64,000 nucleotides of DNA from an uncultured Sphingomonadaceae bacterium. Its GTDB lineage: Bacteria > Pseudomonadota > Alphaproteobacteria > Sphingomonadales > Sphingomonadaceae. Location of the stretch: NCBI GenBank assembly GCA_947489315.1, contig CANLCX010000003.1:248001-312000 (forward strand), written 5' to 3'. This document shows, one piece after another, positions 1-64,000 of this stretch. The position numbers and the translations under genes are program-made. Below the pieces are notes generated by a model. The model saw nothing but the letters and a program-made list of their open reading frames with translations. It was not told the origin of the DNA and made no database searches. The stretch's first letter is position 1. Every line of letters begins with the position of its first letter.

Positions 1-305
1 ACAATCTTGCGGACGCTGCTCGCTTTGGCGGCGGCGGCAATATTGTGGCCCAGCTGAGTTGCTTTTTCCAGATCAAAAACAAAGGGCAGGTGCATCGCAA
101 TGGCATCCATGCCCTGGGCGGAAGCGATCATCGATTGTTCATCATATAGATCGGCCGATATGGTTTCGACATTGGCAAAAGGCGTGTTGGCCAGCGCTGC
201 CGGATTGCGCAGTGCCGCCACCGGGCGCATGCCAGCATCCAGCAACCGCTGCAGTAATGGGTGGCCTTGGTCGCCGGTAGCACCGATGGTCAGTATTTTG
301 ATGAT
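1..305 (-). CDS. NmrA-like NAD(P)-binding protein, 3' end cut off by window edge
   Basis: About 101 codons of an NmrA/SDR-atypical Rossmann protein read leftwards off the window. The N-terminus shows the nucleotide-binding motif IGATGDQG after a short beta strand (IKIL), followed by an LRNP segment typical of NmrA-like NAD(P)-sensing or quinone-reductase proteins. It lies 44 bp downstream of the flavoprotein gene at 350-1957 and is probably the last visible gene of that operon. A good Shine-Dalgarno sequence (AGAGGA, about 310-317) precedes the frame, but no ATG, GTG or TTG occurs in frame between the upstream in-frame stop and the conserved Rossmann start. The first codons are ATC ATC AAA ATA CTG, so the true start is uncertain; I placed it at the first ATC after the ribosome binding site. 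Confidence 0.7.
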   Translation of the reverse strand, partial: MIKILTIGATGDQGHPLLQRLLDAGMRPVAALRNPAALANTPFANVETISADLYDEQSMIASAQGMDAIAMHLPFVFDLEKATQLGHNIAAAAKASSVRKI

Positions 306-349
306 CTTATCCTCTTTATTCTTCGCGATAATTGGTTTCAGCTGTTAAT

Positions 350-1957
350 TCACCGGGCTGCTGCGCGTCCGGCTATATATCCAAAGGTCAAAGCCGGGCC
401 GAGTGTCCCGCCAGCGCCCGCATAGACGCCACCGGTCGGGCAGCTGATGACATTACCAGCGGCGAACAGGCCGGGAATGGGCTCTCCGTCCAGGTCCAGC
501 ACTTGCGCCGATCCATCTGTTTTGGCACCGCCATTTGTACCGAGCGTACCCATTTTAATTTCTACTGCGTAGAAGGGGCCGTTGGTGATTGGACCCAAAG
601 TCGCCGAAGCGCCATCCCGCGAGCGATCGCCGTAAAAGCGATCATAAGCGCTCTCGCCGCGGGCAAAATCTGGGTCGTGGCCTTTGATCGCATGGGCGTT
701 GAAATGGTTGACCGTCTCAGCGAGCTGTAATCCGTCAATGCCTATCGCTTCACCAAGGCTTTCCAAATCATCCGCGCTGTTTATCCATTCGGGCACCGGT
801 GTACCGGGCATGACCGAGGCCAGTGGATAGCGTGACAGATATTGAGAATCGAAAATCAGATAGGCTGGCAAATTGGGGTGAGAGTAAGTGGCAGGATCAA
901 ATTGGTGAAACGCGCCTGCAAGGGCGGAATAATTATTGGCTTCGTTGCAAAAACGTTTGCCCGCTCCGTTGACCATGATCGTATGCGGCAGGGTTCGTTC
1001 GATCAGCACCGGCATGGAGCGCTGTTCTCCGCCTTCCCATTTTACCTCCGGTATGGATAGAGTCGGCACCCACCAGGCGCTGGTCATGTTGCCGAGGCTA
1101 GCCCCAGCGGCCATCGCCATTTTCAGCCCATCGCCCTGATTGCCCGGCGGAGACGCAGGCGCATCCAGCGGTCCGCGCAGAAATGCTTGTTTAAGCTCCT
1201 CGTTCCATTCAAAGCCACCGGTAGCCAAGATCACGCCCTGTTTCGCATGGATGGTCAATTCTTCGCCATCTTGATGCACGGTTGCGCCCGTAACCCGGCC
1301 CTGTTCGATGATCAGACGGTAGCCGCCAACATTCAGCAAGGGTTCGATATCCCGGTCGAGGCAAGCTTTTAGCAATCGTCCGATCAACGCTTGTCCCCAG
1401 CCGCGTAAATCGCCCGCTTCCCGGCGGGCCATCTCCGCCGGATCAACCTGTCCGGTTCCGCCACCCAGTGGCGTTTCCCGCAATAGCATGCGCGGAGCGG
1501 GGCCGTGCTCAAAAATCTTGCCCGCCCAATCACCAAGCGAGGTAAAGTCGAACAAGTCATTATCGAGCGCGCGGCCGCCATCTGGCTTGGCTCCGGGCCG
1601 ATCGAGATAATAATCAGGATAACCCTCGAGCAAGCTCAGTCGGGCAGCATCGAGATCTTCCAGAAAAGCGAGGGCCTGCGGGCCCTCTTCGACAAAGGCG
1701 GAGAGGGTAACATCGTCAATATCACCCTGATCGAGCGAACGGAAATAGGCCAGCGCATCTTCCCGGCTGTCTTCCAAGCCATGGACCTGCATCTGCCGAT
1801 TGCCTGGTATCCAGACGATTCCGCCAGATATCGATGCAGTGCCGCCTAGTTTGGGTTGCTTTTCGATGACTGTGACGCTGGAACCTGCCTCATGCGCGGC
1901 CAGAGCTGCACTCAGCCCTGCTGCACCTGCTCCTATGATAAGAACATCTGTATTCAT
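350..1957 (-). CDS. FAD-dependent oxidoreductase, 3-ketosteroid dehydrogenase/fumarate reductase type
   Basis: A 535-residue flavoprotein of the FAD_binding_2 family. The FAD site GAGAAG is at residues 9-14, the usual IEKQPKLGGTAS follow-on is near residue 35, and the C-terminal FAD motif GAGGTLGPALTFGYIAGR closely resembles 3-ketosteroid delta-1-dehydrogenases and related enoate reductases. It should catalyse a C=C desaturation or reduction next to a carbonyl; the substrate is unknown. I chose the ATG at 1957 (MNTDVLI) over the GTG three codons upstream because GGGGAG lies at a workable distance. It follows the CoA-transferase gene by 85 bp on the same strand and probably belongs to the 8012-to-350 operon. 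Confidence 0.88.
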   Translation of the reverse strand: MNTDVLIIGAGAAGLSAALAAHEAGSSVTVIEKQPKLGGTASISGGIVWIPGNRQMQVHGLEDSREDALAYFRSLDQGDIDDVTLSAFVEEGPQALAFLEDLDAARLSLLEGYPDYYLDRPGAKPDGGRALDNDLFDFTSLGDWAGKIFEHGPAPRMLLRETPLGGGTGQVDPAEMARREAGDLRGWGQALIGRLLKACLDRDIEPLLNVGGYRLIIEQGRVTGATVHQDGEELTIHAKQGVILATGGFEWNEELKQAFLRGPLDAPASPPGNQGDGLKMAMAAGASLGNMTSAWWVPTLSIPEVKWEGGEQRSMPVLIERTLPHTIMVNGAGKRFCNEANNYSALAGAFHQFDPATYSHPNLPAYLIFDSQYLSRYPLASVMPGTPVPEWINSADDLESLGEAIGIDGLQLAETVNHFNAHAIKGHDPDFARGESAYDRFYGDRSRDGASATLGPITNGPFYAVEIKMGTLGTNGGAKTDGSAQVLDLDGEPIPGLFAAGNVISCPTGGVYAGAGGTLGPALTFGYIAGRAAAR

Positions 1958-2042
1958 CGCCACCACACTCCCCTATTATCGGCAACGATAAGGGAGATTA
2001 CCTCAGCTGGGCCACTGTTATTTTTGACCTTGTAAGTCTAGT

Positions 2043-3218
2043 CTAGCCAACGGTTCCAGTATCCCGCAGCGCGCAAATCTGTTCGGCATCAAGACCCAGT
2101 TCAGCCAATATGCTATCGCTATGTTCGCCGATATTCGACAATTTGGCGGGCGCCGATGGCCGTGATCCATTCATTTCGATGGGGAGACCGGGTAGTTTTG
2201 TTTGCTCGCCATTGGCCAGTGTTACCGGCTCTAGACCGCCACTGGCGTTGAGGTGCGGGTCATCGAACATATCTTCGGGCCGCGCGATGGGCGCGAAAGG
2301 AAGCCCTGTGCCTTCCAGTTTGGCGATTAATTCGTCTCGCCCATATCCAGCGATTAATTCACGGATTTGCGGCATGATCCGGTCGCGCGCGGCGACGCGG
2401 TTGTTATTCTCGCGGATGCTTTCATCGGCCCATAGGTCGTCCAGCGCGAACAGCTTGCAGAATTTCTCCCACAGGGCATCGGTGACGACGCCGATGAATA
2501 TGGGCTCGTCCTTGGTCTGGAACACATCATAAATTGCCCAGGCGGAAATGCGTGCGGGCATCGGATCAGCGGCTTTGCCGGTGACCGCCATTTGCGCCAT
2601 ATGTTGACCGATCAGATAAACGGTTGTTTCAAATAGGGAGCTTTGAACCTTTTGACCTTTGCCTGTCCGGTGACGTTCCTCGACCGCGGCGAGAATAGCG
2701 ATGACGCCGAACATCCCGCCGGTTACGTCGATGACGCTGGAGCCGGCTCGCAATGGTTGACCGGGAGGCCCTGTCATATAGGCTAGCCCACCCATCATTT
2801 GCGCAACTTCATCCAGGGCAGTGCGGTTTTCATAGGGGCCGGGGAGGAAACCTTTTTCGGAGGCGTAGATCAGGCGCTCGTTGGTCTTGGATAGGGCTTC
2901 GTAGCCAAGCCCCAGTCGGTCCATCGCTCCAGGGCGATAATTTTCGACCAAAATATCTGTGTCGGCCACCAGTTGCTGAGCGATTTTCAGACCTTCGGGG
3001 TCTTTCAGGTTTAGCGAGATGCTCTGCTTATGGCGGTTATACATTGGGAAATAGCCGGAACCCGAACCAACTAGATTGCGGGTGCGATCGCCGCCAATCG
3101 GCTCGACCCGGATGACCTCGGCGCCGAGCGAGGCGAGGATGGCTCCGACCGCCGGTCCCATGACCATATGGGTGAATTCAATGACTTTCAGGCCCGCTAG
3201 CGGCGTTGGGGCGCTCAT
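2043..3218 (-). CDS. CaiB/BaiF (family III) CoA-transferase
   Basis: A 391-residue family III acyl-CoA transferase. The N-terminus (LAGLKVIEFTHMVMGP) and the GAEVIRVEP segment near residue 35 are characteristic, and the catalytic Asp is visible in VIDVTGG near residue 165. The family moves CoA from a donor thioester to a carboxylic acid. Its ATG overlaps the stop of the upstream HMG-CoA lyase-type gene (ATGA), which implies translational coupling. I infer that it activates or recycles the acid handled by the LeuCD-like hydratase and the lyase of this operon. Two further paralogues occur at 29858 and 31059. Confidence 0.92.
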   Translation of the reverse strand: MSAPTPLAGLKVIEFTHMVMGPAVGAILASLGAEVIRVEPIGGDRTRNLVGSGSGYFPMYNRHKQSISLNLKDPEGLKIAQQLVADTDILVENYRPGAMDRLGLGYEALSKTNERLIYASEKGFLPGPYENRTALDEVAQMMGGLAYMTGPPGQPLRAGSSVIDVTGGMFGVIAILAAVEERHRTGKGQKVQSSLFETTVYLIGQHMAQMAVTGKAADPMPARISAWAIYDVFQTKDEPIFIGVVTDALWEKFCKLFALDDLWADESIRENNNRVAARDRIMPQIRELIAGYGRDELIAKLEGTGLPFAPIARPEDMFDDPHLNASGGLEPVTLANGEQTKLPGLPIEMNGSRPSAPAKLSNIGEHSDSILAELGLDAEQICALRDTGTVG

Positions 3219-4147
3219 GCTGCGGCCCTCTCAAACCCTAACGGCAGGCCCGCATCAGGTGTGAAGCCATAAAGCGGCTCTCCGGGCAAGGCTTCTGCAA
3301 TAATCTCTCTCACTTTCAGCAGCTTATCGAGATTAATGCCGGTGTTAATGCCCATGGCTTCGAGCATGAAAACCAGATCCTCTGTCACGATATTGCCTGA
3401 CGCGCCCGGCGCAAAGGGACAACCGCCGAGGCCGCCAAGCGACGCGTCAAAGGTGGTTATGCCTTCTTCCAAACCCGCCATGACATTGGCGAGACCAAGT
3501 CCGCGAGTATTGTGGAGATGCAACGTGTTGAGCTTGTCATTACCAATGGCGCCTTTGATTTGACGCACCATGCGCGTGACCTGCGCGGGATTGGCATAGC
3601 CGGTGGTGTCCGATAGGCCGACTTCGGCAACGCCTGCTTCGATAGCGGCTTCTGCAAGGCGGGCGACCTGATCTTCGCTCACCGGGCCCTCGATGGTGCA
3701 ACCAAAGGCAGTTGATAGGCCGACCTCAAAATGCGGGCGCTGTCCTTCTGGCTGGGCTGCGACGAGTTCTGCGATGGCGCTAATCTCTGCAAGCATCGCC
3801 GGATGATCTTTGCGGACATTGTTGATGCTGTGGGTTTCGGACATGGAAAAGGGGATCGACATTTTGTCGACGCTAGCGGCAATGGCCCGCTCCGCGCCCT
3901 TCAGATTGGGGATTAGCGCCACAACGTCCAGATTGGGAAGCGTCTTGGCGTAAGCGACGATTTCGGCCGTATCCGCCATTTGCGGGAGCAGCGACGGCGG
4001 CACAAAGCTACCCACTTCGATCTCTTTAACGCCCGCGTCCGCTTCCGCCTTGATCCAAGCCTTTTTTGCGTCGGTGGGCATGACGGCATCGACGCTTTGC
4101 AGGCCGTCGCGCGGTCCCACTTCGCTGATCGTTACGGATGAGGTCAT
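3215..4147 (-). CDS. Hydroxymethylglutaryl-CoA lyase family protein
   Basis: A 310-residue DRE-TIM lyase. The opening motif EVGPRDGLQ (about residues 9-17) and the cysteine loop GLGGCPFAPGASGN near residue 235 are the HMG-CoA lyase signatures, and the metal-ligand segment LHLHNTRG is present. Family members cleave a 3-hydroxy-3-methyl acyl-CoA to an acyl-CoA plus a keto acid. The start at 4147 was chosen because its ATG overlaps the LeuD stop as ATGA and the conserved domain begins at once; the 18 extra codons upstream lie inside leuD. It may act on HMG-CoA (leucine or terpenoid catabolism) or on a citramalyl-CoA-like homologue. Confidence 0.92.
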   Translation of the reverse strand: MTSSVTISEVGPRDGLQSVDAVMPTDAKKAWIKAEADAGVKEIEVGSFVPPSLLPQMADTAEIVAYAKTLPNLDVVALIPNLKGAERAIAASVDKMSIPFSMSETHSINNVRKDHPAMLAEISAIAELVAAQPEGQRPHFEVGLSTAFGCTIEGPVSEDQVARLAEAAIEAGVAEVGLSDTTGYANPAQVTRMVRQIKGAIGNDKLNTLHLHNTRGLGLANVMAGLEEGITTFDASLGGLGGCPFAPGASGNIVTEDLVFMLEAMGINTGINLDKLLKVREIIAEALPGEPLYGFTPDAGLPLGFERAAA

Positions 4148-4761
4148 TGGTTGGCTCCTAGATATATCCATGGTCGCTGTGCGCGGTCGGCCTCTTGCCA
4201 TGTGGCAATGTCTGTGGCCATTTTCAAACTCAGATCGATCGCGTCCAGTCCTTCCAGCAACATCGCTTTGGCTTCGTCATCGATTGGGAAGGACCAGCTC
4301 TGGCCAGCGTCGATGCTAATTTTTTGTGCGCCTAAGTCGATGGTAACGGGGCCTTTCGCCTCTGCCATGACAGCAATGGCATCGGGATCGATCACGGCTG
4401 GCAATATACCGTTACGCATACAATTTCCGGCAAATATCGGCGCGAAACTCGGTGCTATCACGGCGCGAAAACCATATTCCACCAACGCCCAGACGGCATG
4501 TTCGCGGCTCGACCCACAGCCGAAATTGGCACCACCCAAAATGATCTGGCTCTCGGCATATTGCGGGTCATTGAGCACAAAATTGGGATCGGCGTCGCGG
4601 CCGCCAATGTCCGTATAGCGCCATCCCGCAAACAGGCCATCGGCCAAGCCGGTCTTTCCTGTGCTTTTCATCTCGCGTGACGGGATGATCTGGTCCGTAT
4701 CGATATTGTCGCGGATTAGCGGCATAGGCAGGGAGGTCAGGGTGGTGAACGGTTCAGCCAT
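4144..4761 (-). CDS. leuD: 3-isopropylmalate dehydratase-type small subunit
   Basis: A 205-residue swivelling subunit of the aconitase superfamily. It carries the DTDQIIPSR motif at the N-terminus and NFGCGSSREHAVWAL in the middle, both standard for LeuD. It would pair with the large subunit directly upstream: the stop of that gene and this ATG overlap as TGATG. Since leuA and leuB are absent and the neighbours are a CoA-transferase and a C-C lyase, it may serve a catabolic (de)hydration such as a citraconate, citramalate or dimethylmalate-type step instead of leucine synthesis. That role is inference. Confidence 0.88.
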   Translation of the reverse strand: MAEPFTTLTSLPMPLIRDNIDTDQIIPSREMKSTGKTGLADGLFAGWRYTDIGGRDADPNFVLNDPQYAESQIILGGANFGCGSSREHAVWALVEYGFRAVIAPSFAPIFAGNCMRNGILPAVIDPDAIAVMAEAKGPVTIDLGAQKISIDAGQSWSFPIDDEAKAMLLEGLDAIDLSLKMATDIATWQEADRAQRPWIYLGANQ

Positions 4762-6161
4762 CACAATAATTCCCGAACATCGGCAATGGCCCCGGCCAGC
4801 GCGCTGGCAACGACGGTTTCCGGACTGGCAATATGGGTTTTTACACCCGGTCCCTGACGGCTTTCAAAATTGCGGTTGGTCGTGGATATTACGCGCGCAC
4901 CCGCGTCAAAACTTTCGCCGCCCGCATAGAAGCACATGGAGCAACCGCTTTCCCGCCATTCAAACCCGGCTTTGCGGAAAATCGTATCTATCCCTTCTGC
5001 TTCGGCTTCCCGTTTCACTCGGGACGAGCCGGGTACGCAAATGGCTTTGACATGGCTGGCAATTTTCTGACCTTTGAGTAGGGCGCTAGCCCGGCGCAGG
5101 TCGGACAGACGGCTGTTGGTGCAACTGCCGATAAACGCCGCATCAATTGGTGTTCCGGCGAGTTTTTGGCCCTTATCTAATGCCATATATTCAAGCGAGC
5201 GTTCGCCCGCATCTTCCGGGACTGCGCTGCATATGCTGCCACTATCTTGGGGGCTGGTACCCCAACTGACCATTGGCGTGATGGCGCTGGCATCAATCTC
5301 TATACTCGTGTCAAAAACAGCGCCGTCATCGCTGACCAGCTCTTTCCAACTCTCAGCGGCAGCATCCCAATCCGTTCCTTTGGGGGCATAGCGCCGACCG
5401 TTCAGATATTCGAAAGTCTTGGCATCAGGAGCAATAAAGCCGGACATGGCAGAAAATTCCGTTGCCATGTTACAGAGCGTCATCCGCCCTTCCATATCCA
5501 GTGCGCTGACTGCTTCGCCTGCAAACTCAACCGCATGACCTTTGCCGCCCGCTGCGCCATGTTGGGCGATCAGCGTCATGATCATATCCTTTGGCGTGGT
5601 GCCTTTTGCCAGCGTCCCGGAAAAGGAGACCCGCATCGATTTGGGTTTGTTCAGCCGCAATGTTCCGGTTGCCATTGCATGCTCGGCTTCCGATGAACCA
5701 ATGCCCCACGCCAGAGCCCCAAAAGCACCCTGGGTACAGGTATGGCTATCGGGCGCTACCAATGTGCATCCCGGCAACACAATGCCGAGCTCCGGCGAGA
5801 TCACATGGACAATCCCTTGATCGGGATCGTTAACATCAAACAACGTAATACCGGCCGCTTTGGCCGCAGCGCGTGTTTCTGTAATGAATGCCTGTCCGCC
5901 AGGCATCAGCGTCTTGTCTGTCCGCCCCGGGCGGGTATCGACAATATGATCTGTCACCGCAAAGACCCGCGCGGGGTCGGCAACCGGTCGGCCTGCCTCC
6001 GCTAGGGAGTTAAGCGCCGATGCCCCCGTTCGTTCGTGCAGAAATACACGATCAATGGCCACCAATGCGCCACCGCCCGGTAAGGCGGTGACAACATGGC
6101 TATTCCATAACTTGTCAAAGAGACTGGAAGGTTCAGGCAGAAACAGTCCCCATTTCTGCAT
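4761..6161 (-). CDS. leuC: 3-isopropylmalate dehydratase-type large subunit
   Basis: A 466-residue LeuC-type subunit, normal length for the family. The [4Fe-4S] cysteines are visible in IGSCTNSR (near residue 350) and in GCSMCFYAGGE (about residues 410-420). Typical LeuC reads GCSMCLAMN, so the segment after the second cysteine is atypical and may mark a different substrate. The ATG at 6161 lies inside the 3' end of the upstream gene (about 29 bp overlap); the conserved LFDKLWNSHVV begins about 15 residues later. It should form a heterodimer with the LeuD-type subunit encoded next. Confidence 0.88.
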   Translation of the reverse strand: MQKWGLFLPEPSSLFDKLWNSHVVTALPGGGALVAIDRVFLHERTGASALNSLAEAGRPVADPARVFAVTDHIVDTRPGRTDKTLMPGGQAFITETRAAAKAAGITLFDVNDPDQGIVHVISPELGIVLPGCTLVAPDSHTCTQGAFGALAWGIGSSEAEHAMATGTLRLNKPKSMRVSFSGTLAKGTTPKDMIMTLIAQHGAAGGKGHAVEFAGEAVSALDMEGRMTLCNMATEFSAMSGFIAPDAKTFEYLNGRRYAPKGTDWDAAAESWKELVSDDGAVFDTSIEIDASAITPMVSWGTSPQDSGSICSAVPEDAGERSLEYMALDKGQKLAGTPIDAAFIGSCTNSRLSDLRRASALLKGQKIASHVKAICVPGSSRVKREAEAEGIDTIFRKAGFEWRESGCSMCFYAGGESFDAGARVISTTNRNFESRQGPGVKTHIASPETVVASALAGAIADVRELL

Positions 6162-6633
6162 CAATGCTACGCCAGTCCTTGGTCACAAAAGTCTCCTGTA
6201 TCGCGGTCCGTGTTTCCAGCATTCCGTTTCTGATCCAGTGCCATGTCCGGCACCTATTCTGACCGTCATCGGAAATCTGGATCTGCTCATAAAGATAAAG
6301 CGATGGATCACCTTGCCGCTGCCAATACAACATCATGGTGCGGTTATATTCGTCTAGCGGAACTTCCGCAGCCCAACCTTTTATCAGTTCATTGTCCCAC
6401 CATATGCGCTTGTCATGATAAGCGGCAGGAAATTCGCGAATTTCCGTTTTCCCGTCTGCCCAAGTATAATGGTTGGTCTGATGGTAGGGGATATCCCCTT
6501 CATCGGGGAGGCGGCACAGCAGGCGTGAGGCATGTTCGTCGATCTTCTCATTCTGTGCATTGAAATAGGTGTAGGTGCCGTCCCAAACGCCTTCGTGGCG
6601 GCCCAAAAGCGGCATGTCTTCTCTGATTCCCAT
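6133..6633 (-). CDS. Small beta-barrel-like protein, paralogue of the gene at 24792
   Basis: A 166-residue protein that I can place only tentatively with DUF3598-like or other calycin-type proteins. Visible conserved blocks are GVWDGTYTY near residue 16, IDEH near residue 31, WWDNE near residue 77 and RTWHW near residue 130. The same blocks (GVWTGIYR, VDEH, WWDNE, RTWHW) occur in the same order in the protein at 24792-25259, so the two are paralogues. There is no signal peptide, so it should be cytosolic. Its ATG overlaps the hydrolase stop (TAATG). A ligand-binding or isomerase-like role is possible but unproven. Confidence 0.75.
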   Translation of the reverse strand: MGIREDMPLLGRHEGVWDGTYTYFNAQNEKIDEHASRLLCRLPDEGDIPYHQTNHYTWADGKTEIREFPAAYHDKRIWWDNELIKGWAAEVPLDEYNRTMMLYWQRQGDPSLYLYEQIQISDDGQNRCRTWHWIRNGMLETRTAIQETFVTKDWRSIDAEMGTVSA

Positions 6634-8012
6634 TAGTTGTCCTTTCCTCTGGATTGTAGGGCGATATGATATTCTTTGGCCGCTGACGCGTTGATCAGAG
6701 CGAGATGCTCGGCAGCAAGTTGTTCGGGCTTGAGCTGTTCTTCGTCAAAAGCCACGGCATGGGCTGCATCAACATTATACCAAGGCGCAAACATATGGCG
6801 GGCACGAACGATCTGCCACGCGATGTTGAGATAATTACCAAAACGGTCAGGTGATAAATCCGGATAGAGTTGATCCGGCGCTCCATCGGGCAGAGCAGGA
6901 TAGACTGTCGCACTGGTATCGAGTGCATCTGCAACCGCAGTGATAACATTGTCCCATGCAGTCCAAGCGACGGGCGCTTCACCGATCCAATTGTCGGACA
7001 AACCATGGCCGGGCATATCAATGGCAATCTGACTGGCAGGTTGATCATTTGCTGCTGCATAGGCCGGCGCATGCAGAACAAGCTGATCAGCATCGCGCGC
7101 TCCGCGCCAGTGGATCAGGCCATTAAATATATCGGTTTGTATCGCAATAAAGCCTTCGTCGCTGGCTTCAGGCAACCCATTGACCATAGCTGTTTCGGTG
7201 GCCAATAAATGGTTCAAGCTGACCGCTTGATGATCCGCTGGTGTGGCTACTTTTTGGGCTGACCAAGTTGGCGGCATCTCGCCCAGCCGGTCAATATGCT
7301 CTTGCAGCGGATCACCATCATAGGCGCTGATCAGGCAAGGTGGGACATTAGAATCCACCGCTGGAATATCCCGCGGCGCGCGCAACACGGCGCCATAGCC
7401 AGCCTGATAGGCATTGCCTGCATCAAGCATTTCGCGAACAATTGCATCGACCCGCTCCGGATCATCATTAGCGACCGAAAGCCGATGCGCATCATCGGTC
7501 GCAAACCAGGGGAAGAACCAGCTTTGTTCGAGAATCCGGTTCCATAGCCATGTCAGATGCTCACCATATCCGGAGGGATAAAATTCAGGAAGATAGCGGT
7601 CGCTGAACAATGCCATTTCTTCCGGCGTCCAGATCGCATAGCCGCCGACCGCCAACGTGGTGATTCGAGTCGGATGGCGTTTGACGGCAGTCACGAGGAT
7701 AATCCCACCGGAATGGAATCCATAAGCAGCGCATTTTTCGATCCCCAGCGCGTCGAGAAACGCAATCGTCGCATCGGCAAATTCGGCTATTTCGGGATGG
7801 CCGGAAAGCGGATCAGATTGTCCAAAACCCGGCGTATCGGGCGCGATACAGGTAAAATGGGAAGCCCATTTTACCATCAGCGCTTCATATTCCTTTGAAC
7901 TGCGCGGGCTTTGGTGCACCATCAGCAACGGCGGGCCATTGCCCGCCATGCGATAATGGACACGGCGTGTGTTGCCGTCTTTCTCGACGTCTATAAAATG
8001 GCGTGTAATCAT
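6633..8012 (-). CDS. Alpha/beta hydrolase with a degenerate second hydrolase-like half
   Basis: A 459-residue protein, far longer than a usual alpha/beta hydrolase (about 270-300). Residues 1 to about 270 form a hydrolase with LLMVHQSPRSS, the turn DTPGFGQSD and a nucleophile elbow GFHSGG, in which Ser is preceded by Phe-His and not by the usual Gly-x. Residues of about 300-459 look like a second, decayed copy: IDMPGHGLSD matches DTPGFGQSD, and AWQIVRARHMFAPWY matches the region with LWNRILEQSWFFPWF, but I see no second nucleophile elbow. It is the first gene of the leftward operon; a palindromic operator (8024-8035) ends 12 bp before its ATG. Confidence 0.82.
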   Translation of the reverse strand: MITRHFIDVEKDGNTRRVHYRMAGNGPPLLMVHQSPRSSKEYEALMVKWASHFTCIAPDTPGFGQSDPLSGHPEIAEFADATIAFLDALGIEKCAAYGFHSGGIILVTAVKRHPTRITTLAVGGYAIWTPEEMALFSDRYLPEFYPSGYGEHLTWLWNRILEQSWFFPWFATDDAHRLSVANDDPERVDAIVREMLDAGNAYQAGYGAVLRAPRDIPAVDSNVPPCLISAYDGDPLQEHIDRLGEMPPTWSAQKVATPADHQAVSLNHLLATETAMVNGLPEASDEGFIAIQTDIFNGLIHWRGARDADQLVLHAPAYAAANDQPASQIAIDMPGHGLSDNWIGEAPVAWTAWDNVITAVADALDTSATVYPALPDGAPDQLYPDLSPDRFGNYLNIAWQIVRARHMFAPWYNVDAAHAVAFDEEQLKPEQLAAEHLALINASAAKEYHIALQSRGKDN

Positions 8013-8023
8013 AATCTCTATAT

Positions 8024-8035
8024 TTGTCCGGACAA
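8024..8035. promoter_or_regulatory. Operator-like palindrome TTGTCCGGACAA (site 1)
   Basis: A perfect 12-bp palindrome, extended to 16 bp by flanking AT pairs (8022-8037). It lies between the divergent genes starting at 8012 (minus) and 8099 (plus). On the plus side TATATT, a good -10 candidate, abuts its left edge. It matches the sequence found upstream of eight other operator positions in the window and is proposed as a binding site of the GntR/HutC-type regulator encoded at 32156-32935. Confidence 0.75.
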
Positions 8036-8037
8036 AT

Positions 8038-8049
8038 TTGTCTCGACAA
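8038..8049. promoter_or_regulatory. Operator-like palindrome TTGTCTCGACAA (site 2, tandem)
   Basis: This keeps both outer half-sites TTGTC and GACAA, with two central differences from site 1. Its centre is 14 bp from that of site 1, so the two would lie nearly on the same DNA face with slight offset and could support cooperative binding over the divergent promoter region. Confidence 0.6.
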
Positions 8050-8098
8050 GTCTTTTCTGTTGTTTATTACATTTTTATCGATTCCGGAGAGAATATTT

Positions 8099-8779
8099 AT
8101 GGACGTCAAAGGCACGAAAATGGTTGAAGACGGGCGGACGGCCCGGGATATTTTTGAAGAGTTGATCGGCAACCCCGCGCGCAAGAAATTCGGCTTCGGA
8201 GAAAAACTCGCCATCGTCAATGTTGATGTGCAGCAGGCCTATACCCGGATGGATATGTTCAAAACCGCCTATGAGACCGATCCGAAGCAGATTGACTATA
8301 TTAATCAGATATCGGCTTTGGCACGCGCCAAAGCTATGCCGGTGATCTGGAGCCGCGTCGCTTATAAAGCGGATGCAGGTGATGCTGGTGTCTGGGGTAC
8401 GCGGACCGATACCGAAGATTCGTTGCAGAATATCAAATATGGCAGCGAACGGCATAAGCTTGATCCGCGTTGCGAGGTCGATGCCGATGACCTGCAATAT
8501 ACCAAGCGCATGCCCAGCGCCTTTTTTGAAACACAACTGGCAAGCTATTTGACGTGGCATAAAGTGGATACGGTGATTGTCACCGGCGGTTCGACATCCG
8601 GCTGCGTCCGCGCAACAGCGGTGGATGCCTTGAGCTATGGTTATCGCACGATCGTTCCAATCGAAACCTGTGCGGACAAGCATGAAAGCTACCATTTTGC
8701 TAACCTGACCGATTTGCAGATTAAATATGCAGATGTGGAGCCGGTGCAGACGGTGGTTGACTGGTTGGAGGCGCGCTAG
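8099..8779 (+). CDS. Isochorismatase-family cysteine hydrolase
   Basis: A 226-residue member of the isochorismatase/N-carbamoylsarcosine amidase/ureidoacrylate hydrolase superfamily. The catalytic triad can be read: Asp in VNVDVQQAY (near residue 40), Lys in KRMPSAFFET (near residue 139) and Cys in STSGCVRATA (near residue 170). Members usually hydrolyse C-N bonds of carbamoyl, amide or nicotinamide-like substrates. The ATG at 8099 has GGAGA 8 bp upstream (8086-8090); a longer frame starting at TTG 8024 would begin inside the operator and is rejected. It leads a tightly overlapping operon running to 14505, followed directly by two NodB-type hydrolases. Confidence 0.9.
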   Translation: MDVKGTKMVEDGRTARDIFEELIGNPARKKFGFGEKLAIVNVDVQQAYTRMDMFKTAYETDPKQIDYINQISALARAKAMPVIWSRVAYKADAGDAGVWGTRTDTEDSLQNIKYGSERHKLDPRCEVDADDLQYTKRMPSAFFETQLASYLTWHKVDTVIVTGGSTSGCVRATAVDALSYGYRTIVPIETCADKHESYHFANLTDLQIKYADVEPVQTVVDWLEAR

Positions 8780-9672
8780 TGTCAGACGTGCAGAAATCCG
8801 ACCCGGGATTATATGATTATGCGGCTTATCGTGGACGCCCGAAAATCGAGTGGCCGGACGGTAAGACCTGTGCCGTATGGGTTGCGCCCAATCTGGAATT
8901 TTATGAACTCGATCCGGCGGTCAATCCGCATCGCAAAAGCTGGCCAAAGCCGCATCCTGATGTGGTCGGTTATAGCCACCGCGATCATGCTAATCGCGTG
9001 TCGCATTGGCGCATGGCGGAGATGATGACCAAGCATGGCTTTCCCGGTTCGGTGAGCCTGTCCGTGGCTCTGTGTGACCATATTCCCGAAGTGGTGGAGG
9101 ATGCCAAACAACGCGGCTGGGAGTTTTTCAGCCACGGCATATACAATACGCGCTATTCTTATGGAATGGATGAGGCGCAGGAACGCGCTATTATCGAGGA
9201 TTCGATTGCGACTGTAGAGCGCGCGACGGGCCAGCGGATCAGAGGTTGGCTGGCCCCTGCGTTAACCCATACGTCGCGCACGCTCGACCTGCTCGCGGAA
9301 TATGGCATGGATTATACATGCGACCTTTATCATGATGACCAGCCGACTGATGTGAAGGTGAAATCCGGCCAATTGACCGCCATTCCCTACAGCCTTGAGG
9401 TCAACGACCATTATGGCTTCTTCATCTACAATATGTCGCCGCGGGAATATGCCGATACGCTGATCCGGCAATATGACCGGCTCGCTGAAGAGGGCGCGCA
9501 GTCCGGCACGGTGATGTGCATCCCGCTGCACAGCTATCTGATCGGACAGCCTCACCGGATTGGTCCGTTTGAAGCGGTGCTTGAACATATCGCCGCGGAT
9601 GGCCGGGCATGGATCACCAAGGCGGGTGATATTGTCGACGCCTTTCGCAAACAGACGGGAGGCGCATCATGA
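8779..9672 (+). CDS. Polysaccharide deacetylase/allantoinase-like (NodB fold) hydrolase 1
   Basis: A 297-residue protein of the NodB/PuuE-like metal-dependent hydrolase group. The segment FFSHGIYNTRY near residue 118 is at the place of the PuuE metal-binding SHGWRW motif, and GWLAPALTHTSRTLDLLAEYGMDYTCD matches in pattern the later NodB motif, spanning about residues 155-181. PuuE-type members act on allantoin-like cyclic ureides or amides and not on polysaccharides. The start is GTG at 8779, overlapping the previous stop as TAGTG. It is followed by a divergent paralogue with a 4-bp overlap, so the two may form a hetero-oligomer. The substrate is unknown. Confidence 0.85.
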   Translation: MSDVQKSDPGLYDYAAYRGRPKIEWPDGKTCAVWVAPNLEFYELDPAVNPHRKSWPKPHPDVVGYSHRDHANRVSHWRMAEMMTKHGFPGSVSLSVALCDHIPEVVEDAKQRGWEFFSHGIYNTRYSYGMDEAQERAIIEDSIATVERATGQRIRGWLAPALTHTSRTLDLLAEYGMDYTCDLYHDDQPTDVKVKSGQLTAIPYSLEVNDHYGFFIYNMSPREYADTLIRQYDRLAEEGAQSGTVMCIPLHSYLIGQPHRIGPFEAVLEHIAADGRAWITKAGDIVDAFRKQTGGAS

Positions 9673-10592
9673 GCCTTGATCCTTCATATCTCGACTATCC
9701 CAAGCGTGGTCGTGGGATGGACCATGGCTATTATCCCTATAGCAGCCTGTTTGATCGCAAGCCGGTGCAATGGCCGGGCGACAAAAAGCTGATGATATGG
9801 CCGGTCATCTCCCTCGAATATTTCCCGATGGTGCCGAATGACGATCCGTTTCGCGCTCCCGGGCATATGCAGACCGCCTATCCCGACTATCGCCATTATA
9901 CCGCGCGAGAATATGGCACCCGGATCGGTATTTACCGGTTGCTTAGTGCGTTTGAGAAGGTTGGCGCGAAGGTTTCCGTAGCGACCAATAGCGTCATTGC
10001 CAAACGCTATCCTCAGTTAATTGAGGACATCATCTCTGGTGGTCATGAAATCATCGCGCATAGCACCGACATGAACGGCACTATTGCGAGCGGACTGGCC
10101 GAAGCGGATGAGAAAGCGCTCATCGAAGGTTCGCTCACCGCGCTGGAAAAAGTGATCGGAACGCGCCCACGCGGCTGGTTGTCGATAGCGCGTTCGCAAA
10201 GTTTCAACACCGCAAAATTGCTCGCCGAGGCCGGTGTCGATTATATGTGTGATTGGGCCAATGACGAACTGCCTTATGGGTTTCAGACAGACACCGGAGC
10301 GATCACCAATATTCCGCTCAACCACGAACTGTCCGATCGTCAGATCATCAATGTCCAGCAGCAGTCGGTTGATAGTTATGCTCAACAAATGACGGATGCT
10401 GCAGACTGGTTGCTCGCAGAGGCAGGCCAATATGGTGGGCGAATGCTGCCGATGCATCTGACGCCCTATATTATGGGACTACCCTATCGCATTAGCAGTT
10501 TTGAGAAGTTGATTGCTGGCTTTGCTGAGCGCAATGATATCGGGTTCGCACGGGGTGATGCGATACTTGATAGCTGGAAGGCCCAAAGATGA
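9669..10592 (+). CDS. Polysaccharide deacetylase/allantoinase-like (NodB fold) hydrolase 2
   Basis: A 307-residue paralogue of the preceding protein. GGHEIIAHSTDMNG (about residue 123) corresponds to the metal-binding loop, and TRPRGWLSIARSQSFNTAKLL to the later conserved strand. The loop after the conserved His differs from both the preceding protein (SHGIYNTRY) and the third copy at 39179 (SHGYRWVHQF), so the three copies probably differ in substrate or metal geometry. The ATG overlaps the upstream stop (ATGA). The tandem arrangement argues for a two-step or two-subunit hydrolysis, which is inference. Confidence 0.82.
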   Translation: MSLDPSYLDYPKRGRGMDHGYYPYSSLFDRKPVQWPGDKKLMIWPVISLEYFPMVPNDDPFRAPGHMQTAYPDYRHYTAREYGTRIGIYRLLSAFEKVGAKVSVATNSVIAKRYPQLIEDIISGGHEIIAHSTDMNGTIASGLAEADEKALIEGSLTALEKVIGTRPRGWLSIARSQSFNTAKLLAEAGVDYMCDWANDELPYGFQTDTGAITNIPLNHELSDRQIINVQQQSVDSYAQQMTDAADWLLAEAGQYGGRMLPMHLTPYIMGLPYRISSFEKLIAGFAERNDIGFARGDAILDSWKAQR

Positions 10593-10602
10593 AGGCACAG
10601 CC

Positions 10603-12024
10603 ATGAAGATACGCAATCCGCGGACAGGCAAAGTGGACCATGAAATCGCGGCATTGGATGTTGAGGCGGTTGCCGATGAAGCAAAGCGGCTTCGCGCAGC
10701 CCAAAAGGATTGGGCCAGCAAAACACCCGAACAACGCGGGGCGATATTGCTGCAATGGGCCGATGCGATTGAGGCGCATCTCGGCGCGATCATTCCGGCC
10801 TTGACCGCTGATACCGGGCGTGGCGGTATCTCAAAGATTGAAGCGGCTGGCGTGCCCGGCCAGATCAGGCGCTGGGCCGCTATGGCGCCTCAGCTCATGG
10901 CCGATGGTCAGCCGGTTGATCAACCCACATCGGTACCGACAATTACCACTTCTACGCGTCTAGTGCCTTATGCGTTAGTCGGTGTGATCAGTCCGTGGAA
11001 CTTCCCGATGACACTCGCGCTGATTGATGCCATTCCGGCGCTGATGGCGGGATCAGCGGTGCTGGTAAAACCGTCTGAAGTGACGCCGCGCTTTATCAAA
11101 CCGTTGATAGAAACCGTGCAGAAAATTCCAGCACTGGCTGGCATATTGTCGATCATCGAAGGTGATGGTCCGACTGGTGCGGCGATGATCGATCATGTTG
11201 ATTATATCTGCTTCACCGGATCGGTTGCAACCGGGCGCAAAGTCGCTGCAGCGGCGGCGAAAGCCTTTATTCCGGCAAGCCTGGAACTAGGCGGCAAAGA
11301 CCCGATGATCGTCTTGGCCAGTGCCGATCCGGAAAAGGCGGCTGCCACGGCGCTAAGGGCCAGCGTCGTCAACACCGGTCAGGCCTGTCAGTCGATTGAG
11401 CGGGTCTATGTTGCGCAGGAAATCGCCGACCCGTTTCTCACCAGTCTGGTTGCACAAGCAGAGGCGGTCCAGCTCAATCATCCTGATATCAACAAAGGCC
11501 ATATCGGCCCGTTTATCTTTGAGAAACAGGCAAAAATTGCGCAGTCCCAGATAGATGATGCGGTCAAAAAAGGGGCGGAATTGCTGTCGGGTGGTAATGT
11601 CGAAAAACTCGGTGGCGGTCTTTATTTGCGGCCAACGATCCTGACCAATGTAACCTCATCAATGACGGTAATTTCTGATGAAAATTTCGGGCCCGTGATT
11701 CCCGTCCGGGTGTTTGACGATGTGGACGAGGCTGTGATGATGGCCAATCACAGCCAGTTCGGTTTGTCTGCGGCGGTCATTGGTGGGTCAGTTGATGAGG
11801 CTGAAACAGTTGCATCGCGCCTCAATGCCGGTGCAGTATCGATTAATGACGGTTCCTTGACCTCGATGGTCTGGGAAGCGGAGAAATCGAGCTTTGGTTA
11901 TTCCGGGCTTGGTGCATCGCGGATGGGGGCAAGCGGATTGATGCGCTTTTTCCGTAAACAGGCGTTGATCCGGCAATCGGGCGAGGCAGCGCGAATAGAA
12001 GCTTTTGCAGAGGAGAATTTCTGA
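10603..12024 (+). CDS. NAD(P)-dependent aldehyde dehydrogenase
   Basis: A 473-residue ALDH-superfamily enzyme. Visible motifs are the cofactor-binding segment GVISPWNFPM (near residue 127), FTGSVATGRK, LELGGKDPMIV with the general-base Glu, and NTGQACQSIERVYV with the catalytic Cys (near residue 265). It should oxidise an aldehyde to the acid in the cytosol. The ATG at 10603 (MKIRNPRTGK) is preferred because the longer frame from 10513 overlaps the 3' end of the upstream gene by 80 bp and adds no conserved sequence. Its stop overlaps the methyltransferase ATG (TGATG). Confidence 0.92.
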   Translation: MKIRNPRTGKVDHEIAALDVEAVADEAKRLRAAQKDWASKTPEQRGAILLQWADAIEAHLGAIIPALTADTGRGGISKIEAAGVPGQIRRWAAMAPQLMADGQPVDQPTSVPTITTSTRLVPYALVGVISPWNFPMTLALIDAIPALMAGSAVLVKPSEVTPRFIKPLIETVQKIPALAGILSIIEGDGPTGAAMIDHVDYICFTGSVATGRKVAAAAAKAFIPASLELGGKDPMIVLASADPEKAAATALRASVVNTGQACQSIERVYVAQEIADPFLTSLVAQAEAVQLNHPDINKGHIGPFIFEKQAKIAQSQIDDAVKKGAELLSGGNVEKLGGGLYLRPTILTNVTSSMTVISDENFGPVIPVRVFDDVDEAVMMANHSQFGLSAAVIGGSVDEAETVASRLNAGAVSINDGSLTSMVWEAEKSSFGYSGLGASRMGASGLMRFFRKQALIRQSGEAARIEAFAEENF

Positions 12025-13211
12025 TGGGCGTAATATTACAGCATCTGATGAAACCGGAATTGACCGCTGAAGAAGCGGCACGTGGGCGCTTTGTGTCTGG
12101 CATCAGAGCGTTTATTCTCAATGATCTCGCAGGCGATTTGCGCACCGCTTATGACAAGCGGGCTGCTCCGGCCTTTGCCCGGGACAAAGGTCGCCCTCCT
12201 GAAACGAGCAACGAAGCGCATCAGGCGCTGCGCGGCGATCCGGCGTTTAACATCTATTCGGCCATGCGGGTGCAGGCGCAAAAAATGGTCTGGCACGCGT
12301 CGGGCGATGTTGTCGCGCGCGATATAGAGCGGCTCGAAGCAGAAGCGGTGAAGGTTGCGAACCAGCCCGGCTCCGTGAAACTGAACCCTGATCTCGATAT
12401 CCCGCGCAATGTCGATGCGATCGAAGTCCATCTGATGCCGGGAAGCTATACGCGCGGCGGTGAATCGCTAGAAGCCGGCGCGGTCTATGATCAGGGGCTG
12501 GCGGTGTTCTCCATGGGTCTGATGGGCGCCAATCTTGATGATATTGGCCTGTCCATGGCCGCCTATGTGAAGGGCAAGTTTCCGGACTTCAAACCGCAGA
12601 GCATTCTCGATACCGGCTGCACCATCGGCCATAATACTTTGCCGTGGAAACAGACCTATCCTGACGCGAAGGTCGAAGCGATCGACGCTGCTGCAGGCGG
12701 CCTGCGCTATGCCTCAGCGCGTGCAAAAATGCAGGGGCAGGACGTCAATTTCGCACAAATGTCGGCCGATGCGTTGGACTATCCCGATGACAGTTTCGAC
12801 TTGGTTTTTTCCTCCATGTTCCTTCATGAATTGTCGAAAAAGGCGCGTGCAGCAGCGTTTGAGGAAGCCTATCGAGTGCTTAAGCCGGGCGGATTGCTGC
12901 TCCATATGGAATTGCCGCCCAACGACCAGATGAATGCCTTTGATGGTTTTTACCTCGACTGGGACAGCTGGTATAATTCCGAGCCGTTCTACAAAGGCTA
13001 TCGCGATGAAAGCCCTCCGGCGCTTTGTGAAGCAGGCGGCTTTGGCCCAGATGATTACTTCCAGTTCGTCGTCCCCAGCATCGGCATATATGGCGAGGAA
13101 GCGGTGGCGCAAGCGATCGCTGATGAGGGCGCCAATGCCGTCGATAGTGAAACCACCGGTCGGCTCGCCGAAGGCATTATGTGGTTCGGCTTTGGCGCGT
13201 GGAAAAGATGA
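12024..13211 (+). CDS. SAM-dependent methyltransferase-like protein, module copy 1
   Basis: A 395-residue protein with a class I methyltransferase domain in its second half: motif I SILDTGCTIGHNTLP near residue 195, an acidic post-I residue (AIDAAAG), and VFSSMFLHELSKKARAAAFEEAYRVLKPGGLLL at the later motifs, typical of Methyltransf_11/25, spread over about residues 262-294. The first ~180 residues are an extra region containing AYDKRAAPAF and HLMPGSYTRGGE. The protein at 15589-16833 has the same architecture and shared blocks, so the two are paralogues. The next gene encodes a small partner whose paralogue sits beside copy 2. The acceptor is unknown. Confidence 0.85.
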   Translation: MGVILQHLMKPELTAEEAARGRFVSGIRAFILNDLAGDLRTAYDKRAAPAFARDKGRPPETSNEAHQALRGDPAFNIYSAMRVQAQKMVWHASGDVVARDIERLEAEAVKVANQPGSVKLNPDLDIPRNVDAIEVHLMPGSYTRGGESLEAGAVYDQGLAVFSMGLMGANLDDIGLSMAAYVKGKFPDFKPQSILDTGCTIGHNTLPWKQTYPDAKVEAIDAAAGGLRYASARAKMQGQDVNFAQMSADALDYPDDSFDLVFSSMFLHELSKKARAAAFEEAYRVLKPGGLLLHMELPPNDQMNAFDGFYLDWDSWYNSEPFYKGYRDESPPALCEAGGFGPDDYFQFVVPSIGIYGEEAVAQAIADEGANAVDSETTGRLAEGIMWFGFGAWKR

Positions 13212-13489
13212 GCGCTGATACACAAAACCCCGGCCCAGCGTTCAAACCGGACGATACGCCCAAGGAAATTTACGGTCCCGATGGGAAGCCGCAATTTTTC
13301 GATGATCCCGGCATGGATCGATATGTCGCGGTGGTCATGAACATGGCGCAGGAAATGTGGGTTCAGGAAGAGCGACTGATGGCGCTCGAAGGATTGGAAG
13401 CGTCTGCTGCCGATCGTGAAGCGAAGTTAAAAGAGTTTATCGATCGTATTTTCGCGCCGCTGCGCGAGCAAGGGAGTGACGACATATGA
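13208..13489 (+). CDS. Small helical protein paired with methyltransferase copy 1
   Basis: A 93-residue hydrophilic protein with no recognised family. Residues 25-75 hold PQFFDDPGMDRYVAVV and a heptad-like stretch (AQEMWVQEERLMALEGL), suggesting a coiled coil. The protein at 15223-15585 has PEYFDDPEDERMLSIL plus a similar helix at the same position, so both are homologous and each is encoded next to a homologous methyltransferase. The ATG at 13208 overlaps the methyltransferase stop (ATGA), and its own stop overlaps the next ATG. An accessory subunit of the methyltransferase is the simplest reading, but it is inference. Confidence 0.75.
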   Translation: MSADTQNPGPAFKPDDTPKEIYGPDGKPQFFDDPGMDRYVAVVMNMAQEMWVQEERLMALEGLEASAADREAKLKEFIDRIFAPLREQGSDDI

Positions 13490-14505
13490 AGGCTTGGCAA
13501 ATGGGATCACGGACCGGCATTGGCGGACTGCAACTGGCCGATCATCGCGAGCCCGAGCCAGGTCCCGGAGAAATTCTGGTCAAGGTTTCCGCAGCGGGCC
13601 TCAACTATCGTGACCTGATGGTATTACGGGGAGATTATGGCACGGATTTGCCGGAAGATCGCGTGCCTTTATCCGACGGTGTCGGCGTGATTGAGGCTGT
13701 CGGTGCTGATGTGTCGGGACTGGATGTCGGGATGCGCGTGATGGCACCGCATTTCGCTACTTGGCTGGATGGCGCCTATAGCTTTGCCGTGTTCGGTAAG
13801 GATCTCGGCGTCACCGCGAACGGCTGGCTGGCCGAGAAAATTATACTGCCTGCAAATGCGGCCATTGTGGTGCCTGAAAATGTGAGTGACAGCAGTGCAG
13901 CGACCTTCTCCGTCGTCGGTAGCACGGTCTGGCATGCGATGATTGCTTTTGGGAATGCCAAACCGGGTGATCTTGTTCTCGCACAAGGAACCGGCGGAGT
14001 TTCGATATTTGCGCTAAAGCTGGCCAAGGCCATGGGCATGGATTTTGCGATCACATCATCGAGTGATGAAAAACTCGCCCGTGCCAAAGAAATGGGCGCC
14101 GATTATGGCATTAATTATCGCGACCGGCCAGATTGGGCGGCCGCTTTGCTGGAAGCCACCGAAGGCCGCGGTGTCGATGTGGTCGTTGATACGCTAGGCT
14201 TTCCAGCAATGGGTGAAACCGTTGCAGCCTGCGCTGTCAATGCGCGGATCGGATCTCTGGGCGCCCTTTCTGGGACACCACAAGATCAATCGACCGGCAG
14301 TCAGGGCGCGCTCATTGGCAAGAATATAACTATCAAAGGCATCGCATCAGGGGATCGTCAGATGTTGCAGCAGGCGCTGGATGTTGTTGCCCAAAACAAC
14401 ATCGAACTTCTGGTCGAGAGTGTTTTTGATTTTGGCGACGCGCCTGCAGCGTTCACTCATCTGGAGAACGGCACCCATATGGGCAAGGTCATGATTACCG
14501 TTTAA
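13486..14505 (+). CDS. Zinc-independent MDR-family alcohol dehydrogenase/quinone oxidoreductase
   Basis: A 339-residue medium-chain reductase. It shows the N-terminal GroES-like domain with AGLNYRDLMVLRG, where NYRD replaces the catalytic zinc cysteine, and the Rossmann segment LVLAQGTGGVSIFALKLAKA near residue 170. This places it with quinone reductase or acryloyl-CoA reductase-type enzymes that reduce activated C=C bonds with NADPH. The ATG overlaps the previous stop (ATGA). It is the last gene of the plus-strand operon, and its 3' end overlaps the convergent gene at 14495 by 11 bp. Confidence 0.9.
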   Translation: MKAWQMGSRTGIGGLQLADHREPEPGPGEILVKVSAAGLNYRDLMVLRGDYGTDLPEDRVPLSDGVGVIEAVGADVSGLDVGMRVMAPHFATWLDGAYSFAVFGKDLGVTANGWLAEKIILPANAAIVVPENVSDSSAATFSVVGSTVWHAMIAFGNAKPGDLVLAQGTGGVSIFALKLAKAMGMDFAITSSSDEKLARAKEMGADYGINYRDRPDWAAALLEATEGRGVDVVVDTLGFPAMGETVAACAVNARIGSLGALSGTPQDQSTGSQGALIGKNITIKGIASGDRQMLQQALDVVAQNNIELLVESVFDFGDAPAAFTHLENGTHMGKVMITV

Positions 14506-15223
14506 GTTCGACCAGCTCGTACCAGGTCATCATGTAACCACCGACGCCGCCCTGCACAAATATGCCGTCTTCGTCATCGGTGATCCAGACATCATAAGCG
14601 GGATGTTCGCCAGCCATGCCGCCGGTTCCCGGAACGATGCTGGCATCGTCGACAAATTGGAGGTGTTTGCATTGAAAGGTTCCCGCTTTCACGGTTACTT
14701 CCTCTTTCCCCAAATAGACCGCTCCAATTTTGACCTGAGCGATCTGCGGCGGCGTGGCACCGCGATGATCGGGGGAGGGCAGATAACAATTGAGCAGGCG
14801 CTTAGTGTCTTTGTCCCAGTCCTTGGTCGATAGCATATAACCGTCCGAGACAATCGGGTGCGTGCCAAAACCATCCAGTGGTAATTGCGCTTCGACGCGT
14901 TGGGACAGACGCCCGATCGATGGTCCATAGGATTCCATTTCGATATGCGTTCCGTCAAATCGCATCCAGCCAGAACCCATGAAGCTGTCGCCGACTGTCA
15001 GCCGGACATGACAGTCCATCGGTTGATTGTCTTCATCAATTGCGTAGATAATGTCCCGCATTACCGTCGGTTCTGGCTCATATATCTCGCAATGCGCGCG
15101 CATCGCCACTTTGCCGTCGTGATGATGTGTAAACATGAAGGTTTCAAAACCGCGATTCTGCCCAGCCATTTCTGGTTTGCGTGACGTATATTCCAGACGA
15201 CCTTCGATAATACGGTGCTGCAT
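14495..15223 (-). CDS. Conserved protein of unknown function, beta-rich
   Basis: A 242-residue protein I do not recognise. It is rich in short beta-strand-like segments (FETFMFTHHHDGK, DCHVRLTVGD, MGSGWMRFDG) and has no signal peptide or membrane segment. The latter half, with EEVTVKAGTFQCKHLQF and YDVWITDDEDGIFV, is reminiscent of DUF3108/DUF6134-type beta-barrels, but this is only a pattern impression. Its start overlaps the stop of the small protein upstream (TAATG), so it is co-translated with the second methyltransferase module. Its end overlaps the convergent operon by 11 bp, leaving no room for an intrinsic terminator. Confidence 0.75.
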   Translation of the reverse strand: MQHRIIEGRLEYTSRKPEMAGQNRGFETFMFTHHHDGKVAMRAHCEIYEPEPTVMRDIIYAIDEDNQPMDCHVRLTVGDSFMGSGWMRFDGTHIEMESYGPSIGRLSQRVEAQLPLDGFGTHPIVSDGYMLSTKDWDKDTKRLLNCYLPSPDHRGATPPQIAQVKIGAVYLGKEEVTVKAGTFQCKHLQFVDDASIVPGTGGMAGEHPAYDVWITDDEDGIFVQGGVGGYMMTWYELVELKR

Positions 15224-15585
15224 TAAATGTCCTTGAGTTCGCGGCTCACCTCTTCGATTGGCGGCTCTACTTGCTCCAGTTCCTGCACCATTTGATGCGG
15301 GCCGCGCATGACGCGATATATATATTCGCGGACCATCGCGCCACGTTCATAGGCGGCCTGTTTGTCGGGTGCATAATTTTCAATATCATCACGGCTGATT
15401 GTGCCTTTGGCATCTAGCAGGCGTTCGACCGTATCCATTCGCTCGCGCAGCACCGATACTTCGCCGACGACTGCCATCAAGATCGACAGCATCCGCTCAT
15501 CTTCGGGATCATCAAAATACTCCGGACGCTTGCCTTTTGCCTTTTTATTGGCCGCTGCCATCCAGTCGAAAATGTCGTCTGTCAT
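15223..15585 (-). CDS. Small helical protein paired with methyltransferase copy 2
   Basis: A 120-residue protein homologous to the one at 13208-13489: PEYFDDPEDERMLSIL followed by a helix with VSVLRERMDTVERLLDA corresponds to PQFFDDPGMDRYVAVV and its following helix. The C-terminal half (YERGAMVREYIYRVMRGPHQMV) is extra relative to the shorter paralogue. It is predicted to be cytosolic and largely helical, with coiled-coil potential at residues 45-70. It lies 3 bp after the methyltransferase stop. I know of no assigned function. Confidence 0.78.
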   Translation of the reverse strand: MTDDIFDWMAAANKKAKGKRPEYFDDPEDERMLSILMAVVGEVSVLRERMDTVERLLDAKGTISRDDIENYAPDKQAAYERGAMVREYIYRVMRGPHQMVQELEQVEPPIEEVSRELKDI

Positions 15586-15588
15586 GTC

Positions 15589-16833
15589 CTACTCCGCTGC
15601 TTCCTGCATCTGATCGCTATTTTTCCATGCGCCATAAGCATGCCAATAGGCTGCTCGGCCATGATCTTCGTCATCGCCGGTTGCGGCTTCGGGGAAGATA
15701 TCCGTATCTACCACGGCACGAACACCGCTTTCAAACAGCTCATTTGCCGCAAAGCCTGCCTCGATCATGACGGTTTTCATGTCGAGTGCATGCATCGACG
15801 ACCAGAAAGGTTCGTTATTATTAAACGCATCCCAGTCGCGGATAAATTGCTCGTAGAGCGGCATTTCATCGGAATATTCCGGCTGCTCAAGATGGAACAT
15901 CAGGCCATCGTCGGCTAGCACACGATAGCCCTCAGCGATGATCTTTGGCAGTGCTTTGCCGCTGGTTTCATGCAGGAACATCGTCGTCTGAACCCAGTCA
16001 AATGTGCCGTCGTCCCAGCGAGAGAGGTCCTCAGCATTGGCCTGAATAAATTTGATATTGGTCGCGCCGAGCGACTGCGCCCGGGCATGGGCATAGCGCA
16101 AAATCGGAGCCGCTGTATCGATGGCGATAAACTCGCAATTGGGAAAGGCCAGTGCCAGCGGCACGATATTGTGACCGACTGTCGTGCCGATGTCGAGAAC
16201 GCGGCGCGGTTCCCATCCGGGGCGCTGCTGCTTGATCCATTTCACCAAGGCTGCGCCGCCGCCGTCTGACAAAGCGCCAAGGCCTCCCGCCGTTGTCGCG
16301 AATATCCCGCAGTCATAATTGGCGCCGGCTGACACATCGCCAATCAATTCTTCGCCATGATAGCTGCCGGGCATGCAATGTATGTCGACGGTATTTTGAT
16401 AGCGTGGAACCTCAATCGCGGGATTTAGTTCCAGCGTGTCACGGCCTTCATTATACTGGCGTGCCTTAGCATTAAGCTCGTCAATCTGGCGCAACACCAT
16501 CGCCCGGCCGTTTTGCTGGCGCATTTCCATCGAATTGCGTTTTAGGGCCGACCAGAATTTATGGAACGGGTCATTGTTCATTGCGCGCCGGATTTCGAAC
16601 CGGTTCTTAGGTACGCGGCCATGTTCTTTTTGGAAAGCAGGCTGCACGCGCTTGTCATAAGTCAATTTGTTGCCCGGCCCGAGCGCGCCGGAAAGAAATT
16701 TGTTGAAATTGGCGAGGAAATCAAAGCGCGCCACTTCATCATGGGACGGCTGCGGCGATACACCATGCCGCGCCACGGCATTATAGGGCGGCGCCACGTC
16801 TAGTTTCTGGTCAGTCGGGGTTGCTGTGCTCAT
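15589..16833 (-). CDS. SAM-dependent methyltransferase-like protein, module copy 2
   Basis: A 414-residue paralogue of the protein at 12024. Motif I reads VLDIGTTVGHNIVP near residue 205, followed by FIAIDTAAP and WVQTTMFLHETS. The N-terminal extra region repeats the copy 1 blocks: TYDKRVQPAF (copy 1 AYDKRAAPAF), NPAIEVPR (NPDLDIPR) and HCMPGSYHGEE (HLMPGSYTRGGE). The conserved extension of about 180 residues is unusual for stand-alone class I methyltransferases and may bind a large substrate or the small partner. The start overlaps the stop of the nitrilase-like gene upstream by 4 bp. Confidence 0.85.
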   Translation of the reverse strand: MSTATPTDQKLDVAPPYNAVARHGVSPQPSHDEVARFDFLANFNKFLSGALGPGNKLTYDKRVQPAFQKEHGRVPKNRFEIRRAMNNDPFHKFWSALKRNSMEMRQQNGRAMVLRQIDELNAKARQYNEGRDTLELNPAIEVPRYQNTVDIHCMPGSYHGEELIGDVSAGANYDCGIFATTAGGLGALSDGGGAALVKWIKQQRPGWEPRRVLDIGTTVGHNIVPLALAFPNCEFIAIDTAAPILRYAHARAQSLGATNIKFIQANAEDLSRWDDGTFDWVQTTMFLHETSGKALPKIIAEGYRVLADDGLMFHLEQPEYSDEMPLYEQFIRDWDAFNNNEPFWSSMHALDMKTVMIEAGFAANELFESGVRAVVDTDIFPEAATGDDEDHGRAAYWHAYGAWKNSDQMQEAAE

Positions 16834-17984
16834 ATCAAGCCCTCCTTTATCATCCGTTCGATGGTTTGTTCCTGTGTACGGAGAAAATAGTCGCGGTCCG
16901 GGGAGATGATGTCATTGTTCTGGATCAAACCATCGGCTTTTTGTACGGACACATCGCTATAGGTCGCAGCGAACAGGTCCAGCCGCTGGCGCGCCAGAAA
17001 ATTGGTCATCGCTGGCTTACGGCGGGCCGCACGCAGAGCGCCTATGTCAATATCGGCAAAGGCGGTGAACGTTTCGCCGCTGTTCGATTCCGCCATCACG
17101 CGGCCCTTATAATCCACAACCATGCTGTTGCCATCCGCCGAAGCCAGTGGAAGCGTGGTGTTTTCAATGCCGGCCGTATTGGCGGACACGACATAGGCCA
17201 TATTCTCCTGTGCTCGCGCGCGTTTGCCGATATCCTTGGGCGTGTCGAGCGGCGATCCAATTTCTGAAGAACTATGCACGAAAACCTCTGCCCCACGCAG
17301 TGCATGGGCGCGGGCGATTTCGGGATAGAGTATTTCTTCCGACGCAATGGCCGAGAGATTGCCAATCTCAGTTTTGGCGACTGGGAACACGCCATCAAGG
17401 CCATAGATGTCGAGATATTTCGTCCACACATCATGGGGTGTGGGCGCGAACATGGAATTGAGCCGCCGATAGCGCAGCACGACATCACCGGAAGGCGCGA
17501 TGACAAAGCTCGCCTGAAAATAGAGACCGGGAAAATTGCTATCCACCTCATAGGCATTGCCCGCGATGAACATTTTCAGCCGTTGCGCCATAGCGCCCAG
17601 GGCTTCATATTCCGGTCCATCAACTTCGAGTGCAGCCTTATCAGCAAAATCCGGAATGGAAATGCGTCCGGGATAGCTGGTCAGCAGATATTCTGGAAGC
17701 ACCACTAATTTGACGGGACTGCCGCCATATTGCTGGATGAAAATGGTGGCTGAACGGATTTTGGTTTCGACTTCACCAATCATCGCCAGCATTTGTCTAC
17801 GGGCGGCCGCTTTGTCGGGTGTTTTTTCGATCGATCGCGCGGCCAATTGCATCGCGACGGCGGCGTAGTTTTTGGTTTCGGTCATGGTTTTATCTTTATC
17901 ACTCTTTCCGGTCGCGGCAAAAACAGGTGGCGTGACAGTGGCGCAAAGCGCCGCGGCCATCATCTGTCTGCGGTCAAAATCCAC
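16830..17984 (-). CDS. Exported nitrilase-superfamily protein with altered catalytic residues
   Basis: A 384-residue carbon-nitrogen hydrolase-fold protein. The N-terminus (DRRQMMAAAL... ending PVFAATG) looks like a twin-arginine or Sec signal, so it is probably periplasmic. The catalytic Glu is retained in LPEYLL (near residue 104). The catalytic Lys position (usual YRK) reads YRRLN, and the nucleophile Cys position (usual C-[YW]-[DE]-x-x-x-P-E) reads SEEILYPE, with a TCG serine codon at 17339-17341. The usual E-K-C triad is therefore E-R-S, and the protein may be a non-hydrolytic or altered-chemistry homologue. The start is GTG, 6 bp after the previous stop. Confidence 0.82.
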   Translation of the reverse strand: MDFDRRQMMAAALCATVTPPVFAATGKSDKDKTMTETKNYAAVAMQLAARSIEKTPDKAAARRQMLAMIGEVETKIRSATIFIQQYGGSPVKLVVLPEYLLTSYPGRISIPDFADKAALEVDGPEYEALGAMAQRLKMFIAGNAYEVDSNFPGLYFQASFVIAPSGDVVLRYRRLNSMFAPTPHDVWTKYLDIYGLDGVFPVAKTEIGNLSAIASEEILYPEIARAHALRGAEVFVHSSSEIGSPLDTPKDIGKRARAQENMAYVVSANTAGIENTTLPLASADGNSMVVDYKGRVMAESNSGETFTAFADIDIGALRAARRKPAMTNFLARQRLDLFAATYSDVSVQKADGLIQNNDIISPDRDYFLRTQEQTIERMIKEGLI

Positions 17985-17990
17985 CCCGCT

Positions 17991-19541
17991 CTATAAACCC
18001 AGTGATCCTGGATTCATAAGACCCTTTGGATCAACGGCTTTTTTCAAATCTTGCAACAGAGCATCGGCAGCGGGATCCAGGCTGTCGCGATAGCGATAGG
18101 TTTTTGCGATCTGCAAATGGGCTGCGCCCTGCTCGTGGAACAGATCGACAAGAGCTTGCTTCAGTTTCTGGACAAATGCCCAAGCTTCCGCGTTGCTTTC
18201 CAATGTCGGCAGCTTCGCAAAATGAGAAGGCTCGATCGATGCCTCATGAACCGGATTAGACGTATCGGGCCAATAGAGGCACGGTTCGATAATCGCGCCC
18301 GAGCCACTGACGGCCGACACAAGGGTACCGGTGAAAATGCCGTGGCGATCCATTTCTTCTTTATGCTCTTCAAACAAAGCGAGAATGGCATCATAGCATG
18401 CCAATGCGCGGCTATGCGGCAGCAGGCCGTGAATTGGAGCCCAGCGTTCGCCTTGCGGCCCCAGCATGCTGTTCAACGGTCCGAATGGATTGGCGCGGAT
18501 GATTTTGGGAATGGTATTTTCGGTCTCGGTTGCGCCGTTTTCCAAAGCCAATTTACGGGCGCGTTCGAGGTCGTCATCCGCCGCCGCCTTTATGCGCGCT
18601 TCGGTCAAAACATGCAGCGAGAATTTCGCTTCGTCCATGAAATCGCGGCCCGCTGCGACAACCTTTGTGCCTTCCTTGATCGCGCCCCAGACGGAGCCTT
18701 GTTTCTTCATCATCTGGCCCAGCGCCTTGGCATCACTACCCAGACTGTCGCGCTTCATCCTCAGGGCATTAAGGCTGGGATCGAACCCGAAACATTCGGT
18801 TGAGACACCGGATCGCTCAATCGCGCCCATTGCCGCCAATATGTCCTTGTGATTTTCAAAGGTGAAGCTGGCATATGCATGGGCCTCGGCTTCGGGGATC
18901 AGGCGCAGCGTGATGGTCGCTTTCATGCCCAGCGCCCCTGTATCAGCCAAAAACAGTCCGGTCAGATCGGGTCCATAAGGCCGCGTGAAATTTGCTCCTG
19001 TTTTAAGGATGGTACCATCGGCCAGCACGACTTCCATAGCGATACAGCTTTGCGCTGCGGTACCATAACGGCCCGACCCCCAAAACAGGCAATTCTGGCT
19101 CATCCCACCGCCAATGGATGCTTTCAGGCCCGACAAGGTTCCCCAGAACGGCGTCCGTAATCCTTTGGCCGCAAGCGTTTCATAGAGTTTCGCCCAAGTG
19201 CAGCCTGCTTCGACTGTAACGGTCATGTCGGTCTCGTTAATTTCCAATATCTGGTCCATCGCGGCTAGATCGAACAATACCGCACCTGCCTTGGTCGTCG
19301 TATAGCCACCGGTATAGCTCATCCCGCCACCGCGCGGAACGACCGGAATATTTTGCGCCGTGGTCGCGGCAATTGCGGCAGATAACTCATTCTTATCTTT
19401 CGGACGCACGACAGCCAGCAGATCGGCGCCGCGCTGATACACATCATGCGCATAGAAATTCAGCGTATCGTTGTCGGTCAGCACCTCTGCGCCGCTATCG
19501 GCAATATATTGGGCTGCGGTGGGATTGGCTTTTGTGGCCAT
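17991..19541 (-). CDS. FAD-linked oxidase (GlcD/D-lactate dehydrogenase-like)
   Basis: A 516-residue FAD_binding_4 (PCMH-type) protein. The FAD-binding loop PRGGGMSYTGGYTT is near residue 70, followed by VTVEAGCTWAKLYE and the second FAD-contact region SIGGGMSQNC. The C-terminus DPKGLMNPGSLG is the usual end of this family. It should oxidise a hydroxy acid or an alcohol on a larger substrate in the cytosol. It overlaps the MFS stop (TGATG) and is followed 6 bp later by the nitrilase-like gene, within a tightly packed minus-strand operon. Confidence 0.9.
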   Translation of the reverse strand: MATKANPTAAQYIADSGAEVLTDNDTLNFYAHDVYQRGADLLAVVRPKDKNELSAAIAATTAQNIPVVPRGGGMSYTGGYTTTKAGAVLFDLAAMDQILEINETDMTVTVEAGCTWAKLYETLAAKGLRTPFWGTLSGLKASIGGGMSQNCLFWGSGRYGTAAQSCIAMEVVLADGTILKTGANFTRPYGPDLTGLFLADTGALGMKATITLRLIPEAEAHAYASFTFENHKDILAAMGAIERSGVSTECFGFDPSLNALRMKRDSLGSDAKALGQMMKKQGSVWGAIKEGTKVVAAGRDFMDEAKFSLHVLTEARIKAAADDDLERARKLALENGATETENTIPKIIRANPFGPLNSMLGPQGERWAPIHGLLPHSRALACYDAILALFEEHKEEMDRHGIFTGTLVSAVSGSGAIIEPCLYWPDTSNPVHEASIEPSHFAKLPTLESNAEAWAFVQKLKQALVDLFHEQGAAHLQIAKTYRYRDSLDPAADALLQDLKKAVDPKGLMNPGSLGL

Positions 19542-20848
19542 CAGCTTTGCTCCATTGCAAGTTTGCTCGTGGGGGAAGGATCAGTTTCCGGGAAACTATC
19601 AGGATAGCGTCCAAGGAATAGCAAAAGACCGCCGCCAATAAAAAATGCGAAAATCGCAATGCTCAATATCGGGTCATAGCTGCCCATATTGTCGCGCACG
19701 CTGGCATAGATGATCGGTGACAAGGCCGAGAAAAAGCCAAAGGGCATATAAAGCATGCCGTAGATTTTTCCGTAATTGGCCATGCCGAAATAGCGGCCGG
19801 TGAGATAGGCGATCAGGTCGCTTTCAGCTCCGGCGGCAAAGCCGAGCAGGAAACCCACTAATGCCGCCATAGGAAAGGCAATGGTATCACCGAGCAGCAG
19901 ATAACAAGAAATAGCAGGCAGGCAGAGCAGCGGAAAAGCAACAAAACCTTGCCAGAAGCGATCCAGAAGCGCGCCAGTGATAATCCGCCCCGACAATATG
20001 CCGACACCCAAAACCCCCATGACCGATGCAGCGGTTTGTTGCTCCAGTCCGCGATCACCAAGCATGGTTGGCAAATTGATAAATGCACCGCCGAAGGCTA
20101 TTGCGATTACGGCGATGGAGAGCCAGATCAGCCAGAAGCGATAGTCTTTCAACGCGGTACCCAAGGTCACGCCGGTCAGATTACCAGTGTCGCTTAATAT
20201 CGCTTTGGGCCGTTCCTCCGGCCGGGGCTCACGAAACAGAAAATACCCAATCGGCAGGCCGATGACAAGCGGTAGCGCGGCGACAATAGCGAACATTGCC
20301 CGCCAACCGTAATTTTCAATACCCCACACAGCGAGCTTGGGTACCGCTATCGCCGCGAGACTGGTTCCCAATAGCAATATACCCAGCGCCAGTCCGCGAT
20401 TTTTGTAGAACCATAAATTGATCGCTCGGCTCCAGCTGACTGGCGTCGAGCCAATGCCAACCAGACCGACGAGAACCCATAAAGCGTAGTAAATATATAG
20501 CGTGGATGTCACCTGCGCCGTCGGGGTCATGGAAATCGCACCGAAGGACAGGCCAAAGGCTAATAGGGAATATAGCGCCACTTTTCGGACACCAAATTTG
20601 TCTGCCAGCGATCCGAAAAACGGGGCCAGTAACGACGCGATAATACCGAAAATGGTGATCGGCAATATTATCTGTGTTCGGGTCCAGCCGAATTCTGTGA
20701 TCAGCGGTTCGACCGTAAAACCGATAACATTAAACGGTAATGGGGAAGCGCCGCAGCCAACTCCCAAGACTCCAGCGAGCAGGACTTTCCAGCCCATCGC
20801 AAATTCACTACGCTCTGGATCTGTCACTGAAGGTTCCGATAAATTCAT
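19541..20848 (-). CDS. MFS transporter 1
   Basis: A 435-residue major facilitator protein with about 12 hydrophobic segments and the loop motif GSLADKFGVRKV after TM2. It lies downstream of the TonB receptor on the same strand, so it could carry the substrate across the inner membrane after TonB-dependent uptake. No operator palindrome was found directly upstream. The 181-bp gap to the receptor holds a strong hairpin (20960-20995), so it is either read through from the receptor promoter or has its own. An oxalate/formate-antiporter-like subgroup is possible from the overall look. Confidence 0.9.
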   Translation of the reverse strand: MNLSEPSVTDPERSEFAMGWKVLLAGVLGVGCGASPLPFNVIGFTVEPLITEFGWTRTQIILPITIFGIIASLLAPFFGSLADKFGVRKVALYSLLAFGLSFGAISMTPTAQVTSTLYIYYALWVLVGLVGIGSTPVSWSRAINLWFYKNRGLALGILLLGTSLAAIAVPKLAVWGIENYGWRAMFAIVAALPLVIGLPIGYFLFREPRPEERPKAILSDTGNLTGVTLGTALKDYRFWLIWLSIAVIAIAFGGAFINLPTMLGDRGLEQQTAASVMGVLGVGILSGRIITGALLDRFWQGFVAFPLLCLPAISCYLLLGDTIAFPMAALVGFLLGFAAGAESDLIAYLTGRYFGMANYGKIYGMLYMPFGFFSALSPIIYASVRDNMGSYDPILSIAIFAFFIGGGLLLFLGRYPDSFPETDPSPTSKLAMEQS

Positions 20849-20959
20849 AGCGCGATAGTGCCTCTCCGAAAAATGACAGGCAAGATAAGATTATACCGGA
20901 TTATCGAACCCGGGCTGATCTTGCATCCGGCAACCGGATTCTCGCTTGGCATCAAATAT

Positions 20960-20995
20960 TCCGCTGGCACTGGGTTTGCACCCGGTTCCAGCGGA
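20960..20995. terminator. Strong hairpin between TonB receptor and MFS genes
   Basis: A 16-bp stem with two mismatches (TCCGCTGG... with ...CCAGCGGA) and a TTGC loop at 20976-20979. It lies downstream of the minus-strand receptor stop at 21030. No T-run follows on the minus strand, so it may be an mRNA-stabilising or processing hairpin setting receptor-to-operon expression ratios instead of a classical terminator. A second short hairpin (ATCCGG/CCGGAT) is at 20925-20939. Confidence 0.5.
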
Positions 20996-21029
20996 GAAAG
21001 ATATTCAGTGCTTTTATCCCAGCCGCATC

Positions 21030-23525
21030 TTAAAAATCAAAGCGACCCTTAATCAGGAACGTCCGCGGTGGATTGAGATAGCTGTAATTAGCCAAGGTGG
21101 ACTCAATCGCCTCCTCGTCAAAACAGTTGCTGCATTCCGCCGATAATGACCAGCCTGTATCGCTCTTTAACTTGATATTCGCATTAACAATCCAGCGCGA
21201 TTCGCTGAATGAACCAGTGATGAAATCACCGTTCGTTGTGTTCGATGGGAATACTGCCCCAGTGGAACTGGTCACAGCACCAGAAAATATGGACAGTTCG
21301 CTGGTGCCCGTCTCACTTGAATCCCGCCAGCTTGCATTGAGCGATGGTATGAGCGTCAATCCGCCACCAAGCTCGGCTTCATAGCTGCCACCAATGGCGA
21401 GCGTAAATTCCGGTGTCCGCACTGGTTCTGCGATACTGCCATCGGGGCTGACAATGCCAACGCCACATTGCGTGGCCTCAGCCGCTCCGCCGCCTGCAAT
21501 CAGCCCGGCACCCAATTGTGCGAGACATAATGTTTGCTGGCTAGCGACTGACCGCACGCCAAATGCGTCAAATTCCTGAGCATCGGCATCAATATTATAT
21601 TTGTCATCTTGATAACCGACAGAAGCAAACAGGTTCAGTCCATCCACTGGCACGGCATTAATCTCAAGCTCGATGCCCTTATTCTCATAATCGGCAAAGT
21701 TACGCGTTATGAAAGCCAGCGTGCCATTGGCACGAGTGAAGGCTGAGGGTGTTTGCAAGCCGCTGACGTCCAGATAATAAGCCGCCAGGTTGATCCGTAG
21801 GCGATTATCAAACAGCTCGGATTTGACACCAACTTCATAATTCCAGGCTTTTTCGGGACTGAATGGCAGCAATTCTCCTGCAGCCGTTCCGCGGGCATTC
21901 CAGCCGCCCGACTTAAACCCACGCGTTGCCGAGGCAAAGAATAGCAGATCATCTGACGGTGCGTAGTTGATCGCAAAGCGCGGCGTCCAGATCTTAATCT
22001 GCTGTTCTTGCGGTATTGGCTGTCCATTTAAAGCGATCAGGTTCTGATCGGAAACGCAAGTCACCTCAATCGTACCATCATTGCAACTTGCGCGATTGTC
22101 CGAAATGCTGAATTTCTTCGTCTCGTCGGTATAGCGAATCCCGGCTGTCACCTTGAACTGATCGGTGATGTTAATGTCACCCTGCAGATAAGCTGCATAA
22201 GCTTCTGTATCATTGCGCAAGGTGCGATCTGCGAGAATGAACGGAAAACCATCTGGTGGAGGTGCAAAGGGCAAGGTGAAGAGATCGCCAAAATCGCTGA
22301 CATTATCTTCTTCAAAGTAGAAGACACCACCGACCAGGTCGACCAACCCGTCACCAAGTGACGCGTTGACTTTTATTTCCTGTGTGAACTGCGAAAACTC
22401 GCCTTCATTGGCGATTGTGAATCCGCCAAAAGTATAACCGAGAACTGGCGGAACTGGGGAGGAAATGCTCGGAAGGCCACGACCATCGGCAAAATCAAGC
22501 GCATAGTCCTGCGTGGTATAAACATAGCCGGTAATGATGTTAACCGTCAAATCGTCGCCGCCAAGCTGCAGATTTGAGGATATGAAATCCATGTCCGTCT
22601 TGTTGCCGAGGCCAAAATCATTTTTCTTGCCAGTAAACTGACCTCCAAAGTCACCGCCTCTGGTGTAACCGGTGGTCACAAATCGGCCGTCACAATTGGT
22701 TGGGTCACCCGGGTCGCAATCGAAATTCAGGATATTGGCGCCTTCTGAACGGGTGTGCATATAGGAGCCGGTCCAGCGGGCATTGTCAGATAGCTCTCCG
22801 CGGAAACCGATCCTGACGCCCCAGCCATCACTATCATTGGTACGCTCACCGGTCGTCGTGTTTTGAGCATAGCCTTCATCTTCTTGAAAATAGCCGGAAA
22901 CCTTGACTGCGAAACTGTCTGCCAACGGGATGTCAACCGAGGCGCGGGCGACATATTTCTCGTAACTGCCATAGCCTGCTTCAACATAGCCCGCGATTTC
23001 ATCGCCCGGCTCTTTGAGGAACACGCTGATCGCGCCCCCTGTTGTGTTACGTCCGAATAATGTGCCTTGCGGCCCGCGCAATACTTCCAAGCGCTGGACA
23101 TCAAATAACGAAAGGTTGTTGGCATTCTGGCGACTGAGATAAATGTCATCCACATAAGTGCCGATTGGAGGATCGAATGTCGGAATGGTTTCCGTATTTC
23201 CAAGCCCTCGAAGGAAGTAAGAATTGGCTGAGCCAAGCCCCGTATTGTTTAGTCCTACAAGGTTGGGAACAAATTGTGCAACTTGCAGCGCGCTCGAAAC
23301 GCCGCGGCGTTCCAGCTCGGTATCATCGAACGCCGTGATCGCGATCGGAATATCCTGAACACTCTCTTCTCGGCGTTGCGCGGTGACCACGATGACACTC
23401 AGGCCACTGTCCTCAGAAGCTTCCTGTTCCGATGTTGATTGTGCATGGGCTGGAGCGCCAGCGAATGTCGCCAATGCCAGACCGAAAATGGCTGAATTTC
23501 TATATGTTGCTTTGCGCGATATCAT
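21030..23525 (-). CDS. TonB-dependent outer-membrane receptor 1
   Basis: An 831-residue receptor. It has a signal peptide of about 28 residues (ending APAHAQ), a TonB-box-like SVIVVTAQRREES segment near residue 44, a plug domain with LEVLRGPQGTLFGRNTTGGAIS, and a beta-barrel ending in Phe (KGRFDF) as expected for BamA recognition. It should import a substrate that porins do not pass. The ATG at 23525 has AGGGAGA 5 bp upstream; the longer frame from TTG 23588 would start inside the operator. The operator palindrome at 23577-23588 lies 52 bp upstream of the start. Confidence 0.95.
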   Translation of the reverse strand: MISRKATYRNSAIFGLALATFAGAPAHAQSTSEQEASEDSGLSVIVVTAQRREESVQDIPIAITAFDDTELERRGVSSALQVAQFVPNLVGLNNTGLGSANSYFLRGLGNTETIPTFDPPIGTYVDDIYLSRQNANNLSLFDVQRLEVLRGPQGTLFGRNTTGGAISVFLKEPGDEIAGYVEAGYGSYEKYVARASVDIPLADSFAVKVSGYFQEDEGYAQNTTTGERTNDSDGWGVRIGFRGELSDNARWTGSYMHTRSEGANILNFDCDPGDPTNCDGRFVTTGYTRGGDFGGQFTGKKNDFGLGNKTDMDFISSNLQLGGDDLTVNIITGYVYTTQDYALDFADGRGLPSISSPVPPVLGYTFGGFTIANEGEFSQFTQEIKVNASLGDGLVDLVGGVFYFEEDNVSDFGDLFTLPFAPPPDGFPFILADRTLRNDTEAYAAYLQGDINITDQFKVTAGIRYTDETKKFSISDNRASCNDGTIEVTCVSDQNLIALNGQPIPQEQQIKIWTPRFAINYAPSDDLLFFASATRGFKSGGWNARGTAAGELLPFSPEKAWNYEVGVKSELFDNRLRINLAAYYLDVSGLQTPSAFTRANGTLAFITRNFADYENKGIELEINAVPVDGLNLFASVGYQDDKYNIDADAQEFDAFGVRSVASQQTLCLAQLGAGLIAGGGAAEATQCGVGIVSPDGSIAEPVRTPEFTLAIGGSYEAELGGGLTLIPSLNASWRDSSETGTSELSIFSGAVTSSTGAVFPSNTTNGDFITGSFSESRWIVNANIKLKSDTGWSLSAECSNCFDEEAIESTLANYSYLNPPRTFLIKGRFDF

Positions 23526-23576
23526 TTTTGTCTCCCTGGTTCCCGACAAACAGAGAATGCGTGATTTACATTCAAG

Positions 23577-23588
23577 TTGTCCAGACAA
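23577..23588. promoter_or_regulatory. Operator-like palindrome TTGTCCAGACAA (site 3)
   Basis: One central mismatch from the consensus palindrome TTGTCCGGACAA. Located 52 bp upstream of the TonB receptor 1 ATG, with the AT-rich TATTCTAAAAT (minus strand) directly before it as a possible -10 region. It probably controls the receptor and, by read-through, the operon to 14495. Confidence 0.7.
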
Positions 23589-23677
23589 ATTTTAGAATAC
23601 CGGGCTAGTCATCTTGATAGGGCCAATGCTAACAACCAATGGGCTACCTTCTACAACCAAATTGTTTTTGTGGTCTG

Positions 23678-24667
23678 TTATGGTTTTTCAGCAACAGTGA
23701 TTCCGCGCAGCTGGTTGATCCCGACCACGGTACGGCAGGCGGCGATGAGTTCGTTCTTCAGGCTTTGGGCCGCGGGCTGAAGAACGGAATTGCGGCGGGT
23801 AGCAAAATAGGCGGTGCGGGCGACCGGAAATTGGGTTCCCTCGACAATATGATATTGGGCGCGTTCCTCTTCGGTAGCGAACAACTCCTTGGCGAGCAGC
23901 ATGACCGCGTCACTCCTTAATAAGGTTGATTTGGCGAGGATCACCGAATCCATATCGACATATTTGGCTGGCGGCGAAAGTCCAGCGGCGAGAAAGACGT
24001 TGCAGATTCGGTTCCACTGCATTTGCAATTGCATGGAAACCAACCAGGTCTGCGAGGCCAGATCCTCCAGTGTTATATCGGACTTGGCGGCTAGGGGATG
24101 ATCGCGCCGCATCATGATGACATCGCGATCTTCAAACAATTCGGTAGTTTCTATGGCGCTGTCAATTTCCAGATCGGTCGGCGGGGCGCTAGCGACAAAC
24201 TCCACTTCGCCGCGCAACAGTTTCTCATGGAGCGACTTGGTGTCGCCAGATGTTATGCTCAGCGTCACGCCCGGTTGTTTGTCGCTAAACCGGTTGATGA
24301 TCATCGGCGCTATCCGGGTGAGGAATGACCAGCCCAGGCCTATACGGACATAGCCGCGATCAGCGCCGCGCATGGCGCTGATTTCCGCAGCGGCGAGACG
24401 GCTTTCGGCTGTGATAACTTTCGCCCGCCGGGCCAAAGCGTGGCCAAATTGATTGGGTTCCGCGCCAAAAGCACCGCGCTCAAAGAGCTTTACGCCAAGG
24501 CTTTCCTCTAGCTTCGCGACACTTTTGGATACGGCTTGCTGGCTGACATCATTATCGGTTGCGGCGCGGGAAAAGCTGCCGGTGTCATAGACCGACAGAA
24601 AATGCAGTAATTTTTGGGGGTCCATGGACGGCTTAATGAAGCGCTGGCGCAGATCGGGTTTACTCAT
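23678..24667 (-). CDS. LysR-family transcriptional regulator
   Basis: A 329-residue LysR-type protein. The N-terminal winged helix-turn-helix includes FLSVYDTGSFSRAATDNDVSQQAVSKSVAKLEESLGVKLFER, spanning about residues 24-65, followed by a substrate-binding domain with VRIGLGWSFLTRIAP near residue 105. The ATG at 24667 has AAGGA 7 bp upstream; the eight extra codons of the longer frame are not supported. It lies upstream of the TonB receptor on the same strand and is divergent from the gene at 24792, the classical LysR arrangement. It may therefore control the 24792 gene or itself; no LysR box is obvious in the gap. Confidence 0.93.
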   Translation of the reverse strand: MSKPDLRQRFIKPSMDPQKLLHFLSVYDTGSFSRAATDNDVSQQAVSKSVAKLEESLGVKLFERGAFGAEPNQFGHALARRAKVITAESRLAAAEISAMRGADRGYVRIGLGWSFLTRIAPMIINRFSDKQPGVTLSITSGDTKSLHEKLLRGEVEFVASAPPTDLEIDSAIETTELFEDRDVIMMRRDHPLAAKSDITLEDLASQTWLVSMQLQMQWNRICNVFLAAGLSPPAKYVDMDSVILAKSTLLRSDAVMLLAKELFATEEERAQYHIVEGTQFPVARTAYFATRRNSVLQPAAQSLKNELIAACRTVVGINQLRGITVAEKP

Positions 24668-24791
24668 GATCAATTCCTTGTTGCAAGGCAATTACAATCA
24701 AAAGCTGTGTAAAGTCCAATATCGGTTGTTGGTGGGCCCATTTCATCTCGCCTACCGGACGCCAGATAAAGTTGGGAAATGAGGATATTTG

Positions 24792-25259
24792 ATGGTGGTT
24801 GTTCAGAGTGAAGCGATTTTAAAGGACATCATGCCGGCCATGATGAAACATGATGGTGTCTGGACCGGGATCTACCGTCACGTCGACACCGACAACCAGC
24901 TAGTCGACGAGCATAAGGCCCGAGTGGAATGCATTTTTCCTCATGAGGGACCCTATGCCTATATCCAGAAAAATCTATTCCAGTGGGATGATGGCCGCGA
25001 GTATCGCTCTACGCTGAATGGCGTTTTGCGGGATGGGAAGCTGTGGTGGGATAACGAGAATTTCGATGGCTGCGGCTGGGAAAGTGATTTTGGCCTGATC
25101 CTTCTCAACCTCAACCGCAAGGATGATCCGGGTGCCAATTTCTATGAGATCATATGTATGGGCGAGGATGGCAATCACCGCGCGAGGACTTGGCATTGGT
25201 TCAAGGACGGGCAATTGTTCAAACGGACCTTGTGCGATGAACATCGGGTGATGGGCTAG
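24792..25259 (+). CDS. Small beta-barrel-like protein, paralogue of the gene at 6133
   Basis: A 155-residue cytosolic protein. It shares HDGVWTGIYR, LVDEH, KLWWDNENF and RARTWHWFKDG in order with the protein at 6133-6633 (GVWDGTYTY, IDEH, RIWWDNEL, RTWHW). The best tentative placement is a DUF3598-like calycin fold. The ATG at 24792 has GAGGA 6 bp upstream. It is divergent from the LysR gene, so LysR control is plausible. The function is unknown; a pair of paralogues in one regulon suggests two related ligands or steps. Confidence 0.75.
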   Translation: MVVVQSEAILKDIMPAMMKHDGVWTGIYRHVDTDNQLVDEHKARVECIFPHEGPYAYIQKNLFQWDDGREYRSTLNGVLRDGKLWWDNENFDGCGWESDFGLILLNLNRKDDPGANFYEIICMGEDGNHRARTWHWFKDGQLFKRTLCDEHRVMG

Positions 25260-25277
25260 GCCGAAGGTGTTTGCAAT

Positions 25278-25289
25278 TTGTCCGGACAT
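25278..25289. promoter_or_regulatory. Operator-like palindrome TTGTCCGGACAT (site 4)
   Basis: Eleven of 12 bases match the consensus; only the last A is T. It lies 46 bp upstream of the membrane protein gene at 25335, with TATATAT overlapping its right edge as a -10 candidate, so a bound regulator would block the promoter. Confidence 0.65.
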
Positions 25290-25334
25290 ATATATCTATG
25301 ATCGCACCAAAAGAACAATCGGGGGTCCGGCGCG

Positions 25335-26021
25335 ATGACAGAGCTATTCAATATTTCCTTCTACCAGCTGCTGGTATTCGTCCATATCATCCTGTTCGTA
25401 CTCTGGCTCGGCGCCGATGTTGGCGTGTTCATGCTCGGCCAGCATTTTCGCAAGCGGGAGAAATATGATCTGCCACAGCGGCTCGTCCTGCTGCAATTGC
25501 TGGTCAGTCTCGACATGGTTCCGCGTACGGCATGGGCGTTGATGGTGCCGCTGACGATCACCATGGTCGATGCTGGCGGCTGGTGGGATTTGCCTGGTTG
25601 GGCCGTTGCTTTATCCTGGGCGGTGGGCGGCTTCTGGCTCTGGCTGGTGTGGGATGCCCATATTCATGACCAGACAGAACGGGCGGCACGCGACCGGAAA
25701 ATTGAATCCTTTTTCAGAATTGGTCTCACGCTATTCTATCTTGGCCTCGGGATCATCTCACTCGCTCAGGGCGAGCCTCTCATGCCAGTTTGGCTGGCGA
25801 CCAAAGCGCTCATGTTCGGGTTGATCTTTGCCGCAGCCATCATGATCGATGTCGCTTTCAAGCCTGTCGGCGGGCAGCTCGGCAAGCTGATAGCCGAGGG
25901 GTCTTCAGACGCTACCGAGATACCGCTGCGTAAGACGATGGACACAACCCGCATCTGGGTCGGGATGGTTTATCTGTTGCTGGTCGCAACCGCATTTCTC
26001 GGTAATATCAAACCGTTTTAG
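25335..26021 (+). CDS. Integral membrane protein, about six transmembrane segments
   Basis: A 228-residue protein with hydrophobic segments at about residues 8-35, 52-75, 85-105, 125-145, 152-172 and 205-222. The first contains FVHIILFVLWLGADVGVFML, whose His may be a heme or metal ligand as in CopD/DUF2269-like proteins; that assignment is tentative. GGGGG lies about 10 bp upstream of the ATG. It has its own operator (site 4) and stands alone, ending before the DUF1838 gene on the other strand. An electron-transfer or redox membrane partner for the exported enzymes is possible but speculative. Confidence 0.8.
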   Translation: MTELFNISFYQLLVFVHIILFVLWLGADVGVFMLGQHFRKREKYDLPQRLVLLQLLVSLDMVPRTAWALMVPLTITMVDAGGWWDLPGWAVALSWAVGGFWLWLVWDAHIHDQTERAARDRKIESFFRIGLTLFYLGLGIISLAQGEPLMPVWLATKALMFGLIFAAAIMIDVAFKPVGGQLGKLIAEGSSDATEIPLRKTMDTTRIWVGMVYLLLVATAFLGNIKPF

Positions 26022-26024
26022 GGC

Positions 26025-26049
26025 AAAAAAGAGGCCGACCAACACGGCC
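26025..26049 (-). terminator. Intrinsic terminator after the DUF1838 gene
   Basis: Reading the minus strand past the stop at 26082, a GGCCG/CGGCC stem (26045-26049 with 26033-26037) and 7-nt loop are followed by TCTTTTTT (26025-26032). The stem is short but all G-C. It also separates the convergent gene ending at 26021. Confidence 0.5.
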
Positions 26050-26081
26050 GACCCCCAGGGAGAAAACTCTTTTAAGAAGCG

Positions 26082-26990
26082 CTATTTCTTCGCTTCCTCT
26101 GCTGCACGTTCGGCATCAATCATTTCTTTGAACACCGTCCAGGTGGTTTCGTTCTTGCGTGGATCATCACCTGGTGGCGGCGCGGTATACTCAGGATGGT
26201 TGAGGGCAATCTCATCCTTGATCACCTTGGGTAGCTCGTCATAGCTTTTCAGCTTTGCGCCCATAGCGTTGAACACCATTTGCCCTTGCCGTCCGCGCAT
26301 TTTCATCCACGGCATCCAGTCGGAAATCCGCACCCAGCTGATCGACGGATAGGCGGTCGGGTTCTTGGTATCGAGAATTTCGTCCGCCAGCATGGTGAAG
26401 TCAAAAATCTCCATCGCATGATATTTGTTGCCGACATAATCCTGATAATCGCCGGCGAGCACATTGTGGTAAAAAAGCGGCACTTCGATCGGCATGAACA
26501 TCCAATTGCCCTGCTGCCGGATATTGGGAAGCGTATAGGGCGTGCCATCGGCGCGATAGGGATAGTTGGGGCGGCTGTTTACCGGATCATTGGCAATCTG
26601 CATGACCTTGACGGTCTCGCCGGTCCACGGATTGTCCCAGGTGCGCAGCACTTCATTGGTTTTGGGATCAAGATAGAACATCACTTCGCGGCTGACTTGC
26701 CGGTATCCGACACCGCGCTTTGGATCTTCGACCTTCACGCATTGGCGAACATTCATTCCCTCACCATTATATAAGTGCTTGTCAGGTTCGCCCTGTACGC
26801 GAGAATAGACTTTGCCCGACCAATGATAAACGGCGGGAACACCATCGGCCGTGCCGCATTGCGCGCGTTTCATGATTTCTAGAGCATCTTCTGGTTTTTT
26901 CGGATCCAGCGTTCGCGCGGATGAAGGGGCGCTGAGGACAAAAGATGCCGCCATAGTCGCCAAAGCCGTTGTCTTCAAAAATCGATTCAT
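26082..26990 (-). CDS. Exported DUF1838-family protein
   Basis: A 302-residue protein with a Sec-type signal peptide (MNRFLKTTALATMAASFVLS, cleavage near SSA-RTL). The mature part matches the general look of DUF1838 proteins: LDPKKPEDALEIMKRAQCG at its start, then YHWSGKVYSRVQGEPD and many aromatic residues. The family function is not established. The ATG at 26990 has GGGAGAAG 7 bp upstream; the frame from 27041 adds a non-signal-like leader and is rejected. It is divergent from the CitE operon and shares the operator at 27061-27072. Confidence 0.82.
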   Translation of the reverse strand: MNRFLKTTALATMAASFVLSAPSSARTLDPKKPEDALEIMKRAQCGTADGVPAVYHWSGKVYSRVQGEPDKHLYNGEGMNVRQCVKVEDPKRGVGYRQVSREVMFYLDPKTNEVLRTWDNPWTGETVKVMQIANDPVNSRPNYPYRADGTPYTLPNIRQQGNWMFMPIEVPLFYHNVLAGDYQDYVGNKYHAMEIFDFTMLADEILDTKNPTAYPSISWVRISDWMPWMKMRGRQGQMVFNAMGAKLKSYDELPKVIKDEIALNHPEYTAPPPGDDPRKNETTWTVFKEMIDAERAAEEAKK

Positions 26991-27060
26991 TTCACGCTTC
27001 TCCCAAAATTTTACGTTCAGTGACAATGCAATTAATTTCACTTTCTAGTTGACTTTATAT

Positions 27061-27072
27061 TTGTCCGGACAA
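27061..27072. promoter_or_regulatory. Operator-like palindrome TTGTCCGGACAA (site 5)
   Basis: A perfect match lying between the divergent DUF1838 gene (71 bp away) and the CitE gene (43 bp away). As at site 1, TATATT abuts the left edge and a TTGACT hexamer is at 27049-27054, so the regulator would sit on the core promoter. Confidence 0.75.
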
Positions 27073-27114
27073 ATTGTGAAGGGGCAATATCAATCAATCA
27101 TGATAATGGAACTT

Positions 27115-27924
27115 ATGTCCGGTTTTACCAACTTCCTTTTTGTACCCGCCAATCGCCCTGAACGCTTTGAAAAAGCGGCGAATAGTGGTGCTGATCTGAT
27201 CTGTATCGATCTAGAGGATTCGGTCCCCGCTGATCAGAAAGACAGCGCACGCGAATCCGTTTTGGGCGCGTTGAATCTACTCGATTGTTCGAAAACGGCG
27301 GTGCGAATCAATGGCCTTAAAACCGCCGCCGGTCTCGCTGACTTGCTCGCGCTATCCACGGCAAAGCATCTTCCCTCTCTGGTTTTTCTGCCGATGGTCG
27401 AAAGTCCAACAGAGGTTGAAATTGCGCACGCTATTATGGGTGACCGGATTGATGGTCTTGTCCCGCTGATCGAAACGGTCAAAGGCCTGCGCGCCGGTGA
27501 TGCCATCGCTGCGAGCGCCGGAGTTACCGCGATGATGTTCGGCGGCGGTGATTTTTCTGCTGAACTTGGCACGAAGCTCGAATGGGAGCCGCTGTTAGCA
27601 GCGCGCGGAGCGTTCATCTTGTGCTGCGCCTCGGCTGCCGTAACCGCGATTGATGTGCCCTATATTGATATGGGCAACGAAGCGGGTTTGGAAGAAGAAT
27701 CCGGCAAAGCAAAGGCAATGGGTTTTCATGCCAAGGCCGCTATCCATCCAAAACAAATTTCCGCCATTGCCAAGGCGATGAAACCAGATGATGCTGAAAT
27801 TGCTGAGGCCAAAGACGCCATCGAAGCGTTTGACGCTGCGGGCGGCAAGGCAATTAGTCATAATGGCCGTATGTTGGAGGCACCGGTTATGCAACGATAC
27901 CGGCATATCGTCGCTACAGCCTGA
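27115..27924 (+). CDS. CitE-like acyl-CoA lyase (HpcH/HpaI aldolase family)
   Basis: A 269-residue CitE/citramalyl-CoA or malyl-CoA lyase-type protein. Typical features are FLFVPANRPERFEKAA at the N-terminus, DLICIDLEDSVP near residue 37, the Glu in LVPLIETVKGL and the metal-binding Asp in MMFGGGDFSAELG. The reaction would be cleavage of a 3-hydroxy-acyl-CoA into acetyl-CoA or an acyl-CoA plus a keto acid. I chose ATG 27115 because the conserved domain starts there; ATG 27100 is an alternative, with GGGG at 27081-27084. It leads an operon with MaoC, acyl-CoA dehydrogenase and two CaiB genes, reminiscent of itaconate/mesaconate-type CoA pathways. Confidence 0.9.
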   Translation: MSGFTNFLFVPANRPERFEKAANSGADLICIDLEDSVPADQKDSARESVLGALNLLDCSKTAVRINGLKTAAGLADLLALSTAKHLPSLVFLPMVESPTEVEIAHAIMGDRIDGLVPLIETVKGLRAGDAIAASAGVTAMMFGGGDFSAELGTKLEWEPLLAARGAFILCCASAAVTAIDVPYIDMGNEAGLEEESGKAKAMGFHAKAAIHPKQISAIAKAMKPDDAEIAEAKDAIEAFDAAGGKAISHNGRMLEAPVMQRYRHIVATA

Positions 27925-27959
27925 ATATCTAAAACCAATTTACTGATAAGGACAAATAC

Positions 27960-28469
27960 ATGCGTGATGGAGTTATTGAAGTCAGCCCGGGGCGTTTCCG
28001 TGAAACATTCGGGCGTTATTACGAAGATTTTCAAGTCGGCCATATCTACGAGCATCGCCCCGGCCGGACGATCACGGATACGGACAATGTTCATTTCACT
28101 TTGCTGACAATGAACACGCATCCGGCACATTTCGATTATGAATTTGCCAAGAAAACCGAATTTAAGAAACCTTTGGTCTGCTCTCCATTGACCGTCGCAC
28201 TGATGGTTGGAATGAGCGTTTCGGATACCAGCCAGAAAGCCGTGGCCAATTTGGGTTGGGATAAAATTCGCCTCACCCACCCGCTATTTCCTGGCGACAC
28301 GCTCTATGCCGAGAGCGAAGTGCTAAACAAAAAGGAATCCTCCTCACGGCCAGAGCAGGGCATCGTAACAATTAAGACCATCGGCAAAAATCAGGATGAT
28401 AAAGTCGTGTGTACTTTTGAACGCACCATGCTGATCTGGAAACGCGGCTTTGGCGGAGCCGACGATTAA
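27960..28469 (+). CDS. MaoC-like (hot-dog) enoyl-CoA/mesaconyl-CoA hydratase
   Basis: A 169-residue single hot-dog protein of the MaoC dehydratase family. YYEDFQVGHIYEHRPGRTIT near residue 20 is the family start, and NTHPAHFDYEFAK near residue 52 carries the Asp/His-type active-site region. It would hydrate an enoyl-CoA such as itaconyl-, mesaconyl- or citraconyl-CoA, producing the substrate of the CitE-type lyase encoded 35 bp upstream. AAGGA precedes the ATG by 9 bp. Confidence 0.9.
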   Translation: MRDGVIEVSPGRFRETFGRYYEDFQVGHIYEHRPGRTITDTDNVHFTLLTMNTHPAHFDYEFAKKTEFKKPLVCSPLTVALMVGMSVSDTSQKAVANLGWDKIRLTHPLFPGDTLYAESEVLNKKESSSRPEQGIVTIKTIGKNQDDKVVCTFERTMLIWKRGFGGADD

Positions 28470-28536
28470 ACAGGCGAGCGGCTAAAATAAAATGGGGGAG
28501 GGAACCCCAATTTTAAGACATTCAGGAGTGACGATA

Positions 28537-29715
28537 ATGGCAACCGCAATTGATAATGCGCAGCATATGATTGACCCGGAAGAAGAACAGGCTTTCATGG
28601 ACGCAATCCAGAAATGGATCCAACGGTCGGTGAAGCCTGTGGTCATGGAGCATGATCACGAGGATAAGTGGCCTGAGCAGCTCGTCGGTGAAATGGCTGA
28701 TATGGGGTTGTTCGGTGCCACCATCGGTCAAGAATATGGCGGTTTGGGCTTGCCTGCCACCAGCTATGCAAAAATCGTTGCAGAGATTGCCTCGCATTGG
28801 ATGGCGATTACCGGTATTTTCAATTCGCACCTGATCATGGCTTGTGCGGTTGAGCGTTTCGGTACGTCCCAACAAAAATCCAAATGGCTTCCCAAATTTG
28901 CCAGCGGAGAAATTCGTGGCGGACTGGCTTTGACCGAACCCAATGCAGGAACCGATTTGCAGGCGATCCGTACCACGGCGGTGCGGGACGGTGACGAATA
29001 TGTCATCAATGGCACCAAGACGTGGATATCTAATGGCATAAACGGCAGTTGTTTTGCGCTGCTGGTTAAAACCGATCCCAAAGCCGAACCGCGCTATAAG
29101 GGCATGAGCCTGATGATCGCGCCCAAGGGGGAGGGTTTTACGGTTGGCAAGAAGTTCAAAAAGCTGGGCTATAATGCTATCGACAGTGCGGAACTGGTGT
29201 TCGACAATTATCGTATTCCAGCGGAGAACCTGATCGGCGGCGTCGAAGGACAGGGCTTCTTCCAGGCCACTGGCGGTCTGGAACTGGGCCGGATCAATGT
29301 CGCTGCGCGCGGTGTTGGGCTGGCGGAAGGGTCCTTGCGGCTTGCCACCGAATATGCGCAGTTGCGTGAGACCATGGGCAAGCCGATTTCCGAACATCAG
29401 GCGATCCAACTCAAGCTTGGCGAAATGGTGACCCGGGCACGGGCGGCGCGTTTGCTGACCCTTGATGCGGCAGAAGCCTATGATCGCGGTGAACGCTGTG
29501 ATCTCGAAGCAGGCATGGCGAAATATTTTGCCTCCGAAGCGGCGGTCCGCAATTCGGAGGAATCGATGCGTGTCCATGGCGGCTATGCCTATTCCAAAGA
29601 ATATGAGATTGAACGCTATTATCGCGACTCTTTACTGATGTGTATTGGCGAAGGAACCAATGAGATGCAGCGAATGATCATTTCCAAACAGTGGGTTAAG
29701 AGGAACCCTGCATGA
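28537..29715 (+). CDS. Acyl-CoA dehydrogenase
   Basis: A 392-residue flavin acyl-CoA dehydrogenase. Recognisable segments are GGLALTEPNAGTDLQAIRTTA near residue 127 (split: ALTEPNAGTD is the family signature), KTWISNG, and the C-terminal GEGTNEMQRMIISKQW with the catalytic-base Glu. It oxidises an acyl-CoA at the alpha-beta position, feeding the MaoC hydratase. The ATG at 28537 has AGGAG 9 bp upstream; the 15-codon longer frame lies before this ribosome binding site. The gene is followed by a 125-bp nested palindrome. Confidence 0.95.
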   Translation: MATAIDNAQHMIDPEEEQAFMDAIQKWIQRSVKPVVMEHDHEDKWPEQLVGEMADMGLFGATIGQEYGGLGLPATSYAKIVAEIASHWMAITGIFNSHLIMACAVERFGTSQQKSKWLPKFASGEIRGGLALTEPNAGTDLQAIRTTAVRDGDEYVINGTKTWISNGINGSCFALLVKTDPKAEPRYKGMSLMIAPKGEGFTVGKKFKKLGYNAIDSAELVFDNYRIPAENLIGGVEGQGFFQATGGLELGRINVAARGVGLAEGSLRLATEYAQLRETMGKPISEHQAIQLKLGEMVTRARAARLLTLDAAEAYDRGERCDLEAGMAKYFASEAAVRNSEESMRVHGGYAYSKEYEIERYYRDSLLMCIGEGTNEMQRMIISKQWVKRNPA

Positions 29716-29728
29716 TGGTAAGAACAAA

Positions 29729-29853
29729 AAAGCCCCTCCTTTTTAAAGGAGGGGTTGGGGTGGTTGCGATATGCAATATCGCTCGCGAAGAAAATTTGCG
29801 AAATGTGGCCGACTCCTCCACCCCAAACCCCTCCTCTGAAGAGGAGGGGCTTT
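29729..29853. repeat. 125-bp nested palindromic repeat element
   Basis: Two hairpins, 29733-29754 (CCCCTCC with GGAGGGG) and 29828-29849 (CCCCTCCTC with GAGGAGGGG), are themselves arranged as an imperfect inverted repeat about 35 bp per arm, bounded by AAAG and CTTT. The whole looks like a miniature palindromic intergenic element (REP or MITE class) with no coding capacity. It sits between the acyl-CoA dehydrogenase and the CaiB gene, and its right end (GGAGGGG, 8 bp before the ATG) provides the Shine-Dalgarno sequence of the next gene. Confidence 0.85.
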
Positions 29854-29857
29854 AATC

Positions 29858-31051
29858 ATGGGTGTCAAACAACCCCTCAAAGGCTTTCGCGTTCTTTCCG
29901 CGGAACAATATGGCGCCGGTCCTTATGGCACTATGTTCCTCGCGCAAATGGGCGCCGATGTCATCAAGATCGAACCACCAAAAGGGGGCGACACGGCGCG
30001 GCATGTTGGTCCGCATTGGTTGCGTGAACAGGAAAGCCTCTATTTTCAAAGTTTCAATCTCAATAAACGCTCGCTCACCCTCGACCTGCGGACTGATGAA
30101 GGTCAGAAGGTGCTGCATGATCTCGCCAAAGACGCGCATGTCGTAGCAAATAATCTGCGCGGCGATGTGCCGGATAAAATTGGCTTGAACTATGATGCGT
30201 TGAAAGCCGTCAATCCTGCGATCATCTGCGCGCATATCTCCGCCTATGGGCGCGGCAATGAGCGGTCAAAGTGGCCCGGTTATGATTATTTGATGCAGGC
30301 CGAGGCCGGTTTCTGCGCTCTGACGGGCGATCCGGATGGGCCGCCTGTGCGCTTTGGTCTGTCGATGGTGGATTTCATGACGGGTACGATGGCGGCAGTT
30401 GGTTTACTCGCCGCCTTGCTGGATTCGCAACGGTCTGGTGAAGGCTGTGATGTCGATGTCGACCTGTTATCGGCGGCTGTGCATCAGACCAGCTACCCGG
30501 CGCTTTGGTATATGAATGAAGAGGATGTCACGGGCCGCGCGCCTTATGGGGCGCATCCTTCGGCGACGCCAAGCCAGATGTTCAAGGCGGCGGATGGCTG
30601 GATGTTTGTCATGGCGCAGTTGCCGAAATTCTGGACGATCTTATGTGAGCGGATTGGCCAAGAAGCGCTGATCACCGACCCACGCTTTGATACACCGGCC
30701 AATCGCCTGACCAACCGCGCAGCGCTTTCGGATTTACTGGGCGCGGTTTTTGCTGCCCAGCCGGTGGCGTATTGGCTGGAACTGCTTCAGGGATTGATGC
30801 CGATTGCACCCGTTTATGATTTGGATCAGGCGCTGGATAGTCCATGGCTGAAAACCATCGGCATGCGTGATACGGTCAGCCATCCGGATCGCGCGGATAT
30901 GAATGTTTTGTCCAGCCCGATCAAACTCAACGGTGAACGGCTGCCAAACCGCGCGGGACCGCTGCTCGGCGCTGATAGTGATGCGGTATTGGCCGAAGCT
31001 GGTTATGATGCAGATGCGATTGCCGACCTGCGCGCGAAAGGGATAGTCTGA
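29858..31051 (+). CDS. CaiB/BaiF (family III) CoA-transferase 2
   Basis: A 397-residue family III CoA-transferase. It has LKGFRVLSAEQYGAGPYGTM at the N-terminus, GADVIKIEPP near residue 33, LNKRSLTLDLR near residue 67, and the probable catalytic Asp in GLSMVDFMTG near residue 170. The ribosome binding site is GAGGAGGGG within the right arm of the palindromic element, which can pair into a hairpin and might lower translation. It forms a tandem pair with the next gene, 7 bp away, possibly a heteromeric transferase. Confidence 0.92.
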   Translation: MGVKQPLKGFRVLSAEQYGAGPYGTMFLAQMGADVIKIEPPKGGDTARHVGPHWLREQESLYFQSFNLNKRSLTLDLRTDEGQKVLHDLAKDAHVVANNLRGDVPDKIGLNYDALKAVNPAIICAHISAYGRGNERSKWPGYDYLMQAEAGFCALTGDPDGPPVRFGLSMVDFMTGTMAAVGLLAALLDSQRSGEGCDVDVDLLSAAVHQTSYPALWYMNEEDVTGRAPYGAHPSATPSQMFKAADGWMFVMAQLPKFWTILCERIGQEALITDPRFDTPANRLTNRAALSDLLGAVFAAQPVAYWLELLQGLMPIAPVYDLDQALDSPWLKTIGMRDTVSHPDRADMNVLSSPIKLNGERLPNRAGPLLGADSDAVLAEAGYDADAIADLRAKGIV

Positions 31052-31058
31052 AACTCCA

Positions 31059-32147
31059 ATGGCCAAACTAACGGGTATCAAGGTCATTGACCTCTCGCTT
31101 TTTCTGCCGGGCCCGATGCTCAGCATGATGATGGCCGACCATGGTGCAGAGGTGATCAAGGTCGAACCCCCTGCCGGCGATCCGGCGCGGGCTATGGAGC
31201 CAATGGAAGCCGGACAATCGGTTTGGTTCCGTAATCTCAATCGCGGCAAGCAGGCGCTGGCGCTGGATCTCAAATCCGATGAAGGCCGAGCACAGTTGTG
31301 GGATTTACTGGCCGATGCTGACGTGATGATCGAGGGCTTTCGGCCTGGTGTCATGAAGCGGCTCGGTTTTGACTATGCAGCCGTTTCTGAACGTCACCCG
31401 AAAATCGTTTATTGCTCGATCTCGGCCTTTGGGCAAGAGGGCGAAATGGCGCATCATCCCGCCCATGATCTGGCGGTGCAGGCCTTGTCCGGTTTTCTGT
31501 CGGTCAATGATGGTGCGGATGGAACGCCGGTGGTACCCGGTGTGCCGTCGGCCGATATGGCGGCTGGCCTGAATGGATTATCGGCGGTGCTGATGGCGTT
31601 GATCGGACGCGAGAAATCGGGCGAGGGCGACTATATCGACATCGCGATGTTTGACTCCATGCTCCCCTGGTGTACCCATACCGCTGGGTCAGCCATTTCC
31701 GGAGGTGCATCACCACAATCGCAATCGCAACGTTCCTTGGGCGGCGCGGCCTTTTACAATGTTTACCAAACCGCCGACGGAAAGCATGTGGTGCTCGGCG
31801 CGCGGGAGATAAAATTCGCGCGAAATTTGCTTACGGCACTGGAAAGGCTAGATTTATTGCCGCTCGCCGAGGCAGAGCCGGGCTCGGGCCAAGCGCCACT
31901 AATTGCCTATTTGCGCGGAACCTTCGTAACCAAAACCCGCGATGAATGGGTCGAGTGGTTTGCTGACAAGGACGTTGCTTTCTCTCCCGTTCTCGATTTT
32001 CGTGAAGCGTTGGATCAAGGTTTCCTGCGTGAACGCGGCCTCTTGATCGAAGCCCATGGCAGTCATCAAATCGCGCCATCCTTCCGCTTCGCATCGGAAA
32101 CAGGCTGGCAGGCAGATGATGCCCCGCTCCCAGACGAGCCGCAATGA
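31059..32147 (+). CDS. CaiB/BaiF (family III) CoA-transferase 3
   Basis: A 362-residue family III CoA-transferase, shorter than its neighbour. Visible features are IKVIDLSLFLPGPMLSMMMADHGAEVIKVEPP across residues 6-37, LNRGKQALALDLKS, and the Asp in PSADMAAGLNG near residue 168. It may act with the transferase upstream or on a different acid. It ends 9 bp before the convergent GntR gene with no visible intrinsic terminator between them. Confidence 0.92.
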   Translation: MAKLTGIKVIDLSLFLPGPMLSMMMADHGAEVIKVEPPAGDPARAMEPMEAGQSVWFRNLNRGKQALALDLKSDEGRAQLWDLLADADVMIEGFRPGVMKRLGFDYAAVSERHPKIVYCSISAFGQEGEMAHHPAHDLAVQALSGFLSVNDGADGTPVVPGVPSADMAAGLNGLSAVLMALIGREKSGEGDYIDIAMFDSMLPWCTHTAGSAISGGASPQSQSQRSLGGAAFYNVYQTADGKHVVLGAREIKFARNLLTALERLDLLPLAEAEPGSGQAPLIAYLRGTFVTKTRDEWVEWFADKDVAFSPVLDFREALDQGFLRERGLLIEAHGSHQIAPSFRFASETGWQADDAPLPDEPQ

Positions 32148-32155
32148 CGCTGGCT

Positions 32156-32935
32156 CTAGTCCACCTCGATATGCATCGAATAGGCAAAGCGTTCGCCAGG
32201 ATGATAGCTGGCGGAAATCTCGAACATCCGGTCGGCCTCGTCAAAATAGCAACGCAATATACGCAGCACCGGATCGCCTTTTTCCAGACCCAGATCAGCG
32301 AGAATATCTTTCGTACCCTTAATCGCCTGAATATCCTGCGTTACCCGCGTTACACTGACTTTCCCAAGCGTTTCAATCTGACCAAACAAAGTGGTTGCGT
32401 TGACGTCAATCTGCGCCACAGCATCGGCCAATTCCGGGTGAACCCAAGCCTCGGTCACAGCAATGGGCCGTTTGCGTCCAGGCTTCATGCGCTTGCCGCG
32501 AAAGGCGAACCAGGCACCATCGGCCTTGGCCCCGATTTGCTCGGCAACATCATATGGAATGGCACCAGTTTTCTTCTGTTCAAATGCAATCGTAGTGTCG
32601 CGGGCATATTGCAGAATCTCGCCAACATTACTCAGCGGCTGGTGCAGTGCCCCGGCGCGCGCCGTCGCAGGTTGAACCACCGTTCCGGAACCGCGTTTGC
32701 GTTTGATCAAACCCTCGGCGGTCAGCTTGCGCAGAGCTTCCCGAACCGTGAACCGGCTGACATCGTATTTTTTGCACAACACAGATTCGGTTGGGAAATC
32801 GCCGGGATCGGAATAGTCGCCGCGCAAAACTGCCTCGCGCAGTTCATCCGCCAATTCCAGATAGCGCGGTTTTTTCTTCGCCGAGCTTTTGGTTTTAGCG
32901 GGCGCTTTGGCGACCAAATTTTCTCTCCCAGACAT
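32156..32935 (-). CDS. GntR-family (HutC/UTRA type) transcriptional regulator
   Basis: A 259-residue regulator. After a basic N-terminal tail (KAPAKTKSSAKKKPRY) comes a GntR winged helix-turn-helix with DFPTESVLCKKYDVSRFTVREALRKL, spanning about residues 45-70, and the wing KRKRGSGTVV. The rest (about residues 105-255) fits a UTRA effector-binding domain, ending with RCYFDEADRMFEISASYHPGERF. It is the only GntR-type regulator in the window and the best candidate to bind the TTGTCCGGACAA palindromes. It is divergent from the PrpD operon, 26 bp apart, with a weak site (32989-33000) just inside that operon's first gene. Confidence 0.93.
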   Translation of the reverse strand: MSGRENLVAKAPAKTKSSAKKKPRYLELADELREAVLRGDYSDPGDFPTESVLCKKYDVSRFTVREALRKLTAEGLIKRKRGSGTVVQPATARAGALHQPLSNVGEILQYARDTTIAFEQKKTGAIPYDVAEQIGAKADGAWFAFRGKRMKPGRKRPIAVTEAWVHPELADAVAQIDVNATTLFGQIETLGKVSVTRVTQDIQAIKGTKDILADLGLEKGDPVLRILRCYFDEADRMFEISASYHPGERFAYSMHIEVD

Positions 32936-32961
32936 AGCTCAGTCTTAGGACGGGTGCAGCG

Positions 32962-34191
32962 ATGACGCAAGAGAGCCTGACCGAGAAATTGTCCGTACAT
33001 TTGATGCGGCCCATTGATGAGGCGACACGGCAACGGGCAAGGTTGCATTTGCTCGATTGGCTGGGCTGTGTGGCTGGGGCGCGCAATTCAGGGCCGGTGA
33101 AAAAGAAGCTAGGGGATTTCAGCAGCCGATCTGCATGGCTAGGTAATGTCCTAGAGATGGATGATGTGCACCGCAGCTCAATCCTGCACCCGGGACCTGT
33201 TATTTGGCCGGCGCTTGAAAGTCCTGCGGGAACAATGAATTCGTTCCTTGATGCAGCCGTCCGTGGATATGAAGCTATCATAGCAATCGGGTCGACCTTC
33301 GATGACCGGCATTATTCCTTTTATCACAATACCGCGACGGCTGGGGTGTTTGGAGCAGCCATAGTCTCTATGGGCGACGAGGGATTGGATCAGCAGATCA
33401 TGGTCAACGCCATGGGGCTCGTAGGCAGCATTGCAGGCGGATTATGGCAAATGCGTCATGAGCATTCGGACGCTAAACAATGGCATATATCGCACGCCCA
33501 TATGAGTGGAATCGAAGCCGGAATGGCTGCGGAAGACGGCGCTACCGGCCCCCGTTTCATACTTGAAGGCCCACAAGGTCTCTACGCCGCGACTTGTGAA
33601 AATCCAAAACCGATGACCTTCCCGGATCAATGGCGAATCCATGAAGTCAGTTTCAAACCATGGGGGGCTTGCCGACATGCTCATCCCGCTATCGATGCCG
33701 CCTTGGAACTGAAGGCAAAACTACACGCGCTCGATGGCGATATTCATGTGGAAACCTATGCCGATGCGATCAGTTTTTGCGACCGACCTGATCCACAGTC
33801 CGTTGTTGATGCAAAATTCTCGATCCAGCACGCTTTGGCCATTGTTGTCGAGCGAGGCGTTCCGCAGCTAGCAGATTTTGGACCGACGGCTATCGCTGCG
33901 CTCGCCAAAGCCCGCAGCCGTATCAAAGTTTCGGAAGCGAGCGATATTACGGCGCGTTACCCAGGTCATTATGGCGCGCGGGTCACCGCAGGCGGCGAAA
34001 GCATCGAACTGGTCGATACGCTGGGCGATCCAGAACGACCTTTGTCTCACGAAGGCGTGACCAAGAAGGCTCGTGCGCTTGTTGCCTGGGGCGGATTAGC
34101 AGACAAGGAAGCAGATCGCGCCATTGATCTGGCGCTTAAAACGGATGATCCACATCAGATTCAGCAGATGCTGCAGGATTGGCTGTCATGA
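32962..34191 (+). CDS. MmgE/PrpD family protein 1
   Basis: A 409-residue member of the MmgE/PrpD family (2-methylcitrate dehydratase, cis-aconitate decarboxylase and relatives). Family features are the helical start with LLDWLGCVAGAR near residue 30, LEMDDVHRSSILHPGPVIWPAL at about residues 70-90, and SFKPWGACRHAHPAIDAALEL near residue 230. It is somewhat shorter than usual (about 450). It is first in a plus-strand operon, and its stop overlaps the ATG of a second, divergent PrpD gene, so a heterodimer is likely. The expected chemistry is (de)hydration, decarboxylation or isomerisation of a small acid. Confidence 0.88.
   Translation: MTQESLTEKLSVHLMRPIDEATRQRARLHLLDWLGCVAGARNSGPVKKKLGDFSSRSAWLGNVLEMDDVHRSSILHPGPVIWPALESPAGTMNSFLDAAVRGYEAIIAIGSTFDDRHYSFYHNTATAGVFGAAIVSMGDEGLDQQIMVNAMGLVGSIAGGLWQMRHEHSDAKQWHISHAHMSGIEAGMAAEDGATGPRFILEGPQGLYAATCENPKPMTFPDQWRIHEVSFKPWGACRHAHPAIDAALELKAKLHALDGDIHVETYADAISFCDRPDPQSVVDAKFSIQHALAIVVERGVPQLADFGPTAIAALAKARSRIKVSEASDITARYPGHYGARVTAGGESIELVDTLGDPERPLSHEGVTKKARALVAWGGLADKEADRAIDLALKTDDPHQIQQMLQDWLS
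32989..33000. promoter_or_regulatory. Weak operator-like site TTGTCCGTACAT (site 10)
   Basis: Ten of 12 bases match the palindrome. It lies inside codons 10-13 of the PrpD gene and 54 bp upstream of the divergent GntR start, which would suit autoregulation. Being in coding sequence, it may be coincidence. Confidence 0.35.
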
Positions 34192-35495
34192 GTGCGACCC
34201 GGAAAGTTCTAGATTTCGCCGTGGCGGATCATGTCCTGGCCGCGAACACAAAAGCTACCGTGCTCTATCTACTTGGCGACACGCTAGCCGGTGGCGCTGC
34301 GGGCGCTGCTTCCGCTGCAGGGCAATCCATGCTGCCCGCACTGCAAGGGTGGGGTGTAGGTGATGATGCACGATTACTGGGTTCGGAGGACCGCATGCCA
34401 ACGCCCTCAGCGGCCTGGTTTAATGGCTTTGCGATCCATTGCCTCGAATGGGATGCAGTGCATGAACCGGCGGTGGTCCATGCTATGTCCGTTGTCACTG
34501 CGGCCTTGCTGGCGAGCGCGGATCGCATGGATGGATGTGACGCGGAACAGTTTCTAACTGCGTTAGCCGTGGGTGTTGATATCGCTAGCGGTATGGGTGT
34601 TGCGGCGACTGGCGGCATGCAGTTTTTCCGTCCAGCAACTGCGGGCATTATCGGTGCGTCTTTAGCAGTGGCGCGGCTTGAAAGCCTGCCTGCCGAACGC
34701 TTAGCTGATGTCCTGGGTCTCGCTTATTCCCAGGCGGCTGGTACCATGCAGGCCCATGTAGAGGCATCAATTGCCTTGCCTTTGCAAATTGCCAATGCTT
34801 CCCGGGCCGCGATTACCGCAGTCGATCTCGCCAAAGCAGGCATGAATGGACCGCATGATGCGCTTGAAGGACCATATGGTTATTTTAAACTGTTCGAGCC
34901 GGGCGATATTGCGCGCTATGCCAAGGACATTGGTGCCAAATGGTTGATCGAAGATGTCAGTATAAAGCCTTTCCCATCCGGGCGGGCCAGCCATGGAATA
35001 TTGGGCGCGATTGATAACATGCTCCGCGATGGATCGCTTGATCCGGCAACGGTGCAATCGATCGATGTCGCTGCGCCGCCGTTGATACACCGGCTCGTTG
35101 GGCGGCCCTACAGAACGGATATGACGTCGAGTTATGCGCGGCTATGCCTGCCCTTTCTGGTGCCATTGATGCTACGTGACCGGATTATCGATCCGCGCTG
35201 TTTCACGGCGGCCGAATTTGCCAATCCGGCACTGGCAAAGCTTGGTAGTAAAGTCACCGTTCGGATTGACGATAATCCCGATCATAATGCTTTGGCGCCT
35301 CAGAAATTGGACATAGCCCTTTCCGATGGCACGCAGGTTGAGCGCATAATTACCGGCAATCTTGGCAGTCCGACCGCGTTGATGTCTGATGCACAGACCA
35401 AAGCAAAACGTGACCTTGCTCGCGATCTTGCCAGCAACGATTGCGATCCCAGAATATTTGACGATCCTTTAGCCTATGCGACGGAGACCCGATGA
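34188..35495 (+). CDS. MmgE/PrpD family protein 2
   Basis: A 435-residue MmgE/PrpD protein. It has LLGDTLAGGAAGAASAAGQS near residue 30, NGFAIHCLEWDAVHEPAVVHAMS around residues 85-107 (the conserved substrate-site His-containing strand), and SIKPFPSGRASHGILGAID near residue 265. The ATG at 34188 overlaps the stop of PrpD 1 (ATGA). Sequence similarity to the first copy is low apart from family positions, suggesting an old, functionally split pair. The substrate is unknown. Confidence 0.9.
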   Translation: MSATRKVLDFAVADHVLAANTKATVLYLLGDTLAGGAAGAASAAGQSMLPALQGWGVGDDARLLGSEDRMPTPSAAWFNGFAIHCLEWDAVHEPAVVHAMSVVTAALLASADRMDGCDAEQFLTALAVGVDIASGMGVAATGGMQFFRPATAGIIGASLAVARLESLPAERLADVLGLAYSQAAGTMQAHVEASIALPLQIANASRAAITAVDLAKAGMNGPHDALEGPYGYFKLFEPGDIARYAKDIGAKWLIEDVSIKPFPSGRASHGILGAIDNMLRDGSLDPATVQSIDVAAPPLIHRLVGRPYRTDMTSSYARLCLPFLVPLMLRDRIIDPRCFTAAEFANPALAKLGSKVTVRIDDNPDHNALAPQKLDIALSDGTQVERIITGNLGSPTALMSDAQTKAKRDLARDLASNDCDPRIFDDPLAYATETR

Positions 35496-36853
35496 CCTTC
35501 CCAACCTATTTCGAAGCCTTTGATGCCAAACAGATGTTGACCGATTATCCGATCGGTGAAGCCTTTACGAACCGATATGTCGGCATGTCGCGCGACGAGC
35601 TTCATGCCCTGCAAGAGAAGCGGTTTCTAAAACTCATGAAGCGTGGTTGGGAAATTCCCTTCTATCAACGGCTGTGGGGAAATCAGGGTGTTGAAGCAGG
35701 GGATATTGCGAGCTTGGCCGACATCACCAAGCTTCCCGTTTATGACAAGAGCGATCTGATGGCCTCGGTCAATGATTTTCCGCCTTATGGCGATTTTGAT
35801 GGCCGCGGTGATGAACCCGTGGTTTTCCATACCACGTCGGGGACAACTGGTCGGCCGCAACCATTGATGTTTGGCCCCAAGGGCAGAGAGATTACCAATT
35901 TGCTGGTCGGACGGATGTATCGATGGATGGGGCTCGGCCGTGATGATGTCGTGCAGTCGGTATATGGCCACGGGATGATTAACGGAGGTCATTACATCCG
36001 CGAGGCTGTGACCCATTTTACCAATGCCTTGTTCCTCAGTGCAGGCACGGGAATTGAAACTCGGTCTGTCAACCAAGTCAATCTGATGGCCGACTTCAAG
36101 GTTACCTGTATGGTCGGTTTTGTGGACTATATCCGTAAATTGGGAGACGTCGCCGCGGCGGAAGAATTATTTGATCGGATCAACCTAAAAATGATCATCG
36201 GCCATCTCGGTACCGAAGATCGCGCTTCAACCGAGGCTGCGTGGCAGGGCGCAAAAGCTTTTGATTGGTACGGCGTGGGCGATACCGGCAGCATCGCCGG
36301 AGAGGGACCCGAGCGCGACGGCATGTATGTCTGGGAAGACGCGCAATATCTGGAATTGTTGAATGTCGATACCGGCGCACCGGTCGCCCCCGGAGAAACC
36401 GGAGACATGGTCGTTACCTGCCTGTTCAAGGATGATATCGCGCCCTGTATCCGGTTCAACACCCATGATATTACCGAGGAGCGCACCGACAGCAATGCCA
36501 CGGGCATGGTGTTCAAGCGCATTACCGGTTTCAAGGGGCGTAGCGACAATATGGTCAAGCTGCGCGGCATCAACATATTCCCGCATGCCATTGGTGCGAT
36601 TATTGAAGGGCGTAGCGATCTAACTGGCGAATATGTATGCCGCGTTACGCGGGATGATAGCGGACGGGACGAGATGCATGTCACGCTGGAAAGCCGCGGC
36701 GATAGCGATCATGCGCAAACCGCTGATCTGTTGCGCAAAGGATTGGGAATTGATGTCGCCGTGCAACTTGTCGATGTTGGCGCTACGGCCAAGGATACGC
36801 AAATTGATACAAGGCAAAAGCCGATAAGACTAATTGACGAGCGGGGGTTATGA
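35492..36853 (+). CDS. PaaK-like AMP-forming phenylacetate-CoA ligase family protein
   Basis: A 453-residue adenylate-forming ligase of the phenylacetate-CoA ligase type. The P-loop-like motif TTSGTTGRPQPL is near residue 112, YGVGDTGSIAGEGPERDG near residue 265, and GRSDNMVKLRGINIFP near residue 350 at the start of the C-terminal domain. It should convert an aryl or small aromatic-type acid to its CoA thioester. The ATG overlaps the PrpD 2 stop (ATGA), and the gene is followed 8 bp later by the amidase. Confidence 0.92.
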   Translation: MTFPTYFEAFDAKQMLTDYPIGEAFTNRYVGMSRDELHALQEKRFLKLMKRGWEIPFYQRLWGNQGVEAGDIASLADITKLPVYDKSDLMASVNDFPPYGDFDGRGDEPVVFHTTSGTTGRPQPLMFGPKGREITNLLVGRMYRWMGLGRDDVVQSVYGHGMINGGHYIREAVTHFTNALFLSAGTGIETRSVNQVNLMADFKVTCMVGFVDYIRKLGDVAAAEELFDRINLKMIIGHLGTEDRASTEAAWQGAKAFDWYGVGDTGSIAGEGPERDGMYVWEDAQYLELLNVDTGAPVAPGETGDMVVTCLFKDDIAPCIRFNTHDITEERTDSNATGMVFKRITGFKGRSDNMVKLRGINIFPHAIGAIIEGRSDLTGEYVCRVTRDDSGRDEMHVTLESRGDSDHAQTADLLRKGLGIDVAVQLVDVGATAKDTQIDTRQKPIRLIDERGL

Positions 36854-36861
36854 TCTGATCG

Positions 36862-38061
36862 ATGCTCCATTGGGATGATCTTGAAAGCGCCAATGCTGCG
36901 CTCAATGCCTTTGCCGATTTCGATCGCAAGGCACGCTTTGGTGAAGGACCATTGAGCAATCTGACCATGGGTATCAAAGCCAATATTGCGGTTGAGGGTT
37001 TGCCCTGGACTGGCGGCTTGGAGGCTTACAAGGATCGCATCGCGGACAAAGACGCCGAAGCGGTTGCGAAACTACGCGCGGCTGGCGCTGCAATAATCGG
37101 CACGCTCAACATGGAAGAAGCGGCGCTCGGTGCCAAAACCGACAATCCCTTTTTCGGTGCGACCCATAATCCGCACAAGATCGGTTATACCCCGGGCGGT
37201 TCTTCGGGTGGGAGCGGTGCTGCAGTGGCAGCCGGCCTGTGCGACGCGGCATTGGGTACGGACACCATGGGATCGGTGCGAATTCCAGCGGCTTATTGCG
37301 GTATCTATGGTCTCAAGCCAACGGCCGGGGCGATCAGTCAGGATGGACTGGAAATTGTCGAACCGACGCTCGACAGCATTGGTCCGCTGGCGCGGTCTCT
37401 GGAGGACCTGGAGATAGTCTCGCGGGTTTTGATGGATCTGGATGATCCACAACCTATTGATAATATTACACATTTAGAAAATCTTGGTGGTGTGGACTGC
37501 GAGCCCGCCGTGCTTGAAACCTATGAAAAGGCGCGGGATGCGCTAGGGGCTGCAGCGCGCTTCGCATTGCCGCATCCGCTGACCCGCATCCGTTTTGCCG
37601 GATTTATCCTGTCCTCACTCGGCCTGTCACGAGAACTGACCGATGTGCTGAAAAATAACCCTGATGGCCTGTCTGATCATCTGAAATTTCTGCTGACTTT
37701 TGGCCCGGAACGCAGCGCCGCCGATCTGGCGGAGGACCGGAAGATTCTCGCCGAAACAACCGATGCCATCACAGCGGCAGTGGAAGCGCATGGCGCGATC
37801 CTGCTTCCCACAGCACCGCAAGTGGCGTTCAGCCATGATGATAAAGCGCCAGCCAATCAGGCGGATTTCACCTGCCTTGCCAATATTGCCGGATTGCCTG
37901 CGATCAGTATCCCCGCAGGTTGGTCAAGCGATGGCTTGCCGGTTGGCATGCAGCTCATCGGCGCTGCAGGGAATGAACTGGGCCTGTTTGCATTGGCGCG
38001 CAAACTGGACGAAAAACTGTCCGCCTATCGTGCGCCGGAAATTTTTGTTGGAAACATATAG
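36862..38061 (+). CDS. Amidase-signature family hydrolase
   Basis: A 399-residue amidase. The Ser-cisSer-Lys machinery can be read: Lys in MGIKANIAVEG (near residue 38), the cis-Ser in TPGGSSGGSGAAVAAG (near residue 113), and the nucleophile in GTDTMGSVRIPAAYCG (near residue 138). It is shorter than many amidases (450-500) but complete. It hydrolyses a C-N bond of an amide in the cytosol. It is the only gene in this operon without an overlapping or closely set ribosome binding site, and its neighbours are a CoA ligase and a HapK-like protein. Confidence 0.92.
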   Translation: MLHWDDLESANAALNAFADFDRKARFGEGPLSNLTMGIKANIAVEGLPWTGGLEAYKDRIADKDAEAVAKLRAAGAAIIGTLNMEEAALGAKTDNPFFGATHNPHKIGYTPGGSSGGSGAAVAAGLCDAALGTDTMGSVRIPAAYCGIYGLKPTAGAISQDGLEIVEPTLDSIGPLARSLEDLEIVSRVLMDLDDPQPIDNITHLENLGGVDCEPAVLETYEKARDALGAAARFALPHPLTRIRFAGFILSSLGLSRELTDVLKNNPDGLSDHLKFLLTFGPERSAADLAEDRKILAETTDAITAAVEAHGAILLPTAPQVAFSHDDKAPANQADFTCLANIAGLPAISIPAGWSSDGLPVGMQLIGAAGNELGLFALARKLDEKLSAYRAPEIFVGNI

Positions 38062-38070
38062 AGGAGAGAG

Positions 38071-38379
38071 ATGATGCGCATCATTGTTTTGTTTAACCTG
38101 AAAGACGGCATCGATATTGGCGAATATGAGGAATGGGCGAAAACGCGCGATATTCCGGCTGCCAGCGCGCTGAGCTCGGTTACTTCGTTTACGGTGCACA
38201 AGGCGACCGGTCTGTTCGGTTCGGATGATCCGTCCCCTTATGAATATTTCGAGATTATCGACATTACCGGACTGGATGCATTTGTCGCCGATGTGTCGGA
38301 CCCTGAATTTCAGGCCATGGCAGCACCGTTTCAGGACTATGCCGATGGCCCGCAATTCATATTGACAGAAGACCTCTGA
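38071..38379 (+). CDS. REDY-like/HapK-type small protein
   Basis: A 102-residue ferredoxin-like-fold candidate (alpha-beta barrel dimer group). The pattern RIIVLFNLKDGIDIGEYEEWAK at the N-terminus, YEYFEIIDI near residue 60 and an ending of FILTEDL matches REDY-like proteins such as HapK, named from prodiginine clusters and of unclear biochemical role. GAGGAGAG precedes the ATG. Its stop overlaps the SDR ATG (TGATG). Related small alpha-beta barrel proteins (DUF1330 at 47327, YciI at 42852) occur elsewhere in this regulon. Confidence 0.8.
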   Translation: MMRIIVLFNLKDGIDIGEYEEWAKTRDIPAASALSSVTSFTVHKATGLFGSDDPSPYEYFEIIDITGLDAFVADVSDPEFQAMAAPFQDYADGPQFILTEDL

Positions 38380-39182
38380 TGTCTGGCCGGTTTGCAGGAA
38401 AAACCATCGTAGTCACCGGTTCCGGCAAGGAAAAGGGACTGGGACAGGGCATATTGCAACGCTTTGCAGACGAAGGCGCGAATTGTGTGGTTTCGGACCT
38501 TTCCATCGGTGATCAGGAAGAAGGCGTGGCCGAAGAGTTGCGCGGGCGCGGTGCGAAAGCCGCGACCATATCCTGCGATGTCAGCGATGCGGCGCAATGT
38601 CAGGCTCTGGTCGATCAAAGCGTGGACGCTTTTGGCGGGGTCGATATTTTTGTCAACAATGCCGGTATCGGTTTCATGATGAAGCCGCTGCTGGAGGTTG
38701 AGACGGCGAAGGAATGGGATCAGGTGCTTGCGGTCAATCTGTCCGGCGCCTTTTACTGCACCCAGGCGGCCGCCAAATCGATGGTTGCGGCTGGCAATGG
38801 TGGACGCATCATCAATATCGCATCGCAAGCCGCCAAAACCGGTTTTCCGCATCTTCCCGCTTATGTGAGTTCAAAGCATGGCATGGTCGGTTTGACCCGG
38901 GCAAGTGCAGTTGAGCTTGGTACGCACGGGATTACCGTCAACGCGGTTTGCCCCAACCATGTGACGACCGGCCTGGGTGCCCAGCAGAATGCATATTTTT
39001 CCAAGCTGCTCGGTTTTGAAAACGTCGAGGCCTATCTCGCGAACATGAGCACGAAAAATCCAATGGGGCGGCCCGGCCTGCCTTCGGATACCGCTGCTGC
39101 TTGTGCATGGTTGGCCAGTGATGACGCTTTTTATGTGACCGGAGAAGCGCTGAACGTTTCCGGCGGGGAGGAAATGCATTGA
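38379..39182 (+). CDS. Short-chain dehydrogenase/reductase (SDR) 1
   Basis: A 267-residue classical SDR. The cofactor motif TGSGKEKGLGQG is near residue 12, NNAGIGF near residue 92, and the catalytic Ser-Tyr-Lys set is intact in IASQAAKTGFPHLPAYVSSKHG (split over residues 147-168). It is a cytosolic NAD(P)-dependent alcohol dehydrogenase or ketone reductase. The ATG overlaps the previous stop, and the 3' end supplies the ribosome binding site (GGGGAGG) for the next gene. Confidence 0.93.
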   Translation: MSGRFAGKTIVVTGSGKEKGLGQGILQRFADEGANCVVSDLSIGDQEEGVAEELRGRGAKAATISCDVSDAAQCQALVDQSVDAFGGVDIFVNNAGIGFMMKPLLEVETAKEWDQVLAVNLSGAFYCTQAAAKSMVAAGNGGRIINIASQAAKTGFPHLPAYVSSKHGMVGLTRASAVELGTHGITVNAVCPNHVTTGLGAQQNAYFSKLLGFENVEAYLANMSTKNPMGRPGLPSDTAAACAWLASDDAFYVTGEALNVSGGEEMH

Positions 39183-40045
39183 TCGAAGAACGGATGGACT
39201 GGCCAGACGGCGCAAAAATGGCGCTGAGCATTGTTGTCAATGTCGAGGAAGGCAGCGAGATGACCGTGGCGCGGGGTGATCGCGGTATGGAGCCGGTGGA
39301 TGAGCTGGGCATTCATATCAAGTCCCCGATCCGTAATTACGGAAACGAGAGCAATTATCTCTACGGCATCCAGGCGGGCGCACCGCGTATCGTCAAGCTG
39401 CTGAAAGAATATGAGATTATGGCGAGCTGGACCGTCGCCGCGATGAGTCTGGAAAACCATCCCGAGATTGCGGAAGCCATCGCCGAAATGGGTCACGAGC
39501 CAGTAAGCCATGGCTATCGCTGGGTGCATCAGTTCAAGATGGACGAGGCTAAGGAGCGAGAATTTATTCGCAAGGCTGTCACGTCGATTGAGAAAACCAC
39601 CGGCACGCGGCCCTTTGGCTGGCTGTCGCGCTATTTCCATACCGACAATACGCGGCGTCTGCTGATCGAAGAGGGCTTTGCCTATCATATGGATGATTAT
39701 TCCGGTGATATTCCGTTCTGGGACAAGGAAACGGTACCGGAAAAACCTATTGCGATTGTGCCCTACCAGCTTGATAGCAATGACATGAAAATGTGGACCG
39801 ATCCCGCGATGACGCCGCAGCAATGGCTGGATTATGCCAAGCGAAATTTCGACCAGATTTACCGCGAAGGCGAAGAAGGCAATCCGAAAATGATGTCCTT
39901 AGGCTTGCATCTACGGATCATTGGTCGGCCGGGGCGCATCTGGGCCTTTGAAGAATTTCTGAAACATGTGCGATCCAAAAAGGACGTTTGGGTGACCACC
40001 CGCCATCAGATTGCCCAGCATCTGGCGAAGGTTGATCCTCTATGA
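39179..40045 (+). CDS. PuuE-like allantoinase/polysaccharide deacetylase family hydrolase 3
   Basis: A 288-residue NodB-fold protein and the copy closest to PuuE allantoinases. MALSIVVNVEEGSE near residue 14 corresponds to the PuuE LNYEEGGE motif; GHEPVSHGYRWVHQF near residue 105 to the metal-binding HGWRW; and GWLSRYFHTDNTRRLLIEEG plus SGDIPFWD to the later motifs. I kept the TTG start at 39179 because it overlaps the SDR stop and has GGAGG 7 bp upstream; ATG 39194 is the alternative. With the two copies at 8779-10592 this makes three such hydrolases in one regulon. Confidence 0.87.
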   Translation: MIEERMDWPDGAKMALSIVVNVEEGSEMTVARGDRGMEPVDELGIHIKSPIRNYGNESNYLYGIQAGAPRIVKLLKEYEIMASWTVAAMSLENHPEIAEAIAEMGHEPVSHGYRWVHQFKMDEAKEREFIRKAVTSIEKTTGTRPFGWLSRYFHTDNTRRLLIEEGFAYHMDDYSGDIPFWDKETVPEKPIAIVPYQLDSNDMKMWTDPAMTPQQWLDYAKRNFDQIYREGEEGNPKMMSLGLHLRIIGRPGRIWAFEEFLKHVRSKKDVWVTTRHQIAQHLAKVDPL

Positions 40046-40806
40046 CGTTACGGCTTGAGACACAGGGCAAGGTCGCACATCTGATTATAGATCGGCCTGA
40101 CAAGCGTAATGCGTTTAACCAAGCGATGTGGGAGCTGCTGCCCGAATTGCTGGCCGATGCCATGGCGGACGATGCGATCCGCGTGTTGACCTTGCATGCG
40201 AGCCGACAGGATAGCGCCTTTTGTGCCGGTGCCGATATTGGCGAATTTGCGACCGGCTCTACTGATCCTGAATGGCGCGCGCGTAATCAGGCGGCCATTG
40301 GTAAGGTACAGCATGAATTGGCGCAGGCACCCAAGCCGACTATCGCGATCATCGATGGTGATTGTGTCGGTGGTGGCTGCGGCATAGCACTGGCCTGTGA
40401 CATGCGTGTGGCTGGCCCCAAAGCGCGTTTCGGGATTACCCCGTCAAAACTCGGACTGGTCTATCCTCTGCATGATACCAAATTGCTGGTCGACTTGGTT
40501 GGGCCGTCGCAAGCCAAGCGTATCTTGTTTACTGGGCAGCTTTTGTCGGCACAAGAAGCGTTGGATATCGGTTTGATCACCGTGCTTGCCGACGCGCCAT
40601 ATGATGAAGCAGAAGCACTAGCGAACACTATGGCGTCAGTTTCTTCGCACAGCCAGACCATGAGCAAATCCATCATCAAACGGATATTGGACGGGCAAGC
40701 CGATGATGATGCGGAGACAGAGCAATTGTTCGACTCTGCTTTTGAGAGCGATGATTTCAAAGAGGGCGTTAGCGCGTTCATGGAAAAGAGAAAGCCGGAG
40801 TTTTGA
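40042..40806 (+). CDS. Enoyl-CoA hydratase/isomerase family protein
   Basis: A 254-residue crotonase-fold protein. It shows LIIDRPDKRNAFNQAMWE at the N-terminus, the oxyanion-hole segment FCAGADIGEFATG near residue 67, and CVGGGCGIALACDMRVAGPKARFGITPSKLGLVYP spanning residues 110-144. The chemistry is hydration, isomerisation or C-C cleavage of an acyl-CoA. The ATG overlaps the preceding stop (ATGA). Confidence 0.93.
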   Translation: MTLRLETQGKVAHLIIDRPDKRNAFNQAMWELLPELLADAMADDAIRVLTLHASRQDSAFCAGADIGEFATGSTDPEWRARNQAAIGKVQHELAQAPKPTIAIIDGDCVGGGCGIALACDMRVAGPKARFGITPSKLGLVYPLHDTKLLVDLVGPSQAKRILFTGQLLSAQEALDIGLITVLADAPYDEAEALANTMASVSSHSQTMSKSIIKRILDGQADDDAETEQLFDSAFESDDFKEGVSAFMEKRKPEF

Positions 40807-40807
40807 T

Positions 40808-41710
40808 ATGACACATGTTTTGCAACATGGTTCGATATTGGGCGGTGTTGTCACTGTCCCGAATCTGGAAGTGGCCCTGAAAGACTATCATGACGTACTG
40901 GGCATGCAGCTTGTGGAAAGCGGGACATTGACGGACGATCTGGCGCATAGCTGGGACTGTCCAAAAATCGCCGGGGCACCTATGGCGGTCTTGCAGCCGA
41001 CTAGCGGCGCCGATTGCTTCATCCGCCTTGTCGAGCAGCTCAATCATCCCGATTTTAAACCGACGACGACTTATGGCTGGGCTGCCTATGAACTGACGGT
41101 TGAGGATGTCTTTGGCTGGCCAGGGCGCCTGGAGGTCAGCAGCTTTGATATTATCGGGCCGCCCAAGGAGATCGATATCCTCCCCTATTTTGTGCCGATG
41201 CAGGCGCTCGGTCCCGGTCGTGAGATGATCTATCTTAATGAAGTTCGCGAAAATACGCCAACGACGGACCTGCCCAAAGCACGGTCGCTAGCCGATCATA
41301 TATTCATCGTCATTTTGGCGGCTCCGGACCGCGTGAAAACCGTGAACTGGTATCGCGATCAACTGCATTTGACCGAAGGTGATACCTATACGCTGGAATA
41401 TACCATGATCAATGAAGCGTTCGGAAAGCCGACAGGAACAGTGTCTGACTTGACCATGGTCCAGATCGAACGCTTGCCGATTGTTGAAGTGGACGATTAT
41501 CCTGAAGAGGCAACGCTGCGACCAAAGCATGCCGGAATGTTGCCACCGGGCAATGCGCTCGTGACGCTGGCGGTCACCGATCTGGATGCGATCAAGATTG
41601 ACTGGATCGCTCCACCTCAGATCCGATCAGGGGCGCTTTATCGGGATCGCCGAACCGCGACTGCTTATGGTCCGGCTGGTGAACTGTTGGAACTGATCGA
41701 AATCGGCTAG
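40808..41710 (+). CDS. Two-domain VOC (glyoxalase/extradiol dioxygenase fold) protein
   Basis: A 300-residue protein with two VOC-fold halves: residues 1-140 begin with HGSILGGVVTVPNLEVALKDYHDVLGM, and residues 160-300 with LADHIFIVILAAPDRVKTVNWYRDQL, ending in GELLELIEIG where the metal-ligand Glu usually sits. The arrangement suits an extradiol dioxygenase-, lyase- or isomerase-type metalloenzyme. The ATG at 40808 immediately follows the hydratase stop; the longer frame from 40703 overlaps it by 100 bp and is rejected. It converges with the next gene with a 4-bp overlap. Confidence 0.87.
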   Translation: MTHVLQHGSILGGVVTVPNLEVALKDYHDVLGMQLVESGTLTDDLAHSWDCPKIAGAPMAVLQPTSGADCFIRLVEQLNHPDFKPTTTYGWAAYELTVEDVFGWPGRLEVSSFDIIGPPKEIDILPYFVPMQALGPGREMIYLNEVRENTPTTDLPKARSLADHIFIVILAAPDRVKTVNWYRDQLHLTEGDTYTLEYTMINEAFGKPTGTVSDLTMVQIERLPIVEVDDYPEEATLRPKHAGMLPPGNALVTLAVTDLDAIKIDWIAPPQIRSGALYRDRRTATAYGPAGELLELIEIG

Positions 41711-42216
41711 CGGGCAGGGCGGTCTTCCGCCGCCACGTCTGGCGCCTGATTATCCATATCGCGCCACAGCCGCCACTGGCCCTCGCCACTTTTCTTATAA
41801 ACCAGAAAGGATCGGCCTTTGAAGTCCAGAACTTGACTGTTGGCTAAGGTGATTGTCATCCAATATTTGGCGGTTAGATAAGCGCGCTGGCCGTCGATGG
41901 TGATGTCTTCATTGGCAAAATCGATGGTGACTCTGTTGCCAGCGGCCTTGTTGCGGCCCAGAAATGACAGAATGGCATCAACGCCGGTTTGCGGCAACGC
42001 GCCATGGGCCATCAGAACCGCGTCAGGTTCATACATATCGCGCATCTGTTCGACATTACCGGACTGGAATAGCTGCTGCCATTTTGTACCCCACTCGATG
42101 ATCATTTGTTCATCTGTTGGCGACGTTTCTGTGTGACCATCCAGAGCATTTGCTGGAGATGACATGGGGAGCGTGATCGCGAGTATGGCGGCTATCAAAC
42201 TTGATTTCATTCGCAT
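41707..42216 (-). CDS. Exported SnoaL/ketosteroid isomerase-like protein
   Basis: A 169-residue NTF2-like protein with a Sec signal peptide (KSSLIAAILAITLPMSSPANA). The mature part has the family pattern EWGTKWQQLFQSGNVEQMRDMYEPDAVLM, here spanning residues 41-70, and a final segment GEGQWRLWRDMD. Export is unusual for this family unless it handles periplasmic substrate. GGAGG lies 8 bp upstream of the ATG. It is the last gene of a minus-strand group starting at 47629, 3 bp after the CMD-type gene stop. Confidence 0.85.
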   Translation of the reverse strand: MRMKSSLIAAILAITLPMSSPANALDGHTETSPTDEQMIIEWGTKWQQLFQSGNVEQMRDMYEPDAVLMAHGALPQTGVDAILSFLGRNKAAGNRVTIDFANEDITIDGQRAYLTAKYWMTITLANSQVLDFKGRSFLVYKKSGEGQWRLWRDMDNQAPDVAAEDRPAR

Positions 42217-42219
42217 TAT

Positions 42220-42822
42220 TTATGCCTCCTTACGGCGATGCGGGCCGGCTTGCCATTGGTCCGGCGCGTAAAGCGCGGTCGCGGAATCAAATGGTTTGTC
42301 TTCCAGCTCCGTGGCGAGGCTGTCGTTCCAGCGATTGAGGAAGCCAAACATGCTGATCACCGCTATAATCTCGGTTTTCTGGCGGTCGTCATAAAAGGCA
42401 TCGAGAGCAGTGAAATGCGCGTCGGTAGAGGCATTGGGCACTTGCCCAGCGGCAAACGCGAGGTCTAGTGCAGCACGCTCAGCGGCGTTGAACAAATCGC
42501 TCGACTGATAGTCCCAGACCGCTTTTACTTTCTCTTCGGCAACTCCGACATCGCGGGCGCCCAATGTCGTATGGGCCTTGCAATATTGGCATCCGGCTGC
42601 GGCGCTGACAACCGCTCCGATCAGGCGTTTCAGGCCATTGTCGATGGCGCTTTCCCCATAGATGACGCTGACCAACCCGCGAAACGCGCCGAGCAGTTCC
42701 GGCCAGTGCGCCATGGTCATCATCGAATTGGGGACATAACCCATCAGATTTTCAGAAAATTTAAGAGCCGCCTGTGTCTCGTCGGGCAATTCGTCGATGG
42801 TCAACGGCGTGATGCGGGTCAT
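42220..42822 (-). CDS. Carboxymuconolactone decarboxylase/AhpD-like protein
   Basis: A 200-residue CMD/AhpD-family protein. The redox CxxC motif is in AAGCQYCKAHTTLGARD near residue 78, and the family helix LIGAVVSAAAG precedes it. Such proteins act as peroxidase or alkylhydroperoxidase-type helpers. GAGGAGATC sits 7 bp upstream of the ATG. The gene lies between the YciI-type and SnoaL-type genes on the minus strand. Confidence 0.92.
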   Translation of the reverse strand: MTRITPLTIDELPDETQAALKFSENLMGYVPNSMMTMAHWPELLGAFRGLVSVIYGESAIDNGLKRLIGAVVSAAAGCQYCKAHTTLGARDVGVAEEKVKAVWDYQSSDLFNAAERAALDLAFAAGQVPNASTDAHFTALDAFYDDRQKTEIIAVISMFGFLNRWNDSLATELEDKPFDSATALYAPDQWQAGPHRRKEA

Positions 42823-42851
42823 TTTCTGATCTCCTCAGCAATTGTGAAAGC

Positions 42852-43154
42852 CTACCATATCTTGCCGCCAATCCAATCGCCAGCGGCTGGCATGAACGGC
42901 GTTATCCGGATATCGACCCAGATATCAGCGCTGAAATAAGGGTCGGCCTCCAACTGTTTCCGAGCCTGTTCCGCATTGTCGGCTTTGACAACCAAGAGTG
43001 ATCCGATCGTCACGCCGGCTTCGTCGAGCAGCGGACCGGCAATGAGCAAATTATCCAGCGTCTTTTCTATATGCGCGAAATGCGCGTCGCGGGCATCAAG
43101 CCGTTTTTGCGCGGTATCCGGTTTATCGGTGCAATAGATGGCATAGGATTTCAT
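42852..43154 (-). CDS. YciI-family protein
   Basis: A 100-residue YciI-like (ferredoxin-like fold) protein: YAIYCTDKPDTAQKRLDARDAHFAHIE spans residues 4-30, then GSLLVVKADNAEQARKQLEADPYF, all typical. The conserved His/Asp pair of the family is present in ARDAHFAHI and ADPYFSADI. The ATG overlaps the hydrolase stop (ATGA). Its role is unknown; family members are suspected isomerases or lactonases. Confidence 0.9.
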   Translation of the reverse strand: MKSYAIYCTDKPDTAQKRLDARDAHFAHIEKTLDNLLIAGPLLDEAGVTIGSLLVVKADNAEQARKQLEADPYFSADIWVDIRITPFMPAAGDWIGGKIW

Positions 43155-43957
43155 GGGTTTTCCTCATTAAGAAAGAGTAAGATTTCTGACGCAGTAATCG
43201 CGGCGGCCTCATCTAGCACGGCGCGTTTTATATCTAGTCGTTCGACGAGCTTGGCGGTAGGCATCAGTTCTGCAGCACGGCGGCTGGTCTGCAGCAGGCC
43301 CGACTGCGATGCCAATATTAGGGCAGGTTGCGTGATCTGCGGCAGATTTTTTTCAACATCATAGGTAAAGCCAGCATGAAAGGCCGCGTTCATGTTTTTG
43401 CCATGACGCAATTGTTCGACAAATATTTCAAAGCTGCGGTCTGCGCCCTGACTGGCCAGCCTTTTGGTCAATCCGCGATCCCAGGCGGCTTCGAGACATT
43501 GCAATTCCGGTGTGATCTCCAGCGGTGTGGCCGCAACGGCGAGATATTTTTCACGGGTTTCAGGATCAAACGCCGGTACATCCACCAGTGAGAGGCGACG
43601 AACCTGATCTCTAGCGGATAGCGCTATTTCAACCGCAACAAGATTGCCGGTATGGAAACCCATTATGTCGACGGGGGCATCGCCCGATAAATCGGCTATG
43701 GCAGCCTGCATGGCTGCTGCATATTCCTCGATCGATGGCTCCGGTTTGAACCTGTCCGAGCCGCCATGACCGGGATAGTCTGGTGCTATGACCCGGCGAT
43801 TCTGGGAGAGATGCGGCATGATGCCGGTAAAGGCGAGCCCACTAAAAGGCGCGGGATGAAGGCAATGGAGGTCCGGTTGGTTCGCTGTTCCTGCAGGCTC
43901 CAGCATCCGCCAGTGCAGCTGACCAAATGGACCATCGCTATAGCCTTTGCGGATCAT
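43151..43957 (-). CDS. Alpha/beta hydrolase 2
   Basis: A 268-residue alpha/beta hydrolase. LHCLHPAPFSGLAFTG contains the oxyanion strand, APDYPGHGGSD is the usual turn near residue 55, and DIMGFHTGNLVAVE holds the nucleophile elbow, which reads GFHTG: a Thr stands where Ser is usual. This resembles the GFHSGG elbow of the hydrolase at 6633, so the two may share an ancestor and a substrate class. It overlaps the MFS stop and the YciI ATG by 4 bp each. Confidence 0.85.
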   Translation of the reverse strand: MIRKGYSDGPFGQLHWRMLEPAGTANQPDLHCLHPAPFSGLAFTGIMPHLSQNRRVIAPDYPGHGGSDRFKPEPSIEEYAAAMQAAIADLSGDAPVDIMGFHTGNLVAVEIALSARDQVRRLSLVDVPAFDPETREKYLAVAATPLEITPELQCLEAAWDRGLTKRLASQGADRSFEIFVEQLRHGKNMNAAFHAGFTYDVEKNLPQITQPALILASQSGLLQTSRRAAELMPTAKLVERLDIKRAVLDEAAAITASEILLFLNEENP

Positions 43958-45297
43958 TCGCTGGCAGCGCCCAGACGCACCATCTGCTCACGATAGAGCC
44001 GCCGTGTCATGGGCATCATCAAAAAGGGAATGAGACCAAAGATCAGCGGGACAGCGGCCACAGCATAGCGCAGGTTGTCCTCGCCAAAAACGCTGCTCGA
44101 CAATTCTCCGACGGCAATCGGTCCCAGCGATCCGAACCAGCTAATCGCGAGATAGTAGAGCGCGACAACCTGTCCCCTAATCTGGGCCGGCGTGATGACC
44201 AGCAGGGATGTCACACCGATAGCCGATACAATGCCAATGCCGATCGTATTGATGCACAATATCGCAAAGGCCAATTCTGCGCTGGGCATAAACAAAGGGA
44301 TGGCGGCGGTCGGGACCATGATGAAAAAGCCGATATAGAGGATACGCAAGGATGCGTCCTGCACCCCCTTTTTTGTCCACCAGTCGGAAATCGTGCCCAT
44401 GATCATCATATTGGCCGGGCCGATGACCAGCAATGCAACCCCGTTGACGAAGGCATATTTCTGGGCAGACCATCCCCAGGTGCGTTCAAAGGTGGGGGCC
44501 AAAAACCCCTGACTATAGGCGATGGTCGTCATCGTGCCGATGATCAGGACAAAACCAATATAAAGCGTCTTGTTGCTCCAGATATATTTCAGTGCGTCCA
44601 GAAAACCACTGCCGGCGATAACTTCAGGGGAAACTGGCGCTGGACGCCTTGCCGGTTCCTTCATGAATAGGAAAAATGCAGCGAACAAGATGCCCGGCAG
44701 ACCGACGACGATCAGTGTGAAACGCCAGGGTGAAAGCTCGCCGAAAAAGGGCAAGGATTGCGTTCCACTGGACGCCGTCCAAGCGATTATAGCGCCGCTC
44801 AGCAAGGATGCCAGTCCCGCACCAATCGGTAAGGCGGAGGAATAAAAGGCTATCGGTTTGCCGCGTTTTTCGGTCGGGAAACTGTCGCCAATCATCGAAA
44901 AGGTAGCGGGGCTGAGGGTTGCCTCACCAACGCCGACGCCCATGCGTGCGGCGAATAGTTGGAAAAAATTCTTCGCGGTGCCAGTGGCGATGGTGGCAGC
45001 TGACCAAAGCGCGACGCCAACCGATACAATCCAGATGCGTTTGCCCCGGTCAATCAACCAGCCCATGAATATGCCGACAAAACCATAGACCAATGTAAAT
45101 GCACTAAGCAGCCAGCCAATCGAACGGTCCGACAGATCAAATTCCGCTTTAATGGGTTCGATCAACAGCCCGAGGATATAGCGGTCCACAAAACTGAAAA
45201 TATAGGCGATGGTCAACATTACCACCAGAAACCAGCCCGCTGCCGCGCTAGGATACGGCTTGACTGGAACAGCGGCTGTATCTGTCTGGCTCGCCAT
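43954..45297 (-). CDS. MFS transporter 2
   Basis: A 447-residue major facilitator protein of the Spinster/hexuronate-like type, with about 12 hydrophobic segments, VDRYILGLLIEPIKAEFDLSD near residue 38, and the loop motif MGWLIDRGKRIW after TM2. It probably carries a catabolic substrate or intermediate across the inner membrane. Its ATG overlaps the VOC gene stop (TAATG). It is the second transporter of the regulon; each is linked to one TonB receptor region. Confidence 0.93.
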   Translation of the reverse strand: MASQTDTAAVPVKPYPSAAAGWFLVVMLTIAYIFSFVDRYILGLLIEPIKAEFDLSDRSIGWLLSAFTLVYGFVGIFMGWLIDRGKRIWIVSVGVALWSAATIATGTAKNFFQLFAARMGVGVGEATLSPATFSMIGDSFPTEKRGKPIAFYSSALPIGAGLASLLSGAIIAWTASSGTQSLPFFGELSPWRFTLIVVGLPGILFAAFFLFMKEPARRPAPVSPEVIAGSGFLDALKYIWSNKTLYIGFVLIIGTMTTIAYSQGFLAPTFERTWGWSAQKYAFVNGVALLVIGPANMMIMGTISDWWTKKGVQDASLRILYIGFFIMVPTAAIPLFMPSAELAFAILCINTIGIGIVSAIGVTSLLVITPAQIRGQVVALYYLAISWFGSLGPIAVGELSSSVFGEDNLRYAVAAVPLIFGLIPFLMMPMTRRLYREQMVRLGAASE

Positions 45298-45749
45298 TAT
45301 TGTGCGTCCGGGATGAGATAGATAACCACCAGATTATCGTCAAAATCTACAATGCCGATCTCGCGTCCGATCCGCCCATCATGGGTTTCGAGCCGGCCTT
45401 CTTCATAAACCTGCAAGCCCAATTTTCGTGCGCCCTCCATAACCGCATCGGGATCGGCGACGTCGAGCACAATGGCGCTGCGCCTTGGATGGGGAACAGG
45501 TTCTAACGGGATATTTTTAACCTCTGAAAGCGCCATGACGCGGGGCTGACCCGGCAGAGAGAGTATCGAAAACCCAATCTCCGCTTCCTTGGGAATTTCA
45601 AATACCGGAAACGAATAGCTATCGGGATTATGGCCCTTGCGGAAGGTTTCTTCGAAACCGAGGACATCGCGATAAAATGTCAGCGCCCGATCAATATCGG
45701 CGACTACGAAATTGCCGCGCTGAAACCGCGTCTGTTGTTTCTCACCCAT
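45297..45749 (-). CDS. VOC-family protein (single domain)
   Basis: A 150-residue VOC-fold protein: RGNFVVADIDRALTFYRDVLGFEE is the opening repeat, and VDFDDNLVVIYLIPD the closing strand, where a metal-ligand Glu is often found but here Tyr occupies the ligand region. It may be a binding protein or an isomerase. It is translationally coupled to the MFS gene and preceded 12 bp upstream by the MDR reductase. Confidence 0.87.
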   Translation of the reverse strand: MGEKQQTRFQRGNFVVADIDRALTFYRDVLGFEETFRKGHNPDSYSFPVFEIPKEAEIGFSILSLPGQPRVMALSEVKNIPLEPVPHPRRSAIVLDVADPDAVMEGARKLGLQVYEEGRLETHDGRIGREIGIVDFDDNLVVIYLIPDAQ

Positions 45750-45761
45750 AGCTCATCTCCC

Positions 45762-46856
45762 TCAAATCCAATTATCTGGCTCACCCCGGACCGAACAACA
45801 TTGCACGCCAACATTCTGACCATAGTAAAGGTTGGCGAGCGCGCGCGGCATGTTTTGAAATCCCTGTTCGACATCCTGTACAGGTTTCAGATTGCCGTCA
45901 TGAATCCATCCCGCCAGATCATCCATAACCGCATCCCAACGATCCAGATGATTATAAACAAAAAAGCCCTGCATCCGGGTTTCCGTGGCGCGCAACCTTG
46001 TATAGTTTGACAGCTTGAACGGCTCATCGCGCGTATATTCGCTGATCGATCCGCACAGCACGACGCGGCTATGCAGCCGCAAGCGTTCCAGACAGACTTC
46101 CAGCGTTTCCCCGCCGACATTGTCGAAATATAGATCAATGCCGTAGGGGCATAATATGTCTAATCGCTCTTCGATATCTTCGGATTTATAATCAATCGCT
46201 TGCGAGCAGCCATGGTTGAGAATGAACGCGCATTTCTCAGCCCCACGCGCCATGCCAACAACATCACAGCCGGCGACATTGGCTGCCAACTGACTGACCA
46301 TAGATCCGACACCGCCCGCTGCGCCTGACAAGACCATCCGGTCGCCCTTTCGAGGATCACCACACGCAAATAATCCAGCATGAGCAGACAGGCCCGTCAT
46401 GCCAAGGACGCCAGAGCCGAGTGCCGCGGGCAGACCATTGGGCGGCATCCGGAAAAACTTCTCCTGCGGTGTCATGCGAGAGACTTTGTAGGTTTGCCAA
46501 CCGACCTGTCCCTGAACCATCTCGCCTTCGCGCCAGTCAGGATGATGGGATTTGACGACCTGCGCGACTCCGCGGCCATGGATTACATCACCGGGTTTCA
46601 GAACGCGTTCGCCCGCCGCACCGGTGCCCTGCATATAAAAACGCATCACCGGGGCGAGGCCGAGATAATGGGTTTTTAACAGCACTTCGCCATCGCCCGG
46701 TTCGGGAATGTCCGTCACTGCCCACTCAAAGTCCGATGGCACGACATTACCAACGGGCCGCGCAGCAACGCGCCACTGATAATTGGCATGATCGTTAATC
46801 TGTTTGTCGGCAGAAAGCGTATCAAAATCGGCAAGAGAGGAACTAGCGGCGGTCAC
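45762..46856 (-). CDS. NADP-dependent MDR oxidoreductase (CurA/leukotriene B4 dehydrogenase-like)
   Basis: A 364-residue zinc-free medium-chain reductase. The glycine motif SGAAGGVGSMVSQLAANVAG is near residue 185, YFDNVGGETLEVCL near residue 245 and ICGSISEYT-like LCGSISEYTRDEP near residue 270, all typical of the double-bond reductase group (prostaglandin reductase, curcumin reductase). It should reduce an activated C=C with NADPH. The start is GTG at 46856, directly after the previous TGA. Confidence 0.92.
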   Translation of the reverse strand: MTAASSSLADFDTLSADKQINDHANYQWRVAARPVGNVVPSDFEWAVTDIPEPGDGEVLLKTHYLGLAPVMRFYMQGTGAAGERVLKPGDVIHGRGVAQVVKSHHPDWREGEMVQGQVGWQTYKVSRMTPQEKFFRMPPNGLPAALGSGVLGMTGLSAHAGLFACGDPRKGDRMVLSGAAGGVGSMVSQLAANVAGCDVVGMARGAEKCAFILNHGCSQAIDYKSEDIEERLDILCPYGIDLYFDNVGGETLEVCLERLRLHSRVVLCGSISEYTRDEPFKLSNYTRLRATETRMQGFFVYNHLDRWDAVMDDLAGWIHDGNLKPVQDVEQGFQNMPRALANLYYGQNVGVQCCSVRGEPDNWI

Positions 46857-47330
46857 TCAGTCATGGACCTTAACGACTTGATTCACCTCAAAGAAATAGC
46901 CGTCCAAATCCCAGAAAGAGCAACCGATCATGTCCTTTTGTTTGCCATCAGCACCAGTAACCGTCCATTCGCGCGGTTCACTGTGGATTGCGGACCCGAG
47001 TGCGCGAGCGCGCTCGACAGCGCCCTTGGCATCTTCGGAAGCGACAACGAATACCGGGGCGCCAAATTTAATCTCGGTGGGTAGCTCTTTGGGTGTATCC
47101 TGTTTGGGATCAAGCCATTCGAGCAGGCCGATCATGCCAATCATATCATGTTCGCATTTCAATATGATCAAGCGCGTCTGATCACCTTTCTTCCCGGCTG
47201 CCAATTGCGTTCCGGAAAGCGTGAACGGCGTATCCATCCATTTGGTCATGCCCAATACTATTTCATACCAATGCGAGGCGGTGTCGCCATCGCGGACCAT
47301 GAGGGTCGTTCGTTTTATAATATCGGTCAT
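46857..47330 (-). CDS. VOC-family protein (single domain) 2
   Basis: A 157-residue VOC-fold protein: RTTLMVRDGDTASHWYEIVLGM at the start and CSFWDLDGYFFEVNQ at the end, with a metal-ligand-like Glu in FFEVNQ. The ATG at 47330 overlaps the DUF1330 stop as ATGA; the longer frame from 47366 lies inside that gene. It is the second gene of the leftward operon controlled by site 6. Confidence 0.87.
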   Translation of the reverse strand: MTDIIKRTTLMVRDGDTASHWYEIVLGMTKWMDTPFTLSGTQLAAGKKGDQTRLIILKCEHDMIGMIGLLEWLDPKQDTPKELPTEIKFGAPVFVVASEDAKGAVERARALGSAIHSEPREWTVTGADGKQKDMIGCSFWDLDGYFFEVNQVVKVHD

Positions 47331-47629
47331 GCGATTTTCGGGCTTTCGATAACTAGCACCTGACATTCGGCGATATCGGCACGTAACTTTTTTGCTTCCT
47401 GATATTCCGGGCTATTCCAGAATTTATAAACGGCCGCTTTGTCTGGCCATTCGGATATGACCATTGACGCGCCATCGCCAAAGCTACCTTCCAGCAATTC
47501 CGCCCCGGGACCACGGAGCACATAGCGCCCGCCAAATTTCTCGACGAGTGCGCCGGCAGCTGCGCCATAGCCTGCGATGAATTTATCGCGATCCGATATA
47601 GCAGCGGTCACAATCATATAGGCTGGCAT
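47327..47629 (-). CDS. DUF1330-family protein
   Basis: A 100-residue ferredoxin-like alpha-beta barrel protein. AYMIVTAAISDRDKFIAGYG, GGRYVLRGPGAELLEGSFG and the WNSPEYQEAKKLR segment are the DUF1330 pattern. No catalytic function is established. It is the first gene of the minus-strand operon; the operator palindrome at 47650-47661 ends 21 bp upstream of its ATG, and AAAGGA serves as ribosome binding site. Confidence 0.92.
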   Translation of the reverse strand: MPAYMIVTAAISDRDKFIAGYGAAAGALVEKFGGRYVLRGPGAELLEGSFGDGASMVISEWPDKAAVYKFWNSPEYQEAKKLRADIAECQVLVIESPKIA

Positions 47630-47649
47630 AGATGAGTCCTTTCTAGAAG

Positions 47650-47661
47650 TTGTCCGGACAA
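47650..47661. promoter_or_regulatory. Operator-like palindrome TTGTCCGGACAA (site 6)
   Basis: A perfect match, 21 bp upstream of the DUF1330 ATG and thus probably within the leader or the -10/start region of the minus-strand operon 47629 to 41707. It lies 181 bp from the next pair of sites, which face the TonB receptor. Confidence 0.75.
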
Positions 47662-47842
47662 ATTACGCGAAGGGAGAATGATTGCAACCGCTATTTGCAC
47701 CTAATTTCCGAGGCTATATTATTCGAGCCGATGAAGAATGAAATATCGAAATATCGCAATCTACAGGCACGGCTAATATCGCACTATTGCATAGTTGTAA
47801 TAATGTAACAGTGAGTGCCTCCAAAGCCACTTAGACGTAAAT

Positions 47843-47854
47843 TTGTCTGGACAA
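47843..47854. promoter_or_regulatory. Operator-like palindrome TTGTCTGGACAA (site 7)
   Basis: One central change from consensus, extended to AATTTGTC...GACAAATT. Located 72 bp upstream of the TonB receptor 2 ATG and 48 bp, start to start, from the identical site 8. Confidence 0.7.
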
Positions 47855-47890
47855 ATTAGATGAGCGGTGGAAATCAGGGCTTGGAGAAAT

Positions 47891-47902
47891 TTGTCTGGAC
47901 AA
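47891..47902. promoter_or_regulatory. Operator-like palindrome TTGTCTGGACAA (site 8)
   Basis: The same 12-mer as site 7, 24 bp upstream of the TonB receptor 2 ATG and just before its ribosome binding site (AGGGAGA, 47912-47918). Two identical copies in front of one gene argue for strong or cooperative repression of the receptor. Confidence 0.7.
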
Positions 47903-47925
47903 CTGGACATCAGGGAGAAAGCGAT

Positions 47926-50376
47926 ATGAAAACGATATTCAAAGCCGCGCTGTTGGCAGCAACGGCGGCCATGCCAGCCTCGGTCTTGGCACAAAATACA
48001 AGTGCCACTGATACCGCCGTCGAGGATGATTCTGACGTTATTATAGTCACTGCGCGGAAATTTTCTGAAAACCTGCAAGAAATTCCGACATCGGTCGCCG
48101 TTGTGTCATCCGAAGCGATAGATGACCTGGCGCTGGACAGCGTCGCCGATATTTCGAAGGTCACCGCCGGTTTGACATTTGATGCCAGTCTGGGTCGGGA
48201 TGCGAACCGTCCCGTCATTCGTGGTCAGGCCAATGTTCTGGGCACTTCGGGTGTCGCCATCTTTATCGACGGAATCTATTTTAGTGGCTCTATCGGTGAT
48301 TATAATGTCGATAATATCGAGCGGATCGAAGTCGTTAAGGGTCCGCAAAGTGCACTTTATGGGCGTAATACCTATTCTGGCGCGATCAATATCATTTCAA
48401 AGACTGGTGCAGATAGTTTGACGGGCAGTATATCTGCCGACATCTCAGAGAATAGCCGCTTTGATATCAATGCCAATATTCGTGGTCCCGTAACCGATTC
48501 CATCACAGCCTTTGCTTCTGGCCGTTATTTTGAATTTGGCGGTGAATATACCAACCTGTTCGATGGTAATAAGGTGGGTAAGCAGGAATCCTATTCCTTC
48601 GCCGGTGGTTTTGCCTTCGATGATGGCGGACCTTTCACTGCACAGGTACGGACCTATTATAACCGTACAGATGATGGCCAACCGGCGATTTTTGCAACTA
48701 GCGCGAGCGACAATAACTGCTTCTTTGATAATGGCGGCTTCTATGGAGGGGCAGGCCGTTATTTCTGTGGCGTGATTCAACCGGGGCAGATTAATACTGA
48801 TTATACCCGGCAGTTTGCTGATCCGGATGACGTGGGTTTGAATGTGAAAACATTTAACGCCAGCTTGCGGATGGACTATGACATCAGCGATCAACTGACG
48901 CTGACATCATTGACGGGTTACAATCGCGTGCGGAACAGTCTCGTTACGGACGGCGACTATGGTCCGAATAGTTTTCAGCCTTCCACATTTGCTACTTTCC
49001 CTGCAGGACCTGTCGGTATCGGCATCGTCAATGGAGGCCCAACCGACTTTTCATTCGCTAATGCTGGTGAAACCGAAGACTGGTCGCAAGAACTCCGCTT
49101 GGCCTATGATGGTGATCGCTTTGATGTGATGGTCGGTGGCTTTTATTTCGACCAAAGCGATGATAGCCGCGATATCCGCACGCTACCAGCAGATGCCAAT
49201 ATACGCGCTCTGGCCAATTCGGAAGCTCGCCGCGCCGCATTATGTTCCCCTGCCAACGGATGTTTCTTTAACTTTCTGACCGACTCCGCTGCAGCCGGAA
49301 CAGTTATCGTTCCGCGCAATGTCAACAATCAGGACCTCCGTAACTGGGCCATTTTTGGTGCGGTCGGTTTCGATATTACCGACACAGTGACGCTAAGTGT
49401 CGAAGCCCGCTATGCGGAAGAGAAAATCGAGCAATCAGTGATTGACCGTGATTTGGGCGATCCGGCAGTGACACCGGTCTTGTCATCGGCGACATTCACC
49501 AAATTTTCTCCGCGTGTCTTGCTCGATTGGCAGGTCACACCGGATAACTTGCTTTATGCCACTTTTGCGCAGGGCCAGAAGCCCGGTGGTTTCAATGGTG
49601 TGACAGCCATTAATGCCGGTGTGCCTTCCTATGAGGAAGAAGAAGCAACCGCCTATGAAATTGGTTCGAAGAACGTATTTCTTGATCGCGCGTTGACGGT
49701 TAATTTAGCTGCCTTCTACAACGAGATAGAAGGCTATCAGCTAACCCAGAATGTCCAATCGCCGACCAGTGTGGTATCGGCGGTGGTCAATGCGGGAGAT
49801 GCACGGGTATTTGGTCTCGAATTGGAAACGATTTTGAAACCAAGCGATAACCTTACCTTTACAGTTAACTATGCCCTTGCTGACAGCAAATTTACTTCGG
49901 GTTTTGATCAAAACCAGGGTGTGCTGGATGATGTCGCTGACGATAATCTCGTGAACTGCTCAACCGGAGATGAATTCCCCGACACCGCGGGCTGCCAATC
50001 GATCTTTGGTTCTATCAAAGGCAAAAGCATACCGCGTGCGCCAGTCCATCAGATATTTGCCGATGCAGATTGGCGTATGCCCGTCGGGTCAGGCGATTGG
50101 GAGCTATTTGCCGGTGCCAATGTCAGCGTTGTTTCCACCAGCTTTGCGCAGGTTCACAATCTCGCGGAAACTGGCGGATCAGTCGTTTCTGACATCCGGC
50201 TCGGCTTCCAGAACGAGAATTTCAAGATACAGGGCTATGTTAAAAACCTGTTTGACGAGGATTCTGTTGCACAGATTATTCGCTATGCTGATGGTGACGA
50301 CACGTTCAAGCGCAACTTTATCGCTGGTCTTCGGCCCGGACGGAGATTCGGCGTTGTTTTGACAGCCCGCTACTGA
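47926..50376 (+). CDS. TonB-dependent outer-membrane receptor 2
   Basis: An 816-residue receptor. The signal peptide ends near residue 22 (ASVLAQ), a TonB-box-like DVIIVTARKFSEN is near residue 37, the plug carries IEVVKGPQSALYGRNTYSGAIN, and the barrel ends in aromatic Tyr (VVLTARY). It is about as large as receptor 1 but divergent, so the two may take up different forms of the substrate. The ATG at 47926 has AGGGAGA 7 bp upstream; the longer frame from 47860 spans site 8 and is rejected. A strong terminator follows at 50396. Confidence 0.95.
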   Translation: MKTIFKAALLAATAAMPASVLAQNTSATDTAVEDDSDVIIVTARKFSENLQEIPTSVAVVSSEAIDDLALDSVADISKVTAGLTFDASLGRDANRPVIRGQANVLGTSGVAIFIDGIYFSGSIGDYNVDNIERIEVVKGPQSALYGRNTYSGAINIISKTGADSLTGSISADISENSRFDINANIRGPVTDSITAFASGRYFEFGGEYTNLFDGNKVGKQESYSFAGGFAFDDGGPFTAQVRTYYNRTDDGQPAIFATSASDNNCFFDNGGFYGGAGRYFCGVIQPGQINTDYTRQFADPDDVGLNVKTFNASLRMDYDISDQLTLTSLTGYNRVRNSLVTDGDYGPNSFQPSTFATFPAGPVGIGIVNGGPTDFSFANAGETEDWSQELRLAYDGDRFDVMVGGFYFDQSDDSRDIRTLPADANIRALANSEARRAALCSPANGCFFNFLTDSAAAGTVIVPRNVNNQDLRNWAIFGAVGFDITDTVTLSVEARYAEEKIEQSVIDRDLGDPAVTPVLSSATFTKFSPRVLLDWQVTPDNLLYATFAQGQKPGGFNGVTAINAGVPSYEEEEATAYEIGSKNVFLDRALTVNLAAFYNEIEGYQLTQNVQSPTSVVSAVVNAGDARVFGLELETILKPSDNLTFTVNYALADSKFTSGFDQNQGVLDDVADDNLVNCSTGDEFPDTAGCQSIFGSIKGKSIPRAPVHQIFADADWRMPVGSGDWELFAGANVSVVSTSFAQVHNLAETGGSVVSDIRLGFQNENFKIQGYVKNLFDEDSVAQIIRYADGDDTFKRNFIAGLRPGRRFGVVLTARY

Positions 50377-50395
50377 CGACGTGACAAAAAACCAT

Positions 50396-50426
50396 AAACC
50401 CGCCGCCTGAGAGGGCGGCGGGTTTT
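50396..50426. terminator. Bidirectional intrinsic terminator
   Basis: A perfect 9-bp GC stem (CCCGCCGCC 50399-50407 with GGCGGCGGG 50414-50422), extended by AAA/TTT, with a 6-nt loop and flanking A and T runs. It ends the TonB receptor 2 transcript and, read the other way, the operon of the exported hydrolase whose stop is at 50425. Confidence 0.9.
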
Positions 50427-51288
50427 ATGTTGCGATCGACAATATCCTGACAATGTCATTTGGTGCCGTCACCATCGCGTCATGGCCGGTCGTCAGGGCA
50501 TGATAGATCCAGCTATCATCTGCTTGCACCTGCTCGGCATGAAAGGGAAAGCTGCTATTGGGCAAAGCCGGAGCGGTGCAGTGGATATAGCTGCGCTTCA
50601 ATCCCTCCGAACCGCCGTTTTCCAATGTGATCGGGTCTAGCCAGGTTTTTAGGGGGTGCGGGGTAAGCTTTTCGGCAACCCAGTTGTAGCCAGGATGATC
50701 TGTTGGAATTCCGAGAAATTCAGGTGGGAATGCACCCATCGCAACACCGTCGGGCGCGAGCCCGGCCAATGCTTGCCGGGATTGTTCGATGATGTCTGGG
50801 CTTCGTTCCGGACCTTGCGTGATCATCGTCTGGCCATTTTCCGGCAAGGCAGCATCAAGATAGACAATCTCTGCAATCTGGGCCTTTCTGGCATCGGCCA
50901 CTCCAGTAATCACCATCCCGCCATAGCTGTGGCCGACCAATATGATGTCGCTGAGATCATAATAATCCATGAGCGACGTGATGTCCTTGATATGCGTATC
51001 GAGGCCGATGTCCTTCGAAAGCAAATGGGCGCGGTCCGCGAGACCGGTTAATGTTGGCGTGAATACCTGATGGCCTTGCGCTTCAAGCTGCGTCCTTACG
51101 TCTCGCCAGCACCAGCCGCCATGCCATGCGCCGTGCACCAGAACGAATATTTTGCGCTGCTCCGGCGGCAGGATCATGGGCTGCGTCTGAGCACTGGCAT
51201 AGCTGCTGATCGATGCCGTAAGGCCCAGCGTAGCCGTGCCGACCATAATCTGGCGCCGGTTGAACGTCTGTTGTTTTTTGTCATTCAT
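50425..51288 (-). CDS. Exported alpha/beta hydrolase (plant methylesterase-like), Tat signal
   Basis: A 287-residue hydrolase with a twin-arginine signal (NRRQIMVGTATLGLTASISS, cleavage near YASAQ). The catalytic elbow VGHSYGGMV is near residue 120, the oxyanion strand FVLVHGAWHGGWCW near residue 48, and the His in TTGHDAMVTAP near residue 268. The pattern resembles the EstC/methyl-salicylate-esterase group. It should hydrolyse an ester in the periplasm. It is the third gene of the minus-strand operon from 53538, downstream of the exported amine oxidase. Confidence 0.9.
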   Translation of the reverse strand: MNDKKQQTFNRRQIMVGTATLGLTASISSYASAQTQPMILPPEQRKIFVLVHGAWHGGWCWRDVRTQLEAQGHQVFTPTLTGLADRAHLLSKDIGLDTHIKDITSLMDYYDLSDIILVGHSYGGMVITGVADARKAQIAEIVYLDAALPENGQTMITQGPERSPDIIEQSRQALAGLAPDGVAMGAFPPEFLGIPTDHPGYNWVAEKLTPHPLKTWLDPITLENGGSEGLKRSYIHCTAPALPNSSFPFHAEQVQADDSWIYHALTTGHDAMVTAPNDIVRILSIAT

Positions 51289-51316
51289 GTTCGCGGGCCT
51301 TTATCATGATCTTCGA

Positions 51317-52723
51317 TTAGAGCGTTGCAAGCACATGGTCTGCAGCGCGTGCCCCGCTTTCCAGCGCACCTTCCATACCAGAACTTTGTTGCGCCAGATG
51401 TTCTCCTGCAAAATGGAGGCGCTGTCCGCGATGTTGCGCCGTTTGCGCCAAAGCAGCGCCCTGACCGGCGCCGATATGATGGTATATTCCGCGAGCAAAT
51501 GGATTTTTCTGCCAGCTGAACATCCTCAGAAATTTGAGTTTGCCAATGGCAGAAGGCCGAGCCTCTTCGGTTTTACGAATAATCGCCGCCCCCGCCGCGT
51601 TGTCATCCATTGCATCGACGAGATCCGCGCTGGAGCCATTGAGCCAGATCTTCACCATGGCCGGATTGTCACCCAGCACGAACATTCGCCCGAGCATGGG
51701 ATCATCGGACCAGATGGTTTCCGGCAGGCCATCATTTTTCCAGAAAGCCTCGGTCGCAGACAGATAGGCAAAGCTTGCGCGTGTATAAGGAAGCCGAGCG
51801 ATCATGGTGCGAAGTTCGGTTGGCAGGTCTGCCCGTATATTCATCGATCGAAGGGTTGAAAAAGGTGCGGTGCAGATGACATGGCGCGCACGAAATTGGC
51901 GCCCATCGGCAAGGCTTAGCGTAACGCCGTTGCCATCATCCGCTATTGCCGTAACAGGGCTGTCTAACAGGATGTCGCTGTTCAGAGCCTTGGTCATGGC
52001 ATCTGTCATGCGCTGCGATCCGCCACGGACATAGCGGGTTGGGCCGCCGCCGCTGCGAAAAATGGCGAGGGATCGGACCATATGCAAAGCGGATTGGGTA
52101 TCGATGCTATTGCCGTTGAGATTGGCATCGATCAGCCGCAAAGCTTCGTCGGATGCACCCTGATTCTTGAGATATTGACGGAGCGGAACATCAATGGTCT
52201 GCGCCTCCGGTTTCATCCAGTCTGCTACATTTTCAAGCTTCGGCAGGTCTTTGAGGTAAGAGAAAAATAGACGGTCTGGCGGCGTTGCTTTTTCTTCTGC
52301 AGTCAATTTATTCTGCGCTGCCTCTGGCCATTGCTGGGCCGTGAGCGATGCGCCGCCTATATGATAGAGTGAGCCTCGCGCGGATGCAGGCGGGATATTG
52401 CGTTCGACACCAAGTTGATCGGCAATCGCATGAAACCGTTTATAGCCAGCACCAATTTGGATGCCGCCTGCATCCGGATTGCCGGGCAAATCATCCAATG
52501 TGTGGAGGCGACCGCCGGTGCGGCCCGACCCTTCAATCAGCAGCACCTTATAACCGGCATTTTCGATCAGCTTTGTGGCATGTAACCCGGATAGACCAGC
52601 GCCGATCACGATCACATCCGCTGTGGTTGTGGTCCATGTCTGCCGCGGACTTGCGCAAGCAATGAGCGACGCACTCATCCCACCGACAAATGCGCGTCTG
52701 CTGATAGAACGGAGCCTAGTCAC
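51317..52723 (-). CDS. Exported flavin amine oxidase-family protein, Tat lipoprotein-like
   Basis: A 468-residue flavoprotein of the monoamine oxidase/phytoene desaturase superfamily. The N-terminus SRRAFVGGMSASLIAC is a twin-arginine signal ending in a lipobox-like LIAC, so it may be a periplasmic lipoprotein. The FAD motif VIVIGAGLSGLHATKL is near residue 40 with IEGSGRTGGRLHTL after it, and the C-terminal FAD motif FAGEHLAQQSSGMEGALESG is complete. It would oxidise an amine or a C-C/C-N bond outside the cytoplasm. The start is GTG, 8 bp after the previous stop. Confidence 0.9.
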   Translation of the reverse strand: MTRLRSISRRAFVGGMSASLIACASPRQTWTTTTADVIVIGAGLSGLHATKLIENAGYKVLLIEGSGRTGGRLHTLDDLPGNPDAGGIQIGAGYKRFHAIADQLGVERNIPPASARGSLYHIGGASLTAQQWPEAAQNKLTAEEKATPPDRLFFSYLKDLPKLENVADWMKPEAQTIDVPLRQYLKNQGASDEALRLIDANLNGNSIDTQSALHMVRSLAIFRSGGGPTRYVRGGSQRMTDAMTKALNSDILLDSPVTAIADDGNGVTLSLADGRQFRARHVICTAPFSTLRSMNIRADLPTELRTMIARLPYTRASFAYLSATEAFWKNDGLPETIWSDDPMLGRMFVLGDNPAMVKIWLNGSSADLVDAMDDNAAGAAIIRKTEEARPSAIGKLKFLRMFSWQKNPFARGIYHHIGAGQGAALAQTAQHRGQRLHFAGEHLAQQSSGMEGALESGARAADHVLATL

Positions 52724-52731
52724 GATGAGCG

Positions 52732-53538
52732 CTATCCGCGAAAGTTATCGGTGGTGACGGTAGAAGACCGCTCGGCACCTTTGATCGTGCAACTCGCCTG
52801 CATCCAGCGCAAGTTCAAGCCGACCCTGCTGGCATCGATATCGGCCCAGCTGTAGCTGACGGCGCTGTCCGGGTTATCGGGCTTATGGACATAGAGCACC
52901 ATGCTTGGGCGGTTATTGCTCGGGGGTGGCCAATAAACCGCCCGCATGCGCAGGATCAGCGGTTCGGCGCCGCTCTCTCCGCCACCAATCATCACCCGTC
53001 CACCCTGATCGTGCAGTTTGAGTTTCTGGGCGAACAGCCAGTCCGGGCTGCCATCCGCCTTGGGCTTGGTCTTCTTTGCTGCGGCCCAGCATTCGACAGG
53101 ACGAGCACGCTTCAATTGGGTTTCGGTGCCATTGGCAAAGCGCAGTTTCAATCCGTCCGCGTTGACACCGGTAATCTGATAATCCTGACGACAGGCCATC
53201 CTATTTTGCAGCGCACTATAGGTCCAACCCGCATCTGTACGATCAAAATAGCGGGTACATTCGCCTAATGTCAGGCTGTCGCGTTCCACGCCTACGGCGG
53301 CAAGCCCCTTGAGTGGTGCGGCAACCGGTTTGCCGAAGGCATCTGTGCGGGTAACGACCAGACCATTGCCCTGTTTTTCTATTTTCAGCGCGATCCAGGG
53401 CGGCGGGGTCCGGCCTGCATCTTTTTCAAAATAAGCCTGCTCCTCATTTGTATAAACGCCAAGCAGTTGCTGATCCAGCATCGCACCATGTTGCGCTCCG
53501 ACAGCAAGCGTCAAAGCAAAGAGGCTGGAAAGAGACAT
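52732..53538 (-). CDS. Exported protein of unknown function
   Basis: A 268-residue protein with a short hydrophobic leader (MSLSSLFALTLAVGAQHGA), likely a signal peptide. I recognise no family. The middle has four cysteines spaced as if in disulfides (GECTRYF, RMACRQDY, PVECWAA, QASCTIKG), which fits a periplasmic location. It is the first gene of an operon whose two other visible products are an exported amine oxidase and an exported esterase. The operator at 53559-53570 ends 21 bp before the ATG. Confidence 0.75.
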   Translation of the reverse strand: MSLSSLFALTLAVGAQHGAMLDQQLLGVYTNEEQAYFEKDAGRTPPPWIALKIEKQGNGLVVTRTDAFGKPVAAPLKGLAAVGVERDSLTLGECTRYFDRTDAGWTYSALQNRMACRQDYQITGVNADGLKLRFANGTETQLKRARPVECWAAAKKTKPKADGSPDWLFAQKLKLHDQGGRVMIGGGESGAEPLILRMRAVYWPPPSNNRPSMVLYVHKPDNPDSAVSYSWADIDASRVGLNLRWMQASCTIKGAERSSTVTTDNFRG

Positions 53539-53558
53539 AAGACTGATCCTCCATCAAT

Positions 53559-53570
53559 TTGTCCGGACAA
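53559..53570. promoter_or_regulatory. Operator-like palindrome TTGTCCGGACAA (site 9)
   Basis: A perfect match, 21 bp upstream of the ATG of the exported unknown protein, with the same distance and orientation as site 6 to its gene. It is the rightmost site in the window; no further matches were seen to 64000. Confidence 0.75.
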
Positions 53571-53601
53571 CTTAACATCAAACACATGATGTGCAACAGC
53601 G

Positions 53602-54081
53602 TTAAACCATCGACGCCGCGCCGCGTTTGGCCGCCAGTTCGAACAGACCGCGGTTACCCATTTCCCATGTCACGTTGAGTTGGGTTTTGTAGATCAGCCA
53701 GCCATCGCCATTCCGTTCCAGCTCGTGCACATAATAGCCGCCAATGCTATGCATCTGTCGGTCGCCATCGACCACGAGATGATGATGAGCGGTCATGTAA
53801 CAGGTGCATGTCGCGCAATCGCCATCAAGCGTGATCACAAAATTGGTCAGAACATGCTGGGTTGCATCAAATGGTTCCAGCGTTGCTCGAACCCCCGCAA
53901 CCCAATCGTCTGCAGGTGTTTTGCTCGCCGGATCTCCGGACCAGCTGGAGAAATCCAGCATGATCTCATCCGCGAAGATCGAACGATATAGCTCCCATTG
54001 GTGCCGGTCGATGCCGGTGGCATATTTTAGCACATGGTCGGTTATATTTGCCCGATCGATCAAATCGTCATGCGTCATCAT
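53602..54081 (-). CDS. SnoaL-like (NTF2 fold) protein
   Basis: A 159-residue SnoaL_4/ring-hydroxylating dioxygenase beta-subunit-like protein: HDDLIDRANITDHVLKYATGIDRHQWELYRSIFADE covers residues 3-38 and has the typical helical start, with a His-containing strand TAHHHLVVDGDRQMHSIGGYYVHEL in the middle. No signal peptide. ATG 54081 or 54078 can be used with GGAAG just upstream; the frame from TTG 54090 is less likely. It follows the TIM-barrel gene by about 10 bp on the minus strand. Confidence 0.88.
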   Translation of the reverse strand: MMTHDDLIDRANITDHVLKYATGIDRHQWELYRSIFADEIMLDFSSWSGDPASKTPADDWVAGVRATLEPFDATQHVLTNFVITLDGDCATCTCYMTAHHHLVVDGDRQMHSIGGYYVHELERNGDGWLIYKTQLNVTWEMGNRGLFELAAKRGAASMV

Positions 54082-54090
54082 GGCTTCCAA

Positions 54091-54888
54091 TCATTCTAAT
54101 AATGTCTTGCTCGCCGCTATTGCTTCTTGGGCCCAGTCTTCTGCATCGAAATGTGGAGCAGAAGCATAATGTGGCACTTCAATATCCAAATCGACATGCG
54201 CGCCCAATAGACCAATTAAGGCGCGGAGCGGGAACATACCTTCGCCGGGGACCATTCGATTCATCGCCTCCTCGACATAGTCGTCAGATTTCCGAAAATG
54301 CGGACCGTCGCATATTTGAGCATAGCCAATAATATGAGGATCAACGGTTTTGAGCTGATCCAGCGTTCCGCCTGTCCGGAATAAATGCAGCGCATCGATA
54401 GCGACCTTCAGATTGGATTGGTTCATGGCCTGATGCAGCTTCACTGCTTTTTCAAGGCTGTCACAGCCCTTCGCAAAGCCGGTAAATTCCAGTCCGATTT
54501 CTATGCCTAATTCATTGGCCATGGCACATAATGCACCGAGTTGATCGGCAATCCGTACCGGATCAACCTCATGAATATGGGTGACAGCGCGTTTCGCGCC
54601 TAGCTCGGCGGCCAGTTCTAATGCTGCTGCATATCCGCCGACATCGGTTTCCGGCATGACCGGGAAATATTCGGCGTTGATAATCGACACACCATTGTCG
54701 GCGAGCAGGCTTTGAAACTCTGTTTTGTCTGACGGTTCAACAATCGCAAACATGGGCTTACCATCGGCCGTCAGCGGCGTTGCGGTGAACAAGCAGACTT
54801 TCTTGAGACCAGCCTTGGCCGCGAACCGCACAAGTCCGGACGGTCCGCCTTGCGTCATGGTAATCTGGTGAAGAGCTAAGTCGCGCAT
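54091..54888 (-). CDS. Sugar-phosphate isomerase/epimerase-like TIM-barrel protein
   Basis: A 265-residue AP-endonuclease-2/xylose-isomerase-like TIM barrel. Visible elements are the first strand LHQITMTQGG, an acidic ligand in IGLEFTGFAKG near residue 132, and VHIHEVD-like THIHEVDPVRIAD near residue 105, with a final ligand region DLDIEVPHYASAPH. Such proteins isomerise or hydrolyse sugars, inositols and hydroxy-acids. It pairs with the SnoaL gene downstream and is divergent from the acyl-CoA synthetase. Confidence 0.88.
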   Translation of the reverse strand: MRDLALHQITMTQGGPSGLVRFAAKAGLKKVCLFTATPLTADGKPMFAIVEPSDKTEFQSLLADNGVSIINAEYFPVMPETDVGGYAAALELAAELGAKRAVTHIHEVDPVRIADQLGALCAMANELGIEIGLEFTGFAKGCDSLEKAVKLHQAMNQSNLKVAIDALHLFRTGGTLDQLKTVDPHIIGYAQICDGPHFRKSDDYVEEAMNRMVPGEGMFPLRALIGLLGAHVDLDIEVPHYASAPHFDAEDWAQEAIAASKTLLE

Positions 54889-55019
54889 CAGACAATTCTA
54901 ATCCAAGCGTACGGCCAAGACGGCTAGTCAATATGCTAGGCTGTTTGCGCGTCGGCGGCGATTAGATAGAGTTGTGAGAATCGGCCACGATGAGGGTCGC
55001 CAAAAACTAGGACAGGTAC

Positions 55020-56600
55020 ATGCTGAAAGAAGATATTGTCACGATAGCGGACGTCATCCGGCAACAGGCCAAGGATCAGGGCGACGCGCTCGTCTTCACC
55101 TTTGAAGGCGACGAGATGAGCTATGCCCAGCTTGATGCGGGCAGCAGCCGGGCGGCCAATGCGCTGGCATCGCTTGGCGTAAAGAAGGGTGACCGGATTG
55201 CCTATATGGGCAAAAACTCCCATCTCTATTTCGAAATATTATTGGGCGCGGCCAAGATTGGCGCCGTAATGACGCCGGTCAACTGGCGGCTTGCCGGCCC
55301 GGAAGTCACTTATATCGTCAATAATTGTCAGGCCAAAATCCTGTTCATTGGACCGGAATTTGTCGATCTGGTTAAGCAGATCAAGCCGCAGTTTGACTAT
55401 GTCGAAACCATCTTTTGTTCGGAACAGGCAGATGAGGAATTTGCTGGTTATCCGGCTTGGCGTGACGGGTTCCCGGATGTGGACCCGATGGTGGCTTGTG
55501 CGCCGAATGATGATGCCCTGCAACTCTACACGTCTGGCACGACCGGCCATCCCAAAGGCGCGATCATGACCGGTTACTCGATTTTCGGCGCGCGATCCAA
55601 GCTGACCGATGATGACCTGGCCGACTGGCAGAGATCGCAGCCCGGTGAAACCATGCTGCTGGCCATGCCTTGCTTTCATATCGGCGGGACCGGATCCGGC
55701 CTTGGCAATATGTATAGCGGCGGCCACGCTGTTGTGGTGCGGGAGTATGATCCGGCTCAAGCGCTGGAATTAATTGAACAATATGGCATCAGCAAAATTT
55801 TCATGGTGCCGGCCGCGATCCAGATATTGCTCAACCATCCAAGGGTGGGCGAGGTCGATTTTTCCAAGCTTAAATATATCTCTTATGGCGCATCACCGAT
55901 ACCGCTGGAAATGATGAAACAGAGCATCGACATGTTCGGCTGCGAATTTATTCAGATGTACGGCATGACCGAGACATCGGGGACGATTGTCGCCCTGCCG
56001 CCTGAGGATCATGATCCGAACGGCAATGACAAAATGCGTTCGGTCGGCAAGCCACTACAGGGTGTTGAGGTCAAGATTATTGATGAGGAAGGCAACACAT
56101 TGCCTGCGCGCGAAGTGGGCGAAATTGCCACGCGATCCTCGTTCAATATGAAAGGCTATTGGAACATGGATGAAGCCACGGCTGCGACCATCGACGCCGA
56201 AGGTTGGCTACGCACTGGCGATGCGGGTTATTTTGATGAAGATGGCTATCTCTATATCCATGACCGGGTGAAGGACATGATCATCTCTGGCGGCGAGAAT
56301 ATCTATCCGGCGGAGGTCGAAAATGCGATTTATGGTCATCCTGCGATAGCAGATGTCGCGGTAATCGGTGTGCCTGATGAAAAATGGGGTGAGGCGGTCA
56401 AAGCCTGCGTGGTCTTGAAAGATGGGGCGGAAATTGCGGAGGCTGATCTGATCGCCCATGCCCGGACGAATATTGCCGGTTTTAAATGTCCGAAGTCTGT
56501 GGACTTTATTCCGGCGTTACCTCGCAACCCTTCAGGAAAAATCCTGCGCCGCGAATTGCGCGCGCCTTATTGGGAAGGCAAAGACCGGGCGGTGAACTAG
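55020..56600 (+). CDS. Acyl-CoA synthetase (AMP-forming, class I)
   Basis: A 526-residue adenylate-forming ligase. LYTSGTTGHPKGAIMTGYS near residue 165 is the AMP-binding motif, MYGMTETSG near residue 317, GWLRTGDAGYFDEDGYLY near residue 398, and the hinge/catalytic Lys region PRNPSGKILRREL near residue 507. It should make a CoA thioester of a medium-sized carboxylic acid. It stands alone on the plus strand, followed by a 159-bp palindromic repeat. Confidence 0.95.
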   Translation: MLKEDIVTIADVIRQQAKDQGDALVFTFEGDEMSYAQLDAGSSRAANALASLGVKKGDRIAYMGKNSHLYFEILLGAAKIGAVMTPVNWRLAGPEVTYIVNNCQAKILFIGPEFVDLVKQIKPQFDYVETIFCSEQADEEFAGYPAWRDGFPDVDPMVACAPNDDALQLYTSGTTGHPKGAIMTGYSIFGARSKLTDDDLADWQRSQPGETMLLAMPCFHIGGTGSGLGNMYSGGHAVVVREYDPAQALELIEQYGISKIFMVPAAIQILLNHPRVGEVDFSKLKYISYGASPIPLEMMKQSIDMFGCEFIQMYGMTETSGTIVALPPEDHDPNGNDKMRSVGKPLQGVEVKIIDEEGNTLPAREVGEIATRSSFNMKGYWNMDEATAATIDAEGWLRTGDAGYFDEDGYLYIHDRVKDMIISGGENIYPAEVENAIYGHPAIADVAVIGVPDEKWGEAVKACVVLKDGAEIAEADLIAHARTNIAGFKCPKSVDFIPALPRNPSGKILRRELRAPYWEGKDRAVN

Positions 56601-56610
56601 ACAATCCCAT

Positions 56611-56769
56611 CCTCTCCCCTTGAGGGAGAGGAAACGGAGACTTGGCAGCTTGTCTGCCTAGTCGAGTTGGAGAGGGGTGGAGATTTGCTACGCCCTCTCA
56701 ACCCCTCACCAAGATTTTCTATTCAGCAGAGCTGACAAGCAAATCTGTCCTCTCCCTCAAGGGGAGAGG
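56611..56769. repeat. 159-bp palindromic intergenic repeat element
   Basis: The outer 22 bp (56611-56632) are an exact inverted repeat of 56748-56769, and each end is itself a hairpin-forming CCTCTCCC...GGGAGAGG. Inner arms (GTTGGAGAGGGGTGGAG against CTCTCAACCCCTCACC) continue the dyad. It fits a miniature palindromic element, different in sequence from the one at 29729. It lies between two convergent genes and may also act as a terminator structure. Confidence 0.85.
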
Positions 56770-56777
56770 AACATAGC

Positions 56778-57536
56778 TTAAAACTGAACGCGTTTCGTAA
56801 AGCCGCCGTCGATCACGAGATGTGCACCCGTGGTATAGCTCGACGCAGGGCTCGCGAGAAACACAACGCTGCGCGCCACATCATCGGCTTCACCGAAATC
56901 ACCCAGCGCGAAGCCCGCTTTCGTCATGTTGTAAAAGTCCGGCATGCCCGCTTCAATCTGCGACCAGTTGCCGCCCGGGAATTTGATCGGGCCCGGGGAA
57001 ACCATGTTGACGCGAATCCCTTTGGGACCAAGTGCTTGGCTAAGCTGGCTACCATAGGTGATGAGCGCCGCTTTCAATGCGTTAAAGGCCTGTGGCGCAA
57101 CGAAAGTTTCGAATGCAGCGGTGGATGACATGAAGATCACCGAGCCATCGTCTGATTTCTCAAGATGAGGCTCCAATACCTCCATCGCTTTGACCGCACC
57201 GATAATATCGGTGTTGAACGTCATTTCCCAGTCACCCGTTCCGCCAGCACCCGAGGAGCTAACATTATGGATGAAAATATCGCAACCGCCGAGTTCGCCA
57301 GCTGCTTTTTCAAGCCATTTGGGATAGCCTTCAGCATCCGTCATATCAAACGCTTCAGCAAATACTTTGCCGCCATGCGCCTCCAGCTCGCTCTTGGCTG
57401 CAGCCACCTGTTCAGCGTTGCGCGAGAAAAACGCAACATCCGCGCCTTCCTTGGCGAAATGCTCTAGCGCAGCGCGCCCTAGTCCGCGGCTACCGCCGGT
57501 GAGAATGACTTTCTTGCCTTTGAGTCCTAAATCCAT
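56778..57536 (-). CDS. SDR family protein with Tyr-to-Phe change in the active site
   Basis: A 252-residue SDR. The cofactor motif TGGSRGLGRAA is near residue 14 and the NAG-equivalent reads HNVSSSG near residue 89. The active-site Ser is in MSSTAAFE, but 13 residues later the usual Tyr of YxxxK is Phe (AFNALKAAL), encoded by TTT; the Lys is retained. The C-terminus has YTTGAHLVIDGGF, typical of the family. The enzyme may be non-catalytic, use another residue, or have an unusual reaction. AAAGGAG sits upstream of the ATG. Confidence 0.88.
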   Translation of the reverse strand: MDLGLKGKKVILTGGSRGLGRAALEHFAKEGADVAFFSRNAEQVAAAKSELEAHGGKVFAEAFDMTDAEGYPKWLEKAAGELGGCDIFIHNVSSSGAGGTGDWEMTFNTDIIGAVKAMEVLEPHLEKSDDGSVIFMSSTAAFETFVAPQAFNALKAALITYGSQLSQALGPKGIRVNMVSPGPIKFPGGNWSQIEAGMPDFYNMTKAGFALGDFGEADDVARSVVFLASPASSYTTGAHLVIDGGFTKRVQF

Positions 57537-57575
57537 TTTGCTCTCCTTTAAAATATTGGGGTTTGGGTTTTACGC

Positions 57576-58364
57576 TTAGAATTTTGCAATGGCGGGCTGA
57601 CAAACCCATTTGATGCCGCGACGCAGCAGGTCGTAAATAATCGGCTGCTGCCAACCGGAACGATCCACTTCGGGCCACCAGTCGAGAACCGGGTCCATAT
57701 CATAATGGCCGCGGCAATGGCCCATGGTCAGATAGAGCACGGCGCCTTCGCCCATTTTGCGAATATAAAAAACCGGGTGGCGGCTCTTCTTGATGTCGCT
57801 GTGCACAAAGCCGCTAATATCGTCGCTGCCATTATATTCCGTGTCGAGCAGCACATCAATTTCCGCGCGGGTTTCGACGAGATATTGCTCATCGACCGTT
57901 TCAAAACTGGGAATGTCTTTGACCAGTGGATGATCCGGTTGGGCATTGTCGACGGTGAACGGGATAATCGGCGGGTGGGACAGAAAGCGGCTGCCCAAGG
58001 TATCGACAAAGGTCGGCATATCGTCAGGCGCATCGACCCGACCATCTTCCAGGAACTTGAGCACACTGTTGGTGCCATGCAGCGCAAAATACTGACCGCC
58101 AGTGTTGACGAAGGTTTGAATATTTTTCTGTGCCGCTTCGCTGGGTAACAGGTCGCACGTATAGCTGATCAGAACATCGGCATTTTTGATGGCTTCCAGA
58201 TTTTCATAATCTTCAAATACCCGCACCCGGATGCGGTCATCCTCCGCGAGCAATTTTAATATTTCGAGCCGCGCAAAATCGATATCGTGATATTTACCGG
58301 CCGCAACCAATACGCATTTGATCGGTTTCTGGTCGGGACGGCGTTCGGGTGGTGTGTCGCTCAT
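57576..58364 (-). CDS. ThuA-like (trehalose utilisation) domain protein
   Basis: A 262-residue class I glutamine amidotransferase-like ThuA protein. LVAAGKYHDIDFARLEILKLL is near residue 19, the strand ADVLISYTCDL near residue 68, YFALHGTNSV near residue 92 and PVFYIRKMGEGAVLYLTMGHCRGHYD across residues 194-219 are family features. Its role in this cluster is unknown. Its ATG directly follows the stop of the VOC gene upstream (TAGATG). Confidence 0.87.
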   Translation of the reverse strand: MSDTPPERRPDQKPIKCVLVAAGKYHDIDFARLEILKLLAEDDRIRVRVFEDYENLEAIKNADVLISYTCDLLPSEAAQKNIQTFVNTGGQYFALHGTNSVLKFLEDGRVDAPDDMPTFVDTLGSRFLSHPPIIPFTVDNAQPDHPLVKDIPSFETVDEQYLVETRAEIDVLLDTEYNGSDDISGFVHSDIKKSRHPVFYIRKMGEGAVLYLTMGHCRGHYDMDPVLDWWPEVDRSGWQQPIIYDLLRRGIKWVCQPAIAKF

Positions 58365-58913
58365 CTATTCTTTTCCTATTACGGGATTGCTGACGCCATC
58401 CCAATCCAAATGGGCCTGACGCATCGCGGCAAAGCCATCGAGGCCTGCTTGCGGTATTTGCAGATATTCGATTATCGTACCGGGGCCGCCGCCATAATCG
58501 GCATAGAAAGCACCGCCGACACCGCCGGGTAGGCTAACTTCCTGAATGACTTCGCCGCCTTTACTCTCGGTAATCTGTCGCGCCTCGGCCAAGTCATCGA
58601 CGATGATGCAGAGATGTTGCACGCCTTTCAGGCCCTTGGAGCGCCAGTCCTTGAACATCGACGGTGCATCATTGTCAGGCCGGATCAGTTCAACCTGCAC
58701 ATCGCCCCAATAGCCGATAGCCATGGAAAACTGGATATCCGAAGCCTCGCCGCGATATTTGACATTCTCGACCTGCACGCCCTCGGTATGGAAAAACGGG
58801 CCCGCGCCCATTTTCTGGGTCCAATAGTCGAGCGCGGCATCATAGTCATCGGGCACATAGCTGATCTGCATGATCGTGCCGAGTTTCGCGAGGGTGGCAG
58901 GCGAAGCGGTCAT
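58365..58913 (-). CDS. VOC-family protein (glyoxalase-like)
   Basis: A 182-residue VOC protein: IMQISYVPDDYDAALDYWTQKMGAGPFF spans residues 14-41, with a second repeat GVQHLCIIVDDLAEARQIT near residue 96 and GPGTIIEYLQIPQ near residue 145 providing a metal-ligand-type Glu. It belongs to the Glyoxalase_4/methylmalonyl-CoA epimerase-like set. It overlaps the GST stop by 4 bp and is next to the ThuA gene. Confidence 0.88.
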   Translation of the reverse strand: MTASPATLAKLGTIMQISYVPDDYDAALDYWTQKMGAGPFFHTEGVQVENVKYRGEASDIQFSMAIGYWGDVQVELIRPDNDAPSMFKDWRSKGLKGVQHLCIIVDDLAEARQITESKGGEVIQEVSLPGGVGGAFYADYGGGPGTIIEYLQIPQAGLDGFAAMRQAHLDWDGVSNPVIGKE

Positions 58914-59539
58914 TCTGCGCCGCGCCAGATTTCCGCCGAAGGGCGTTCTTCCATTTTAGCTGCAAAGCGGGTCAGATTGTCTGCGCCTGCCGGCAGCGAC
59001 CATCCCACTGTGCCGCCAAATTTGATGAAACAAAAGGCAACCAGATCCGCCAGCGTCAACTTGTCGTGGCAAATATGATCCTTGTCGCCCAGTTGCGCGT
59101 CGAGCCACAGCCAATGCTTATCCGACATGGCTGACAGCTCAGCAGCTGCCTCGGGGCTGACCACGTTCATGCGCGGCTCGAACATGGGCCGGCCGCCGCC
59201 GCCGCGAAAGCCGAGCGTCATTGGTACAGCGATTTCCTGGTCTATCCGTCGGGCCCACCGCCGGGTTTCCGCGCGCTCTTTTGCGGTCGATCCGATCAAT
59301 ACGGGGTCCGGTTTGGTCTCTTCCAGATATTCGCAGATGACCGTGGATTCGCTAATCAGCGTTCCGTCATCCAGTTCCAGCGTTGGAGTCGTTTGCATGA
59401 CATTTTTCTTGGCATAATCGTCGCTGCGATTTTCGCCGGTGATAATGTCGAGATGGATTCTCTCCACCTCAATGCCTTTTTCCATCAAGAACATGCGGGC
59501 TAGCCGAGGATTGGGACCAAGGCTGGAATAGAGTTTCAC
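58910..59539 (-). CDS. Glutathione S-transferase family protein
   Basis: A 209-residue GST. The thioredoxin-like N-terminal domain has KLYSSLGPNPRLARMFLMEKG and the glutathione-contact motif TPTLELDDGTLISESTVICEYL (about residues 51-72); the helical C-terminal domain has DKLTLADLVAFCFIKFGG. It conjugates glutathione or catalyses a glutathione-dependent isomerisation or lyase step. The start is GTG at 59539 with AAAGGAGAG upstream. It is first in the minus-strand operon and divergent from the Rieske gene, 222 bp apart. Confidence 0.92.
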   Translation of the reverse strand: MKLYSSLGPNPRLARMFLMEKGIEVERIHLDIITGENRSDDYAKKNVMQTTPTLELDDGTLISESTVICEYLEETKPDPVLIGSTAKERAETRRWARRIDQEIAVPMTLGFRGGGGRPMFEPRMNVVSPEAAAELSAMSDKHWLWLDAQLGDKDHICHDKLTLADLVAFCFIKFGGTVGWSLPAGADNLTRFAAKMEERPSAEIWRGAE

Positions 59540-59761
59540 GGGTTTGCTCTCCTTTTGGGCAGATTCGTCACGGCCTCATTGTCATGAAGATACACAGGTA
59601 ACAGGGTCGAACGGTCCTCTCAAAAACATTAGGTTTTGCCTTGGAAAAGAGCGGTTGCAAATTAACCCCAAAGATTCGGCAGGCTGCCAGATTCACTAGT
59701 GGAGTTTGCGACTTCTTGCGGTAGTCTGTCGGCAAATAAGTTTAGTTTTCAGGAGAAGATA

Positions 59762-61342
59762 ATGGTCGAGACGTTAACGGGTCACAATCGGTCAAACGGT
59801 ATTTCCTATACTGAGTTGTTGGAAGGCGATAAAGTTCGTGCGCCCGAAATATATTTTGAAGAATCCCCCATGGAACCTGGCCTGACCGAAGTGGAAGTCA
59901 GCCGCTACTGGACCAAGGAAGAGCATGACCGCGAAGTGGAAATGCTCTGGAAACGGGTATGGCAAATGGCTTGCCACAAGGATGAGATCAAGGAAGTCGG
60001 CGATACATTTGTATATGATATAGCCGGACTGTCTTTCATCATCGTGCGCGTGTCTGAAGACGAGATCAAAGCCTATCCCAATAGTTGCATGCATCGCGGC
60101 CGCGCCATTTGCGATAATCACAAAAAGGGCCAGAAAGCCCTGCGTTGCCCGTTCCATGGCTGGTCATGGGAACTGGATGGCAAGCTCAAAGAAGTGCCTT
60201 GCCAGTGGGATTTTCCAACAGTCAGCGAAGAAACCCATAGCCTCAAAGCCATTAGCGTCGGCGAATGGGGCGGTTTTGTCTTTATCAACCCGGATCGTGA
60301 TTGCGAGCCGTTGGAAGATTTTCTCGGTGATCTGGACCGGCATTTCCAGATCCCGTTTGAGCGCCGCTATAAGGCCGCGCATATGATCAAGCGTTTGCCC
60401 TGCAATTGGAAAATTGCGCAGGAAGCCTTTATGGAATCCTATCATGTGGTCGGTACGCACCCGGAACTGATGCCCGCCTTTGCCGACGCGAACAGCAAAT
60501 ATGATGTGTGGCATAATGTCTCGCGCGCCATGTCTGCGCACGGCGCGCCGAGCCCGCATACAGACTTGGTCAATCCTGATCCGACAGCCTTCCCTGATCA
60601 AAAAGCCTTTCAAAGCTTCATTCACCCGATCAGCAAGCACAAGTTTGAGCGGTTGGAAGAAAACCGGGTCAAGGTCTCTTTGCCCAATGGCAAAAGTGGT
60701 ATTTTCGATATGGAAGCCAATTATATCGAAGGCGATTTGAAGTCTGCCGACCCTCATATGTGTAACTGGATTGGTGGCAAAATTGCGCCGGAAGAAGAAG
60801 ATACGCCGATGGTGTATACGGATGTTTCTCCTCACCAGATGCGTGATGAAGCGGCGCAAGCCAGACGCGAAGAAATGCGTCCGGCCTGGGGTGATATGGT
60901 TGATAATATCAGTGATGCTGATTTGACCGATGCGATTTTTTACAGTGTCTTCCCGAACATGAGCCCGTGGGCAGACTATAATCCGATCTTCTATCGCTTC
61001 CGTCCCGATGGCGATAATCCGGAACAATCGCTGCATGAAGTCATGTTCATGGTCGCGTTACCAGAAGGTGCCGAACGCCCTGAACCGGCTAAATGCACGT
61101 TTCTCGATCTACATGATGATTATACCGAGGCGAAGGAATTTGGCAGCTATTTGAACAAGATATTCAATCAGGATTATCTCAATCACAAAGCGATGCAAAA
61201 GGGCGTGAAAAACCAGCCACATGGTGTTTCGATCTTTGCCAGCTATCAGGAATCAAAACTGCGTCATTTCCATGAAACACTCGATTTGTGGCTGAATAGC
61301 GAAGAGCCGCCAAAAAGCCCCAAGCTGCAAGCTGCAGAATAA
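59762..61342 (+). CDS. Rieske non-heme iron oxygenase, large subunit
   Basis: A 526-residue ring-hydroxylating oxygenase alpha subunit, about 80 residues longer than usual. The Rieske [2Fe-2S] ligands are CMHRGRAICDN (Cys-x-His) and LRCPFHGW (Cys-x-x-His) near residues 108-131. The mononuclear iron site includes ESYHVVGTHPELMPAFAD with two His near residues 225-230. The extra length is between the iron site and the C-terminal beta strands. The ATG at 59762 has AGGAGA 5 bp upstream. No ferredoxin, reductase or beta subunit gene is adjacent; the thioesterase follows 4 bp later. Confidence 0.94.
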   Translation: MVETLTGHNRSNGISYTELLEGDKVRAPEIYFEESPMEPGLTEVEVSRYWTKEEHDREVEMLWKRVWQMACHKDEIKEVGDTFVYDIAGLSFIIVRVSEDEIKAYPNSCMHRGRAICDNHKKGQKALRCPFHGWSWELDGKLKEVPCQWDFPTVSEETHSLKAISVGEWGGFVFINPDRDCEPLEDFLGDLDRHFQIPFERRYKAAHMIKRLPCNWKIAQEAFMESYHVVGTHPELMPAFADANSKYDVWHNVSRAMSAHGAPSPHTDLVNPDPTAFPDQKAFQSFIHPISKHKFERLEENRVKVSLPNGKSGIFDMEANYIEGDLKSADPHMCNWIGGKIAPEEEDTPMVYTDVSPHQMRDEAAQARREEMRPAWGDMVDNISDADLTDAIFYSVFPNMSPWADYNPIFYRFRPDGDNPEQSLHEVMFMVALPEGAERPEPAKCTFLDLHDDYTEAKEFGSYLNKIFNQDYLNHKAMQKGVKNQPHGVSIFASYQESKLRHFHETLDLWLNSEEPPKSPKLQAAE

Positions 61343-61346
61343 GGCT

Positions 61347-61754
61347 TTGGCGGACGTCCCCGAAGGATTTGCGCCGGCGACATTTTCCACTGGATTTCTG
61401 GATGTTGCCGGCCCTTATTTCACCCGCAAAGAGGCCGATCATATAGCGGTTGGTATTCGCATAACGGAAGGTCATCTGAACGGTATCAATGTCGCTCATG
61501 GTGGCGTGCTCACGACGCTGGCCGATGTTGCGCTAAGTTATCAATTGTTTGTGAGCGAAAAACCGCGCCTTCCGATCGCCACTATCAACCTCAACACCAA
61601 TTTTCTGGCTGGCGCAAAGTTGGGAGATTGGATCGTGGCCCATGCTCATATTGACCGCAAGGGTAAACGGACGGCTTATTGCCGCGGCGAAATCGTCGCG
61701 GGGGAGCGTCTGTTGATGACGATGACCGGCGTGTTTGCGCTGTTGCGCAAATAG
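61347..61754 (+). CDS. PaaI/hot-dog thioesterase
   Basis: A 135-residue hot-dog protein with the PaaI-type motif VAHGGVLTTLADVALSY near residue 50, carrying the catalytic Asp in the usual place, and a central strand ATINLNTNFLAGAKLGD. It would hydrolyse a (hydroxyphenylacetyl- or other) acyl-CoA. The start is TTG at 61347, 4 bp after the Rieske stop with AAGG just upstream; the family domain begins at about residue 10, which supports this start. It converges with the LuxR-type gene. Confidence 0.9.
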   Translation: MADVPEGFAPATFSTGFLDVAGPYFTRKEADHIAVGIRITEGHLNGINVAHGGVLTTLADVALSYQLFVSEKPRLPIATINLNTNFLAGAKLGDWIVAHAHIDRKGKRTAYCRGEIVAGERLLMTMTGVFALLRK

Positions 61755-61759
61755 GGAAG

Positions 61760-62572
61760 CTAGTCGGTTGCTCCCAAATAGCCGAGCTGGCCAGCCTTAA
61801 AGATGGTCTGGCCACGGTTGACGCTGTTGAGCTTTTGACCTGCCCGATTGACGTGGTAGCGGATGGTCGCGTGGCTTAGCGACAGGATCATGCTGATCTC
61901 TTTGTCGGTCTTGCCGATCGCAGCCCAATGCAGACATTCTGCTTCGCGTTTGGATAATATGCAATTGGTTGGCATCCGGTGCTTCTTGCGCATCGCTAGC
62001 ACATAGCCGGTTACAAAACGGCTGGTAACAATCGATAGAAAATCAGAAAAAACCCGATAGGGTTCGCTCAGGTCAGTGACGCTGTAATCGATCGGTGTGA
62101 AGCTGACCGCGGCGATTTGCCCGAAAGGCAAATGCACTGGAATCAGGATGGCTGACTTGGCTGTGGCGCTGCCATCATAAAAGTCCTTGAGGTCAATTTC
62201 GTCGAGATATTCATTCTGCCAATGGCCATGAAAGCCTTCGGCATTGCACCAGATGGGCTCACTTTCATAACGGCAAGCACGGGGCAGGGGAGAGCTCAGC
62301 GCCAGTCTGGTATCTTCCCACCAGCGCTCACCTTCAGCGACCCAGCCGAAAATATCTTTGTTGATAAGCTCGCCCTCGGCATCGACCAAATGGGCCTTTG
62401 ACGAGATGTCTGCGCTGACCGCAATGCGGAAGCCATAGGATTGCGCAATTTTGTGAATTGCTTCTGCCGCTGGCCGAATTTCAGCCGCACTGGTGATCGT
62501 TACACTGTCCAGATTGCGGCGAAAAGTTGCCTTCGAAACATCAGGTATTTCTGCGACGAAATTCTCTGCCAT
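61760..62572 (-). CDS. LuxR-family regulator (autoinducer-binding-like plus GerE HTH)
   Basis: A 270-residue regulator with a C-terminal LuxR/GerE helix-turn-helix (LSKREAECLHWAAIGKTDKEISMIL, then SHATIRYHVNRAGQKL; about residues 208-252). The N-terminal ~190 residues have the look of an autoinducer-binding domain (GFRIAVSADISSKAHLVD, WWEDTRLAL, GWV-type aromatic positions, FHGHWQNEY). No luxI-type synthase is in the window, so it is a LuxR solo here, possibly sensing an exogenous small molecule. An 8-bp inverted repeat sits 66 bp upstream. Confidence 0.88.
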   Translation of the reverse strand: MAENFVAEIPDVSKATFRRNLDSVTITSAAEIRPAAEAIHKIAQSYGFRIAVSADISSKAHLVDAEGELINKDIFGWVAEGERWWEDTRLALSSPLPRACRYESEPIWCNAEGFHGHWQNEYLDEIDLKDFYDGSATAKSAILIPVHLPFGQIAAVSFTPIDYSVTDLSEPYRVFSDFLSIVTSRFVTGYVLAMRKKHRMPTNCILSKREAECLHWAAIGKTDKEISMILSLSHATIRYHVNRAGQKLNSVNRGQTIFKAGQLGYLGATD

Positions 62573-62637
62573 AATAACGCTTGTCCTCCACGGAGCCCTT
62601 TGATCAAGGCTCTCGACTTGCGTTGCTTGTCGCGTTG

Positions 62638-62661
62638 TTTGGTTTTGCAGTCAACCAAACA
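62638..62661. promoter_or_regulatory. Inverted repeat upstream of the LuxR-type gene
   Basis: GTTTGGTT (62638-62645) and AACCAAAC (62654-62661) form a perfect 8-bp dyad around an 8-bp TTGCAGTC centre. It lies between the lipoyl-domain gene and the LuxR-type gene, both on the minus strand. No T-run follows, so a regulator site, perhaps for LuxR autoregulation, is likelier than a terminator. Confidence 0.45.
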
Positions 62662-62708
62662 TTACTAATAATAATGATAGGGTTCTGGTCAGTCGCTACT
62701 ATCGTAGA

Positions 62709-62942
62709 TTATTCGATCGTTCCGATCAATTCGCCGACCGGATATTCTTCACCGGTCGTACTGACAATGATCTTGAGTTTACCGGTCGCAGGCGATTCTA
62801 CTTCCTGGGTCGATTTGTCGTTTTCCAAGGCATAGATGTCCTGCCCCTCGGTGACGTCTGCGCCATCAGGAACCAGCCACTCGGCCAGCGTGCCGACTTC
62901 CATGCTGAATCCCAATTTTGGTATGCGTATTTCAGTAGCCAT
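62709..62942 (-). CDS. Stand-alone lipoyl-attachment domain protein
   Basis: A 77-residue biotin/lipoyl domain: IRIPKLGFSMEVGTLAEWL at the start and the modified Lys in LENDKSTQEVESP near residue 43. A full E2 would continue with linker and catalytic domains, but here the frame stops after the lipoyl fold. The E2 catalytic core must be elsewhere, or this is a dedicated swinging-arm protein. It lies 2 bp after the E1 beta stop. Confidence 0.88.
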   Translation of the reverse strand: MATEIRIPKLGFSMEVGTLAEWLVPDGADVTEGQDIYALENDKSTQEVESPATGKLKIIVSTTGEEYPVGELIGTIE

Positions 62943-62944
62943 TT

Positions 62945-63937
62945 TTACCCCAATATTTTGCGAATTTCGCGTTCAATATCATCTTCGCTGAACATCCAAG
63001 CCTTTTCGATGGTGGGAGAGAAAGGCACAGGCGCATAGCCTGATCCAACCCGTCCGACCGGCGCCTTGAGTTCAGAGAATAATTCTTCATGGATGCGCGA
63101 AGAGATTTCAGCGCCAGTGCCAAAATTCTTCACGGCTTCATGCACGACCACGGCTGCCTTTGTTTTGGCAACACTTTTCAGCACGGTTTCCTCGTCAAAC
63201 GGAGCGATGGTGCGCAGATCGACCACTTCACAGGAAATGCCTTCGCCAGCCAGCTTTTCGGCGACCGCATGGCACGCGGCAACGCCGCGGCTATAGGTGA
63301 TCAAGCTGATATCGCTGCCTTCACGAGGGACCGATGCCAAGCCGAGCGGAACAACATGATCAGGCGCCGGCGCCGGACCTTTGGTGAAATAAGTCGGCGT
63401 ATTCTCGATAAAGATAACCGGATTGGGATCCATGATCGAAGAATAGAGCAATCCATAGGCATCACAGGGATTGGAAGCAGCAACCACTTTCAGACCCGGT
63501 ACGTGGGCCAGCCATGCTTCGAGCATATCACTATGCTGCCCGCCCAGGCCGGTACCTGCACCAGTGGTGGTTCTTATGGTCAATGGGACGCTTGTCTGTC
63601 CGCCGGACATGAAGCGCAATTTGGCTGCGTGATTGACAATTTGATCCATCGCAACGGTGATGAAGTTCATCAACATGATTTCCGCGACCGGTTTGTAGCC
63701 GACCAAAGCAGAACCAACGGCAGCGCCGACAATGGCCTGCTCTGAAATCGGGGTTGAGCGCACGCGGTCCGTGCCAAATTGTGCTGATAGACCGGCCGTT
63801 ACTTTAAAAACACCGCCGCCTTGTTCATCGGCAATATCTTCACCCATTAGGATGACTTTGGGGTCGTCGGCCATCGCTTTTGCCATCGCCATGTTACAGG
63901 CTTGCGCGAACATGATTTCCTTTGGTGCGTCGCTCAT
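62945..63937 (-). CDS. 2-oxo acid/acetoin dehydrogenase-type E1 component, beta subunit
   Basis: A 330-residue transketolase-fold E1 beta subunit. MGEDIADEQGGGVFKVTAGL near residue 32, EIMLMNFITVAMDQIVNHAAK near residue 84, and the C-terminal DLRTIAPFDEETVLKSV near residue 230 are typical. It works with the E1 alpha subunit, whose end overlaps its ATG (ATGA), as a TPP-dependent heterotetramer that transfers an acyl group to the lipoyl domain encoded directly downstream. It may use acetoin, pyruvate or a branched-chain keto acid. Confidence 0.93.
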   Translation of the reverse strand: MSDAPKEIMFAQACNMAMAKAMADDPKVILMGEDIADEQGGGVFKVTAGLSAQFGTDRVRSTPISEQAIVGAAVGSALVGYKPVAEIMLMNFITVAMDQIVNHAAKLRFMSGGQTSVPLTIRTTTGAGTGLGGQHSDMLEAWLAHVPGLKVVAASNPCDAYGLLYSSIMDPNPVIFIENTPTYFTKGPAPAPDHVVPLGLASVPREGSDISLITYSRGVAACHAVAEKLAGEGISCEVVDLRTIAPFDEETVLKSVAKTKAAVVVHEAVKNFGTGAEISSRIHEELFSELKAPVGRVGSGYAPVPFSPTIEKAWMFSEDDIEREIRKILG

Positions 63938-64000
63938 GCTGCAATCTCCACGTCTAGTACATCGATGCGATATTCATCCCCGGGAGGATAAGGCGCGTCG
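63934..64000 (-). CDS. E1 alpha subunit, C-terminal end only
   Basis: The last 21 codons visible, ending ...YRIDVLDVEIAA before a TGA that overlaps the E1 beta ATG (ATGA). The neighbouring E1 beta and the PYPPGDEY segment, which resembles the PYP ending of E1 alpha chains, suggest TPP-dependent dehydrogenase E1 alpha or an E1-alpha-derived chain. The rest lies outside the window. Confidence 0.6.
   Translation of the reverse strand, partial: DAPYPPGDEYRIDVLDVEIAA

Follow-up and report, generated by a model that had tools for sequence, protein, structure and literature searches.

The 12-bp palindrome TTGTCCGGACAA is, with a probability that we put at about 0.9, the operator of the GntR/HutC-type regulator encoded at 32156-32935, a protein that would act as a substrate-induced repressor over about 39 genes in nine transcription units. 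We infer repression rather than activation, as well as an inducer and the extent of the operons. The outcome is a specific regulator-operator pair with a sharply bounded set of coregulated genes, many of unknown function, by which a list of unknown genes becomes one testable pathway. These genes look like an undescribed bacterial route for feeding on cyclic nitrogen compounds, which may be pigments akin to heme and chlorophyll. In what follows, the window is the whole stretch of 64,000 nucleotides that was analyzed, and G numbers denote individual genomes.

Distribution of the palindrome in the window and the genome

In a pattern search of the whole 3.88-Mb genome, TTGTCCGGACAA occurred in exact form four times, always inside the window (8024, 27061, 47650, and 53559). 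The window also contains 4 of the genome's 11 one-mismatch copies (23577, 25278, 47843, and 47891); with both classes counted, it has 8 of 15 copies while covering 1.65% of the genome. The probability of such confinement by chance is 7e-8 for the exact copies and 3e-11 for those with at most one mismatch, both to be read with the fact that the window itself was picked because of the motif. A ninth site at 8038, TTGTCTCGACAA, has two mismatches and is an imperfect palindrome; all nine sites of the original prediction were thus found where it had placed them. The other seven one-mismatch copies in the genome score 0.3 to 11.8 bits on the extended matrix and sit within stop-free frames of 119 to 587 codons, and the equal density in unrelated coding DNA that had been named as a reason to abandon the idea was not seen in this genome (G072 differs; see below). 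With up to two mismatches the enrichment is modest, with 14 copies in the window versus 4 expected and 244 in the genome, where the reversed pattern used as a control occurs 181 times.

An 18-bp matrix with the consensus AATTTGTCCGGACAAATT, trained on sites from ten relatives alone (G072 was kept out), recovers all nine at a threshold of 15 bits. Since its training sites had at most one mismatch to the 12-mer, the core of this matrix is partly circular, while the flanking preference was learned. Markov sequences of the window (n = 200) hold on average 0.05 matches of at least 15 bits, compared with the nine observed. The original list was complete for these strong sites, yet it missed two weak ones, at 16941 (12.7 bits) and 32989 (12.4 bits). 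As had also been stated, the sites end near 53.6 kb: the matrix scan of the window gave no site of at least 12 bits to the right of 53570. For the genes between 53602 and the right edge of the window, clear homologs occur in just 1 of 11 relatives' 80-kb regions, the exceptions being one SDR with matches of 26 to 28% and 62945-63937 with a 42% match in G072. A search of open-licence PMC papers for the exact string TTGTCCGGACAA matched a fruit-fly study only.

Where a mechanical open reading frame starts too early, the downstream ATG was chosen as the start codon; this applies to the two TonB receptors (23525 and 47926), CitE (27100), the DUF1838 protein (26990), and the isochorismatase-type hydrolase (8099). 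With these starts, all nine sites are intergenic and lie about 11 to 71 bp from a start codon, in keeping with the 12 to 72 bp given before.

Proposed transcription units under the sites

From left to right, operator 1 (TTGTCCGGACAA, 8024-8035, 31.6 bits) and operator 1b (TTGTCTCGACAA, 8038-8049, 16.3 bits, identical in G153 and G142) share the region between two divergent units, and the place of operator 1 holds a site in 9 of the 9 relatives having the orthologs. The unit on the minus strand (2043-8012) consists of six overlapping genes, for an alpha/beta hydrolase (starting at 8012), a DUF3598-like barrel (below cut-off), LeuC-like, LeuD-like, and HMG-CoA-lyase-like proteins, and a CaiB CoA-transferase. 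The seven-gene unit on the plus strand (8099-14505) encodes the isochorismatase-type hydrolase (ATG at 8099), two polysaccharide-deacetylase/PuuE-like hydrolases, an aldehyde dehydrogenase, a methyltransferase-like protein, a small protein, and a zinc-binding dehydrogenase. The site at 23577-23588 (27.5 bits) precedes TonB receptor 1 (ATG at 23525, minus strand; site at 7/7 orthologs), which heads a putative unit (14495-23525) with an MFS transporter, an FAD-binding oxidase, a nitrilase-type hydrolase whose export signal was predicted by eye, a methyltransferase-like gene, and two uncharacterized genes; because about 180 bp separate the receptor gene from the next one, cotranscription is putative. 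Within it lies the weak candidate TTGTACGGACAC (16941-16952, 12.7 bits), about 105 bp ahead of the methyltransferase-like gene 15589-16833 (minus strand) and inside its upstream gene; the ortholog of 15589-16833 is preceded by sites in G153, G142, G092, G047, and G060.

The site at 25278-25289 (27.9 bits) precedes 25335-26021 (plus strand), which by eye encodes a membrane protein, matches no Pfam family, and is a conserved lead gene with a site at 9 of 9 orthologs. Next to it, a lipocalin/FABP-like barrel resembling bilin lyases (24789-25259, plus strand) is without a strong site of its own at its head in this genome. Another divergent site, at 27061-27072 (31.6 bits), separates the DUF1838 gene (26082-26990, minus strand; 9/9 orthologs) from a unit at 27100-32147 (plus strand; 10/10 orthologs) that encodes a CitE/RipC-like (CCL-type) lyase, a MaoC hydratase, an acyl-CoA dehydrogenase, and two CaiB CoA-transferases. 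The DUF1838 protein is likely exported (by eye); its structure was predicted at a low pLDDT of 39, its sole PDB match was a miniGq chain (3.8e-4), and an open-licence PMC search for DUF1838 matched only a paper on an antibiotic cluster. The nine-gene PrpD unit (32962-41710, plus strand), with two MmgE/PrpD proteins, a PaaK-like CoA ligase, an amidase, a HapK-like protein, an SDR, a PuuE-like hydrolase, an enoyl-CoA hydratase, and a glyoxalase-fold-like protein, showed no strong site at its head in the matrix scan of this genome. Inside the start of its MmgE/PrpD gene, about 54 bp ahead of the gntR start, lies the weak, candidate autoregulatory site TTGTCCGTACAT (32989-33000, 12.4 bits); this place holds strong sites in G012, G022, G038, and G200 and none in several close relatives.

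The site at 47650-47661 (30.9 bits) precedes the DUF1330 gene 47327-47629, which leads a minus-strand unit (41707-47629) of DUF1330, glyoxalase-fold, zinc-binding dehydrogenase, a second glyoxalase-fold, MFS, alpha/beta hydrolase, CMD, and SnoaL-like proteins. TonB receptor 2 (47926-50376, plus strand; site at 5/5 orthologs) has two operators, at 47843-47854 (30.8 bits) and 47891-47902 (23.4 bits), so the earlier statement that sites precede both receptors and the lead genes of most operons stands. The last site (53559-53570, 30.9 bits; 4/4 orthologs) precedes a minus-strand unit (50425-53538) formed by a lead gene of no Pfam family (52732-53538) and genes for a flavin amine-oxidase-like protein and an alpha/beta hydrolase, both with export signals predicted by eye.

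Conservation of sites and regulator across genomes

The exact motif occurs in 22 of 22 genomes with an ortholog of the GntR protein (E ≤ 3e-45 and ≥40% identity), 21 of them with at least two copies, and in 14 of 177 other genomes, always as a single copy, counts that take in related genomes and hence include shared ancestry. Eight further ortholog-bearing genomes of the same family all have it (1 to 9 copies), bringing the carriers in the sampled family to 30; four genomes from a genus of one of these eight that lack the ortholog do not. Genomes with only remote GntR paralogs rarely carry the motif (2/47, one copy each). The nearest named carriers of the ortholog are Sphingorhabdus, Parasphingorhabdus, and other Sphingomonadaceae, and remoter versions occur in other families of the order.

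Matrix training and lead-gene counts used ten of the 21 other ortholog genomes (G072, an eleventh, was scanned and excluded from the counts), with gene starts estimated from BLAST offsets. In these ten, 51 of 56 exact copies fall within 80 kb around gntR, and the remaining five belong to G107 and G168; the single exact copy of G132, another ortholog genome, lies about 1.2 Mb away from gntR. Of the 83 sites in the ten regions, 82 are near the start of a homolog of a window gene, compared with 18% of positions, and even in rearranged clusters 70 are near a lead-gene homolog, compared with 3% by chance. For 8 of 9 lead genes, every ortholog of at least 45% identity found in these regions has a site, which is the conservation that the original prediction had proposed to look for. 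In G038 the genes are scattered over the chromosome, yet sites lie ahead of several of the same genes and a 30.4-bit site separates gntR from PrpD. In G200, which is from another family and has a GntR protein 35% identical, the isochorismatase/PuuE unit, LeuC, and gntR are each preceded by sites. Three exact copies were retrieved from G210, and for one of them the matrix had no 12-bit match.

General autoregulation of gntR was rejected: a site of at least 12 bits occurred at 13 of 54 loci (-260 to +40 bp of the estimated start, remote paralogs and at least one locus twice included) compared with 36 of 1,080 random 300-bp pieces taken from these loci, and the 13.4-bit site near the gntR start of G089 falls outside that range. 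In G072 the palindrome is dispersed genome-wide, apparently inside genes, a spread for which a different cause or an additional use has to be sought. Inspection of the G072 positions by eye raised the idea that these sites may avoid the terminus.

Possible substrate of the regulon

The regulon likely serves one substrate, for which a pyrrole- or bilin-type compound is our leading guess. It was suggested because imide and amide hydrolases occur together with maleate-type CoA chemistry and a phycobilin-lyase-like barrel; the pyrrole idea itself predates the fold result for that barrel, and the fold is common. A nitrogen heterocycle would be opened as cyclic imides by the PuuE-like hydrolases and then deamidated, and the resulting substituted maleates or succinates would be broken down via CoA esters. 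Among these hydrolases, 39179-40045 matches PuuE structures over its full length and scores 250.6 bits, and 9669-10592 95.3 bits, against the PuuE equivalog cut-off of 424.6; the sole match of 8779-9672 is Pfam Polysacc_deac_1. Among open-licence PMC papers, none was found that brings together a cyclic imide hydrolase and a polysaccharide deacetylase.

The predicted structure of 24789-25256 (pLDDT 91) has ten strands and matches Ycf58, DUF3598, and CpeS at Foldseek E values from 5.5e-7 (Ycf58, which we take to be of the bilin-lyase type) to 1.1e-5, with TM scores of 0.66 to 0.70 and 10 to 16% identity. The predicted barrel is thus CpcS/CpeS-like in fold alone and for one of two paralogs; the other, at 6133-6633, is 35% identical to 24789-25259 and had no sequence relative in the PDB at E ≤ 1.

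It is fairly probable that the regulon serves instead a non-pyrrole compound, for example another N-heterocycle (such as a nicotinate-, hydantoin-, or uracil-like one) or an ordinary amide or nitrile natural product. The PuuE-like, isochorismatase, nitrilase, and amidase families each act on many substrates, and the barrel fold is general, its 14 matches at E ≤ 0.001 including BFA1, designed barrels, and LolA. Moreover, HxnM, a ring-opening cyclic imidase described as a relative of the PuuE group, acts in fungal nicotinate breakdown (PMC4333415, PMC5343134, and PMC9304392 jointly provide the background on HxnM, NagR, and HutC regulons). Against such small heterocycles, we judge the combination of a bilin-lyase-like barrel and its paralog, a HapK-like protein, two TonB receptors, and three PuuE-like proteins to be unusual. 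HapK has a role in prodiginine clusters.

A more specific scenario, possible but rather unlikely, is the aerobic uptake of linear tetrapyrroles (heme or chlorophyll breakdown products, phycobilins) and their cutting to substituted maleimides, which PuuE-like imidases and amidases would open before the maleates are mineralized, all under a bilin- or maleate-sensing HutC repressor. The LeuCD-type hydratase, a CaiB transferase, and the HMG-CoA-lyase-like enzyme could then yield propionyl-CoA and 2-oxoglutarate from methyl-homoaconitate, which is the triacid derived from hematinic acid. The operator in G072 would have spread across the genome, to all appearances also within coding sequences, much as though the repressor of that relative had taken on a function for the entire chromosome. 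If the substrate is a tetrapyrrole, the regulon bears on how aerobic bacteria recycle nitrogen and carbon from a pigment class that is among the most abundant; the matches listed in open-licence PMC searches included no paper on an aerobic tetrapyrrole-recycling pathway.

Proposed regulator and mode of regulation

The minus-strand gene 32156-32935 encodes a GntR winged helix-turn-helix (PF00392, 60 bits; curated cut-off, 27) and a UTRA effector domain (PF07702, 57.8 bits; cut-off, 23.8). Its best NCBIfam match is the histidine repressor HutC, at 92.7 bits far below the equivalog cut-off of TIGR02018 (220), and its best-matching solved structure is NagR/YvoA, with DasR also among the matches. 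In the proposed mechanism, a GntR dimer would bind the 18-bp palindrome AATTTGTCCGGACAAATT at about 10 to 70 bp from the start codons and block the nine units; binding of a pathway metabolite to the UTRA domain would release it and switch on uptake (two TonB receptors and two MFS carriers) together with breakdown. Several points speak against this reading: the site of gntR itself is weak and lost in several close relatives, the PrpD unit and the barrel gene lack strong sites at their heads, DUF1330 orthologs have a site in 3 of 9 cases only, and there are the outlying copies of G132, G107, and G168, the G210 copy without a 12-bit match, and the dispersal in G072.

That the sites serve an activator, or that the GntR protein is a dual regulator, is improbable. 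Such a role would suit the paired sites of TonB receptor 2 and of other divergons, and dual HutC-family regulators have been reported, NagR of B. thuringiensis being termed "pleiotropic and dual"; the distance of 11 to 71 bp between sites and start codons, however, is usual for repressor operators. Less probable still is that the palindrome belongs to another transcription factor, be it the LysR protein 23678-24691 or one with its gene elsewhere, and that the GntR protein is a passenger of the cluster. Other regulator families likewise read palindromes, the gntR promoter site is weak here, and operator binding by GntR is predicted, but the LysR protein has a clear homolog (≥50% identity) in only 2 of 11 site-keeping relatives' regions, and the LuxR protein 61760-62572 in 1 of 11. 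GntR is the only window regulator conserved together with the sites in these regions, the motif tracks it even where the cluster is scattered and is mostly missing from genomes with remote paralogs, and both the operator spacing and the matching residues are of the HutC type. The choice of this GntR protein as the regulator in the original prediction is supported by co-occurrence, lead-gene conservation, and this predicted geometry. Finally, the explanation that the palindrome arose by chance or is a structural repeat, and regulates nothing, for which the dispersal in G072 might speak, is negligible in view of the Markov control and of the ten relatives, where sites keep their place ahead of the same genes.

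Comparison with known systems

Like NagR/YvoA, DasR (dre sites), and HutC (hut sites), the proposed repressor combines GntR and UTRA domains with an operator of GT-N4-AC spacing. The consensus comes from 88 sites that had been selected to differ from TTGTCCGGACAA at no more than one position, which makes this spacing partly a matter of construction; the central C and G each account for 91% of site letters. The HutC subfamily norm (PMC4494728) is GT and AC four bases apart with the core GTMTAKAC and a TA center. The operator, with its CG center, departs from that core, which is not disqualifying because the bases that surround GT and AC differ among subfamily motifs (PMC4494728).

In NagR, Arg48 reads G-4 and Arg38 reads G-5. 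The regulator shares with NagR the conserved arginine for G-4 (Arg61 here) and a glycine-containing wing, RGSGT. It differs at the Arg38 position, where the dre-binding NagR and DasR pair arginine with G at -5 (TGGT half site) and the regulator has Ser51, with T at -5 of the operator. Native Bacillus dre sites are not perfect palindromes, whereas 55 of the 88 sites collected here are perfect over 12 bp. A search of open-licence PMC papers for sphingomonad GntR/UTRA catabolic regulators gave only matches that were off-topic by title.

Unlike the regulons of NagR, DasR, and HutC, the one described here is a catabolic island without sign of sugar or histidine use, and no histidine-utilization family turned up when 60 proteins of the window were scanned against Pfam. 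At the level of the enzymes, the systems nearest to 39179-40045 are PuuE allantoinase, whose structures it matches, and the cyclic imide hydrolases HxnM and the P. putida imidase, and an imidase role is predicted for it; it stays below the equivalog cut-off of PuuE itself. The barrel has its fold in common with Ycf58, CpeS, and DUF3598, from which bilin binding might be predicted, although this FABP-like fold is a general one and the sequences are distant. A TonB receptor is likewise a member of the HutC regulons described for Sphingomonadales.

Copies of the palindrome in the window and in the genome

A pattern search of the window recovered all nine sites of the original prediction, which had taken the palindrome TTGTCCGGACAA to mark a catabolic regulon of the GntR protein: four exact copies (8024, 27061, 47650, and 53559), four with one mismatch (23577, 25278, 47843, and 47891), and one with two mismatches (8038). 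No exact copy was found outside the window (G000:C3:248001-312000) in the rest of the 3,876,847-bp genome. Seven one-mismatch copies lie outside it, all within stop-free frames of 119 to 587 codons and with extended-matrix scores of 0.3 to 11.8 bits. Two-mismatch matches number 244 per strand in the whole genome versus 181 for a reversed-pattern control, which argues that such weak matches are mostly background; the window contains 14, versus 4 expected.

An 18-bp matrix was built from 80 sites with at most one mismatch in the 80-kb regions around gntR of ten relatives, leaving the window out. Its nine window matches of at least 15 bits (16.3 to 31.6) are exactly the nine predicted sites. The next matches lie at 16941 (12.7 bits) and 32989 (12.4 bits), and below the latter nothing in the window scores above 6.6 bits. 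Among 200 first-order Markov sequences of the window, the mean was 0.05 matches of at least 15 bits per sequence, and the top single score was 20.1 bits. Adding the window's own sites (88 in total) gave the extended operator consensus AATTTGTCCGGACAAATT. As far as genome comparison can show, the palindrome is a real operator.

Co-occurrence of the palindrome and the GntR orthologue

The distribution of the palindrome was compared with that of gntR (32156-32935, minus strand), counting as orthologues matches with an E value of at most 3e-45 and 40% identity or more. An orthologue is present in 22 of the 199 family genomes, this one among them; 47 have only remote GntR paralogues (E of 2e-24 or weaker), and 130 have no GntR relative at an E value of 1e-10. 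The exact palindrome is present in 22/22, 2/47, and 12/130 of these genomes, respectively. Genomes with the orthologue carry 1 to 36 exact copies, with two or more in 21 of the 22, and family genomes without it never carry more than one (Fisher test, 4e-20 and 2e-27, without correction for shared ancestry). In the single-copy orthologue genome, G132, the copy lies about 1.2 Mb from gntR. Sampling the order a second time (246 genomes) yielded eight new same-family orthologue genomes, all with the palindrome (9, 3, 4, 4, 6, 4, 1, and 3 copies); it was not found in four gntR-less genomes from the genus of one of them. For five genomes of other families, whose GntR proteins are 29 to 35% identical, the raw counts are 6, 4, 1, 1, and 1 copies.

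Site placement in relatives

In the ten relatives, 51 of 56 exact copies fall within the 80-kb regions around gntR, and the remaining five, in G107 and G168, lie outside the fetched regions. The relatives' regions contain 83 sites of at least 12 bits. Of these, 82 lie between -60 and 260 bp relative to a window-gene homologue's start, a zone that covers 18% of positions; 70 are close to homologues of the nine lead genes (the first genes of the site-headed units), for which the corresponding share of positions is 3%. Counting orthologues of at least 45% identity found in these regions, a site accompanies the genes for the isochorismatase (9/9), alpha/beta hydrolase (9/9), TonB receptor 1 (7/7), membrane protein (9/9), DUF1838 protein (9/9), CitE (10/10), and TonB receptor 2 (5/5), the gene at 52732-53538 (4/4), and the DUF1330 gene (3/9). 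Gene order differs widely among the regions.

The cluster genes are scattered over the chromosome in G038 (GntR about 40% identical). Exact sites number four there, at 1.04, 1.35, 2.86, and 3.34 Mb. The one at 1.04 Mb stands before a long open frame that has no window counterpart, and the other three stand before the DUF1838/MaoC pair, a TonB receptor 1 homologue, and a PuuE-like gene with 82% identity to 39179-40045. A further strong site (30.4 bits) occupies the gntR-PrpD interval at 0.586 Mb. The TonB receptor 1 site is present in G030, about 100 kb from gntR. G113 and G173 have both this site and the DUF1838/MaoC site, neither of them on the gntR contig. G200 belongs to another family and has a fragmented assembly; its GntR shows 35% identity and contains one internal stop. 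The interval between gntR and PrpD carries TTGTCCAGACAA, and the four exact sites examined of six precede an isochorismatase/PuuE unit, LeuC, a 14495-15223 homologue, and an FAD protein. Of the four exact copies in G210, three were examined: remote TonB-receptor homologues follow two of them, and the third gave no match of 12 bits on the matrix. G207, G213, and G218 (GntR about 30% identical) have one site each, none near gntR, with an SDR gene downstream in two of the three. Site placement across relatives, scattered genomes included, is as in a trans-acting regulon rather than a cluster-bound repeat.

Two lead genes, 52732-53538 and 25335-26021, are conserved and lack any Pfam match. Remote homologues of the latter (21 to 26%) stand behind further sites in four relatives.

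Extent of the regulon and possible autoregulation

When overlapping or closely spaced genes are grouped as operons, nine units with about 39 genes between 2043 and 53538 have a strong site at their head. The nine-gene PrpD unit (32962-41710) has no strong head site here; G012 and G038 have one there. Conserved island and sites end together, and genes further right have clear homologues only in the region of G153. These include a separate set outside the regulon, at 54091-61754 (AMP ligase, SDR and glutathione-transferase-like proteins by eye, ThuA-like protein, and Rieske oxygenase), which, low-identity SDR matches aside, is common only to G153 among 11 relatives' regions.

Among 54 gntR loci, remote paralogues included, 13 have a site of at least 12 bits near the gntR start; for random pieces the figure is 36 of 1080. 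Strong versions are seen in G012, G022, G038, G200, and G210, this genome has a weak one, and several close relatives have lost it; the candidate autoregulatory site is ancestral or recurrent, not a fixed rule.

Extra GntR genes were also seen. A second gntR-like gene in G060 (G060:C1:135050-135810) matches in two separate pieces (63% and 49% identity) and is perhaps a split or broken copy. G168 encodes, besides its cluster copy, a second GntR 57% identical to the window protein (G168:C3:535990-536742). At a remote paralogue in G094 (locus L046, 26% identity), a related site in a palindromic context, TTGACCGGACAA, lies 87 bp upstream of the paralogue's estimated start, perhaps a sister operator.

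Dispersed copies in G072 and the putative substrate

The interest of the regulon depends mostly on its substrate and on the odd operator spread in G072. This genome (loci L103-L122) carries 36 exact copies and 109 with at most one mismatch, the reversed-pattern control giving 0; the palindrome is absent from the other genome of its genus that was examined. Outside the gntR region, all 17 exact copies examined, of 33, lie in long stop-free frames, which read it mostly as VRT or LSGQ. Such frames are common in G+C-rich DNA (the fetched stretches have 69% G+C), so these are candidate coding positions. The copies mildly prefer A at -2 and -3, like the operator. Overall, this looks like a highly iterated, dispersed palindrome.

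As for the substrate, the island encodes predicted C-N bond hydrolases: three polysaccharide-deacetylase/PuuE-like proteins, an isochorismatase-type and a nitrilase-type enzyme, and an amidase. In fungi, nicotinate breakdown includes the opening of a cyclic imide by HxnM, which is described as related to the PuuE group (PMC9304392). Branched maleates or succinates would be fitting substrates for the three CaiB transferases and the LeuC/LeuD-like, HMG-CoA-lyase-like, RipC-like lyase, MaoC, MmgE/PrpD, and acyl-CoA dehydrogenase proteins. A HapK-like protein (46.3 bits) matches PDB entry 2jdj, a "REDY-like protein." In a confident model (pLDDT 91.3), the barrel protein encoded at 24789-25259 has the predicted fold of cyanobacterial bilin lyases, within a catabolic island. 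The structures it resembles most are Ycf58, BFA1, a DUF3598 protein, and CpeS, a phycobiliprotein lyase; lower in the ranking come designed barrels, LolA, and nitrobindin. No strong site heads the gene itself here. Its barrel-type paralogue, 6133-6633 (35% identical), belongs to the first unit, and a G107 homologue of that paralogue has a site (17.3 bits). Taken together, these proteins suggest maleimides derived from pyrroles, with linear tetrapyrroles as a possible origin, a tentative proposal with about one chance in four of being right; the pyrrole idea predates the barrel fold result. No paper on such pyrrole or tetrapyrrole breakdown was among the matches listed in the open-licence PMC literature.

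The regulator and its operator compared with HutC and NagR

In the gntR product, the GntR domain (60 bits) and the UTRA domain (57.8 bits) each exceed their Pfam cut-off. Its closest NCBIfam model is HutC, at 92.7 bits, far under the model cut-off of 220, and the solved structure matching best is NagR/YvoA, with DasR among weaker matches. An opposite-strand open frame (32144-32965) that overlaps gntR was rejected as a gene candidate; its apparent homologues in relatives sit at the place of the gntR orthologue. So far as comparison across genomes can tell, the original prediction named the right protein.

In NagR, G-4 is reported to be read by Arg48 and G-5 by Arg38, with a wing glycine touching the minor groove (PMC4333415). 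By sequence alignment, Arg48 corresponds to Arg61 here, within SRFTVREAL, and Arg38 to Ser51. The orthologues compared retain SR followed by F, Y, or H and then by TVR or TIR; at the position of Ser51 they show S, T, A, or G. The absence of the NagR Arg38 would fit the T at -5, i.e., TTGT here instead of TGGT. The published HutC consensus is NyGTMTAKACNy, in which four bases usually separate GT from AC (PMC4494728). The operator shares this spacing and the outer M/K (C and G) of that consensus, but its center is CG, whereas that of HutC is TA. We conclude that this is a new regulon of the HutC type, distinguished by an operator variant of its own.
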